Below, piece by piece: positions 1 to 40,784 of a stretch of DNA of 40,784 nt; the stretch's first letter is position 1; each line of letters begins with the position of its first letter. The stretch lies in assembly GCF_900099935.1 (NCBI RefSeq), contig NZ_FNEK01000046.1:1-40784 (forward strand), read 5' to 3'. Below the pieces are notes generated by a model that worked only from the letters and a program-made list of their open reading frames with translations, was not told the DNA's origin and ran no database searches. Source of the stretch: Aliiruegeria lutimaris (lineage in GTDB: Bacteria > Pseudomonadota > Alphaproteobacteria > Rhodobacterales > Rhodobacteraceae). The position numbers and the translations under genes were made by a program.

Positions 1-162
1 GGTGCTGACATGATCCATCCTCCCAAACAGGATGAATCACAGATCAGGCTTCAACGGAATCCCAACGATTCAGGTTTTTGGCGGTACGCTTTAAGAAGGA
101 CTCAAAGTCGATAAAGGTTCCGACATCAGAATCGCGTCCGCTTCGGGCGGCAAAGAGAAGAG

Positions 163-1071
163 TCAAATTCCGACCCTACCGGAGCATCTGCCCGACCGAA
201 GAACGCGGTCGATGTCGTCCGCATAAAGGAGTTCGGAATCGTCCCTTGGTGTATAGCCGAGCTTGCTGCGTGCGGTTTCCAGTGACCAGAAGGCGCGCGT
301 GTTGTCTGATATTCCGAAAACGACGAGCCATGGGACGCCATCTATTCCTTCGATCTCGGGTGACTCGGCCGCCGCGCGAAATAGTTCTGCACAGTCGTGG
401 GGGCTGAGATATGCGCCGAGCGCTCGTTTAAATCCCGCTACTCCGGTCGGTTTCGGCAGAGAGGTTGTCTGTGTCGCGCCAGTTGCGAGGAACTTCTCTG
501 CATTAATGGAATAGGGCGAACCGATGCGCAGGTGAACGACCTCCAGCTTGCGGCCAAAACTGCCGCAGGCATAGGGAAAACCGAGCAGTTCATATGACGC
601 CTTGGCCCAGCCGTAGAAATTGTCCGACAGTGGGTAATCGGATTCGGTGATCAACTCGCGCCGACGGCTATGGACTTGGCTGTGCTCGTACCAATCGCAG
701 GCGTGGTTGGACGAAACCATCACGACGCGCCGCACTCCTGCGTCATAGGCGCTGCGATAAACCCTTTGCGCGATGCGGATGTTGTCCATTTCGGTGTCGA
801 ACCGGTCGATCTGCGGTGGTTCCAACCCATAGACATCGCCTTTCTCCGAGGAATGGATATAGGCGCTGTGAATGACCACCTCGACACCGTGGAAAAGCTC
901 CGCGAGCTTGTCGTCTTCGTCCCGAAGCAGATCGCATTCGGCGAAGCAGGTGCTGTCGGGGAGCGACTTGGGACACGCTCTGTCGGTGAGCAGAAGGTCG
1001 TGCCGCTCGGCAATCTTGGCCAACCCCATCTGAGCCACGTGGCCTGAGGCGCCGGTGACGAGAATTTTCAT
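163..1071 (-). CDS. NAD-dependent epimerase/dehydratase family protein (copy A)
   Basis: Predicted 302-aa cytosolic Rossmann oxidoreductase of the extended SDR (epimerase/dehydratase) type. A dinucleotide-binding GxxGxxA pattern sits at residues 7-13, a serine pair at 120-121, and the catalytic Y-x3-K is Y153/K157 (YGWAK). I chose the ATG at 1071 over an upstream in-frame start because it overlaps the stop of the preceding gene by 4 nt (ATGA), the junction used throughout this operon. It is the last gene of the left operon. Family members act on nucleotide sugars, uronates or other hydroxy/keto substrates, and I cannot name the substrate. A second epimerase lies at 34950-35825, and both sit next to a CFCxxC protein, which suggests linked function. 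Confidence 0.85.
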   Translation of the reverse strand: MKILVTGASGHVAQMGLAKIAERHDLLLTDRACPKSLPDSTCFAECDLLRDEDDKLAELFHGVEVVIHSAYIHSSEKGDVYGLEPPQIDRFDTEMDNIRIAQRVYRSAYDAGVRRVVMVSSNHACDWYEHSQVHSRRRELITESDYPLSDNFYGWAKASYELLGFPYACGSFGRKLEVVHLRIGSPYSINAEKFLATGATQTTSLPKPTGVAGFKRALGAYLSPHDCAELFRAAAESPEIEGIDGVPWLVVFGISDNTRAFWSLETARSKLGYTPRDDSELLYADDIDRVLRSGRCSGRVGI

Positions 1072-2279
1072 GTCTGTTTCTCCCCTTCCTTGAGCGCGGC
1101 CGCGATCCAATCGAGACGATCGAGCGGCATCATGGCGTAGTGGTAGAAGGCAAGGTTATTGGCGCCCGCCGTGCGGGCCGCCTGCGTTTTGGCGCGCAAG
1201 TCGATTGGTGTCTTGCAATCTATCGCTAGTGGGCGAAGCGCAACGGCCATCCGCGTTTCTGTACCCAGGGCTTCGCGGTACTGGCGCAATTGGACCGACA
1301 ATTCCTCGGCGGTGCCCGTGTAACCGAGAACGACGTATTCGTCGCTTGTCGCCGCGACGTCCGCAGGATCGATGCCTAGCAGGTTTCGGGCGATGCCGAC
1401 CACGTCATCGCTCGCGCTCACTCCCGGCAACGCATGATGCATCGCGCCCGCGTGGTCCATGAAGGACAACTCAACCCCCGCAGGAACGAGTTCCGACCTC
1501 ACCTCGGCCACCAGCGACGATACGACCGAGCAGCGTTGCCGACAAAACCGCCGAAGATCCTCGCCCAGATCCGGTCGTTTCGGCGTTAGCCGACCCTGCC
1601 AGATCGGGTCAAGGGCGCGATGTATGGCCTGTGCCAGGGCCTTCATGTCGATGCCGGCCTGCTCTCCCGCTTCCTGGCAATGTGAGCAGAAGCAAAGCGA
1701 CATCAGGCCCCGTGCCCAGCCGGGCAGGGCGATTAGATAACGTTCATGGTGTTCGCCATGTTCCAGCGTCCGATAGTGGAGCGCTTCGGCCAGCAGCCGC
1801 CGGACCGGGTATCTCGCGATTTCCCGCGCCAGAGCCCGGCAGTAGTTCCGGACGTCGGGATTGGCCGGACAAAGATCGGACAGGTGGGGATCGCCATAGA
1901 CATTGTGTATGGCGCAATCCGGGAGGGCCGTGGCCAGGCGCGAGTTGTGAAGGAAGATCGTCCAGGCGCTGACACTGATGTCACGCTCGCCGGCTGCAAC
2001 GCAAAGATCTTCCAGCACGTCGTTTCCGTCAGCGGCATCTGCCAGCTTGGGAACGAAACCCTCCGGGTAGATGTCGGGCCGAGGCTTGAACCAGGCAATA
2101 TCTCCTTCGTGGCGGTATACGCGATAGCGCGGGTTGTGGGGGAAGACATCGCGCGCATCGTGGTAGGTGGCAGACAGGATCACGTCAGTGGCACCGGCGC
2201 GGAGCTGCAAGGCATCGAGGACATGGCCGGTGCCTTCGTGGCGCAGATCGGTCCCGAATATGAAAACGGATGTTTGCAT
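1068..2279 (-). CDS. Unrecognised conserved protein with HNSRL and CFCxxC motifs (copy A)
   Basis: A 403-aa soluble protein with no signal peptide or membrane segment; I do not recognise a characterised family. Visible motifs are AWTxxxHNSRL (HNSRL at 111-115), LCP at 136-138, HHE at 177-179, CFCSHC at 196-201, and a C-terminal FYHY...LDWIAAAL. The protein at 33605-34756 (383 aa) shares all of these in the same order, so the two are paralogues, by eye roughly a third identical. The pattern of short conserved blocks with paired Cys and His could suit a TIM-barrel hydrolase-like fold or a metal site, but this is inference. The gene follows the hydroxyacid dehydrogenases by 43 bp and overlaps the epimerase gene by 4 nt. 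Confidence 0.8.
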   Translation of the reverse strand: MQTSVFIFGTDLRHEGTGHVLDALQLRAGATDVILSATYHDARDVFPHNPRYRVYRHEGDIAWFKPRPDIYPEGFVPKLADAADGNDVLEDLCVAAGERDISVSAWTIFLHNSRLATALPDCAIHNVYGDPHLSDLCPANPDVRNYCRALAREIARYPVRRLLAEALHYRTLEHGEHHERYLIALPGWARGLMSLCFCSHCQEAGEQAGIDMKALAQAIHRALDPIWQGRLTPKRPDLGEDLRRFCRQRCSVVSSLVAEVRSELVPAGVELSFMDHAGAMHHALPGVSASDDVVGIARNLLGIDPADVAATSDEYVVLGYTGTAEELSVQLRQYREALGTETRMAVALRPLAIDCKTPIDLRAKTQAARTAGANNLAFYHYAMMPLDRLDWIAAALKEGEKQT

Positions 2280-2322
2280 TCCGATTAATCCCGTTGCAAC
2301 GCGCGGTCGTTCGTCGATGCCG

Positions 2323-3288
2323 TCAATACCATAAGGACTTGTCCACGAGATTGATCAGCTCTTGTCCCGCCGTGAAACGCTTGGCGTTTTCGCACAGTAC
2401 CGCAAGGCGTCGTTCGGGAATGTAGGGGCCGACGACAGCGACATGCGGCGTGAGGATGGCGCGCTCTTCTTTCCATAACGGATGATCAGGCGGGAGCGGT
2501 TCCTGCTCGAAAACGTCCAGACCCACTCCGCGCAACCGGCCCGACTGCAAGGCCTCGGTAACCGCATCCAGTCGCACCGTGGCACCGCGACCGATATTGA
2601 TCAACAAGGCGGAGGATTTCATCAGCGCCAGCCTTTTGTCGTCGAACATCCCCTCGCTCTCGGGCGTGTGCGGCAGTGTGAGAACGACCGCGTCGGCCCG
2701 TGGGAGAATACGGTCGAGCTCCGCAGGCTTGTGCATTTCCTGTAAACCCTCGGGGCAGTCCGTGCGGCGGGGATCTATGCCGATCACCCGGGCGCCGAAG
2801 GTGGCCACCATCCGACCGATCTCGGCACCGATACCACCGACCCCGATCACGAGAACGGTGCTTTCGGGCAAGTGCAGTATGTCCTGATCGTCCAGATAAC
2901 GCACCCACGCCCCGGTGGGTTGCTGGCGCATGTAGGGGGGCAGATTGCGTGCAAGGCTCAGCAACATCGTTACCGCGTGGGTGGCGACGTGGTCGTTGTA
3001 GATACCGCGGTAGTTCGTGACCTGGACGGGGTGAGCCACCAGTTCAGGAGAGAAAAACCCGGCGGGCGGCGCCGCCATCGGCGCCTGCAGCCAGCGCAGC
3101 TTTCCGGCGAGAGATAGGAGTTCGGGGTCAAGCGTCCCGTAGGCGCCATCTGCTTCCGGCAACAGCCGTATCGCGGCCTCACGGTCAGGCGCGATCTGAA
3201 CGGTCAATGTCGGCGCCGCCTCAGACACGGCCCTTGCCCAGGCCTCGGTCAATTCGTCTGTTGGTGGAAGGATTACGAAGTTGCTCAT
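2323..3288 (-). CDS. D-2-hydroxyacid dehydrogenase (NAD-binding), downstream copy
   Basis: A 321-aa member of the D-isomer-specific 2-hydroxyacid dehydrogenase family, which interconverts 2-oxo acids and D-2-hydroxy acids with NAD(P)H (glyoxylate/hydroxypyruvate reductases and relatives). The Rossmann GxGxxG is at 149-154, and the catalytic triad appears complete: R234 (NIGRG), E263 (EPLP), H282 (TPH). Length is usual for the GhrA/short branch. The ATG at 3288 forms a 4-nt ATGA overlap with the upstream dehydrogenase gene and follows an AAAGGGGC purine run; longer in-frame extensions only read into that gene. Its place behind a peptide ABC importer suggests it acts on an oxo or hydroxy acid released from the imported compound (inference). 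Confidence 0.88.
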   Translation of the reverse strand: MSNFVILPPTDELTEAWARAVSEAAPTLTVQIAPDREAAIRLLPEADGAYGTLDPELLSLAGKLRWLQAPMAAPPAGFFSPELVAHPVQVTNYRGIYNDHVATHAVTMLLSLARNLPPYMRQQPTGAWVRYLDDQDILHLPESTVLVIGVGGIGAEIGRMVATFGARVIGIDPRRTDCPEGLQEMHKPAELDRILPRADAVVLTLPHTPESEGMFDDKRLALMKSSALLINIGRGATVRLDAVTEALQSGRLRGVGLDVFEQEPLPPDHPLWKEERAILTPHVAVVGPYIPERRLAVLCENAKRFTAGQELINLVDKSLWY

Positions 3289-4250
3289 CTTGGCCCCTTT
3301 GAGACGTCGTGGCCGAGCCGGTTGACCCATTGGGCGCCGCGGCCCGTGAACGCGGCCAGGTTCTTTTCGAATATCGCTCCCCAACGCCGACCGAAGCCCG
3401 GGCTGGCACCGGCGTTGTGCGCGGTCACGATGACCTTGGGATTGCTCCAGAGCCGGGAGTCGGTCGGCAAGGGTTCGACAGCGGTCACATCCAGGCCGGC
3501 GCCGCGGAGCGCACCGGTTTCAAGCGCTGCGAGCAGCGCCGGCTCGTCGATCAGGCTGCCGCGACCGATGTTCACAATCCAGCCATCTGCCAGAGCTTCC
3601 AACTCCGACGCGCCAATCACCGGGCGGCCGTCGGGGCGCGCCGGCGAGGCCAGCACAACGATATCGGCCCACGCGCAGAGCGCCTGAAGCTGGTCGGCGC
3701 CGCGCACATCTTCGACCCTTCCATCGTAGGTTGAGGGATCGCGTTTAATGCCGGCCACGGACATGCCCCAGTCGAGCGCGCGCTGCGCGATCATATCGCC
3801 GATCCGGCCCAGACCGACGACCAACAGCTTGCGTCCCGCTAGTTCATCGCCGACCATCGGTTGCCATCGCGCATGTTCCATGTTTCGTGAAGCCTCTCCA
3901 ATCCGACGTGTCAGGCCGAGCAGCAAGGCAAAGGCGTGTTCAGTGACGCAGTTCGTATGCACGCCGGCGGCGGTTGACAGCACGATGCCCTGCGCATCGA
4001 AACGGTCGAGCGGGTACTGTTCGAAGCCTGCCCCGGTCCCGGCGATCCAGCGCAATGACGGCGTCAGAAACTCCGTGCGCCAGGTATGCGTGACAAGGAC
4101 CGTTCCGCCCGCCGCCAGCGCCTCGGCGACACCGGCATCATCAGCGGGACACATTGCCTCAATGTCTGTTCGCGTGATAAGAAAATCACGCACGCCGGGG
4201 GGCAGGGCGTGGTGCAGGACAACTATGGGCGTGTTCATTGTGCGGTTCAT
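3285..4250 (-). CDS. D-2-hydroxyacid dehydrogenase (NAD-binding), upstream copy
   Basis: A 321-aa protein of the same family as its downstream neighbour. GLGRIG is at 146-151, and catalytic residues are R230 (NIGRG), E259 (VEPLP) and H278 (TAHNAG). The two dehydrogenases are clearly different in sequence, so this is an old divergence and not a recent tandem duplication; separate substrates are likely. Start is ATG at 4250, 10 bp after the permease stop, with an alternative ATG at 4238; neither has a strong ribosome-binding site. It is translationally coupled to the next gene. The activity (glyoxylate, hydroxypyruvate or bulkier 2-oxo acid reduction) cannot be chosen from sequence. Confidence 0.87.
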   Translation of the reverse strand: MNRTMNTPIVVLHHALPPGVRDFLITRTDIEAMCPADDAGVAEALAAGGTVLVTHTWRTEFLTPSLRWIAGTGAGFEQYPLDRFDAQGIVLSTAAGVHTNCVTEHAFALLLGLTRRIGEASRNMEHARWQPMVGDELAGRKLLVVGLGRIGDMIAQRALDWGMSVAGIKRDPSTYDGRVEDVRGADQLQALCAWADIVVLASPARPDGRPVIGASELEALADGWIVNIGRGSLIDEPALLAALETGALRGAGLDVTAVEPLPTDSRLWSNPKVIVTAHNAGASPGFGRRWGAIFEKNLAAFTGRGAQWVNRLGHDVSKGPR

Positions 4251-4260
4251 GTGAGAGCGG

Positions 4261-5169
4261 TTATAGAAGGGTGTCGGGGTTTTTGCCGATGCTGCTGTGA
4301 TTGGGGTCGAGCACATCGCGGATGGCGTCTCCCAACACGTTGAAGGCCAGCATGAGCAAGACCAGCGCTACAGTGGGCCAGATAACCAACCAGGGCGCTA
4401 TTGTGATGAAGTCGCGTCCCTTGGACAGCATGCTGCCCCAGTCGGCCTGCGGCGGGCTGACGCCCAGTCCGAGAAAGCTGAGCGATGCATAGGCCAACTG
4501 CGCAGTCGACATGCTCAGTGCGGCCAGCACGATCACGGGCGGCAGAACGTTGGGAAGGATGTGACGGATCAGGATGACCGGCGTGCTGACACCGGCCAGA
4601 CGTGCGGCATCGAGGAACTCGCTGCTCTTGATGCTCAACGCGCTTGCCCGGGCCATGCGGGCGAAGCGCGGGGAATAAACGATCGCGATCGCCAGAGACG
4701 CGTTGAACAGACCCGGTCCCAGAACCGCGACAAGAATGATCGCCAGTAGAAGGGTGGGAAATGCGAACAGCACATCCTGGCTTCGGTTCAGCACCGCGTC
4801 GACATACCCGCCGAAATACCCGGAAACGACGCCGATGACGACTCCAACCGCCATCGCGATCGAGACCGAGAGGAATGCCACGGCCACCGCGATGCGCGAT
4901 CCGTCGATGACCCGGCTCAACGTGTCGCGGCCCAATTCGTCTGTGCCGAACCAGTGCGAGGCCGAAGGTGAAGACAGCAGGCTTACATAGTCGTTCGCGT
5001 TGGGGTCGTAAGGCGCAACGAAACGGCCAAACGCAGCCAGAAAGATGAACAGCAACATGATCGCCAAGCCGAAGGCGCCGCCTTTGTGGCGCAACAGTTG
5101 ATCCAGGAGCATCGGCCGACCCAGGCGATGGCCGGGCATTTGGGTGTCGGGGGAAACGGTCATGGTCAT
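4261..5169 (-). CDS. Peptide/nickel-type ABC transporter permease, DppC-like (importer 1)
   Basis: A 302-aa inner-membrane permease of the DppC/OppC family. There is an N-terminal membrane helix at about 33-52, then the family motif HWFGTDELGRD at 72-82, further helices, the ATPase-contact loop EFLDAARLAG at 184-193, SFLGLG at 231-236, and a C-terminal GDAIRDVLDP at 280-289. The start at 5169 overlaps the DppB-like gene by 4 nt (ATGA). A second ATG two codons in is possible. It forms the translocation pore with the adjacent DppB-like protein. Confidence 0.93.
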   Translation of the reverse strand: MTMTVSPDTQMPGHRLGRPMLLDQLLRHKGGAFGLAIMLLFIFLAAFGRFVAPYDPNANDYVSLLSSPSASHWFGTDELGRDTLSRVIDGSRIAVAVAFLSVSIAMAVGVVIGVVSGYFGGYVDAVLNRSQDVLFAFPTLLLAIILVAVLGPGLFNASLAIAIVYSPRFARMARASALSIKSSEFLDAARLAGVSTPVILIRHILPNVLPPVIVLAALSMSTAQLAYASLSFLGLGVSPPQADWGSMLSKGRDFITIAPWLVIWPTVALVLLMLAFNVLGDAIRDVLDPNHSSIGKNPDTLL

Positions 5170-6116
5170 CGCCCTCTCTGACGCGGGTCGAGGAGTGGAT
5201 AAAGCATGTCGACCAGTGCATTGATGATGACGAAGGCCGTTGCAAAGACCAGCGTAGTCGCGCTGACCATCGGGTAGTCACGTGTATTTATCGCTTCGAG
5301 CATTCCGCGCCCGAGGCCGGGCAGGCTGAAAATCTGCTCGACCACGATCAGGCCGCCAAGCAGGATGCCAAGCTGGAAACCGATGAAAGTCACGATGGGC
5401 GGCAGGGCGTTGCGTAGTGCGTGAAGGTACTCGATGCGTTTCTCCCGCACCCCCACAGCGCGGGCGGTCACGACATAATGGCTGTGCAAGACCTCGAGCA
5501 TGGCGCCGCGTGTCATCTGCATGGTCATGGCGGTGATCGGAAAGGCGATGGTTAGAAGCGGCATCGCCATCGAACGTATGTGCATCATCGGGTCCTCTGC
5601 CCAGGGCGTGAACGACACGCGGAATAGATCAGGTGCCCAGCGAGAGCCGACCAGAAGAAGCAGGATGCCGATCACGAAGATCGGAACGGAGAAGGTAACC
5701 AGCAGCGAGGTTCGAATTAGAATGTCCAGGCGTTTGTTGGCGTGAACTGCCGCCACAATGCCTGCCGGAAGGCCGATGAGCGTTGAAACCAGGAGTGTCA
5801 GCAGCGCGAGTTCGAGCGATACCGGGATCTGCTGGAGCAAGTCGGCCGCCACCGTTCTTCCCGTGATGGGAGATGTCCCGAAATCGCCTTGGAGCGCGTT
5901 TGTCAGCCAAAAAAAGTATTGAACAACCAGTGGCTTGTCGAGGCCAAGCTTTCGGCGCACCTCTTCGAACTGCTCTTCGGTCGCTCCTTCCTGTCCGACG
6001 ATCACACTGGTCAGATCGCCGGGGATCAGCGCCCCAAAGGCGAAAACCAGCGCCGAGACCGCCAGCAGAACCGTTGCCATGCCCAGCAGGCGTATTCCAA
6101 TGACCCGCAGCATCAT
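5166..6116 (-). CDS. Peptide/nickel-type ABC transporter permease, DppB-like (importer 1)
   Basis: A 316-aa inner-membrane permease of the DppB/OppB family. It opens with a hydrophobic helix after MMLRVIG, followed by the periplasmic LGLDKPLVVQY and GDFGTS blocks typical of DppB. The EAA-type cytoplasmic loop reads TARAVGVREKRI near residue 210, and the C terminus ends LLDPRQRGR. The longer in-frame extension (to 6263) lies inside the ATPase gene, while ATG at 6116 gives an ATGA overlap with its stop, so I take 6116. It partners with the DppC-like gene immediately downstream. Confidence 0.93.
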   Translation of the reverse strand: MMLRVIGIRLLGMATVLLAVSALVFAFGALIPGDLTSVIVGQEGATEEQFEEVRRKLGLDKPLVVQYFFWLTNALQGDFGTSPITGRTVAADLLQQIPVSLELALLTLLVSTLIGLPAGIVAAVHANKRLDILIRTSLLVTFSVPIFVIGILLLLVGSRWAPDLFRVSFTPWAEDPMMHIRSMAMPLLTIAFPITAMTMQMTRGAMLEVLHSHYVVTARAVGVREKRIEYLHALRNALPPIVTFIGFQLGILLGGLIVVEQIFSLPGLGRGMLEAINTRDYPMVSATTLVFATAFVIINALVDMLYPLLDPRQRGR

Positions 6117-7123
6117 GCGACCCCCTCCGACACAACCTGGGTTTGGGAGCTGGAGCCAGCAAAGTGGCAGGCCACGAGATGTCCGTCCCCGGTATCGCGC
6201 AGTGACGGTTTCTGTTTGCGGCACTGGTCGGTGGCCAGCGGGCAGCGCGTGTGGAACCGACAACCAACTGGCGGGTTGATCGGGCTTGGCACATCACCCC
6301 GCAAGAGCGTGTCTCCACGTGCACGCTCGTGTATCGGGTCGGGAAGCAGCGTGGCATTGCGCAGCGCTTGGGAATACGGGTGCAGGGGACGGCTGGCGAA
6401 GACCGTGGAGTCAGAGGCCTCCACCACTTCACCGAGATACATCACGATCACCCGGTGGCTGATGGCTTGCACCGCGGCAAGATCATGGCTGATAAAGATG
6501 TATGATGTGCCCAGTTCTTTCTGGAGGTCCAGCAGAAGGTTCAGGATCTGCGCCTGCAGTGAGATGTCCAGCGAGGCAATGGACTCGTCGTGAACCACGA
6601 TTGCAGGATCGGCGATAAGTGCCCTTGCGATGGACGCTCTCTGCTGCTGGCCCCCTGACAGCTGGTGCGGTTTGCGGTCGGCCATCTGCGGATCAAGACC
6701 GACAAGCGTCAGCATCCGTTCAACCGCCTCGGCGGTCTTTCGGATGCCCTTGGCTTGGAGCGGTTCGGACACGCTGGCGCCCACGGTGCGGCGCGGGTTC
6801 ATCGATCCGGCCGGGTTCTGGAACACCATCTGGAATTTGCGCCTGCGCTCGCGTCCTGCTGCCCCTGATGCCCAGATGTCGCCCCCCTCAATCAGAATGC
6901 GTCCGTCCGTGGGTTCCAGCAAGCCCACGATCAGGCGTGCCAGCGTGGATTTTCCACATCCGGATTCTCCGACGATACCGAGCGACTCGCCGGCCTCCAG
7001 GTGCAGCGAAACATCATCGACAGCACGCAGTACGCCGTTTTCACGGCTGCCAAGCTGGCGAACATTGAACTGTCGTTTCAGGTTTTTCACCTGAAGCAGC
7101 GGAATGGTGCCGTCAGTTGGCAT
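6113..7123 (-). CDS. Oligopeptide-type ABC transporter ATPase, DppF-like (importer 1)
   Basis: A 336-aa ATPase. Walker A GESGCGKST is at 52-60, the signature LSGGQQQR at 155-162, Walker B acidic pair D179-E180, H-loop H213. The C-terminal oligopeptide-type extension carries cysteines C288, C294, C301 and C319, as in the Opp/Dpp ATPases that hold a metal or Fe-S site. The D-loop region reads DESIASLD where the usual form is DEPVSALD, so a normally conserved proline is replaced by serine; the catalytic glutamate is intact. The start at 7123 overlaps the DppD-like gene by 11 nt. Confidence 0.93.
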   Translation of the reverse strand: MPTDGTIPLLQVKNLKRQFNVRQLGSRENGVLRAVDDVSLHLEAGESLGIVGESGCGKSTLARLIVGLLEPTDGRILIEGGDIWASGAAGRERRRKFQMVFQNPAGSMNPRRTVGASVSEPLQAKGIRKTAEAVERMLTLVGLDPQMADRKPHQLSGGQQQRASIARALIADPAIVVHDESIASLDISLQAQILNLLLDLQKELGTSYIFISHDLAAVQAISHRVIVMYLGEVVEASDSTVFASRPLHPYSQALRNATLLPDPIHERARGDTLLRGDVPSPINPPVGCRFHTRCPLATDQCRKQKPSLRDTGDGHLVACHFAGSSSQTQVVSEGVA

Positions 7124-8126
7124 CCGTGGTCTCCGTCAAGCTTTTCGTTTCTGTCAGCAGTTCGCCATTCTGCGTTTTCCAGCAGCGCGCCTTGTGGCGG
7201 TCGGCCACCGCCAGAAGATCGGGGTGTGCATCGCAGCGCGAGTCGGCAAAAACGCAGCGCGGCCGAAACCGGCAGCCCGTTGGAAGCTGAGCCATGTTCG
7301 GCGGGGATCCGGGAAGAGTCGGCGTCTTCTGTCGCGGCCGGTCGGGATTGGGGATCGAGCGAAGGAGGCCCCTGGTGTAAGGATGCCGGGAACTGGCGAA
7401 GAGCTCGTCGACCGGCGCTTCCTCGACGATCTCTCCTGCATACATGACCGCCACCCGATCGCACATGTTGGCTACCACGCCCATATTGTGGGTGATCAGC
7501 AGCAAGGCGGTGCCGTGCTCGCGGGTCAGGGTTTTCATCAGGCTCAGCACCTGGGCCTGAATGGTCACGTCCAGCGCGGTGGTCGGTTCGTCCGCGATCA
7601 GCAATTGCGGATCGTTGATCATCCCCATTGCGATCACCACGCGCTGACGCATTCCACCAGACATCTGGTGTGGAAACGACGCGGCCTGGCGCTGGGGGTC
7701 CGGCATGCCTACATCCGCCAGGGCCCGATGAATGCGGGTGTCGACGTCGCTGCGCTTGTCGTGCGCCGTGATCGCTTCGCGCATCTGCCAACCGACGGAA
7801 AAGGATGGGTTCAGTGCGGTCATCGGGTTCTGGAACACCATCCCGCATTCCTTACCGCGGCGGCGTCGCAGCTCCTCGTTGCGGAGAGTGAGCATATCGC
7901 TGCCGTTCAACTCGATCGCGCCTCTCACGATCCTTCCCGGCTTTGGAACGAGACCAAGCACGGACATGGCGGTTACGCTCTTGCCCGATCCGGATTCGCC
8001 GACCAGCCCCAGGGTCTCTCCGGGAGCGACCTCAAACGAAACGCCGTCCACGGCGGTCACGGCACCTTGGCCTGTGTGGAACCGGGTCGTCAGGTTTTCG
8101 ACCCTCAGGACAGGACGGTTGTTCAC
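7113..8126 (-). CDS. Oligopeptide-type ABC transporter ATPase, DppD-like (importer 1)
   Basis: A 337-aa ATPase. Walker A GESGSGKS is at 43-50, the signature MSGGMRQR at 155-162, and Walker B/D-loop [12 protein letters not shown] at 175-186. The C terminus carries the GCRFRPRC cysteine motif of the oligopeptide branch. The start codon is GTG at 8126, with no strong ribosome-binding site in front of it; the nearest in-frame ATG is far inside the domain, so GTG is the best choice. The gene lies 75 bp after the binding-protein gene, with a hairpin in between, and pairs with the DppF-like ATPase. Confidence 0.92.
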   Translation of the reverse strand: MNNRPVLRVENLTTRFHTGQGAVTAVDGVSFEVAPGETLGLVGESGSGKSVTAMSVLGLVPKPGRIVRGAIELNGSDMLTLRNEELRRRRGKECGMVFQNPMTALNPSFSVGWQMREAITAHDKRSDVDTRIHRALADVGMPDPQRQAASFPHQMSGGMRQRVVIAMGMINDPQLLIADEPTTALDVTIQAQVLSLMKTLTREHGTALLLITHNMGVVANMCDRVAVMYAGEIVEEAPVDELFASSRHPYTRGLLRSIPNPDRPRQKTPTLPGSPPNMAQLPTGCRFRPRCVFADSRCDAHPDLLAVADRHKARCWKTQNGELLTETKSLTETTDAN

Positions 8127-8163
8127 GTTTGCGATCCGGTCAGTCTGATGTTTCGGTGTATGG

Positions 8164-8188
8164 ACCCGTCCGCTGGGTGCGGACGGGT
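8164..8188 (-). terminator. Hairpin between binding-protein and ATPase genes
   Basis: Perfect 9-bp inverted repeat ACCCGTCCG / CGGACGGGT around a 7-nt loop. It lies in the 75-bp gap after the binding-protein stop and before the DppD-like start. There is no T-run on the minus-strand side, so it is more likely a 3'-end stabiliser or partial attenuator than a full terminator. Such an element would let binding protein be made in excess over membrane parts. Confidence 0.55.
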
Positions 8189-8201
8189 TTCGGTTCCGGG
8201 A

Positions 8202-9707
8202 TTACTTCAAGGCAACGTCGGCCAGGAAAGTTCGCGAGATCGTCGCGTCCGGTTCGGCCGAGACCACGTTGTCGGAATAGGCGACCCAGGCATTGCGGGA
8301 GGCGACGGTGATGTCCGGGAAAACCAGGTCGTCCTGCATCACCGCCACCTTTGCCAGCATGGCCGGATATTCGGCTGCCGGACCGCTCGTGGCCGCGCCG
8401 ATGAGGTCGACCATTTCCTGCGGTGTCGGGCCCTGGCGGCCGGGCCGCGGCATGAGATAGAACAGCGGATCCGCCTGGAAAGCGTATTCGTTGGTCATGA
8501 TCTCGTAATTCGCGGAGTTCTGTTTATCCAGCCAGACGGCGGTCTGGTTGGCCTCGATGGTAACGCGGATTCCCGCCTCGGCCATCTGGCCCTTCAGGAT
8601 TTCCGCGAAACGATCCAGATAGGTGGCATATCCCGCAAGGTGGTTGAGGGTGATGTCGATACCATCCGGATAGCCGGCCTTTGCCAGAAGTTCCTTGGCC
8701 TGTTCGATATCCTGCTTTTGGTATTTCAGCTCATCGAGGTTTGGCCCCCAGGCGTAGGCGGGAGGAATCTGCGCGCTCGGGCTGGCTTCGCTCAGAAACG
8801 CCCCGGCGACGATCTCGTCTCGGTTGAGTGACAACGACATCGCCCGGCGGAAGTCGGGGTTGCTGAAGGGTTCGAGATTAGTGTTGATGTTCAACCGCAC
8901 GGTGTTGGTCGAGGCGACGGCAACAGTAGTCACCTCCGGCACACGCGTGAGTTGCAGCATGCTTTCGGCGCTCGGGAACATGAGGTCGATCTGGCCCGAC
9001 AGCATGGCCGCTATTTGCGCCGATTGCTCAGGCATGTAGCGGATCTTCAGGGTCTCGACCTTGGCCGCCTCTTCGGAATCCCAGTAGTTTTCGTTGCGCG
9101 TCAGCACCAACTCGCTGTTGGGAGCGTAGGATACCAGCGCGAACGGACCGGTGCCGAGCATCTCCTGCTTGGGGTCATGGCTTGTCACCCAATCGGCTTT
9201 CATGATGGCCGAGCCCACAACGAAGGGGCTCCCAAGGTTCAGCATGAAACCTGCATCCGGGCCACTGAGGGTGAAGCGAACCGTGGTGTCATCGACCTTC
9301 TCGACAGAAGTCAGCGACTTGAACCGGTCCTGCGCATAGGGCAGGCCATCGGCCTTGAGGCGTTCGAACGAGAATACGACGTCCTCGGGCGTGACCGAAC
9401 TTCCGTCCGAGAACTTGGTGCCGCCGCGCAATGTGAAGTCGTACACCGTCCCGGTTTCGTCGATTTCCCAGCTGCTCGCGAGTAACGGCGTCAGGCTGCC
9501 ATCCAGTTCCGCGCGCACCAGCCCTTCATATACAAGCTGCCACACATACCAGGTGCGGATCTGCGACGACTGGATAGGGTCGAATGTTTGGGGCGCCACG
9601 TCTTCGGCAACGATAAGCGCCGTCGCGCGGTCCTGGGCCAGTACGGCGGTGCCGGCCAATATGCTGGCTGTCGCCAACCCTGCCAACTTCCGAAATGCAA
9701 TCCGCAT
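8202..9707 (-). CDS. Extracellular solute-binding protein family 5 (importer 1)
   Basis: A 501-aa periplasmic binding protein of the peptide/nickel (SBP_bac_5) family. Residues 1-24 form a signal peptide (basic MRIAFRK, hydrophobic core, AVLA cleavage context). The mature protein shows the family block of a GTKFSDG motif followed by PEDVVFSFERL. ATG at 9707 follows a clear GAGAGGAAC ribosome-binding site. It is the first gene of the left operon, with the importer genes downstream. Family 5 proteins bind di/oligopeptides but also opines, sugars and other compounds, so the ligand is not fixed by sequence. The neighbouring amidohydrolase and PLP genes favour an acyl-amino-acid or peptide-like ligand (inference). 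Confidence 0.93.
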   Translation of the reverse strand: MRIAFRKLAGLATASILAGTAVLAQDRATALIVAEDVAPQTFDPIQSSQIRTWYVWQLVYEGLVRAELDGSLTPLLASSWEIDETGTVYDFTLRGGTKFSDGSSVTPEDVVFSFERLKADGLPYAQDRFKSLTSVEKVDDTTVRFTLSGPDAGFMLNLGSPFVVGSAIMKADWVTSHDPKQEMLGTGPFALVSYAPNSELVLTRNENYWDSEEAAKVETLKIRYMPEQSAQIAAMLSGQIDLMFPSAESMLQLTRVPEVTTVAVASTNTVRLNINTNLEPFSNPDFRRAMSLSLNRDEIVAGAFLSEASPSAQIPPAYAWGPNLDELKYQKQDIEQAKELLAKAGYPDGIDITLNHLAGYATYLDRFAEILKGQMAEAGIRVTIEANQTAVWLDKQNSANYEIMTNEYAFQADPLFYLMPRPGRQGPTPQEMVDLIGAATSGPAAEYPAMLAKVAVMQDDLVFPDITVASRNAWVAYSDNVVSAEPDATISRTFLADVALK

Positions 9708-10101
9708 GTGAGTTCCTCTCCTGTTGTTGCGGCGGAAACCGGTTCGATAGGCTGTCGGTGAAACCGTTTGTCAGGCCTGCGCGAGTTTCCGGCGCGATTG
9801 GCCGTCCAAGTCGGAAAATGACTGGAGCTGAACTTAGTGTTGATGACTGAGCAGGGAGCAGGCCAATGCCGTTTTGGAATTTGTCTATTCTCGGAGAGCA
9901 TGGAGGAAATCGGCGGCTTGATCCGCTCAGGGCCGGCTATGACAATTAAGCATTGACCGATCCAGATAAGGCATTTGCGGCGCGCTGGAGATTGGTTTTC
10001 GTTGAAAGAAAGCAGCACAAGCCAGATCTCGGAACACCGCATGCGTCGGACGAGGCCGGCGGGGGCGTCACCACGGATTCAGGACAACAGGATGAACAAC
10101 G
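9708..10101. promoter_or_regulatory. Divergent intergenic region between importer 1 and amidohydrolase 1
   Basis: 394 bp without a gene, between oppositely transcribed start codons, so it must hold at least two promoters. I see no convincing -35/-10 pair. Two similar elements, GAAACCGGTT at 9735-9744 and GAAACCGTTT at 9760-9769, are the most regulatory-looking feature; the first contains the 8-bp palindrome AACCGGTT and the second is a 4+1+4 palindrome AAACCGTTT. They recall LacI-type operator halves, but no LacI gene is in the window. No open reading frame in the gap looks real. Confidence 0.4.
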
Positions 10102-11247
10102 ATGTATGATCTGCTCCTCAAAGGTGGCCGGTTGATCGACCCTTCTCAGAACATGGACGGGACGTTCGATGTGGCATTCGCCGACGGCAAGGTCGCCGCG
10201 ATCGAGGCAGATATCGACGCAACCCTATCCAGAGACGTGCGTGACGTTACCGGCAAGATCGTCAGCCCCGGGCTGATCGATTTGCACACCCATGTCTATT
10301 GGGGAGGAACGTCGCTGGGAGTCGATGCCGAAACCATCGCGCGGCGCAGCGGTACAACGACCTTCGTCGACGCGGGCAGCGCGGGAGCGGGAAATATCGC
10401 CGGTTTCAGGAAGCACGTGATCGAGCCTTCAGCCCCGCGCATCCTGGCCTATCTCAATATCTCGTTTCCCGGAATCTATGCGTTCTCGAAAACGGTGATG
10501 GTTGGCGAGTGCGAGAATCTTAGGCTTCTCGATGCGCGCGAGTGCTTGCGGGCTGCACGCGAGCATCTGGATATCATCGTTGGAATGAAGGCGCGCGTCG
10601 GGGCCCGCGCCGGGGGCAGTTCCGGCATGGCGCCTTTGTCGCTGGCGATCGAGGTTGCCGATGCGCTCGGGCTGCCGGTCATGGCCCATATCGACAATCC
10701 GCCGCCCACGCGCGACGAGGTCCTGGCCGCGCTGCGACCGGGCGATATCCTGACGCATTGCTACCGGCCGTTCCCGAACGCACCGATCCACGGAGACCGT
10801 ACGATCCGCCAGGAGATACTAGAGGCGCGCGACCGGGGGATCATCTTCGATATCGGGCACGGTTATGGCGGATTCAGTTTCGAATCCGGGGTGGCGATGC
10901 TGGAAGAGGGGATAAAACCCGATGTGCTCAGCAGTGACGTGCATGTGCTATGCGTCGATGGTCCGGCCTATGATGTTCTGGCGGTCATGTCCAAGTTCAT
11001 GGCCCTGGGGATGACGCTGACCGAGGTGATTGCCGCGGCGACGATCAATCCAGCCAGGGCCATTCGGCGCGAGGATATCGGCACGCTCAAGGTCGGGGCG
11101 GCGGGCGATGCGACCATCGTCGTCGAACGCAGAGGGCGCTTCGAGCATACCGATGCCGTCGGCGAAACCATCACCTCCGACACCCGGCTCGAACACGATG
11201 GAATCGTGATCGGGGGAGCGTGGTGGCAGGACGCGGCGGAGACCTGA
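10102..11247 (+). CDS. Amidohydrolase-superfamily metallohydrolase, Atu3266-like (copy 1)
   Basis: A 381-aa cytosolic metal-dependent hydrolase. Ligands appear complete: H62 and H64 (HTH), candidate bridging lysine K163, H196 (AHID), H219 (THC), H253 (GHG) and D279 (SSDVH). The overall layout matches the EF_0837/Atu3266 branch of the dihydroorotase-like amidohydrolases, some of which deacylate N- or O-acetylated (R)-configured acids; that link is from family knowledge. The second copy at 13665-14810 has all these residues at identical positions. It is followed by two PLP-enzyme genes in the same direction. A likely role is removal of an acyl group before PLP chemistry (inference). Confidence 0.9.
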   Translation: MYDLLLKGGRLIDPSQNMDGTFDVAFADGKVAAIEADIDATLSRDVRDVTGKIVSPGLIDLHTHVYWGGTSLGVDAETIARRSGTTTFVDAGSAGAGNIAGFRKHVIEPSAPRILAYLNISFPGIYAFSKTVMVGECENLRLLDARECLRAAREHLDIIVGMKARVGARAGGSSGMAPLSLAIEVADALGLPVMAHIDNPPPTRDEVLAALRPGDILTHCYRPFPNAPIHGDRTIRQEILEARDRGIIFDIGHGYGGFSFESGVAMLEEGIKPDVLSSDVHVLCVDGPAYDVLAVMSKFMALGMTLTEVIAAATINPARAIRREDIGTLKVGAAGDATIVVERRGRFEHTDAVGETITSDTRLEHDGIVIGGAWWQDAAET

Positions 11248-11274
11248 TTGCGAAACGCAACGATAGGTGCACTC

Positions 11275-11292
11275 CTCTGCCCAGAGTTTTTA
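11275..11292 (+). terminator. Weak hairpin plus T-run after amidohydrolase 1
   Basis: CTCTG / CAGAG with a 2-4 nt loop followed at once by TTTTT, in the 128-bp gap between the amidohydrolase and the first PLP gene. The stem is short, so it is at best a leaky terminator. A small TTGCG-AAA-CGCAA repeat lies just upstream at 11248-11260. Confidence 0.25.
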
Positions 11293-11375
11293 CTAAGAAG
11301 CCGCTCGCTGCCGGCTTCGCACGCGGATCTCCGGTCGTGTTCGGTCGCTGCAGCGCAGATTGAAGGAGCCATTTC

Positions 11376-12500
11376 ATGCCGCAATGCCCCGCCGCCCGTA
11401 TCGGTGACAAGCGAGACGACATTGACACCCCCGCTCTGGTCGTCGATCTCGACGCGCTGGAGGCCAATATCGCGTATATGGCGGAGTTCGCCGCCGCCAG
11501 CGGCGTTCGGCTGCGCCCTCATGCAAAGACGCATAAATGTTCGGCCATCGCGCGGCTCCAGATCGAGGCGGGAGCCGTCGGGGTGTGTTGCCAGAAGGTC
11601 GGCGAGGCCGAGGCCATGGCCAATGGCGGTGTCTCCGACGTCCTGGTGACGAACGAAGTGGTCGGAGCGAGGAAGCTCGAAAGACTGGCCGCCTTGTCCA
11701 AGCGAATTACAGTGGCCGTTTGTGCGGACAATGCGGAGAACGTCGATGCGCTCGACGCCGCTGCGGCAAAGTATGACACTGTGCTATCCGTCCTTGTCGA
11801 AGTCGATGTCGGGGCCGGACGCTGTGGCGTGCGCCCGGGCGAGGAGGCGCTGGATCTCGCCCGGCGCATCAATTCTGCTCCGAACCTCAGGTTCGGCGGC
11901 ATTCAAGCTTATCACGGGCCGGCCCAGCATGTGCGAAGCCACGAAGAACGGGCGCTAACCATTGCAAAAGGCGGCGACGCGCTGCGCCACACGCTGGAGC
12001 TGCTGAAAGCCGACGGGTTGGAATGTGACATCGTGGGCGGGGCGGGAACCGGCAGTTACGCTTTCGAGGCCGCGAGTGGCCTGTGGAATGAACTGCAGGT
12101 CGGCTCCTACGTGTTCATGGATCACGATTATGCCCTGAACCTCGATGCCTCTGGCGGCCCGGTCGATACGTTCCGCCACAGCTTGACGATCAAGACAACG
12201 GTGATGAGCACGCCCAGCCCCACACTGGTTGCCACCGATGCCGGTCTCAAGGCTTACACAACGGATTGTGGGCTGCCCGCCCTGGTTGATCGCCCGCATG
12301 GCTCGATTTTCAAGGCGGCGGACGAACACACGATGATCTCCTTTTCCGAGCCCGAAGTGCGGCCAGCCCTGGGCGAGGCTCTTTACCTGATACCCGGGCA
12401 TTGCGATCCGACCGTCAACCTGCACGACTGGATCATCGGGGTGAGGGACGATCGCGTGGAGTGCTTGTGGCCCGTCGATGCGCGCGGAGCGGTTTTCTGA
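11376..12500 (+). CDS. 3-hydroxy-D-aspartate aldolase-like PLP enzyme (BhcC/DTA family)
   Basis: A 374-aa fold-type III PLP enzyme (alanine-racemase-like barrel plus a metal-binding C-terminal domain). The Schiff-base lysine is K51 in RPHAKTHK; further family blocks are CCQKVGEAEA, YHGPAQH, GAGTGSYAFEAASG and GSYVFMD. The metal ligands H342 and D344 lie in PGHCDPT, the HxD form of D-threonine aldolase and 3-hydroxyaspartate aldolase. The blocks are strongly reminiscent of BhcC of the beta-hydroxyaspartate cycle, which splits (2R,3S)-3-hydroxyaspartate into glycine and glyoxylate. Start ATG has a GAAGGAG site 7 nt ahead. BhcA and BhcB homologues are not beside it, so I call the family and leave the exact substrate open. 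Confidence 0.85.
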   Translation: MPQCPAARIGDKRDDIDTPALVVDLDALEANIAYMAEFAAASGVRLRPHAKTHKCSAIARLQIEAGAVGVCCQKVGEAEAMANGGVSDVLVTNEVVGARKLERLAALSKRITVAVCADNAENVDALDAAAAKYDTVLSVLVEVDVGAGRCGVRPGEEALDLARRINSAPNLRFGGIQAYHGPAQHVRSHEERALTIAKGGDALRHTLELLKADGLECDIVGGAGTGSYAFEAASGLWNELQVGSYVFMDHDYALNLDASGGPVDTFRHSLTIKTTVMSTPSPTLVATDAGLKAYTTDCGLPALVDRPHGSIFKAADEHTMISFSEPEVRPALGEALYLIPGHCDPTVNLHDWIIGVRDDRVECLWPVDARGAVF

Positions 12501-12565
12501 TCGGATTCCGAGACAAAACGGCGCCTGAAGCCATGGCCATGACGAAAATGAGGGAGAAAGACAGC

Positions 12566-13624
12566 ATGTCTCTGGATGGGATCGATACCCCCGCAGTGCT
12601 CGTGGACCTGGACAAGGCGGAGGCAAATATTCGGGCATTCCAGGCCTACGCAGATCGGCATGGGCTGAAGGTTCGGCCCCACATCAAGACACACAAACTG
12701 CCGCGCTTGGCAGCTTACCAGGTAGCGCAGGGCGCGGTGGGGATCACGTGCCAGAAGGTGTCCGAAGCCGAGGCGATGGTGGTGGGAGGCGAGGTGGACG
12801 ATGTCCTGATCACCTACAACATCCTTGGCGAAAAAAAGCTGCGCCGGCTGCGCGCATTGTCGGAGCGCATCCGGCTTTCGGTGGTTGCCGACAATCTCGT
12901 CGTGGCAGAGGGGCTGAGCGCGACCTTTCGGGGCGCCGAGGGGCCGCTGGATGTCCTGGTGGAGTGCAATACCGGCGCCGATCGCTGCGGCGTGGAAAGC
13001 CCGGAGGCGGCGGCGGAACTGGCGAAGGCGATCGAGGCCATGCCGGGGCTTCGGTTCGCGGGGTTGATGACCTATCCACCAATAGGCAAACCCGGAGCCG
13101 TGGCGGACTGGCTCGGCCGGGCAAAGGCATTGATCGAGGCAGAGGGGATCGGCGTTCCCACGATCTCGTCGGGCGGCTCGCCGGACATCTGGAAGGCACA
13201 CGAGATGCCGTTGGCAACCGAGTACCGTGTCGGGACCTACGTCTACAACGACGGGTTTCTCGTCGGGCAGGGAACCTGCGCGTGGGAGGATTGCGCGCTG
13301 ACCGTTCTGGCGACGGTCGTTTCCGTTCCTGCGGAGAATCGCGCGGTCATCGACGCCGGATCCAAGGTGCTGACCTCCGACCTGCTAGGGCTGGAGGGAC
13401 ATGGCCGCATACTCGGGCGTCCCGACCTTGCGATCGACCAACTCAGCGAAGAACACGGCCGGATCGTTTCCGAAGGTCCGGTTGGCCTCGCGGTCGGGCA
13501 ACGCCTGCGAATTGTCCCGAACCACGCTTGCGTGGTGTCGAACATGCTCGATCAGGTCGAACTGGTAAGGGGGGAGACGTATCTGGGATCAACGCCGGTG
13601 GCAGCACGTGGAAAGGTCTGGTGA
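12566..13624 (+). CDS. D-threonine aldolase / D-serine dehydratase-like (DSD1) PLP enzyme
   Basis: A 352-aa fold-type III PLP enzyme paralogous to its upstream neighbour. The PLP lysine is K41 in RPHIKTHK. The C-terminal metal motif is HxC (H320, C322 in PNHAC), the form seen in zinc-dependent D-serine dehydratase, unlike the HxD of the gene before it. This suggests a dehydratase or aldolase acting on another D-hydroxyamino acid. The ATG at 12566 follows AGGGAG at good spacing; in-frame extension upstream runs into the previous gene and is rejected. It begins 65 bp after that gene and ends convergent with amidohydrolase 2. Confidence 0.87.
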   Translation: MSLDGIDTPAVLVDLDKAEANIRAFQAYADRHGLKVRPHIKTHKLPRLAAYQVAQGAVGITCQKVSEAEAMVVGGEVDDVLITYNILGEKKLRRLRALSERIRLSVVADNLVVAEGLSATFRGAEGPLDVLVECNTGADRCGVESPEAAAELAKAIEAMPGLRFAGLMTYPPIGKPGAVADWLGRAKALIEAEGIGVPTISSGGSPDIWKAHEMPLATEYRVGTYVYNDGFLVGQGTCAWEDCALTVLATVVSVPAENRAVIDAGSKVLTSDLLGLEGHGRILGRPDLAIDQLSEEHGRIVSEGPVGLAVGQRLRIVPNHACVVSNMLDQVELVRGETYLGSTPVAARGKVW

Positions 13625-13643
13625 CCTCCGACGCCTCGGCCGA

Positions 13644-13660
13644 GGGTCGCCTTCCGACCC
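13644..13660. terminator. Hairpin in 40-bp convergent gap
   Basis: GGGTCG / CGACCC (6 bp, 5-nt loop), directly preceded by the self-complementary CCTCGGCCGAGG at 13634-13645, between two convergent stop codons. No T-tract on either side; a bidirectional end point is plausible but unproven. Confidence 0.4.
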
Positions 13661-13664
13661 GCCC

Positions 13665-14810
13665 TCAGCCCGATTGCGGCCTTTCGAACCACTTGCCGCC
13701 GATCACGCAACCCTCGGCAAAGATCCGGCGCTCGCTGGTCACCGTTTCACCCTCAACGTCCTCAAGCTCGAAGGCGCCGGTTTGCACTGACAGCACCGAG
13801 GCGTCCCCGACAGCCCCGACCCGTAGCGTTCCGAGATCGGGCCGCTGCAGGGCCTTCGCCGGGGTTTCCGTGGTGGCGCGGATGACCTCATTGAGGTCCA
13901 TGCCAAGTGGCAGGAACTTGGACATCGTGGTCACGAGATCGTAGGCGGGGCCGTCGATGCACAACGCGTGGACATCGCTGGAAATCACGTCGGGCAGGAA
14001 ACCTGCCGCCACCATTCCGCGCGCGGTTTTCCACCCGAAGGAGCCCATGCCGTGACCGATGTCGAATATCACGCCCCGCTCCCGCGCCGCCAGGACCTCG
14101 GGTTTGACTCGCCCATCCCGCGATAGCGGTGAATTCGGGAAAGGACGGAAGCAGTGTGTCAGGATATCACCCGGCCGCAGCATATCGACGACCGCCTCGT
14201 AGCTGGGCGGGGGCTCGTCGATATGGCACATGAGCGGCAACCCGGTTTCGTCAGCTACCTGAAGCGCAACGATCAGCGGGTCGATGCCGGACGGGCCGGA
14301 CGCGTGATGGCCGACCCGGACCTTGATGCCGATGATGTTCTCCGGATCCGACCCGGCCACCTCGACCGCTTCGCGCGGCGCCATGAGGCGCATGTCGTGA
14401 CTTTCGCCCACCATGACCGTCCGTGAGAATCCAAAGATCCCCGCAAAGGAAACGTGCAGGTATACGAGAATGCGCGATCTGGCGGGTTCGATGACATGTT
14501 TGCGAAACCCCGCATAGGAGCCGGGACCGGCGCTGCCGGTATCCACTGTCGTGGTCACGGCGGACGCGCGGGCATAGTCATCGGCGTCGATCCCGAGCGA
14601 AGTGCCGCCCCAGTAGACATGGGTGTGCAGGTCGATCAGGCCCGGTGTGACGATCAGCCCGCCAAGATCAGCGGTTTCCTTTGCCTCGCCATTCAAGGCC
14701 CCCCCGATCGCGGCGACGCGGCCGTCCCTGAAGGCTACATCGCATGGTCCGTCGATACCCTGCGACGGATCGATCACGTGGGCGTTTCGGAGCAGAAGAT
14801 CGAAGGTCAT
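13665..14810 (-). CDS. Amidohydrolase-superfamily metallohydrolase, Atu3266-like (copy 2)
   Basis: A 381-aa paralogue of the protein at 10102-11247, same length and with H62, H64, K163, H196, H219, H253 and D279 at identical positions. The PGLIDLHTHVYWGGTSLG block is preserved; the rest differs widely, so substrate preference may differ. It is the last gene of the central operon, 50 bp after RidA, and meets the second PLP gene tail to tail. As in copy 1, the family link is to metal-dependent deacylases of N- or O-acyl D-acids. The ATG at 14810 has only a weak AAGG site upstream. Role in the operon: probably hydrolysis of the compound brought in by importer 2 (inference). Confidence 0.9.
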   Translation of the reverse strand: MTFDLLLRNAHVIDPSQGIDGPCDVAFRDGRVAAIGGALNGEAKETADLGGLIVTPGLIDLHTHVYWGGTSLGIDADDYARASAVTTTVDTGSAGPGSYAGFRKHVIEPARSRILVYLHVSFAGIFGFSRTVMVGESHDMRLMAPREAVEVAGSDPENIIGIKVRVGHHASGPSGIDPLIVALQVADETGLPLMCHIDEPPPSYEAVVDMLRPGDILTHCFRPFPNSPLSRDGRVKPEVLAARERGVIFDIGHGMGSFGWKTARGMVAAGFLPDVISSDVHALCIDGPAYDLVTTMSKFLPLGMDLNEVIRATTETPAKALQRPDLGTLRVGAVGDASVLSVQTGAFELEDVEGETVTSERRIFAEGCVIGGKWFERPQSG

Positions 14811-14860
14811 ACGATTGAAGCCTTGCAGAGGGTGACGAGGAAACGTGATGCCGTTGCGGT

Positions 14861-15226
14861 TCAGGCGGGCTTGTAGGCGACTGCCTCGATCTCGACGGCA
14901 ATGTCGATCATCAGCCGCGATTCCGCGGTGGACCGGGCCGGCGGATCGGATGGAAAGGATTCGGCATAGGCCGCGTTGAATTCGGAGAAGTCATCGCGGT
15001 CACGTAGCCAGACGGTCGTCTTGACAACGTCGGCGAGCGTGCAGCCGGCCATCTCCAGGCAGGCTTCGATGTTCTTCATGACCTGGCGGGTCTCGGCCTT
15101 AACGCCGCCTGGCACGACATTGCCGCTGCCATCGACCGGCACCTGGCCGGATACGAACACGAAATCGCCGCAGCGAACGGCCGGCGAGAGTGGCACATGC
15201 GAGGTGCCGAAGCATTGCTTGCTCAT
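14861..15226 (-). CDS. RidA (YjgF/YER057c/UK114) family protein
   Basis: A 121-aa protein of the RidA family, whose members hydrolyse reactive enamine/imine intermediates such as 2-aminoacrylate released by PLP enzymes. The arginine that binds the substrate carboxylate in RidA corresponds to R98 (PPARST) and the conserved glutamate to E112 (VEIEAVA). The usual N-terminal VSGQVP block is at 25-30. A strong AAAGAGGAG ribosome-binding site precedes ATG. Its place between an importer and an amidohydrolase, near two PLP enzymes of the dehydratase/aldolase type, fits an imine-clearing role, although some operon-linked family members are instead pathway-specific deaminases. Confidence 0.92.
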   Translation of the reverse strand: MSKQCFGTSHVPLSPAVRCGDFVFVSGQVPVDGSGNVVPGGVKAETRQVMKNIEACLEMAGCTLADVVKTTVWLRDRDDFSEFNAAYAESFPSDPPARSTAESRLMIDIAVEIEAVAYKPA

Positions 15227-15259
15227 TGGGATCTCCTCTTTATTGCAAGTCGAATTGAT

Positions 15260-15280
15260 GCACCCGGCTCGGGAGGGTGC
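15260..15280 (-). terminator. Hairpin between ATPase and RidA genes
   Basis: GCACCC / GGGTGC (6 bp, 9-nt loop) in the 125-bp gap between the importer-2 ATPase stop and the RidA start. No T-tract follows, so read-through into RidA is likely; it may mark a processing or attenuation point. Confidence 0.35.
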
Positions 15281-15351
15281 GATGTCTTATGAACAGTGCC
15301 GCGACTTTCCGACCTTTCGGGGACACCAGAAATTTTGCGGCATGGCAACGG

Positions 15352-16317
15352 TCAAGCATGGTGGCAGGCGACCTTTCGTCCAATTCCGTTTTTCCGGAGT
15401 TCTGGTCGCGTCGTCCGGCACAAATCGGTCGCAAGCGGGCAGCGGTCGTGAAACGCACAGCCGGATACATCGGCGAATCGGCTGGGTGGTTCTCCCTTCT
15501 CGATGCCACCGGAAACCCTTTTGTTCGGATTGATAAGCGGAACCGAGGCGATGAGAAGTTGTGTGTATGGGTGTTGCGGGTTGGCGAACAGCCCGGGACC
15601 ATCCGCCAGTTCGACCATGTTTCCCATGTACATGACTGCGACCCGGTCGCTGATCTGGGCCACGACGCCAAGGTCGTGGGAAATGAACACCATCGTCAGC
15701 CCCATCTCGTCCTTCAAGTCGGCCAGCAGGTTGAGCACCTGCGCCTGGATCGAGACATCGAGTGCCGATACAGGCTCGTCGGCGATGATCAGGTCCGGTG
15801 TGGGCAGAAGGGCGCGCGCAATTCCAACGCGCTGGCGCTGACCGCCGCTCAGTTGGTGGGGGAAGCGGTTGGCAAAGGAGGCGTCGAGCCCGACTTGCTC
15901 CAGTGTTCGTGCAATGCGTTCCTCCCTGTCCCTGCGGCTGTCAAAGACGCCGTGGATATCGCCGGTCTCGCCAACTGAATCGCCGATCGTGCGTCTGGGG
16001 TTGAGCGAGGCATATGGGTCTTGAAACACCATACGAACCTTGAGCCGCAGCTTCCGCATCTGCTGGCGGTCCGAGGTAAAGATGTCGTTGCCGTTGAGTT
16101 CCGCCACACCGCTATCTGCCGTTGTCAGCCGAATGATCGTTCTTCCGACAGTCGTCTTGCCGCAGCCGGTTTCACCAACGATGCCGAGTGTCTCGCCGCG
16201 CCGGACATCGAGCGAGATATCGTTGACGGCGTGGATCTTGTAGGTCTTGCCCTTGCGACGCGCGGTGAAGGTCTTTTGCAGGTTCTTAAGCGACAGAATG
16301 GTTTCCATGCGGCTCAT
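15352..16317 (-). CDS. Oligopeptide-type ABC transporter ATPase, DppF-like (importer 2)
   Basis: A 321-aa ATPase. Walker A GETGCGKTT is at 48-56, signature LSGGQRQR and Walker B/D-loop with DEPVSALD are intact, and the C terminus has the oligopeptide cysteine motif (GCAFHDRCPLATDLC). The in-frame upstream extension lies within the DppD-like gene; ATG at 16317 overlaps its stop by 4 nt (ATGA) and is taken as the start. It is the last importer gene of this set. Confidence 0.93.
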   Translation of the reverse strand: MSRMETILSLKNLQKTFTARRKGKTYKIHAVNDISLDVRRGETLGIVGETGCGKTTVGRTIIRLTTADSGVAELNGNDIFTSDRQQMRKLRLKVRMVFQDPYASLNPRRTIGDSVGETGDIHGVFDSRRDREERIARTLEQVGLDASFANRFPHQLSGGQRQRVGIARALLPTPDLIIADEPVSALDVSIQAQVLNLLADLKDEMGLTMVFISHDLGVVAQISDRVAVMYMGNMVELADGPGLFANPQHPYTQLLIASVPLINPNKRVSGGIEKGEPPSRFADVSGCAFHDRCPLATDLCRTTRPELRKNGIGRKVACHHA

Positions 16318-17285
16318 GATGCGCCTCGCGCGATTGGGAAGTGGCACTGCGCAGAATGAAGCGGTCCGTCGACCACTTTGGCTGGCGTGTCGGTCGTGCA
16401 AACCGCCTGGGCGTGGCGGCAACGGGGAGCGAACCGGCACCCCTTTGTAATCTCGCCCGGTTTTGGTGCCTGGCCCGGGATCGTCTGGAAACGCCGGTGC
16501 CCGGCGGACGGGTCCGGTACGCAGTTCATCAGTCCCGAGGTGTAGGGATGCAAAGGTACGTTGAAGAGCCGCTCAACAGGCCCGTTCTCGACGATTTTGC
16601 CACCATACATGACGGAGACGCTGTCGGCGAGTTCCGAGACCACCCCGAGGTCATGGGTAATGAACAGAACGCCCATGTCGAAGGTGTCGCAAAGTTCCCG
16701 GATCAAGCTGAGCACCTGCATCTGAACCGTCACGTCGAGCGCGGTCGTGGGTTCATCGGCGATCAGCACCTGCGGCCGGCAGGCCAGCGCGATTGCGATC
16801 ATGACCCGCTGCCGCATCCCGCCAGACAGTTCATGTGGATACGCAGTGAGTTGAAGCCGTGCGTCAGGGATGCGGACCATCTCCAGCAATTCCTGCGCCC
16901 GGTTTCGCGCCGTGATGCCGGTTGAGCCATCATGCACACGCACCGCTTCCACGATCTGATCGCCGATAGGAACCACGGGGTTGAGCGAAGTCATCGGCTC
17001 CTGGAAGATCATGGATACACCACCGTGGCCCCGTTCCACGCGCAGGTAGGGCGGTTCCTCGGTAATGTCGGCTCCATCGAGTTCAATAGACCCGCCGCGA
17101 ACCCAAAGTTGCGGATGCGGCAGCAAGCCCATTACAGCCAGCGAGGTGATGCTCTTGCCGCTGCCGGATTCCCCGACAAGTCCGAGCACTTTCCTGCGTT
17201 CGATCTCAAAGGAGACGTCTGAAACGATGTCGACCCTGGAGGCTCCCTTGCCACCCGAGACGACCAGATTTCGTACCGTGAGCAT
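16314..17285 (-). CDS. Oligopeptide-type ABC transporter ATPase, DppD-like (importer 2)
   Basis: A 323-aa ATPase. Walker A GESGSGKS is at 38-45, signature LSGGMRQR, and D-loop [10 protein letters not shown]-terminal GCRFAPRC cysteine motif marks the peptide-importer branch. It begins 2 bp after the DppC-like stop and overlaps the DppF-like start by 4 nt, so the ATPase pair is made together. Confidence 0.93.
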
Positions 17286-17287
17286 GG

Positions 17288-18148
17288 TTATCGCCCCCTA
17301 TTGCCGAGCATCTCACGGAAACGCGGATCCATCCGGTCGCGAAGTGCGTCGCCGACGAGGTTGAGAGAGAAGGCGGTCAACACGATCATCAGCCCCGGGT
17401 AAAACAGCAGCCACGGTGCCCGGGTGATATAAATTCGGGATTCCGCCAGCATGTTGCCCCAGCTTGGTACTTCGGGCGGCGCGCCGAGGCCGAGGAAATC
17501 GAGGGAGGCTGCGCCGAGCTGGGCAAAGGCGAAGACAAAGCTAGCCTGCACCAGCAGGGGCGAGATCATGTTGGGCAGAACGTGCTTGCGGATGATCCAG
17601 AACGTACTGGCGCCCATGGAATTCGCCGCCTCGACATAGGTCTCCTCCCTTAGCCGCAGGGAAACGCCATAGGTGATACGGGCGGTGGTCGTCAGATAGA
17701 CTATTCCGATTGCCAGGATGGCGTTGGCAACGCTCTGGCCCAGAATGACGATCAGCCCGAGCGCCATCAGCAATGACGGAAAGGCCATCATGACGTCGAC
17801 CATTCGCATGAGAACGCGTCCCAGCCGCGGGTACAGCGCCGAGAGAATACCGATTGGCACGCCGGTGGCGAGCGCGAAGCTGACCACGCCGACGCCGATC
17901 AGCAACGCCAGTCGGGAACCATAGATCACTCGGCTGAACGTGTCGCGGCCGAAGTGGTCAGTGCCGAACCAGTGTTCCCAGCTCGGGGGGCTCAGCCGGT
18001 TTATCGGCTCTATCTGTTCCGGCGGGTAGTGGACCAGGACATTGGCGCCAAGGGCCGCCACGATGATGACCACAAGGTAGACGAGGCCGAGCATCGCGAG
18101 CGGACGGGTTGCGAAGAGGTCGAAGAAGGGGCGCAATGAGCGGGTCAT
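17288..18148 (-). CDS. Peptide/nickel-type ABC transporter permease, DppC-like (importer 2)
   Basis: A 286-aa inner-membrane permease with the HWFGTDHFGRDTFSRV block after the first helix, an EAA-type loop (YVEAANSMGAS), LDFLGLGAPPE, and a C-terminal GDALRDRMDPRFR. The ATG at 18148 gives an ATGA overlap with the DppB-like gene; upstream in-frame sequence lies inside that gene. Confidence 0.93.
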   Translation of the reverse strand: MTRSLRPFFDLFATRPLAMLGLVYLVVIIVAALGANVLVHYPPEQIEPINRLSPPSWEHWFGTDHFGRDTFSRVIYGSRLALLIGVGVVSFALATGVPIGILSALYPRLGRVLMRMVDVMMAFPSLLMALGLIVILGQSVANAILAIGIVYLTTTARITYGVSLRLREETYVEAANSMGASTFWIIRKHVLPNMISPLLVQASFVFAFAQLGAASLDFLGLGAPPEVPSWGNMLAESRIYITRAPWLLFYPGLMIVLTAFSLNLVGDALRDRMDPRFREMLGNRGR

Positions 18149-19092
18149 TCGAGCTCCACTCTTGGATCGAGATAACGATAGGAGATGTCCACCAGCAGGT
18201 TGATGATCAGGTAGAGGCAAACGATGACGAGGATCACGCCCTGGATCACCGGGTAATCGCGGCGCAGGATAGATTGCACCACCAGGCGCCCAATGCCCGG
18301 CAAGGCAAAGACGGTTTCGGTCACGACCGCCTCGGATATCAGCGCAGCGAACGTGAAGCCGAAAGCCGAAACGACAGCGAGCAGGGCGTTGCGTAGAATA
18401 TGCCGGATCACCACACGTTGCGGGCGGATTCCCTTGGATCGCGCGGTGCGTACGTAGTCCTCCTTGGCGACGTCGAGCATGCTTGCGCGGGTCAGCCGGA
18501 GTATCAGCGCCGCGTTTGGTGCCGCGAGCGTCAGGCTCGGAAGAAGAAGGTAGCGCAGGTTCGACAACCCGCCTTCCTCGAAGATCGAGGGGTATCCCGA
18601 ACTCGGCAGCCAGCCCAGATTCGCCGCGAATATCAGGATCAGGTAGAGGCCAACCCAGAATGTCGGGATGGACGCCAGCAACATGGCAATGCCCGACAGG
18701 CCCTGATCGATCCAGGTGCCATGGCGCGTTGCCGCCAGCACGCCCACGGGTACACCCAGAAGGACGATCCAGACCATGGTCACGCAGGCCAGCAGAATGC
18801 TGGTTTCGGCCCCGTCGCGGATGATCAGGGTAACTGGATCCTGAAAGAAGATGGAAGTGCCTAGGTCTCCCTGCAACACATTGCCGACCCAGTAGAAATA
18901 CTGGGTGACAATAGACCGATCGAGGCCGAGTCGCGTGCGCAGCGCCTCGACCTGTTCCGGAGTAGCCTCATCCCCCAGAAGAACGTAGATAGGGTCGCCG
19001 GGGATGAGGTGTATGAAGACGAAGATGACGACCGACGCGGCGGCAAGCGTCGCCAGCGCCGCGCCGGTGCGTCTCAGGACATAGAATAGCAT
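18145..19092 (-). CDS. Peptide/nickel-type ABC transporter permease, DppB-like (importer 2)
   Basis: A 315-aa inner-membrane permease. The N-terminal helix ends in HLIPGDP, followed by the LGLDRSIVTQY and GDLGTS blocks, an EAA-type loop (VRTARSKGIRPQRV) and a C-terminal YRYLDPRVELE. It starts 28 bp after the binding-protein stop, with no hairpin in between, in contrast to the other three importers of the window. Confidence 0.93.
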   Translation of the reverse strand: MLFYVLRRTGAALATLAAASVVIFVFIHLIPGDPIYVLLGDEATPEQVEALRTRLGLDRSIVTQYFYWVGNVLQGDLGTSIFFQDPVTLIIRDGAETSILLACVTMVWIVLLGVPVGVLAATRHGTWIDQGLSGIAMLLASIPTFWVGLYLILIFAANLGWLPSSGYPSIFEEGGLSNLRYLLLPSLTLAAPNAALILRLTRASMLDVAKEDYVRTARSKGIRPQRVVIRHILRNALLAVVSAFGFTFAALISEAVVTETVFALPGIGRLVVQSILRRDYPVIQGVILVIVCLYLIINLLVDISYRYLDPRVELE

Positions 19093-19120
19093 CGTCGTCC
19101 CGGTTTCCTTTCGCGCAGGA

Positions 19121-20665
19121 TCACTTGGTCACGCCCCAGAAATGCGGCCAGATCAAAGATGTGTCCCACATGTTGCCGAGTTTCGGCGAAGCGATGTCGT
19201 AGGAGAAGACATCGCCGACCTTTATCGTCGGTACCTGCTCGTAGATCAGGCTCTGTAATCCGGCCCATGCTTCGCGCCGCACGTCGAGATCCGAGGTGCC
19301 GGTGAACTTCTGATCGAGCGCTAGCTTTTCCTCGGTCGCCCACCAGCCGGGGTAGTTGGTGTTGAGCGCGGTCAACAGAACTGGATCGGGGATGTTGCCG
19401 TGGTGGGTGACGAACATGTCCCACTGGTCGGGCTGCGCGCGCTTCTTGAGCAGTGTCGCCCAGTCGACCACGACCATCTCGATATTGATGCCGGCATCGG
19501 CGAGCTGGCGGGTAAACACGGTCGCCTGGTCGAAATGGGTCTTGTAGTTGGTCGAGACCAGCAGCTTGATCGGCGAACCGTCATAGCCCGCGGCCGCAGC
19601 CATTTCCTTGGCCTTCTCGGGGTCGCCGACGGAGTAGGATTCGGTGCCGGCGTCCGTGTACCAGATGTTGCCTTCCGGGAAGAACGAGCCGTTTGCGCTC
19701 CACAGAGCCTCTTCGCCGACCGAAACGCGCAGTGCTTCCTCCATGTCGAGCGCAGTCAGGATCGCGCGCCGCAGCGGGTAGTTTTCAGCCAGGGGACCGA
19801 TCTTGGAATTCATGAACACGAGGCCGAAGATCGGCGCTCCGCTCAGGTGGATCTTGAGCGCCGGATCGTCCTTCAGGATGCCGTAGAGGTCGCCGGAGAT
19901 GAATTCGGCGTAGTCATAGTCTCCGGCCTGAATGCCGCTCACACGCGTGCCGACATCCGGCACGGGAATGAAACGGATCGTGTCGATCTCGGCCGGGCGC
20001 GCGCCGGCATAGCCGTCGGTCGGCGTGGCTAGACCGCTGTAATCATCGAATTTCACTAGCTCGACATGGCGATTGTTGCGCCATTCGCTGAACTTGTAGG
20101 GACCTGTGCCCACGTAGTTTTCGGCCGCGATCGGCTCGCCGGCGGCCGCGCTCACGATCTCGGCGGGATAGATGACCGGACCGCCGTTGGGGAAGGCAAG
20201 CATGGATTTCCAGGCACCGTTGGGTTGCGCCAGCGTGATAGTGACCTCGAGCGGACCTGTCGCCCCGATCCCGGTGACGTCCTTCATCAGGAGCTTGCCC
20301 CGGGCGCCGAATTCTCCCCACCGCTGCAGCGATGCGACCACGTCATCGGCGTCCATGACGTCGCCGTTATGGAACTTCACGCCCTCGCGCAATCCAATGG
20401 TGATTGTCAAGCCATCGTCGGAAATGGTCTCGCCGGTGGCTAGGAAAGGTTGCGGCTCGAAGGTCGAGTCGAACGCGTAAAGCATCTCGAACATGTGCTG
20501 CCCGATCGTGGTGGCCAGCGTGGCCGTGCCCATCTGCAGATCGAGGCTGGGCGGCTCGCCGATCGTGGCATAGCGAAGTGTTTCGGCCGAGATGCTGCCC
20601 GCCGACATCACCGCCGCGAGGGCTAGCACGCTGGTGCGTGCCAGATTGCCAAGTTTCCGTTGCAT
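19121..20665 (-). CDS. Extracellular solute-binding protein family 5 (importer 2)
   Basis: A 514-aa periplasmic binding protein of the peptide/nickel family. The signal peptide is about residues 1-27 with cleavage context SISA-E. The family block GVKFHNGD followed by DADDVVASLQRW is present. ATG at 20665 has a strong AGGAGAGG site; an in-frame ATG further upstream lacks support. Sequence differs strongly from the importer-1 binding protein, so a different ligand is likely. It is transcribed after an SDR gene, across a 67-bp AT-rich gap that may carry its own promoter. Confidence 0.92.
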   Translation of the reverse strand: MQRKLGNLARTSVLALAAVMSAGSISAETLRYATIGEPPSLDLQMGTATLATTIGQHMFEMLYAFDSTFEPQPFLATGETISDDGLTITIGLREGVKFHNGDVMDADDVVASLQRWGEFGARGKLLMKDVTGIGATGPLEVTITLAQPNGAWKSMLAFPNGGPVIYPAEIVSAAAGEPIAAENYVGTGPYKFSEWRNNRHVELVKFDDYSGLATPTDGYAGARPAEIDTIRFIPVPDVGTRVSGIQAGDYDYAEFISGDLYGILKDDPALKIHLSGAPIFGLVFMNSKIGPLAENYPLRRAILTALDMEEALRVSVGEEALWSANGSFFPEGNIWYTDAGTESYSVGDPEKAKEMAAAAGYDGSPIKLLVSTNYKTHFDQATVFTRQLADAGINIEMVVVDWATLLKKRAQPDQWDMFVTHHGNIPDPVLLTALNTNYPGWWATEEKLALDQKFTGTSDLDVRREAWAGLQSLIYEQVPTIKVGDVFSYDIASPKLGNMWDTSLIWPHFWGVTK

Positions 20666-20732
20666 GTGGTCCTCTCCTGTTGCTTTGGTTATTTTTTTAA
20701 ACATTTTTAACGACTTGTGATCATTTCCAGCC
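20666..20732 (-). promoter_or_regulatory. AT-rich leader ahead of importer 2
   Basis: 67-bp gap between the SDR stop and the binding-protein ribosome-binding site. It holds runs of A and T (a 7-nt T run around 20690-20697 on the plus strand, flanked by TTTAAA and TTTTTAA), unusual in this GC-rich window. It could be a secondary promoter or a leader that boosts binding-protein translation. I cannot assign -35/-10 boxes with confidence. Confidence 0.3.
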
Positions 20733-21515
20733 TCACCAACACGTGTAGCCGCCGTCTATGACCAGCGAGGCGCCGGTCATGTATTTCGCGCGGTCACTGG
20801 CGAGGTAGACCGCCAGCGGGCCGATATCCTTCGGATCGCCGAGCTCTCCCATCGGGATGTTCTTGAGGAGGCCGTCGATCACCTCCGGGTGGCTTTTCGA
20901 CCAGGCCTTGTTCGGCTCCGTCAGGAAAATGCCCGGACAGATCGCGTTGACGGTGATGCGGTGCTGCGCCCAGTCCACCGCGAGGCTGCGGGTCAGTTGC
21001 AGCACACCGGCCTTGGCCGTCTCGTAATGGCGTCCGGCAATACCACGGCCGGGGACCATGGCATTGATCGAGGCGATGTTGATGATGCGTCCGCCCGTGC
21101 CGCGCGCAATCATCGCGCCGCCGATCACCTTGGCGCAGAGAAAGGTGCTGGTAAGATTGAGATCGACCAGCGATTTCCACTGCTCGAGTTCCATCTCTTC
21201 CGTGGGGATGCTCAGGCGACGGCCCCCGACATTGCTGATCAGAATGTCAAATGGCCCGCATGTGTCCAGAGCTTCGTGGCAGATGCTCTCGCAGGCCTGC
21301 GGATCGCCGATGTCGGCCTCGATAGTCCAGGCCTTCCGCCCCAGGGCGCGGATGTCCTCCGCCGTCGCCTGCAGGCTGTCCGAAGGACGTGCGACGAGCG
21401 CGATATCCGCGCCCGCATCGGCAATCGCAAGCGCCATCTCCCGCCCAAGGCCGCGACTTCCACCGGTGATGAAAAGACGCTTGCCATCCAGGCGGAAACT
21501 GTCGGGAAAACTCAT
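20733..21515 (-). CDS. Short-chain dehydrogenase/reductase (SDR), GMC/ALDH-linked
   Basis: A 260-aa classical SDR. Cofactor motif TGGSRGLG is at 17-24, catalytic S149, Y164 and K168 (HYETAKAG). The usual NNAG motif reads SNVGG here (about 95-99), a mild departure. The C terminus ends in the common TGASLVIDGGYTCW. Members oxidise or reduce secondary alcohols or keto groups with NAD(P)H. It lies 164 bp after the GMC gene in the same direction and 67 bp ahead of importer 2, so it bridges the oxidation genes and the transport genes. ATG at 21515 was chosen because it starts the conserved fold. Confidence 0.9.
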   Translation of the reverse strand: MSFPDSFRLDGKRLFITGGSRGLGREMALAIADAGADIALVARPSDSLQATAEDIRALGRKAWTIEADIGDPQACESICHEALDTCGPFDILISNVGGRRLSIPTEEMELEQWKSLVDLNLTSTFLCAKVIGGAMIARGTGGRIINIASINAMVPGRGIAGRHYETAKAGVLQLTRSLAVDWAQHRITVNAICPGIFLTEPNKAWSKSHPEVIDGLLKNIPMGELGDPKDIGPLAVYLASDRAKYMTGASLVIDGGYTCW

Positions 21516-21557
21516 TGTCTGGCTCTCATGGCAGGGTACATGACGGTCGGTGTGCAA

Positions 21558-21578
21558 AGCGGCATTCAAGTTGCCGCT
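21558..21578 (-). terminator. Hairpin between GMC oxidoreductase and SDR genes
   Basis: AGCGGCA / TGCCGCT, perfect 7-bp stem with a 7-nt loop, in the 164-bp gap between the two genes. Only TT follows on the minus strand, so it is probably not a strong terminator; it may separate expression of ALDH-GMC from SDR-importer 2. Confidence 0.35.
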
Positions 21579-21679
21579 CCACAATCCCGAAGAGCCTAGG
21601 CGAAGAATCCGAGGGGCGTGAAATGCCGATGCACTATTTAGATATGCAAAGATAGCATTGGCGCTGGCCTGCCGCGCGG

Positions 21680-23308
21680 TCAGACGTCCGCAGTTGGCAG
21701 GGGTGGACGGCCGAGGGCAAAGTCCGCGGCGCGTTCCCCGATCATCAGCGCGGGAACATTGGTGTTCGCGGCCGGCATGTCGGGGATCACCGAAGTGTCG
21801 GCAACGCGTAACCCGGTCAGACCATGAACCTCCAGCCGGTGGTTCACCACGTTGCGGGCATCGCTGTCGGGCCCCATCCGGCAGGTGCCCATTACATGAT
21901 AGGTCGTGTTGCCGTTTTGCCTGGCGTGTTCAAGAAGTTCGTCGTCGCTCGCAGCATCCAACCCCGGCCAAGCTTCCCTTTCGACATATTGCGCGAAAGG
22001 TTCGCTGGCGGCGATGGCGCGCGCCAGGCGCATAGCCGAGACGATGGCGCGCTGGTCTGCATCCGCCACGAGATAGTTGGGCTGGATCTCGGGGGCGTCA
22101 AATGGGTCGGCTGACTTCGCCTGGACGTGTCCCCGGCTCTCGGGGCGTTGCTGCCAGCAGGCCATCGTCGCACCGGGAAAACGGTCCAGCCCCGACCAGA
22201 CACCGCCGGGGTAGCTCGCCGGTGTGAAGGAGACCTGTATGTCACCGCGCGACAGGGCCGGGTCGGATTTGGCGAAACAGTAGAGCAGGGTAGGTGTCAG
22301 CGTCAGCACGCCCTTTCGCAGAAATGCGAACTTTGCCACCTCGCGCAGGAGCGGCAGGCCGCGCACCCGCTCGTTGATTGATCGAGCACCCTGGATCCTG
22401 AGAACGATCCGCGCAGCGAAGTGGTCCTGCAGATTGGTTCCCACGCCGGGTAACGCGTGCCGGACCGCGATGCCGGACTGTTTCAAATACGTGCCGTCTC
22501 CGATGCCGGAAAGCTGCAGGATGTGGGGCGAACCGATAGCCCCCGCCGAGAGGATTACCTCGCGTCTGGCAAGGACTGTTTCTTCGCGGCCGCCTCGCCG
22601 ATAAGTCACGCCGGTGACCCGGTTGCCGTCGAGGCAAAGTCGCACAACCTGAGAGTCGAGCCGCAGATCCACTTCACCGCGCCGCACCGCGGGGTGCAGA
22701 AATACGCGCGCCGGACTCACCCGCCGCCCCTTGTGGATCGATCGCTGGACATAGGCGATGCCTTCCTGGATCGCGGCGTTGTAGTCCTTCGCGCGCTCAA
22801 TACCCTGACTGGCGGCGGCGTCCATAAAGGCTTCGCAGAGCGGGTCGGGGGCGTCAATGTCGGTGATGGTAAAGGGCCCGGTTCGGCCGCGATACCGCGC
22901 GTCGCCGGGGCCGATCCGGCCTTCGAGCCGCTGGAAATACGGCAGGACCTCGGCATAGGTCCAACCCGGGTTGCCCTGTTCTGCCCAGTCGTCGAAGTCT
23001 GACCGATGGCCTCGGGTGCAGACATGCCCGTTAATGGCGCCGGTGCCACCGAAAACCTTGCCACGGCTTTGAAGTATGGAGCGTCCGGCAATACCCGATC
23101 CGGCCGCTGTCCGGTACATCCAGTCGAGCCGCGGGTTGCCGAGCGCATAGACCACGGCGGCCGGCACGTGGATCGCCGGATGCCAGTCCCGGCCGCCGGC
23201 TTCAAGTACGCAGACCGTTCCCTTGCCGGCCTCTGCGAGGCGTCCGGCGACAACGGACCCAGCGCTTCCGGCGCCTATGACCACGTAGTCGAAGCAGTCA
23301 TGTGCCAT
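21680..23308 (-). CDS. GMC-family FAD-dependent alcohol oxidoreductase
   Basis: A 542-aa flavoprotein of the glucose-methanol-choline family. FAD-binding GAGSAG is at 12-17, GMC signature GGTGAINGHVCTRGH around residues 89-103, and the C-terminal catalytic pair is H471 (YHVMGTCRMG) and N515/N517 (AANTN). Members oxidise primary alcohols (choline, polyethylene glycol, aliphatic alcohols). ATG at 23308 overlaps the aldehyde dehydrogenase stop by one base (TGATG), so the alcohol and aldehyde steps are translated together. The pair probably carries an alcohol through aldehyde to acid; choline is possible, but no betaine genes are seen. Confidence 0.93.
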   Translation of the reverse strand: MAHDCFDYVVIGAGSAGSVVAGRLAEAGKGTVCVLEAGGRDWHPAIHVPAAVVYALGNPRLDWMYRTAAGSGIAGRSILQSRGKVFGGTGAINGHVCTRGHRSDFDDWAEQGNPGWTYAEVLPYFQRLEGRIGPGDARYRGRTGPFTITDIDAPDPLCEAFMDAAASQGIERAKDYNAAIQEGIAYVQRSIHKGRRVSPARVFLHPAVRRGEVDLRLDSQVVRLCLDGNRVTGVTYRRGGREETVLARREVILSAGAIGSPHILQLSGIGDGTYLKQSGIAVRHALPGVGTNLQDHFAARIVLRIQGARSINERVRGLPLLREVAKFAFLRKGVLTLTPTLLYCFAKSDPALSRGDIQVSFTPASYPGGVWSGLDRFPGATMACWQQRPESRGHVQAKSADPFDAPEIQPNYLVADADQRAIVSAMRLARAIAASEPFAQYVEREAWPGLDAASDDELLEHARQNGNTTYHVMGTCRMGPDSDARNVVNHRLEVHGLTGLRVADTSVIPDMPAANTNVPALMIGERAADFALGRPPLPTADV

Positions 23309-24753
23309 CAGAGGCGGATGCCGACATTCTTTGTCTGAACGTAACCCAGCAGCGCTTCCTGGCCCTTCTCCCGGCCATAGCCGGAGCGCTTCATGCCGCC
23401 GAACGGAGTCTCGACACCTCCGGCCCACCACTGGTTGACGTAGACCTGCCCGGCGACCAGCCGGTCCGCGACCACGTGGGCGGTCGACAGGTCGCGGGTG
23501 TACAGTCCCGCCGCAAGCCCGTAATCGGTTCCGTTGGCGATCTCTATCGCCTCATCGGTCGTGTCGAACGGGATCACCACGACAACTGGTCCAAAGAACT
23601 CGTCCTGTGCGATCCGCATGTCGGGGCGGACGTCGGCAAAAACCGTCGGCGTCATGAAATATCCGTCGAGCCCGGCAACGCGGTCACCGCCGGTGGCAAG
23701 CGTTGCTCCTTCCTCGACACCGAAGCGGCAGAGTGCGATTACCCGCTCCAACTGCTGCGCCGAGATCAGCGGACCCATCGTGTGCCCCTCGATTCCCGGG
23801 CCGACGTCGAGCGCTTTTGCCTTGGCGACAAGGCGAGCGACCACGTCGTCGTACACTGAACGATGAACGATTAGCCGCGAGCCTGCCGAGCAAATTTGCC
23901 CGGCATGTTTGAATATCCCCGCGGCGGCGCTCTCGGCGACCTGGTCGAGATCGGCGTCCGGAAACACGATCCCTCCCGATTTACCACCGAGTTCCATGAC
24001 GCAGGGCACCACCCGCTCGGCGGCCGCGCGCAGCACGCTTTTGCCGGTCTCGACCGAGCCGGTAAAAACGATGTGGTCGATATCGTCATGCGCCACAAGC
24101 GCCGCGCCGGCTTCGGAGCCGATCCCGCAGACGATGTTGACGGCACCGGCGGGAACGCCAGCACGTTCACAGGCTTCGGCAAACAGAAACAGGCTGAGCG
24201 GGGAGTCTTCCGGCGACTTGAGCACCACCGTGTTGCCGGTAACCAATGCACAGGCGATAGAGCGCGCACCAACCGGAAGCGGCCCGTTCCATGGGACGAT
24301 CTGGGCCGAGACGCCGTAGGGGGCAAGCACGGTATAGTCTAGCATGCCGTCACCGAGCGGGATCTGCCGGCCTTCGAGCTTGTCTGCCAACCCGCCGTAA
24401 TAGCGCAGGTAGCGTCGGGTCAACGGTATCTCGCCGTGCCCGTTCTTTAATGTTTTGCCGTTGTCGCGGCATTCTACCAGTGCGATTTCGTCCGCGGCCT
24501 TTTCGAGTTCGTCGGCGATACGGAACATCAGCGCGCCGCGTTCGTGCGGCGGCATCAGTTGCAACGCCCGCGAGGCGAAACACGCCCGCGCTGCGGCGAC
24601 GGCAGCGTCGATATCCTCTGTTGTGCCGCGGGCGACCTCGCAGATTGTCTGGCCCGTTGCCGGGTCCGTAACGGGCAGTCTGCCACCGTTCGAGGCATCT
24701 ACCCATTTGCCAGCAATGTAATTTTTCCAGTAGGAGCGAATCCCGGTACTCAT
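23308..24753 (-). CDS. NAD(P)-dependent aldehyde dehydrogenase
   Basis: A 481-aa aldehyde dehydrogenase with a full active site: N156 (PWNGPL), E254 (MELGGKSGG), C288 (GQICSAGSR) and cofactor loop FTGSVETG at 230-237. Length is typical. ATG at 24753 follows GGAGGGG at ideal spacing. It is the first gene of the central minus-strand block and is divergent from the LysR gene 203 bp away. It likely oxidises the aldehyde made by the coupled GMC enzyme, or an aldehyde released by the nearby aldolase-like PLP enzymes; sequence does not decide. Confidence 0.94.
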   Translation of the reverse strand: MSTGIRSYWKNYIAGKWVDASNGGRLPVTDPATGQTICEVARGTTEDIDAAVAAARACFASRALQLMPPHERGALMFRIADELEKAADEIALVECRDNGKTLKNGHGEIPLTRRYLRYYGGLADKLEGRQIPLGDGMLDYTVLAPYGVSAQIVPWNGPLPVGARSIACALVTGNTVVLKSPEDSPLSLFLFAEACERAGVPAGAVNIVCGIGSEAGAALVAHDDIDHIVFTGSVETGKSVLRAAAERVVPCVMELGGKSGGIVFPDADLDQVAESAAAGIFKHAGQICSAGSRLIVHRSVYDDVVARLVAKAKALDVGPGIEGHTMGPLISAQQLERVIALCRFGVEEGATLATGGDRVAGLDGYFMTPTVFADVRPDMRIAQDEFFGPVVVVIPFDTTDEAIEIANGTDYGLAAGLYTRDLSTAHVVADRLVAGQVYVNQWWAGGVETPFGGMKRSGYGREKGQEALLGYVQTKNVGIRL

Positions 24754-24777
24754 TTTCCCCTCCGGACGTTTCCTGCG

Positions 24778-24794
24778 ATCCCGCTCAGCGGGAT
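24778..24794. promoter_or_regulatory. 17-bp perfect palindrome, candidate operator
   Basis: ATCCCGCT-C-AGCGGGAT: 8-bp arms around one central base, 25-41 bp ahead of the aldehyde dehydrogenase start and inside the divergent region shared with lysR. A TATTTA element (minus strand, 24805-24810) just upstream could be a -10 box, which would place the palindrome near the transcription start. LysR-type and other dimeric regulators bind such sites; binding here is inferred. Confidence 0.55.
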
Positions 24795-24956
24795 TGGCAA
24801 GGACTAAATACCCCCCTCCAGGCAAAAGCGAATGCTGAAATTGGATGCGACAATGCCAACGGTGCATACGCAGTGCAAATCCTTTCAACCTGCCCTGCGT
24901 CTGCTAGGCTCCGGGTATGCCCGAAACAAAGAGTATCGCGATCGCGAGGCACCGCT

Positions 24957-25871
24957 ATGGAAGTCAAATGGCTATTGGATTTTCTTTCTCTCGTGGATAC
25001 GCGGAACTTCTCTCGTTCCGCTGATGACCGGGCAACCACGCAACCGGCGTTCAGCCGCCGTATCAAGGCGCTCGAAGAATGGTTGGGGGCGCCGATGTTT
25101 GACAGGAGCAAGCAACCAATCGAGTTGACCGAAGCAGGCCGGAGGTTCAAGCCGGTGGCCGACGAAGTGCTACGAAGGCTCTTTCAAAGCCGAGAAGAGA
25201 TCCAACGGATTGGTCAGAGGACCGAGAGCACGATAACTTTCGCCGCAACACATAGCCTGTCGCTGGTATTCTTCCCAAACTGGATCCGCGGAGTCGAGAA
25301 GGAGCTTGGCCAGCTTCGGACCCGGCTCGACTCCAAACAGATCAGAAATTGCGTGCAGTCGCTTGTTCGGGGCGAATGCAACTTTGCCTTGCTTCCGACC
25401 CACACTTCCGTCGAAGTCGAACTCTCCGAGGAAGAATTCATCTCGCTTCCAGTCGGGTTGGACAGGCTGGTTCCTGTTTCGGCCCCCGATGAGACGGGCG
25501 CCCCACGCCATGCCCTTCCGGGCACCCAGAAAGCGCCCTTGGACTACCTTTCTTACTTCGGCTCAGCGGTGAGCGGACGCGCGGTGGAAGTTTTGCTCCG
25601 GGAAAAGGGGAATGAAATCCATTTGCGGCGGGTGTTCGAAACCCATCTCGCCGGTGTTCTCAAGTCGATGGCGGTCGAGGGCAGGGGGGTGGCATGGCTC
25701 CCTCAAAGCGAAGTCGTGACTGAACTGGAGGCAGGCAGTCTGGTCTATGCAGGTGACAATTCGTGGAATATCGCGTCGGAAATCCGCCTGTTTCGCAGCC
25801 GCGATCCGTTGCCGAACACAGCGGAAGCGTTCTGGAAATACCTCGATGATGCAGCTTCGGCATCGTCATAG
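24957..25871 (+). CDS. LysR-family transcriptional regulator
   Basis: A 304-aa regulator. The N-terminal winged helix-turn-helix occupies about residues 1-60 (FLSLVDTRNFSRSADDR...QPAFSRRIKALEEWLG, with LTEAG closing the wing), followed by a periplasmic-binding-protein-like effector domain. The ATG at 24957 begins the conserved MEVKWLLDF; the longer in-frame start at 24873 is outside the family pattern. The divergent layout with the aldehyde dehydrogenase is the classical LysR arrangement, so it probably controls the ALDH-GMC-SDR-importer 2 block and possibly the M81 gene 69 bp downstream. It is the only regulator in the window. Confidence 0.93.
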   Translation: MEVKWLLDFLSLVDTRNFSRSADDRATTQPAFSRRIKALEEWLGAPMFDRSKQPIELTEAGRRFKPVADEVLRRLFQSREEIQRIGQRTESTITFAATHSLSLVFFPNWIRGVEKELGQLRTRLDSKQIRNCVQSLVRGECNFALLPTHTSVEVELSEEEFISLPVGLDRLVPVSAPDETGAPRHALPGTQKAPLDYLSYFGSAVSGRAVEVLLREKGNEIHLRRVFETHLAGVLKSMAVEGRGVAWLPQSEVVTELEAGSLVYAGDNSWNIASEIRLFRSRDPLPNTAEAFWKYLDDAASASS

Positions 25872-25910
25872 GCCAAGCTTGCATTGGAGGTGGACGAAGC
25901 CCGCGCGTAA

Positions 25911-25940
25911 GTTCGGACAAAACTTTTCAGGGGTCCGAAC
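25911..25940 (+). promoter_or_regulatory. 8-bp inverted repeat enclosing the ribosome-binding site of the M81 gene
   Basis: GTTCGGAC (25911-25918) and GTCCGAAC (25933-25940) are perfect inverted copies with a 14-nt loop. The second arm ends exactly at the M81 start codon, and the AGGGG ribosome-binding site sits at the loop/arm border. In RNA it could fold into a stem that limits translation; in DNA it could be an operator. Confidence 0.5.
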
Positions 25941-27470
25941 ATGTCTGACATACAGCCGCGCAAAGTTGCCCTTCTGGGGCTGATGCTCGAAAGTAACAGT
26001 TTCGCCCCTGTGATAACGGAAGAGGATTATCTTCGGCGCGTCTATCTGGCCGGGGACGAGATCCTTCGCGATCTTGCCAGCTTCGATCCCATGTTGCCTA
26101 CGGAGTTGTGCGGCTTCTGTCGCGAGATGGACAGCCAGGGCGACTGGCAGCCGGCGCCTGTTTTGGTGGGGCTCGTAGAGGCAGGGGGACCACTTGAACA
26201 TGGGTTCTACAAGACAACGCTTGCCGAGATGCGCCGCCGTCTGGAGGCCGCGATGCCGCTGGACGCCGTCTATATCTGCAACCATGGGGCGATGATCACG
26301 ACCGAGATGCTCGACCCGGATGGCGAGATCTTCGCCATGGTGCGAGAGATTGTCGGCCCGGACACGCCTATCGTGGCGACACTGGACCTCCACGGAAATG
26401 TGTCGTCGCGGATGGTGGATAGTGTGGACGTGATCGTATCTTACAGGACCAACCCCCATGTCGACATGCTGGAACGTGGCAAGGAAGCCGCCCGAATTCT
26501 GCAGGAGCTGTTCTCGGGAATGGAGCCCGAGGTGGCCTTTCTGCGGCTGCCGATCGTGCCGCCGACCGTCACGCAGTTGACCGAAGAAGGTCCTTACGCC
26601 GACCTGATCGATTATGGCCAGTCCCTGGTTGGGGAAGGGATTGTGAACATTTCCATTCTCGGCGGGTTCGCCTATAGCGACACTCCCAAGAATGGGTTGG
26701 CGATCATCGTGACGGCGCGCGAAAAAGGCGGCACCGCAGACCGCGTCGCCAGAAAGATCGCGCAGCTTGCCTGGGACAGCCATCGACGGTTCATGCCGGT
26801 CCTGACGTCGATGGAAACGGCAGTCGAACGTGTTCTGCAAGTTTCACGGGACCCTTCATTGCCTCCGGTTATCCTCGCTGATGTCGCGGATAACCCGGGT
26901 GGCGGCGGCAACGGCAACACCATGTGGATCATCGAGGCGCTTCATGCTGCCGGGGCCACGGGCGTGATCGTCGGTGTGATCAACGATCCGAGGTTAGCGG
27001 CCGAGGCTGCCGATCTTGGCGAAGGGTCGGTATTTCGAGCCGTTTTCAACCGGGACGAACCCGACCAGTTTTCCCGTCGTTTCGAGGCCGAGGCCAGAGT
27101 TGTCAGCATACGCGATGGCGATTGCGTGGGACGCCGAGGGTTCTACGCCGGGCGGCGCATGAATCTCGGGTTGACCGTGCGGCTCGCGCTTGGAGGAATC
27201 GATGTGGTCGTGATCTCGATCCGCAACCAATGCGCAGATCCGGTGTTCCTGGAGATGATGGGACTCGACATCGGCGCGGCGCGCGCCGTCGTGGTGAAAT
27301 CCAGGGGGCATTTCCGAGCCGGGTTCAGCGAGTTCTTTGGGCCGGATCAAGTGATCGAAGTGGATGCGCCGGGGCTGACCTCGCCGATCCTGTCACGGTT
27401 CGATTTCAAGAACATGCCTCGTCCGGTGTTTCCGGTCGATTCCGAGGTGGAGTGGTCGGTGCCTGCTTGA
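25941..27470 (+). CDS. M81-family metallopeptidase (MlrC-like)
   Basis: A 509-aa protein of peptidase family M81, named after MlrC, which cleaves the linear tetrapeptide from microcystin. The N-terminal domain carries family blocks ESNSFAP (17-23), NHGAM (114-118, H115), LDLHGN (149-153, D149/H151) and TNPH (170-173, H173), all candidate metal ligands; the C-terminal domain contains DVADNPGGGGNGNT. No signal peptide, so cytosolic. Most proteobacterial homologues lie beside importers and act on unknown amide substrates, as here with TRAP genes downstream. ATG has an AGGGG site 7 nt upstream. Confidence 0.92.
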   Translation: MSDIQPRKVALLGLMLESNSFAPVITEEDYLRRVYLAGDEILRDLASFDPMLPTELCGFCREMDSQGDWQPAPVLVGLVEAGGPLEHGFYKTTLAEMRRRLEAAMPLDAVYICNHGAMITTEMLDPDGEIFAMVREIVGPDTPIVATLDLHGNVSSRMVDSVDVIVSYRTNPHVDMLERGKEAARILQELFSGMEPEVAFLRLPIVPPTVTQLTEEGPYADLIDYGQSLVGEGIVNISILGGFAYSDTPKNGLAIIVTAREKGGTADRVARKIAQLAWDSHRRFMPVLTSMETAVERVLQVSRDPSLPPVILADVADNPGGGGNGNTMWIIEALHAAGATGVIVGVINDPRLAAEAADLGEGSVFRAVFNRDEPDQFSRRFEAEARVVSIRDGDCVGRRGFYAGRRMNLGLTVRLALGGIDVVVISIRNQCADPVFLEMMGLDIGAARAVVVKSRGHFRAGFSEFFGPDQVIEVDAPGLTSPILSRFDFKNMPRPVFPVDSEVEWSVPA

Positions 27471-27507
27471 AAACGCGGCCCCTTTACCGTTGGCGATAAT
27501 GCAGGAG

Positions 27508-27529
27508 AACCGGTGCTGGAGACCGGGTT
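27508..27529 (+). terminator. Hairpin after the M81 gene
   Basis: AACCGGT / ACCGGGTT: seven pairs with one bulged G and a 7-nt loop, 38 bp past the M81 stop, in the 198-bp gap before the TRAP genes. No T-tract follows. An ATTGG...CCAAT inverted repeat lies near 27590-27614 further on. No firm promoter is visible. Confidence 0.3.
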
Positions 27530-27668
27530 GCGGAGCTGTGTCCTTGCGCTGCTGCCGTCCTCAAGAGTCCTGCATAACGCAATAGAATATTGGCATTTTA
27601 TCGCCGTCCAATCGCTCTCTAGATTTTGCGGCAGAACAACAAAGCAACTGGGAGAGAAATAGCCAGCC

Positions 27669-28691
27669 ATGTTCAGCAAAGCCAGATTCAGTATCGCCGC
27701 GACTGTTATCGCCGCAGCTTTCACCGCGCTGCCGGCGTCTGCAGAAACGATCAAGTTCGGAATGAACGCGCCTCAGGGCGACAATCCGGAGTGGAATGCC
27801 CTGGTGGCATTCAAGAACCACGTCGAATACAAGACCGAGGGCGCGATCGACGTGAAGCTCTTCCCGAGTGCGCAGCTCGGTGCCGAACGGGCCTGTGCCG
27901 AACAGGTCCAGCAGGGGACGGTCGAGGTCTGTTTGGTGGACACCGGCGCCTTGGCCGGTTTCTACAATAACATCCAGGTTCTGTCGGTGCCTTACCTGTT
28001 CAAGTCCTCGGCGCATGCGTGGAAGGTTTTCGACAGCCCGTTCTTCGACCAACTCGCAGAGAACATGCGCGCCGAGACCGGCATTCGCGTCATGGCATGG
28101 GGTGAAAACGGCTTCCGTGATTTCACCAACAACGTGCGACCGATCCGGACTCCCGAGGACCTTTCCGGCCTGAAAATGCGGGTCATGGAAAGCCCGGTAT
28201 TCATCCGCTTTGTCGAGTCTTTCGGTGCGGCGGCAACGCCGATGCCCGGCTCCGAGATCATCATGGCCGCGAAGCAGGGTGTGATCGACGGGCAGGAGAA
28301 CCCGGCCCAGGTGAACTATGACTACAACCTCATGGATGTGCAGAAGTACATGTCGACCGATGAGCATATCCTAGGGGTTCACGCCTACATCATCTCGGAC
28401 AAGTTCTTCGACAAGCTGAGCGACGAGCACAAGGCCGTCGTGCTCGAGGCCGCGTTGCTCGCATCGCGGATTGAGAACACCCAGAAACTGGCCGGGGCGA
28501 AAAAGTATATCGACCTGATCAAGGACAAGGGCGTCGAAGTCCACATGACCACCATGGCGGAGAAGGAAGCCTTTGCCGAGGTCTCGCAGGAGCCTGTGCT
28601 CGAGTATCTGCGCGAGCAGGTCGGGGCGGATCTGGTTGCGGACCTTCTGGCGACGGCCAAGGAATATGAACCGTCGCTCTATGGAAAGTAG
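27669..28691 (+). CDS. TRAP transporter solute-binding protein, DctP family
   Basis: A 340-aa periplasmic binding protein. The signal peptide ends at about residue 25 (LPASA-E). The DctP hallmark arginine that pairs with the ligand carboxylate is likely R171 (GLKMRVMESP), and VIDGQENP at 205-212 is the standard family block. The ligand is therefore probably a carboxylic acid. The gene follows a GGGAGAG ribosome-binding site. The two membrane genes lie downstream after a hairpin. The neighbours suggest an amino- or hydroxy-acid derivative, which is inference. Confidence 0.94.
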   Translation: MFSKARFSIAATVIAAAFTALPASAETIKFGMNAPQGDNPEWNALVAFKNHVEYKTEGAIDVKLFPSAQLGAERACAEQVQQGTVEVCLVDTGALAGFYNNIQVLSVPYLFKSSAHAWKVFDSPFFDQLAENMRAETGIRVMAWGENGFRDFTNNVRPIRTPEDLSGLKMRVMESPVFIRFVESFGAAATPMPGSEIIMAAKQGVIDGQENPAQVNYDYNLMDVQKYMSTDEHILGVHAYIISDKFFDKLSDEHKAVVLEAALLASRIENTQKLAGAKKYIDLIKDKGVEVHMTTMAEKEAFAEVSQEPVLEYLREQVGADLVADLLATAKEYEPSLYGK

Positions 28692-28717
28692 GTTCCTGTA
28701 GTCAAACGAGAACGAGG

Positions 28718-28757
28718 GGCAGGGAGCGTCATGTCTGACGGTCTCTGCCGCTGTTTT
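28718..28757 (+). terminator. Attenuator-like hairpin between DctP and DctQ
   Basis: 14-position stem from 28718-28731 to 28736-28749 with 12 Watson-Crick pairs, one G-U and one G-G mismatch, a 4-nt loop TGTC, then GCTGTTTT. It sits in the 97-bp gap after the binding-protein gene. It fits a partial rho-independent terminator that raises binding-protein over membrane-subunit expression. Confidence 0.6.
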
Positions 28758-28788
28758 CCGAAGTGAATCAAGCAAGGAAGGGGACGTC

Positions 28789-29304
28789 ATGGCTAACCTG
28801 CCGCGGAAATTGGTGAACCGGATTTCCGATTCGACTGAGGCTCTGACAGGGCTGCTTCTGTTGGTCGTGGTGGCGCTCAACCTTGCCCAGATCTTTTTTC
28901 GCTATGTCGTGGTTGACCCGATCTCGTGGTCGGAAGAGGCGATGCGCTACGCCACGACTTGGATGGTCATGCTCGCGGCAGCGCCAGCCCTTTTGCGACA
29001 CGAACACATGGCGGTCGATTTTCTGCAGTACGATACTCCGCCGAAGTTGCGCCGAGTTGTCCGCCTCGTTTCGCAGGGTTGCGTTGCCGCGTTCTGCATC
29101 CTTCTTATCTGGAAGGGCTTTCCGGGCGCGATCGACAACATGCGACAGGTTTCTCCGGCGATCCGTGTTCCGATGACACTGCCCTATCTCGCCGTGCCAG
29201 TGGGCGCCGTGCTGATCTTGATAAACACGGTTGCCATGATGCTTCTTCCCGAAATGTCCACAGAGGACCTTGCGGCCACTTCACCCTCGGAGAAAGCTCA
29301 ATGA
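28789..29304 (+). CDS. TRAP transporter small permease, DctQ family
   Basis: A 171-aa inner-membrane protein with four predicted helices (about 20-38, 54-71, 91-109 and 131-150) and the family block RYVVVDPISWSEE following the first helix. AAGGAAGGGG precedes the ATG. It overlaps the large-permease start by 4 nt (ATGA) and forms the membrane complex with it. Confidence 0.94.
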   Translation: MANLPRKLVNRISDSTEALTGLLLLVVVALNLAQIFFRYVVVDPISWSEEAMRYATTWMVMLAAAPALLRHEHMAVDFLQYDTPPKLRRVVRLVSQGCVAAFCILLIWKGFPGAIDNMRQVSPAIRVPMTLPYLAVPVGAVLILINTVAMMLLPEMSTEDLAATSPSEKAQ

Positions 29305-30572
29305 TCGCGATGGCTATCGTCTTCGTCGTGACGCTTCTTCTTGGCGTGCCAATCGTGTTTTCGCTGGGGCTGGCCGGGGCAGTTGGTCTTTGGGCGCTGG
29401 ATTTGGACCTCCTGACGGTTCCGACCAGGCTCTTTACCGGGATGGACAATTTCGTCCTGCTCGCGGCGCCATTCTACATCCTCGCGGGCGAGATCATGAA
29501 TCGCGGCGGGATTACCGAGCGCCTGATCCGATTGGCGGGACTAATTACCCGTGGCGTGCCGGGCGGAACGGCTTATGCCAATGTATCTTCCTCTGTTCTG
29601 TTCGCCGGGATTTCCGGCGCAGCTGTAGCGGATACGGCCGCCTTGGGGCAGGTTTTCATCAATGGGATGCCGAAAGAAGGCTACGACAAGAACTATGCCG
29701 CTGCGGTAACGATCGCGTCTTCAATAATCGGTCCGATCATCCCGCCTTCGGTTATCATGATCATCTATGCGTCGGTGACCCGGTTATCGGTGATCGACTT
29801 GTTCGTTGCCGGGGTAATTCCAGGGATACTGTTGGCGGCGGCGATGTGGATGGTGATCTATTTTCAGGCACGTGGCGACCGGTTGCCGCGCTCGCAAATC
29901 CGTATCGAGCGGCACGAGATCCCCGTCATGATCCGGGATGGCGCCCTGGTGCTCGGCCTGCCGGGGATCATCGTCGGTGGCACGCTCCTGGGGGTATTCA
30001 CAGCGACCGAGGCTGGCGGCGTTGCGGTTCTTTACGCCTTGGTGGTGTCGGCATTCATCTTTCGAACCATAGACCTGCGGGAATTCTGGGATTCATTGAA
30101 ACGCGCGGCGCGAATGACCGCGACCATCTACCTGATCATCGCGGCGGCGACGATTGTCTCATATGTGCTGACGATCGGCGGTATCGGGATGGCGGTGCAG
30201 GAATTTGCCTCGCAGTTTGCCGGCAGCCCGGTCACTTTCCTGATCGTGCTGTCGGCGGTCCTGCTGGTCGTGGGGACCTTCCTCGAACCCGGTGCCGCGA
30301 TCGTTCTGATCGTTCCGGTTCTCATGCCAGTGACCAACGCGATGGGAATCGATCCGATGCAGCTCGGCATGGTCATCATTCTGACCCTTACACTCGGCCT
30401 TATCACGCCGCCGGTAGGCGTTTGCCTGTTCGTGGCCTGCCGGATCGCCAACAGTCCCGTCCTGCGGATTTTTCGGGCAGTCCTACCGTTCCTGATTGTC
30501 GAACTCGTGGTAGTTCTGCTGCTGATCCTGTTCCCGCAACTTTCGGCGTTCCTGCCGGCCATGTTGCGGTGA
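29301..30572 (+). CDS. TRAP transporter large permease, DctM family
   Basis: A 423-aa inner-membrane transport subunit of many helices. Family blocks include the first helix with GVPIVFSLGLAG, the AAPFYILAGEIMNRGGIT segment, SGAAVADTAALG, and IIPPSVIMIIYA. An in-frame extension reaching back to 28926 lies inside DctQ and is an artefact; ATG at 29301 overlaps the DctQ stop by 4 nt and starts directly at the first helix. Transport is driven by the sodium or proton gradient in this family. Confidence 0.95.
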   Translation: MIAMAIVFVVTLLLGVPIVFSLGLAGAVGLWALDLDLLTVPTRLFTGMDNFVLLAAPFYILAGEIMNRGGITERLIRLAGLITRGVPGGTAYANVSSSVLFAGISGAAVADTAALGQVFINGMPKEGYDKNYAAAVTIASSIIGPIIPPSVIMIIYASVTRLSVIDLFVAGVIPGILLAAAMWMVIYFQARGDRLPRSQIRIERHEIPVMIRDGALVLGLPGIIVGGTLLGVFTATEAGGVAVLYALVVSAFIFRTIDLREFWDSLKRAARMTATIYLIIAAATIVSYVLTIGGIGMAVQEFASQFAGSPVTFLIVLSAVLLVVGTFLEPGAAIVLIVPVLMPVTNAMGIDPMQLGMVIILTLTLGLITPPVGVCLFVACRIANSPVLRIFRAVLPFLIVELVVVLLLILFPQLSAFLPAMLR

Positions 30573-30608
30573 AGTTCCATCCCTGAATCTCAAGCCCTAG
30601 GAAACCCC

Positions 30609-31583
30609 ATGATCGTCATATCTGAAGCTCTCGCCCGAGATTTGGTAACGCTAGCCGATGCCATCGAGGCCGTCGAAACCTGTTTTGCCGGTATGGCGAT
30701 GGGCACCGCGAGAAATTATCCGGTTGTCCGGGAGGTGCTCGGTCTCCATGACGCCGTGTTTGGCGTGAAAACCGGTTGCGATATCGGCCAGGAGGTGCTC
30801 GGACTCAAGGCGGGCGGATACTGGCCGCACAACGCCGCGCGCGGGGAAATGGGAAATCACCAATCCTCGACGCTTCTGTTCGATGCGGGTTCGGGCCGGG
30901 CATCGGCGCTTGTCTCCGCAAATTACCTGACAGGAGCGCGAACTGGCGCTTCAAGCGCGATTGCAACCAAGTACCTGGCGCGGAAAGATGCCAGTGTGCT
31001 CGGTCTCATAGGCACCGGTGGGCAATCGGAGTATCAGTTGCGCGCGACGATGGAAGTTCGCCAGATCAAGGAGGTCCATGCCTGGGATCCGGTCGTGGCC
31101 AACCTGGAGCGGTTTGGCGAACTCTCCCAGAAGCTCGGGTTGGGGTTCACCGGCCATGCCGACCCGCGCGGTGCGGTCGCCCCGGCCGATATCGTGATCA
31201 CCGTCACGCCCTCCCAAGCGGCGATCGTCGAAAAGGCTTGGGTGCGGCCTGGCACGCATGTGTCGGCAATGGGTGCCGACACGAAAGGAAAGCAGGAACT
31301 CGCCCCGGATCTCGTTGCCGGCGCCTCGCTCTTTTACGACGAACTGGAACAGGTGCAGTCAATCGGCGAATTCCAGCACGCCTTTGCGCAAGGGCTGATC
31401 AAGGCTGATGATCTCAGGGCGAGCATCGGTGAGGTCGTGGCGGGCATGCACCCCGGGCGGAAGACCGACGACGAGATCACTATTTTCGACGGGACAGGGG
31501 TGGCGTTACAGGATCTCGTGGTTGCCAATCTCGCGGTGAACAAGGCGCGGGCCGCCGGGCGTGGCAACACCGTTGAGTACTGA
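30609..31583 (+). CDS. Ornithine cyclodeaminase/mu-crystallin family protein, iminosuccinate-reductase-like
   Basis: A 324-aa NAD(P)-dependent enzyme. The dinucleotide motif GTGGQS is at 135-140, with conserved K67 (GLKAGGYWPHN) and R111 (TGARTGA). Blocks such as NYPVVRE, NHQSS and GADTKGKQE recall BhcD, the iminosuccinate reductase of the beta-hydroxyaspartate cycle, more than classical ornithine cyclodeaminase; I recall this from family knowledge and could not align it. Members of the wider family reduce imines or form them from amino acids. The gene is 36 bp after the TRAP large permease, so importer and enzyme are probably co-transcribed. Confidence 0.85.
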   Translation: MIVISEALARDLVTLADAIEAVETCFAGMAMGTARNYPVVREVLGLHDAVFGVKTGCDIGQEVLGLKAGGYWPHNAARGEMGNHQSSTLLFDAGSGRASALVSANYLTGARTGASSAIATKYLARKDASVLGLIGTGGQSEYQLRATMEVRQIKEVHAWDPVVANLERFGELSQKLGLGFTGHADPRGAVAPADIVITVTPSQAAIVEKAWVRPGTHVSAMGADTKGKQELAPDLVAGASLFYDELEQVQSIGEFQHAFAQGLIKADDLRASIGEVVAGMHPGRKTDDEITIFDGTGVALQDLVVANLAVNKARAAGRGNTVEY

Positions 31584-31593
31584 TCGGTCCGGG

Positions 31594-31614
31594 TCAGCGG
31601 TCACCAGCCGCTGA
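31594..31614. terminator. Hairpin at convergent gene ends
   Basis: TCAGCGG / CCGCTGA, 7-bp stem with a 7-nt loop, spanning the 17-bp gap between the convergent cyclodeaminase-family and PLP-enzyme genes and overlapping the latter's stop codon. It may end transcription in both directions; no long T-tract. Confidence 0.4.
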
Positions 31615-32770
31615 TCCGTTTCCACTCTTCGACCACCTCGATCCCGTCGCTTTCCTCGCTGTCGACGACGAAATAGCGAGGATACATTGACGCCGTCATG
31701 CAGACATGGTTGGGGTATATCCTGAGCCGGCTTCCGATGGTGAAATCGTCCAGCGCGTGTGGCAAAGCGACCGGAATGAGACCGTGCTCTTGGTACACCC
31801 GCGCAATCGTGAGTTGCGGCGAATACACTGAACCGTCGATATCAGCGGCGAGGCCGAAGCCAACATCGTTACTGACATTTTCGGTGCTGCGGTCCTTGGA
31901 CATCGCCAGGGCGCCGGCATCGACTGTCATGTGCCTTAGGTCCGCACGATGGCCGGTGACTTCGGTCAGTACCGAAACGGCGAGGTCCTCGAGATCACAA
32001 GTGAGGATCTGCGCCTGGAAAACGTCTCCGAACATGAACACACCGGCCCGGGTTTCGGTGACGCCTTCCAGATGGCGGGCGTGCAGTGCCGTGGGGGATG
32101 AGCCGACACTGACGGTGGGGCAGGGAATTCCGGTCGCGCGGATTCGTTCGGCTGCCGTAACCACGGCAAGACGTTCCGCTTCGGCCACCGCTTCGATCTC
32201 CTTCAACGACCGGCAGCCGTAAGAATGCCCCGCATGGGTCATGACGCCATCGAAAACGACATTCTCGTCCCCGGCCAGTGTCCTGGCGATTTCCAGCACA
32301 AGAGGGGAGTCGGGCTCAACGCCAGAACGCCGTTCGCCGCAGTCGATTTCGATCTGAACATGAAAGACTGCATTGGCTTCGGTTGCGTGGCGGCAAATCG
32401 CCTGCGCCGTCCCGAGATCGTCCGTGATCAGCGTGACGCGGGCGCCTTCCCGTTGAATTGCAGCGACGCGGTCCAGCTTGTCGGGGGTGATCCCGACTGC
32501 GTACTGGATGTCCCGGATCCCGTTGCTTGCGAAATACTCCGCCTCCAACAGGGTGGACACGGCAATTCCCGGGCTGTCCGGCCCATCGAAGAGCCGGGCC
32601 ACCTCGATCGATTTTGCCGTCTTTAGATGCGGGCGCAGTTTGACACCGGTGCGGGCACAGGCGGCCTTCATACGGGCGATGTTCCTGCGTAGCTTTGCGC
32701 GATCGAGCACAAGGCAGGGCGTCGGCAGGGTGAGGAGGGTCTTCCGGTTTGGCACGTTCGGTTCTTTCAT
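31601..32770 (-). CDS. DSD1/D-threonine aldolase-like PLP enzyme (third paralogue)
   Basis: A 389-aa fold-type III PLP enzyme. The Schiff-base lysine is K50 in RPHLKTAK, and the C-terminal metal motif is HxC (H355, C357 in PNHVC), as in D-serine dehydratase. It is longer than the other two copies and diverges early (RPHLKTAK in place of RPHxKTHK), so it is a separate branch. I take ATG at 32770; a TTG at 32791 overlapping the SDR stop is possible, and neither has a strong ribosome-binding site. It is the last gene of the trio CFCxxC protein-SDR-PLP enzyme. Confidence 0.87.
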   Translation of the reverse strand: MKEPNVPNRKTLLTLPTPCLVLDRAKLRRNIARMKAACARTGVKLRPHLKTAKSIEVARLFDGPDSPGIAVSTLLEAEYFASNGIRDIQYAVGITPDKLDRVAAIQREGARVTLITDDLGTAQAICRHATEANAVFHVQIEIDCGERRSGVEPDSPLVLEIARTLAGDENVVFDGVMTHAGHSYGCRSLKEIEAVAEAERLAVVTAAERIRATGIPCPTVSVGSSPTALHARHLEGVTETRAGVFMFGDVFQAQILTCDLEDLAVSVLTEVTGHRADLRHMTVDAGALAMSKDRSTENVSNDVGFGLAADIDGSVYSPQLTIARVYQEHGLIPVALPHALDDFTIGSRLRIYPNHVCMTASMYPRYFVVDSEESDGIEVVEEWKRISGW

Positions 32771-32787
32771 TCTTGCGGACCCGTAGG

Positions 32788-33588
32788 TCAATCCTTCGAC
32801 TCGAGTATGAACTCGTCGATCATCACGTTCATGCCTGCCATCAGCCCGCCATCGACCGGCAGCATCGCGCCCGTGATGTAGCTTGCATCTTCCGACGCCA
32901 GGAATGAGACGGCCTTGGCGATGTCCTCCGGTTCGGCCACCCGCCCCATCGGGTACCAGCGCGCCAGCTTGTTGAAGACGTCGGGATCTTTCCGGATGCG
33001 GATCTCCCAGGACGTGTTGTTGGTCCGAACCGAGCCGGGCAGGACCGCGTTGCAGCGAATGCCGTACTTGCCGAATTCCGAAGCCGTGGACTGCGTGAGA
33101 TTGATGATCCCCGCTTTTGCAGCGCTGTAGGCGGGATTGCCGAAATAGCGCATACCGTTGACGGAGGCGATATTGACGATGACCCCTGCGCGGCGATCGA
33201 TCATGCCAGGAAGGACCGCGCGAATGCAGTGATACGGGCCGTGAAGGTTGACATCTATCTCGCGGTGCCAGGAATCCAGCGCGATCGTTTCGATATCGCC
33301 GGCATCGGTGAAACCTGCATTGTTCACCAGCAGGTCGATAGGGCCAAGCGTCGTTTCGGTATCGGCAATCGCGCGGTCGACTGCGGCGAAATCGGTGATA
33401 TCGGCCTTCCGAAAGATTGCGGTACCGCCCCCATCGACGAGGCGCGCTGCGGTCGCCTCGGCCCGCTCGATGTCAATGTCCAGGATGCAGACAGCGGCTC
33501 CATCCTGCACCAGGCGCTCCGTGATTGCCTCGCCGATGCCCTGGCTGCCGCCGGTTACAATGGCCACAGGTTTGCTTGAAGTCGTCAT
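32788..33588 (-). CDS. Short-chain dehydrogenase/reductase (SDR), right block
   Basis: A 266-aa classical SDR. TGGSQGIG is at 12-19, NNAG at 89-92, catalytic S142, Y154 and K158 (YSAAKAG). The C terminus has TGAMLPVDGG plus a short tail. AAAGGACC precedes the ATG. It is 16 bp after the second CFCxxC protein gene and 17 bp before the start of the PLP enzyme, so the trio is one transcript. Typical activity is NAD(P)-linked oxidation of a hydroxyl group; a secondary alcohol or sugar-acid substrate is plausible. Confidence 0.92.
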   Translation of the reverse strand: MTTSSKPVAIVTGGSQGIGEAITERLVQDGAAVCILDIDIERAEATAARLVDGGGTAIFRKADITDFAAVDRAIADTETTLGPIDLLVNNAGFTDAGDIETIALDSWHREIDVNLHGPYHCIRAVLPGMIDRRAGVIVNIASVNGMRYFGNPAYSAAKAGIINLTQSTASEFGKYGIRCNAVLPGSVRTNNTSWEIRIRKDPDVFNKLARWYPMGRVAEPEDIAKAVSFLASEDASYITGAMLPVDGGLMAGMNVMIDEFILESKD

Positions 33589-33604
33589 TGAAGGTCCTTT
33601 CTTC

Positions 33605-34756
33605 TCAGGATGCGGTCAATGCGGCTGCAATCCAGTCAAGGGATTCGAGGCGCATGTGTCCGTAATTGTAGAATGAAATGGAGGTTGGCCGGAGCGCACG
33701 AAGGGCTTCGACCGCTCTGGTGACATCCTCGGCGCCGGCTAAGTTCGGGTAAGTCGGGCGGAGGATGAAACCCAGAGCGGCGTCGTTCCCGGCGGCCCGA
33801 GCCGCCCGGGTGGCATCGGAGGAAATGGCGGCGACGCCATTCTGATATGCCGGAATTTCGATCCTGTCCGCGGCGCTGGCCAGGCCGGCAAGGTCACTGC
33901 CTTCGATCCAACACAGATCGTTCGGGCTTTGCGTGGTCGGAATGATCGCCAGCGTGGCGTCGAAGGGCATTTCCGCCCGGATCTCGCTGGCCATGCTGGT
34001 CACGGTTTCGGCGCGCAGATGGAAATAGGCGACCCAGTCCGGATCCGTCTTCGGGTCCGTCACCGGTGCGGCTCCAGAGTGAAAATAGTCTTCGAGGTCG
34101 GTTCGGGCCGCGCGCTTGAGCCCGTCACCGTCTATCCCCGCGGCGCTCGCACGCGACAGGCAGGCAGTGCAGAAACAGGTGCCAAGCATGATCTGGACCA
34201 CGTCGGGAAGTTCGATCAGCTCGAACTCGTGGTGGTGCCCGTGCCGGAACGCTTGCCATCCCGGCGCTTCCAGGGCGACTTCACGCACGCCCGGCTGGCT
34301 GGCCGCGTCGGCGCAGAGCGCCTTGGCGAAATGGCGCACCTCGGGCTGCGAGGGGCAGAGAGAATTGATCAGCCGGTCCCCGAAGGCCGTTTCGACCGCC
34401 AGGTCCGGATGGGCTGCTCCGAGGCGCGAATTGTGCAGGCCGACCGTCCAGGCGGTAACGCCGAGATCCGGCGCATGTCGGGAAAGCTCCGAAAGGGCAT
34501 CGTATTCGCGTGCCATTCTCGCCTGTTGCGGGGCCAGAACGCGGTAACGGTTAGCCGATGGTCGGAAATAGACGGTGCCGTCCTCGGGAAAATATACTTT
34601 TCCCTGCGGCCCGTGGGGCCGGAGAAATTTGCCGGCATGGTAGCTTGTCGCGACCGAGACGGAATCGATCGATGCGTCCCGCAGTCTGGCCGCAACCTCG
34701 CAGACGCCTTCGTCGCGCAGGTCCCACGGATAGACATACATCGAATGGGTGGGCAT
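33605..34756 (-). CDS. Unrecognised conserved protein with HNSRL and CFCxxC motifs (copy B)
   Basis: A 383-aa soluble protein, paralogue of the one at 1068-2279. Shared blocks in the same order are DLRxEG (12-17), TAWTxxLHNSRL (HNSRL 108-112), LCP (133-135), HHHE (174-177), CFCTAC (194-199), AAGIDG near 205-210, and LDWIAAAL close to the C terminus. No signal peptide or membrane helix. Function is unknown to me; the paired Cys and His blocks could hold a metal. It is divergent from a second NAD-dependent epimerase and leads an SDR and a PLP enzyme. An in-frame ATG five codons in (34741) is an alternative start. Confidence 0.8.
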   Translation of the reverse strand: MPTHSMYVYPWDLRDEGVCEVAARLRDASIDSVSVATSYHAGKFLRPHGPQGKVYFPEDGTVYFRPSANRYRVLAPQQARMAREYDALSELSRHAPDLGVTAWTVGLHNSRLGAAHPDLAVETAFGDRLINSLCPSQPEVRHFAKALCADAASQPGVREVALEAPGWQAFRHGHHHEFELIELPDVVQIMLGTCFCTACLSRASAAGIDGDGLKRAARTDLEDYFHSGAAPVTDPKTDPDWVAYFHLRAETVTSMASEIRAEMPFDATLAIIPTTQSPNDLCWIEGSDLAGLASAADRIEIPAYQNGVAAISSDATRAARAAGNDAALGFILRPTYPNLAGAEDVTRAVEALRALRPTSISFYNYGHMRLESLDWIAAALTAS

Positions 34757-34778
34757 CAGGCAGTCTCCGTTTCGGCTT

Positions 34779-34868
34779 CGGGATTTCGTTGAAACCTAGG
34801 AGAGTTGTCCCTTCGGCACCAATGCATAGAGAACATCGGGAAATTCGGAATCGGCATTCGAAATCCCG
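34779..34868. promoter_or_regulatory. Separated 10-bp inverted repeat in divergent region
   Basis: CGGGATTTCG at 34779-34788 and its exact complement CGAAATCCCG at 34859-34868, 70 bp apart, in the 193-bp region between the divergent CFCxxC-protein and epimerase genes. Paired operators for one regulator serving both promoters are a reasonable reading; no such regulator is encoded alongside. Confidence 0.45.
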
Positions 34869-34949
34869 GGCATTGCGGCGCTAAATTCATTTCCGACAGG
34901 TCCGGAGCCGCGGCGTCGCGTCCTTCCGGCCGACATACAGGAGGTTCAG

Positions 34950-35825
34950 ATGAAAAACGTCGTCGTCACGGGCGGAAGCGGCAAGGCGGGCCGGGCAGTG
35001 TGCCGGCACCTTGTCGAGGAGGGATACAATGTTCTGAACATTGATATCGTGCCCTCGCCGGACCCGGTTTGTCCGTTCTACCGCGTCGACCTCACGGATC
35101 GGGGGCAGGTTATTGATGCATTGCAATGGACCGGCGGTAAGGACCACCCGTTCCGCAGCTTTGGCACCCCCGATGGGATCGTCCACCTTGCGGCGATCCC
35201 CGCGCCGGACCTGCAACCCGAAGAAGTGACATTCCGCAACAACATCGTCTCGACCTACGTCGTGTTCGATGCGGCGCTTCGAACCGGCATCAAACGCATT
35301 GTCTGGGCCTCGAGCGAGACGACGCTCGGCTTGCCGTTCAGCCCTGACAATCCACCGGCCTACGCGCCGGTTGACGAGGATCACCCGATGCGGCCCGAAA
35401 GCGCCTATTCCCTGTCCAAGGATCTCGGGGAAGAGATGGCGCGGCAGATGCACCGCTGGAACCCGGATACGACTTTCATCGGGTTGCGGTTGTCCAACGT
35501 GATGGAACCGCAGGATTATGACCGGTTCCCTGACTGGCAGGATACGCCGAGATTCCGCGAGTGGAATCTGTGGGGCTACATCGACGCCCGAGATTGTGCG
35601 CAGGCTGTGCGCAAATCCCTGCATGTCGACTTCGTGGGCGCTGATCACTTCATCATCGCAAATGCAGACACTGTGATGGAAAAGAGCAGTGCGGAGCTTT
35701 TGAAGGAAGTGTTCCCGGAGGTCCCGGTTAAGGGCGAACTGGGCCGGAATGAGACCCTTCTTTCGATTGATAAGGCGCGCCGGGTTCTGGGCTACGAGCC
35801 CGAGTTTTCCTGGCGGAAATCCTGA
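34950..35825 (+). CDS. NAD-dependent epimerase/dehydratase family protein (copy B)
   Basis: A 291-aa extended SDR. Cofactor motif GGSGKAG is at 8-14, the serine block is WASSETT, and the catalytic Y-x3-K is in AYSLSKDLGEE. AGGAGG lies 5 nt ahead of the ATG, an ideal site. Members include uronate dehydrogenases and UDP-sugar epimerases; the length and lack of nucleotide-sugar hallmarks make a uronate or free-sugar-acid dehydrogenase conceivable but unproven. It is followed by a strong terminator, so it is transcribed separately from the sugar-type importer. Confidence 0.88.
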   Translation: MKNVVVTGGSGKAGRAVCRHLVEEGYNVLNIDIVPSPDPVCPFYRVDLTDRGQVIDALQWTGGKDHPFRSFGTPDGIVHLAAIPAPDLQPEEVTFRNNIVSTYVVFDAALRTGIKRIVWASSETTLGLPFSPDNPPAYAPVDEDHPMRPESAYSLSKDLGEEMARQMHRWNPDTTFIGLRLSNVMEPQDYDRFPDWQDTPRFREWNLWGYIDARDCAQAVRKSLHVDFVGADHFIIANADTVMEKSSAELLKEVFPEVPVKGELGRNETLLSIDKARRVLGYEPEFSWRKS

Positions 35826-35868
35826 GAAAACTCTGCGCCTTCTCTACCTGTCCACTACGCACGCACAG

Positions 35869-35909
35869 GGCCCGCCGGTTTTTTCAACCGGCGGGCCATT
35901 TCTGTTTTC
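35869..35909 (+). terminator. Strong rho-independent terminator
   Basis: Perfect 12-bp stem GGCCCGCCGGTT / AACCGGCGGGCC (35869-35880 and 35886-35897) with loop TTTTC, followed by ATTTCTGTTTTCG. It ends transcription of the epimerase gene 44 bp after its stop and isolates the sugar-importer operon. Confidence 0.88.
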
Positions 35910-35938
35910 GTCGCTGCAAGGCGTGATGCCGGAGCCAC

Positions 35939-35953
35939 ATGGCATGATGCCAT
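35939..35953. promoter_or_regulatory. 15-bp perfect palindrome, candidate operator of the sugar-type importer
   Basis: ATGGCAT-G-ATGCCAT, 7-bp arms around one base, about 100 bp ahead of the binding-protein start. The half-sequence TGATGCC also occurs at 35924-35930, exactly 21 bp (two helical turns) from its copy in the palindrome. An AT-rich stretch (TAATTCTATTTTTAT) directly downstream could be the -10 region. Confidence 0.55.
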
Positions 35954-36055
35954 AATTCTATTTTTATCGAACGGAAATTCGCCGCAGACTTGGTCTCGTC
36001 AGAAATAACCGGCGACGAACGTCGGCAGACGCGAATACGACAGAGGAGTAAAGAC

Positions 36056-37282
36056 ATGATCCGCGCAAAGAAACCTGTTCTTGCGACATCACTGCTGGTG
36101 CTTTCGGCGTTTGCCGGCCCGGCCCTTGCAAAAACAACGGTGGATTTCACTGTTGCCGAATACAGCTCGAAGACCGGTCCCTACTTCGAAGAGGTGGCCG
36201 CAGCTTTCGAGGCAGAGAATCCCGATATCGACATCAATATCGAGGTCGTGCCGTGGGATACGCTGTTGCAGCGCCTGACCACCGACATCACCGGTGGTAC
36301 CGCGCCGGATATCTCGATCATCGGTACCCGCTGGCTGCTCGACTTCGCCGAGCAGGGCATCGCCGAACCGGTCGACGAGTACCTTACACCGGAATTCAAG
36401 GACACGTTCATCGATACGTTCATGGCGCCTTCCGTGATCGACGGAAAGATCATGGGCCTGCCGGTCGCAGCGTCCGCCCGTGCCATGATCATCAACGCCG
36501 ATCTTTACGAGAAGGCGGGCGTGTCGCCGCCGACGACCTGGGACGAGCTTTATGAAGCCTCCAAGAAGATCTCCGAACTGCCCGATACTTACGGCCTGGG
36601 CCTGCAGGGAAAAGAGATCGAGACGGACGCCTATTTCTACTACGCACTCTGGACTCATGGGGGCGATATCCTGACCGAAGACGGCATGTCGGGGTTGGAT
36701 TCTCCTGAAGCGATCGAGGCCGCGACGCTCTACAAGAAGATGCTCGACGAAGGGCTGACTCAGCCGTCACCGACCAACTACAGCCGCGAGGACGTGTTCA
36801 ACCTTTTCAAGCAGGGAACGCTTGGCACGATCTTTACCTTCCCCATGCTGATCCCGCAGTTGCAGGCCGAGGCACCGGACATGAACTACCAGGTTCTGCC
36901 GTTCCCGGAAAAGGCTTCCAAGGCAACCTACGGGGTCACCGATACGCTGATGTTGTTCTCGGACTCCGACGTAAAGGAAGAGGCTTGGAAGTTCATCGAG
37001 TTCGCCTATGGTGACGAATGGCGTTCCAAGTTCGACCGCGGTGAAGGTTTCCTGCCGGTGACCAAGAACGTTGCTGCCGAGGAGTATTTCACCGCCGACA
37101 AGGACGTCGCCGGATTTGCAGCGGGTCTGCCTTACGCAAAATTCGCGCCGACCATCGCCAACTGGGAGGAGATTGCCGATACAACAGTGCGCGCGCTTCA
37201 GCAGATCTATCTCGGGCAGGAAACGCCGGAAGCTGCTCTTACTGCGGCGGCGGCAGAGATCAACAAGATCCGCGGCAAGTAA
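36056..37282 (+). CDS. Sugar-type ABC transporter substrate-binding protein (family 1)
   Basis: A 408-aa periplasmic binding protein of the SBP_bac_1 (maltose/glycerol-3-phosphate-like) family. The signal peptide ends at about residue 25 (GPALA-K). The mature protein has the family pattern: a FEAENPDIDINIEVVPWDTLLQ-like first domain (here split by short loops), DISIIGTRW, and YGLGLQ. AGAGGAG precedes the ATG; the in-frame upstream ATG at 35990 gives no signal peptide and is rejected. Permeases and a MalK-type ATPase follow. Ligands of this family are sugars, polyols or sugar acids. Confidence 0.94.
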   Translation: MIRAKKPVLATSLLVLSAFAGPALAKTTVDFTVAEYSSKTGPYFEEVAAAFEAENPDIDINIEVVPWDTLLQRLTTDITGGTAPDISIIGTRWLLDFAEQGIAEPVDEYLTPEFKDTFIDTFMAPSVIDGKIMGLPVAASARAMIINADLYEKAGVSPPTTWDELYEASKKISELPDTYGLGLQGKEIETDAYFYYALWTHGGDILTEDGMSGLDSPEAIEAATLYKKMLDEGLTQPSPTNYSREDVFNLFKQGTLGTIFTFPMLIPQLQAEAPDMNYQVLPFPEKASKATYGVTDTLMLFSDSDVKEEAWKFIEFAYGDEWRSKFDRGEGFLPVTKNVAAEEYFTADKDVAGFAAGLPYAKFAPTIANWEEIADTTVRALQQIYLGQETPEAALTAAAAEINKIRGK

Positions 37283-37300
37283 GCCTCTTGTCAAATTACG

Positions 37301-37325
37301 CAAGGGCGGCGTGCTGCCGCCCTTG
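37301..37325 (+). terminator. Perfect hairpin between binding protein and permease
   Basis: CAAGGGCGGC / GCCGCCCTTG, 10-bp stem and 5-nt loop GTGCT, 18 bp after the binding-protein stop. No T-tract, so it more likely protects the 3' end of the binding-protein message than stops transcription. Confidence 0.6.
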
Positions 37326-37372
37326 AATGTATGCCGGCTCTGCCGGCACCCAACGTCCACGACGGTTCGGAA

Positions 37373-38269
37373 ATGACATCTTTCAGCGGCCTGAAACCTC
37401 TAGCGATGATCTTGCCGGGATTGTTTCTCGCCATGTTCATTATTGGCTATCCGGTAGCCGATCTCGCGTACACTTCGCTCCAGGAGGTAAGCCGCTTCGG
37501 CAAACTCCAGGGATTTGCCGGGTTCGCGAACTTCGCAGAGGTGTTCTCCGATCCGCTGTTTTGGTCGTCGCTCTATCGAACCGCCATTTGGACAGTTTGT
37601 GTGGTCGCCGGCACGCTGCTGCTCTCGTTGCCGATCGCGATCATGCTCAACGAGGATTTCTATGGGCGGGGGCTCGCTCGGGTGATCATCATGCTGCCCT
37701 GGGCCATCTCGCTCACCATGACGGCGGTGGTCTGGCGCTGGACGCTGAACGGGCGCTCCGGGTTGCTAAACGCGACGCTGATGGATGTCGGAATAATAGC
37801 CGAGCCGATCGAATGGCTGGCGGAGGCTCAACTCGCCTTCACTGTCGAGATCCTCGTGGGCATCCTCGTCTCGATCCCCTTTACCACGACGATCTTTCTT
37901 GGCGGTCTCTCTTCGATGCCGCAGGAATCCTACGAAGCTTCGATGGTAGATGGCGCAACGAGATGGGACCAGTTCATCCACATAACGCTGCCGCTAATGA
38001 AGCCCTTCATCAACATCGCGATCGTACTAAACGTAATCTACGTGTTCAATTCGTTGCCGATCATCTGGGTGATGACCGAGGGCGGACCGGCCAATGGCAC
38101 CGACATCCTGGTGACCTATCTCTACAAGCTGGCGTTCCGCTTCGGTCAACTCGGCAAGGCCGCGGCGATCTCTTTGATCATGTTCGGTGTTCTGCTGGCT
38201 TTCACGATCCTCTACGTGATGTTGGTTTCGCGCGGTGACAGGCAACCGGAAGAAGTGGAGGAGGGATGA
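37373..38269 (+). CDS. Sugar-type ABC transporter permease, MalF/UgpA-like
   Basis: A 298-aa inner-membrane permease with six predicted helices. The EAA loop reads EASMVDGATRWDQF followed by ITLPLMKP, the classic MalF/UgpA pattern. Start ATG at 37373 places the first helix directly after a short basic N terminus; an in-frame ATG at 37331 overlaps the hairpin region and is less likely. The ribosome-binding site is weak. The stop is 1 bp before the next start. Confidence 0.92.
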   Translation: MTSFSGLKPLAMILPGLFLAMFIIGYPVADLAYTSLQEVSRFGKLQGFAGFANFAEVFSDPLFWSSLYRTAIWTVCVVAGTLLLSLPIAIMLNEDFYGRGLARVIIMLPWAISLTMTAVVWRWTLNGRSGLLNATLMDVGIIAEPIEWLAEAQLAFTVEILVGILVSIPFTTTIFLGGLSSMPQESYEASMVDGATRWDQFIHITLPLMKPFINIAIVLNVIYVFNSLPIIWVMTEGGPANGTDILVTYLYKLAFRFGQLGKAAAISLIMFGVLLAFTILYVMLVSRGDRQPEEVEEG

Positions 38270-38270
38270 C

Positions 38271-39101
38271 ATGCAGTCGAAACTGATACGGTCGATTGTT
38301 TACTGGGTCATCCTGTCGCCACTTGTGGTGGTGATCCTGTTCCCCTTTGGCGTGATGTTCGTCACCGCCGTGCGTCCGCGCGACGAATTGTTTGTTTTTC
38401 CCCCGACGTGGTGGTTCAGCGAATTCCGTTGGGGGAATTTCGCCGAGATGTGGGTGAAAACGAGTTTTGGGCAAGCATTGCTCAACAGCGTCTACGTCAG
38501 CGTAATGTCGACATTGCTCGCGCTGGCCCTCAGCATCCCTGCGGCCTATGCGCTGTCGCGTTACCGGTTTCCTGGTAAGGGGGCTTACCGCACTTTCCTG
38601 CTGATGACGCAGATGATGTCACCGATCGTGCTGGTGCTGGGGCTGTTCCGGCTGATGGTGGCGTTGGGCATGGTCAACAACCTCAATTCCTTGGTATTGA
38701 CCTACGCGGCATTCAACATGGCCTTCACGATCTGGATGCTTCAGAGCTACTTCAATACCATCCCGCGTGATCTCGAAGAGGCCGCCTGGATCGACGGGGC
38801 CACCCACTTCTCGAGCCTGATACGCATTTTTCTGCCACTCGCGGTTCCCGCGATGGCAGTGACCGGGATCTTCAGCTTCATCAATGCTTGGAATGAATTC
38901 GTGCTGGCCCTGACGATGATCCGTTCCTCGGACGATTTCACCCTTCCGGTGCAGATCTATTCGCAGGTCGCCGGACGCTATCAGGTGGAATGGCATCACG
39001 TCATGGCCGGAACGGTGCTCGCGACGGTGCCTGTCGCGATCGTTTTCTCGTGGCTTCAAAAATACCTAATCCGGGGCATGGCGCTCGGCGCCGTGAAATA
39101 G
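38271..39101 (+). CDS. Sugar-type ABC transporter permease, MalG/UgpE-like
   Basis: A 276-aa inner-membrane permease with six helices and the EAA loop EEAAWIDGATHFSSLIRI followed by FLPLAVPAM. ATG at 38271 follows GGAGGAGGG at good spacing, one base after the MalF-like stop. It forms a heterodimer with that protein. Confidence 0.94.
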   Translation: MQSKLIRSIVYWVILSPLVVVILFPFGVMFVTAVRPRDELFVFPPTWWFSEFRWGNFAEMWVKTSFGQALLNSVYVSVMSTLLALALSIPAAYALSRYRFPGKGAYRTFLLMTQMMSPIVLVLGLFRLMVALGMVNNLNSLVLTYAAFNMAFTIWMLQSYFNTIPRDLEEAAWIDGATHFSSLIRIFLPLAVPAMAVTGIFSFINAWNEFVLALTMIRSSDDFTLPVQIYSQVAGRYQVEWHHVMAGTVLATVPVAIVFSWLQKYLIRGMALGAVK

Positions 39102-39128
39102 GCCGGATACGAACAGGAAGGTCGGGCA

Positions 39129-40208
39129 ATGGCTTCTGTAACAATTCGCAATGTCGAGAAGGTTTTCGGCTCCATCAAGGTCATCCACGGTGTCGACATC
39201 GAGGTGGCGGAGCACGAGTTCGTCGTGCTCGTCGGTCCGTCTGGCTGCGGCAAGTCCACGTTGCTCAGAATGATCGCCGGGCTCGAGACGATCAGCAGTG
39301 GCGATATCATGATCGGCGAGCGCGTGGTAAACAAAGTGCCAGCGCGCGACCGGGACATCGCGATGGTGTTCCAGAACTATGCGCTCTACCCGCACATGAA
39401 CATCTTCGACAACATGGGCTTCAGCCTGAAACTGCGCAAACGCCCGAAATCCGAGATCGATAGAAAGGTGATGGAGGCAGCCGAGACCCTCAATCTTCGG
39501 CCCTACCTTCAACGTTCTCCCGCACAACTCTCGGGCGGCCAACGCCAACGTGTGGCCATGGGACGGGCGCTGGTGCGAGATGCGCAAGTGTTTCTTTTCG
39601 ACGAGCCTCTGTCCAACCTCGACGCCAAACTTCGAGTGACGATGAGAACCGAAATCAAGGCGCTCCACCAACGCCTCAAGACGACCTCTGTTTACGTGAC
39701 GCATGATCAAATTGAGGCGATGACGATGGCGGATCGGATTGTCGTCATGCGGGACGGTCGGGTTGAGCAGGTGGGCGCCCCGCTGGAACTCTACGACCGA
39801 CCCGGAAACCTCTTCGTGGCCGATTTTCTCGGCTCGCCCTCGATGAACTTTATCGAAGGAAATGCCCGCCGAAGTGATGGGGCCGCCTTGCTGGAGACCG
39901 CCAATGGTAGCCAAATTCCGTTGCCAGAGAATGCCCCCGTCGTGGATGGCCAACCGGTCGTCCTCGGGCTTCGCCCCGAACACCTTTCCCTCACCGATCC
40001 GGAGGAAGGTTTCGCGGCGACCGTGAAGGTAGTGGAGCCGACCGGCGCGAATGTCGAGGTGTTCTTCGATTTTGCCGGCCAGGAGGTCTGTGCCGTGTTT
40101 AACGAACGATACCCCTTGGTGGCGGGCCAGAAAATGGCGATTTCCTGGTTGCCTGACAAGGTTCACCTGTTCGATGGGGTAAGCGGACAACGGCTAGAGT
40201 CTGAATAG
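39129..40208 (+). CDS. Sugar-type ABC transporter ATPase, MalK/UgpC-like
   Basis: A 359-aa ATPase. Walker [10 protein letters not shown] is at 36-44, Q-loop Q82 (FQNYALYPH), signature LSGGQRQR at 134-141, Walker B/D-loop [11 protein letters not shown] at 155-165. A C-terminal regulatory OB-type domain ([10 protein letters not shown] near 280) is present, as in MalK/UgpC. It is the last gene of the operon, 27 bp after the MalG-like gene, preceded by an AGGAAGG site. Confidence 0.95.
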
Positions 40209-40532
40209 CTGCAGCATTGACCGCCGGACTGATGAAGCCGCGTGCAGGGTCCTAACTGGACTTGCCCCGAAAAAGTGGAGAGCACCCTGACTGGAAGGTG
40301 ACGCGAGCCGGACTAGCGAGGCTTGGAGCCTTCTTGCGGTCGAGGTCGCCAAACTCTGGCATCATAGTCAGGATCGCGGCAGAGGAGACCCCGGAAATGC
40401 CGCCAAGGTATTGTCCGAGCGAATCCAGTTGAGTGGTGCAGGGTGGTCACCAAACATTGTCCGTCGTCAGAGTTTTCCAGAGAGGGTGAGGCGATTTCGT
40501 AACGAGGGCTCCGGTTTGCTTTCTGTTTGAGG
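40209..40532. other. Gap between importer ATPase and transposase; probable IS terminus
   Basis: 324 bp without a credible gene. TGGACTTGCCCCGAAAAAGTGGAG at 40257-40280 (quoted here only as its outer TGGACTTGCCCC and inner AAAAAGTGGAG) has the TG-start and composition of an IS3-type terminal repeat pointing into the element. Its partner is outside the window, so the end cannot be confirmed. The rest shows no further structure I can support. Confidence 0.35.
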
Positions 40533-40784
40533 TTATGCGGCAGCGCTGTCGTGCTGCAAGCGGCGTTTCCGGATGGTCTGTTTCTTGATCTCCTCTCTCA
40601 TGGACAGGATCTGAGCGCCCCTGCCGAAGTAGACGTCAGCGGGTGTCAGGTTGCCCAGGCTCTCGTGGTATCGGTGGTTGTTGTAGTGCTCAACGAAGGC
40701 TTCGATCTGCCGTTCGAGATCTCCGGGCATGTAGTAGTTTTCCAGCAGAACTCGGTTCTTCATGGTCTGGTGCCAGCGCTCGAT
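40533..40784 (-). mobile_element. IS3-family transposase (OrfB integrase core), C-terminal part cut by the window edge
   Basis: 84 codons remain, continuing past the window with IERWHQT before the methionine at 40763. ERWHQTMKNRVLLENYY and HYNNHRYHESLGNLTPADVY are the conserved C-terminal part of the rve-type (DDE) integrase domain of IS3-family OrfB proteins. The final catalytic-glutamate region would lie outside. The frame is open to its TAA stop, so nothing shows decay in the visible part. It marks the right border of the catabolic region. Confidence 0.9.

Follow-up and report, generated by a model that had tools for sequence, protein, structure and literature searches.

An unnamed protein family with two members in an Aliiruegeria lutimaris contig probably takes part in amino-sugar catabolism

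Introduction

The described systems closest to the family reported here are the GHL10 proteins (PF02638) and a gene cluster for amino-sugar breakdown. In the available part of PMC5765458, GHL10 proteins have an acid at strand 4, a Tyr at strand 6 and no acid at strand 7, with Arg132 proposed as a catalytic group, and GH42 beta-galactosidases have a Glu at strand 4. The GHL10 protein Cwp19 is reported as a lytic transglycosylase in the accessible text of PMC6016235. The ongCRBD operon order, for the catabolism of oxidised GlcNAc in Pseudoalteromonas, is given in the sections consulted of PMC9537276.

We analysed a 40,784-nucleotide stretch of the Aliiruegeria lutimaris genome (the window). A first-pass annotation of its letters and open reading frames had described a duplicated protein family, each copy beside an NAD-dependent epimerase, and had suggested that the two act together on a sugar-acid-like compound.

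Results

Features of the window

The following features of the window are referred to below.

163..1071, minus strand: PF01370 'epimerase' adjoining copy A, with a 4-nt ATGA overlap (Pfam)
1068..2279, minus strand: copy A of the unnamed family, 403 aa
2323..4316, minus strand: two 2-hydroxyacid-dehydrogenase-like genes upstream of copy A, named from translation only
10102..11247, plus strand: amidohydrolase/deacetylase (PRK09237, 425.8 bits, above the cut-off of 371)
11376..12500, plus strand: second Ala_racemase_N-type PLP enzyme
12401..13624, plus strand: third Ala_racemase_N-type PLP enzyme (listed frame; the true start is probably further in)
13665..14810, minus strand: second amidohydrolase, in the same cluster as 10102..11247
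14861..15226, minus strand: RidA-type protein, clustering with an L081 protein that matches PF01042
30609..31583, plus strand: ornithine cyclodeaminase/mu-crystallin family protein (Pfam)
31601..32755, minus strand: PLP enzyme, Ala_racemase_N and D-ser_dehydrat (Pfam)
32788..33588, minus strand: short-chain dehydrogenase (SDR) directly downstream of copy B (Pfam)
33605..34756, minus strand: copy B of the unnamed family, 383 aa
34950..35825, plus strand: divergent PF01370 gene beside copy B (Pfam)

The two copies and their family

BLASTP analysis showed copies A and B to be homologous (173 bits, E 1e-54, 31% identity over 396 aa), a likeness far above chance. The ordered motifs HNSRL, LCP, HHE, CFCxxC and LDWIAAAL were confirmed in both. 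The two are thus true homologs, as first described; the tree showed no recent duplication and placed them on old, separate branches. In that tree copy A lay nearest to its ortholog from the same genus (L006) and to a Nonomuraea protein on a long branch, with this join marked as unsure by the tree program; copy B clustered with Rhodobacterales. In a dN/dS test, dS was above 1, near saturation. Neither copy matched Pfam at E up to 1 or had a meaningful NCBIfam match (the top line for copy B was thioribose-phosphate isomerase, E 0.16), in agreement with the earlier statement that no characterised family could be assigned. A profile search of the PDB with copy A alone reached a best E of only 1.

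The key residues of copy B are H40, W103, H108, C134, E163, H172/H175/H176/E177, the CFCxxC at 194-199, R248, Y304, R333 and FYNYG at 362-366. The counterparts in copy A are H40, W106, H111, C137, E165, H174/H177/H178/E179, the CFCxxC at 196-201, R249 and Y320. H40, W103, C134, E163 and the CxCxxC cysteines were kept in 92/92 family genes; for the four cysteines, this count is to be read with the use of CFCxxC as the search pattern in the species-genome scan, yet CFCxxC was also kept in 10 plasmid and three whole-genome loci of the 15-member alignment set that were found by other means.

That scan returned at least 553 relatives of the family, which is present in bacteria and haloarchaea. It was found in 3 of 60 related genomes and in 5 of 385 genomes of the class (the source genome counted in both), and is therefore an accessory trait. 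No relative bearing copy B's patterns was found in viral contigs. Of the 91 loci, 90 supplied the 92 family genes, and in L066 the family gene was missed by the open-reading-frame picker; L005, L006, L098-L101 and L139-L142 were inspected but lie outside the 92.

Relationship to GHL10 and GH42

Pfam analysis of 61 family members at E up to 1 showed matches to GHL10 in 23 (best E 5.4e-7), and GH42 (PF02449) was missing from the 20 families matched. Three of ten members scanned singly matched GHL10, the best at 23.6 bits; none of the ten reached the curated cut-off of 27.9 bits, and the window copies were unmatched at E up to 1. The member with the E of 5.4e-7 may surpass this cut-off. DUF4015 was matched by 3 of 15 members, and no GHL6 member above cut-off was found in 100 genomes.

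Comparison of the family with four GHL10 proteins by hhalign gave 78% (E 1.8e-5) over 122 columns, covering strands 2-4 only, against 0.8% for GH42, 0.2% for amidohydrolase and 0.1% for PLP controls. The profile match recovered GHL10-type strands 2-4 with the Trp, the basic residue at W+5 and the strand-4 acid: W103 was paired with the GHL10 Trp, H108 with the GHL10 Arg and E163 with the first residue of the GHL10 Asp pair. As the important Asp of Cwp19 is the second of that pair, E163 would need a one-residue shift. In PDB profile searches, Cwp19 headed the hits obtained from the 15-member alignment (E 0.015) and was absent with the 61-member alignment; neither search gave a significant PDB hit. 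The weak Pfam hits and the profile comparison suggest that the family lies near GHL10, among glycosidase-like TIM barrels. The His-rich loop (H172, H175, H176, E177) is unaccounted for by this reading and could bind a metal.

Some GH42 beta-galactosidases carry a zinc site made of a Cys and a CxCxxC. Membership of GH42 was rejected on the hhalign value of the control, an alignment of five GH42 proteins in which CxCxxC does not occur. Zinc-type GH42 proteins were also sought in nine genomes; five of the seven hits were inspected and none had CxCxxC, with L121 read in the wrong frame.

Gene neighbourhoods

Neighbouring genes were taken from an ad hoc open-reading-frame picker without a gene caller, and were counted with HMMs built from the same clusters. 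Within 5 kb of the 92 family genes, SDR genes were found near 45, PLP enzymes of the D-serine/D-threonine type near 34, RidA near 28, Gfo/Idh/MocA near 28, AmidoH3 near 16 and AspA/AstE near 12. Both neighbours of copy B, the SDR and the PLP enzyme, are common partners of the family. For the 52 genes with more than 9 kb on both sides, the near (<5 kb) and far (5-10 kb) counts were 23 versus 6 for PLP, 23 versus 7 for SDR, 16 versus 5 for RidA and 18 versus 2 for Gfo. The loci are related and the raw counts non-independent; when checked by collapsing to 31 clusters at 60% identity, PLP was present near 15, SDR near 15 and RidA near 13.

Deacylase-type genes were present in 48/91 loci, and 22/91 were without any PLP, deacylase type, RidA or nag marker. 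DGOK was near two of the 92 genes and the aldolase cluster near one (six and five loci, respectively, at any distance). A GH31 enzyme lay directly upstream of the family gene in two loci and nearby in two more. Four extra loci showed an SDR hit in L140 and L141 (in L141 within a long open frame overlapping the family gene), RidA in L142, and Gfo and MlrC in L139.

The stop codon of copy A overlaps the ATG of the next gene as ATGA, which confirms the coupling to the PF01370 gene. The top NCBIfam model for this partner was the NAD-dependent glucose-6-phosphate dehydrogenase Azf (95.7 bits versus a cut-off of 400), and its single weak PDB match was a mutated uronate dehydrogenase (E 1.6e-6); it is more likely an aldose/uronate-type dehydrogenase than an epimerase, judging from these matches. 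Copy A sits at the contig end and has no SDR or PLP gene within 5 kb. The 2-hydroxyacid-dehydrogenase-like genes upstream of it are both present in a same-genus genome. That genome is collinear with the island, with 33/35 window genes tried matched at >55% identity and the other two queried in the wrong frame.

Copy B was, as noted at first, divergent from a second PF01370 gene (193 bp between) and followed by the SDR and the PLP enzyme, whose closest solved relative is D-threo-3-hydroxyaspartate dehydratase (310.9 bits). No promoter or terminator pattern was found in 34600-35100. The best NCBIfam match of the 30609..31583 protein was iminosuccinate reductase BhcD (382.1 bits versus a cut-off of 500). 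Of the nine Ala_racemase_N hits in the genome, three lie on this contig of 40.8 kb (binomial p 2.8e-5, for a question posed post hoc), and the window also carries RidA and two deacetylase-like amidohydrolases. These PLP, RidA and amidohydrolase genes share the island, but no operon, with copy A.

The epimerase partnership

PF01370 genes lay within 5 kb of 9/92 family genes: seven in the clade of copy B, copy A itself, and L075 at a distance of 3.8 kb. From the density in the source genome alone (0.083 per gene; 43 hits over 5.81 Mb), approximately 7.6 would be expected. After clustering, the copy-B-type epimerase was near two of the 31 clusters versus 15 each for SDR and PLP; among the loci examined, its cluster was confined to the Rhodobacterales copy-B clade and L075. 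The two window 'epimerases' are remotely alike (E 0.005, 24% over 132 aa). A GxxGxxG screen of near neighbours, covering open reading frames outside the SDR, Gfo and ABC clusters, gave 21 proteins, nine of them unassigned; PF01370 was found in none of the eight of these that were scanned (L023:6477-7421 excluded), and the screen missed L075, which was found by HMM. The partnership was therefore rejected on the PF01370 counts, with the background taken from one genome. Of the preference for epimerase/SDR neighbours, the SDR part was borne out and the PF01370 part was about chance. The epimerase as shared partner class is not upheld, whereas the description of an uncharacterised two-copy family within a catabolic island that has a sugar/sugar-acid gene set stands.

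Informative loci

Andreprevotia (L058) and Chitinolyticbacter (L081) have the order PLP, RpiR, AmidoH3, RidA, family gene, each with one extra unassigned open frame between. The same gene types were found rearranged on both strands in L064 and L077, and without RpiR in L046. In Leeia (L064) the order is family gene, SDR, ABC, PLP, RpiR, AmidoH3, DGOK cluster, KDPGal aldolase, the last at 289.7 bits (above the cut-off of 207). The L046 AmidoH3 matched D-aminoacylase (500 bits) and the solved PpOngB (477 bits); it fits amino-acid and sugar-acid deacylases about equally, so N-acyl-D-amino-acid substrates are possible.

Three family loci are of the nag type. In Novacetimonas (L072), the order is sugar MFS, family gene, NagB, NagK-like, NagA. 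The MFS protein scored 274.2 against gluP (above the cut-off of 202.55) and 263.1 against NagP (cut-off 625); NagB scored 255.5 (cut-off 236.9), the NagK-like protein 87 (cut-off 370) and NagA 237 (cut-off 225.65). Among the assigned genes of L072, none belongs to the SDR or the Gfo cluster. L078 gave no NagB hit, and the nag-type genes in L061 and L064 scored under their cut-offs. We know of no nag role for this family; it may occupy the slot in a nag-type locus where a hexosaminidase might be expected.

Discussion

Proposed role

The family probably helps bacteria to consume amino sugars, and is probably not a partner of the neighbouring 'epimerases'; the pathway class, amino-sugar catabolism, is fairly well supported. 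We tentatively favour, at a little short of even confidence, a cytosolic, GHL10-related, glycosidase-like TIM-barrel enzyme at the entry of this catabolism. From the directly observed homology, residue conservation, GHL10-like profile match over strands 2-4 and gene neighbourhoods, we infer its reaction, catalytic roles, fold past strand 4, zinc, substrate and step order as follows.

The enzyme would cleave an imported N-acetylhexosamine glycoside, freeing N-acetylhexosamine. Glu163, which is invariant and lies where strand 4 ends, would be the acid. Because no conserved strand-7 acid was seen, the second group would be either His108, aligned with the Arg132 that has been proposed in GHL10, or the 2-acetamido group of the substrate itself, which plays this part in other N-acetylhexosaminidases. 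C134 and C194-F-C196-xx-C199 may form a structural zinc site. In an oxidative route, the SDR would turn the free sugar into N-acetylhexosaminate, an N-deacylase would take off acetate, the PLP enzyme and RidA would deaminate the product to 2-keto-3-deoxy-hexonate, and a kinase and then a KDPGal/KDPG aldolase would follow. In a phosphorylative route, NagK, NagA and NagB would act instead.

A more specific version, which we regard as speculative and rather unlikely, is a new cytosolic glycosidase family with a zinc-type Cys4 and a Glu/His or substrate-assisted site, opening an undescribed non-phosphorylative N-acetylgalactosamine route. The steps would be the family enzyme, an SDR 1-dehydrogenase, an N-acetylgalactosaminate deacetylase, a PLP deaminase with RidA, 2-keto-3-deoxygalactonate kinase and KDPGal aldolase.

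Alternative readings

The SDR is the commonest direct same-strand downstream neighbour (36/92), the two genes overlap in L064, L085 and L046, and nothing else in the L064 operon was recognised as a lactonase. These data would suit a lactone/ring-opening hydrolase, in which the SDR oxidises hexosamine C1 to a lactone that the family opens. We consider this unlikely, as L072 has a family gene, no assigned SDR and no need of a lactonase, and the GHL10 kinship favours glycosidic bonds. Moreover, eight Rhizobium-type loci own an Amidohydro_2 cluster (the representative scoring best against L-fucono-1,5-lactonase, 134.6 bits, cut-off 400), and most of these, with the exceptions of L008 and L096, are without an SDR within 5 kb.

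TIM barrels bearing His-rich sites are often isomerases, and an isomerase or epimerase acting on N-acetylhexosamine or its acid, supplying both routes, would account for the family in oxidative as well as nag-type loci. This reading seems less likely again: the strand-4 acid and the Trp/basic pattern are GHL10-like, and the Pfam, NCBIfam and PDB profile searches gave no significant isomerase-family link (the best NCBIfam line of copy B being the thioribose-phosphate isomerase noted above, at E 0.16).

Oxidation of a ring hydroxyl can be followed by elimination of the aglycone from the keto sugar. An SDR or Gfo/Idh/MocA enzyme could perform the oxidation, with the family performing the elimination; the frequency of both neighbours, the below-cut-off scores of a Gfo representative against inositol 2-dehydrogenase and UDP-GlcNAc 3-dehydrogenase models, and the lack of a visible strand-7 nucleophile are consistent with such cleavage. 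It is distinctly unlikely, given that neither an SDR nor a Gfo gene lies within 5 kb at the nag-type locus L072 or at the Rhizobium-type loci L083, L084, L086, L088 and L092.

An improbable reading is a metal-dependent amidase/deacylase of N-acyl D-amino acids, with no sugar enzyme involved. The D-amino-acid-type PLP enzymes, RidA, D-aminoacylase-like neighbours and conserved His cluster would fit, but 48/91 loci already own deacylase-type genes, and the KDPGal aldolase, DGOK, NagA/NagB and GH31 beside some family genes are sugar enzymes. Very improbable is a reaction pair of the family and an NAD-dependent epimerase opening or oxidising a sugar acid: the PF01370 neighbours of both window copies are conserved in the sister species and weakly resemble Azf and uronate dehydrogenase, but PF01370 is near family genes at about chance and the two 'epimerases' are mutually remote.

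Significance and comparison with known systems

The family has hundreds of relatives, and none of the curated Pfam or NCBIfam families was matched by its window copies. Should it be an amino-sugar glycosidase, as we favour, it would account for a so far unassigned step by which soil, rhizosphere, marine and haloarchaeal microbes degrade material containing chitin or GalNAc, and would provide a soluble GHL10 relative for probing how glycosidases without a strand-7 acid work.

Like GHL10, the family appears to have a strand-4 acid, a strand-6 Tyr and no strand-7 acid, the last two judged from motif order only. Unlike GHL10, it has a single Glu in place of Asp-Asp and a His in place of the Arg (Arg in 1/92), adds Cys4 and HxxHHE, and has no recognised signal peptide. 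The strand-4 Glu is GH42-like. The nag-type loci belong to acetic acid bacteria (L072, L073, L078), and in L072 the sugar MFS, nagB, nagK-like and nagA genes surround the family gene. The gene order of the ong cluster, as far as given in the consulted sections of PMC9537276, is kept in L058 and L081 for the Fold-III-type PLP enzyme, RpiR, the D-aminoacylase-like deacetylase and RidA. Among the eight ong genes listed there, neither an SDR nor a counterpart of the family protein occurs, whereas in the family loci an SDR often comes next, which suggests that these pathways, unlike ong, start from an unoxidised amino sugar.

Family assignment and conserved residues

The two window copies of the unnamed family proved homologous, with 31% identity across nearly their full length (396 aa; E 1e-54), which confirms the shared ancestry proposed in the first-pass annotation.

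Copy A: 1068-2279, minus strand, unnamed family
Copy B: 33605-34756, minus strand, unnamed family

The flanks were also as described there: the stop codon of copy A and the start codon of the following gene overlap (ATGA), and copy B is divergent from a gene with the PF01370 'epimerase' domain (193 bp between them) and lies ahead of a short-chain dehydrogenase (SDR) and a D-serine/D-threonine-type PLP enzyme. The view that the family defies assignment was upheld by profile searches, with no Pfam match for either copy at E up to 1, and in NCBIfam nothing for copy A and a single line at E 0.16 for copy B. A PDB sequence search with copy A gave nothing significant (best E 1). As the family is unnamed, the literature was searched through GHL10 and the pathways discussed below; no paper describing it was found, and the accessible part of PMC13260240 contained nothing on it.

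An alignment of 61 members had invariant columns (copy B numbering) at Y39, H40, P47, W103, H108, N109, C134, E163, H172, H175, H176, E177, C194, F195, C196, C199, R248, G286 and Y304. H40, W103, C134, E163, C194, C196 and C199 were kept in 92/92 genes, H108 in 91 (Arg in the remaining one), H176 in 91, H172 in 88 and E177 in 86. CFCxxC was the seed pattern of the species-genome scan, which accounts for part of its invariance; plasmid loci found without that pattern kept the motif as well.

Weak matches to Pfam GHL10 (PF02638; glycosidase-like TIM barrels including Cwp19) were obtained for 23 of the 61 members (best E 5.4e-7); when ten members were scanned singly, three matched, none over the cut-off. 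A profile comparison of the family with four GHL10 proteins gave 78% (E 1.8e-5), and the controls gave 0.8% (GH42), 0.2% (amidohydrolase) and 0.1% (PLP). In this alignment W103 corresponds to the GHL10 Trp, H108 to the GHL10 Arg five positions after that Trp, and E163 to the first residue of the GHL10 Asp pair. The probable active-site residues of Cwp19 include Trp127, Arg132, Asp196 (the second of the pair) and Tyr297, according to the available text of PMC5765458. The family is real, uncharacterised and GHL10-related. A long hydrophobic run near the N-terminus was present in 1/92 proteins by a crude count, and the family is therefore probably cytosolic.

Neighbouring genes

For 92 family genes, the neighbours at a distance of up to 5 kb were SDR (45), PLP (34), RidA (28), Gfo/Idh/MocA (28), RpiR (21), AmidoH3 (16), AspA/AstE (12), a VOC-like small protein (12), DHOase-type amidohydrolase (11), OCD (8), the epimerase cluster (8), the DGOK kinase cluster (2) and the KDPG/KDPGal aldolase cluster (1). 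For the 52 genes with both flanks, near/far counts were 23/7 for SDR, 23/6 for PLP, 16/5 for RidA, 18/2 for Gfo and 5/0 for epimerase; per 31 clusters, they were found in 15, 15, 13, 4 and 2, respectively. By these counts, the SDR and PLP enzyme beside copy B are typical family neighbours, whereas the epimerase is a trait of one clade. The epimerase as reaction partner was rejected, as PF01370 genes lay near 9/92 family genes against ~7.6 expected from the density of this one genome.

The VOC-like protein (FDHVGITTT near the start, by eye; mostly 111-128 aa) adjoins the family gene in 12 loci, and the one member scanned had no Pfam match at E 0.05.

L061:9666-10001: VOC-like small protein, example; 11 further loci

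A 325-aa protein cluster (L035:6199-7173) adjoins or lies near the family gene in four loci; its scanned member had no Pfam match at 1e-4.

Nag-type and oxidative loci

The family gene sits in a nag-type locus in three acetic acid bacteria (L072, L073, L078). NagB and NagA of L072 scored over their cut-offs, and L078 gave no NagB match; the NagA/NagB-type genes of L061 and NagA of L064 (Leeia) scored under the cut-offs.

The order PLP-RpiR-AmidoH3-RidA-family was found in Andreprevotia (L058) and Chitinolyticbacter (L081), with one extra unassigned open frame each, and equals ongC-R-B-D of the ong cluster, which converts oxidised N-acetylglucosamine to 2-keto-3-deoxygluconate (available text of PMC9537276; OngB structure in PMC12017989, likewise seen in part). 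The 354-aa open frame straight after the L058 family gene (L058:11170-12231) is possibly spurious and had no Pfam match at 1e-5. Additional genes in L064 and L085 encode an SDR, a kinase of the DGOK cluster and an aldolase, the two aldolases sharing a cluster; this gene set points to the galacto series. The L064 aldolase matched KDPGal aldolase over the cut-off; the DGOK model matched the L071 member of the kinase cluster, and no NCBIfam model matched the L064 kinase at 1e-20. In L085 and L071 a GH31-cluster gene lies immediately upstream of the family gene; in L044 and L045 such a gene is found nearby on the opposite strand.

L085:6645-9977: the upstream GH31 gene, which also encodes NPCBM and F5/8 type C domains (domain scan, L085 only)

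The haloarchaeal family loci resemble the glucosaminate-route genes (glucose dehydrogenase, IclR, RutC-type) predicted in work on haloarchaeal chitin use, whose account of that route, in the accessible sections of PMC12343721, mentions no such protein. In L011 and L012 (haloarchaea) the family gene lies within a sugar ABC - creatininase - MR/MLE - SDR - Rid cluster, where the creatininase-family enzyme is odd.

The island in the window and distribution

The window is the entire contig. A genome of the same genus has the island in the same gene order, and of the 35 genes searched for there, 33 were found at over 55% identity; the other two were wrong-frame queries. Identity was 73% for copy A, 80% for copy B, and 74% and 94% for the two PF01370 genes; dN/dS was 0.14 and 0.12 for copies A and B, with dS >1. 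A tree of 98 proteins placed copy A with its own ortholog and a long-branch Nonomuraea protein, a join flagged as possibly false, and copy B among Rhodobacterales. The copies are thus no fresh duplication.

This contig carries three of the genome's nine Ala_racemase_N matches (post hoc binomial p 2.8e-5) and also holds RidA, several transporters and two same-cluster amidohydrolases, one of which was scanned (PRK09237). This PLP, RidA and amidohydrolase content is consistent with the same amino-sugar chemistry. The surroundings of copy A (an ABC transporter, two 2-hydroxyacid-dehydrogenase-like genes and a PF01370 gene) are left unaccounted for by it, and the substrate in the window may be different. 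At 10102-14810, the amidohydrolase pair is inverted around two Ala_racemase_N PLP genes, a block kept in the same-genus genome. The window also has an MlrC-like gene (25941-27470; M81 metallopeptidase by sequence reading); in four loci, a relative from its cluster lies less than 5 kb from the family gene.

The species-genome scan found at least 553 relatives, with 80 loci retained, and 151 of 72,556 plasmid records matched copy B (tblastn), mainly from Rhizobium, with haloarchaea too. Occurrence was patchy: 3/60 relatives and, with copy A as query, 5/385 class genomes, own genome counted in each.

Proposed role

Amino-sugar routes of two otherwise different kinds have the family in common, and since both share it, the family step would lie upstream of their split. 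The simplest such step would be the freeing of an N-acetylhexosamine from a glycoside. Amino-sugar catabolism is fairly well supported as the pathway class, and the family is most likely an amino-sugar glycosidase, a reaction that we infer. The 22/91 loci lacking any amino-sugar-route marker speak against one single role.

In GHL10, the usual strand-7 Glu is Gly (PMC5765458, in the part available). By our reading of motif order, Y304 would fall on strand 6 and R333 on strand 7, so placed, the family shares with GHL10 the lack of a conserved strand-7 acid. In GH18 and GH20, 2-acetamido substrates make a strand-7 nucleophile unnecessary; by analogy, a family substrate with a 2-acetamido group would dispense with one as well.
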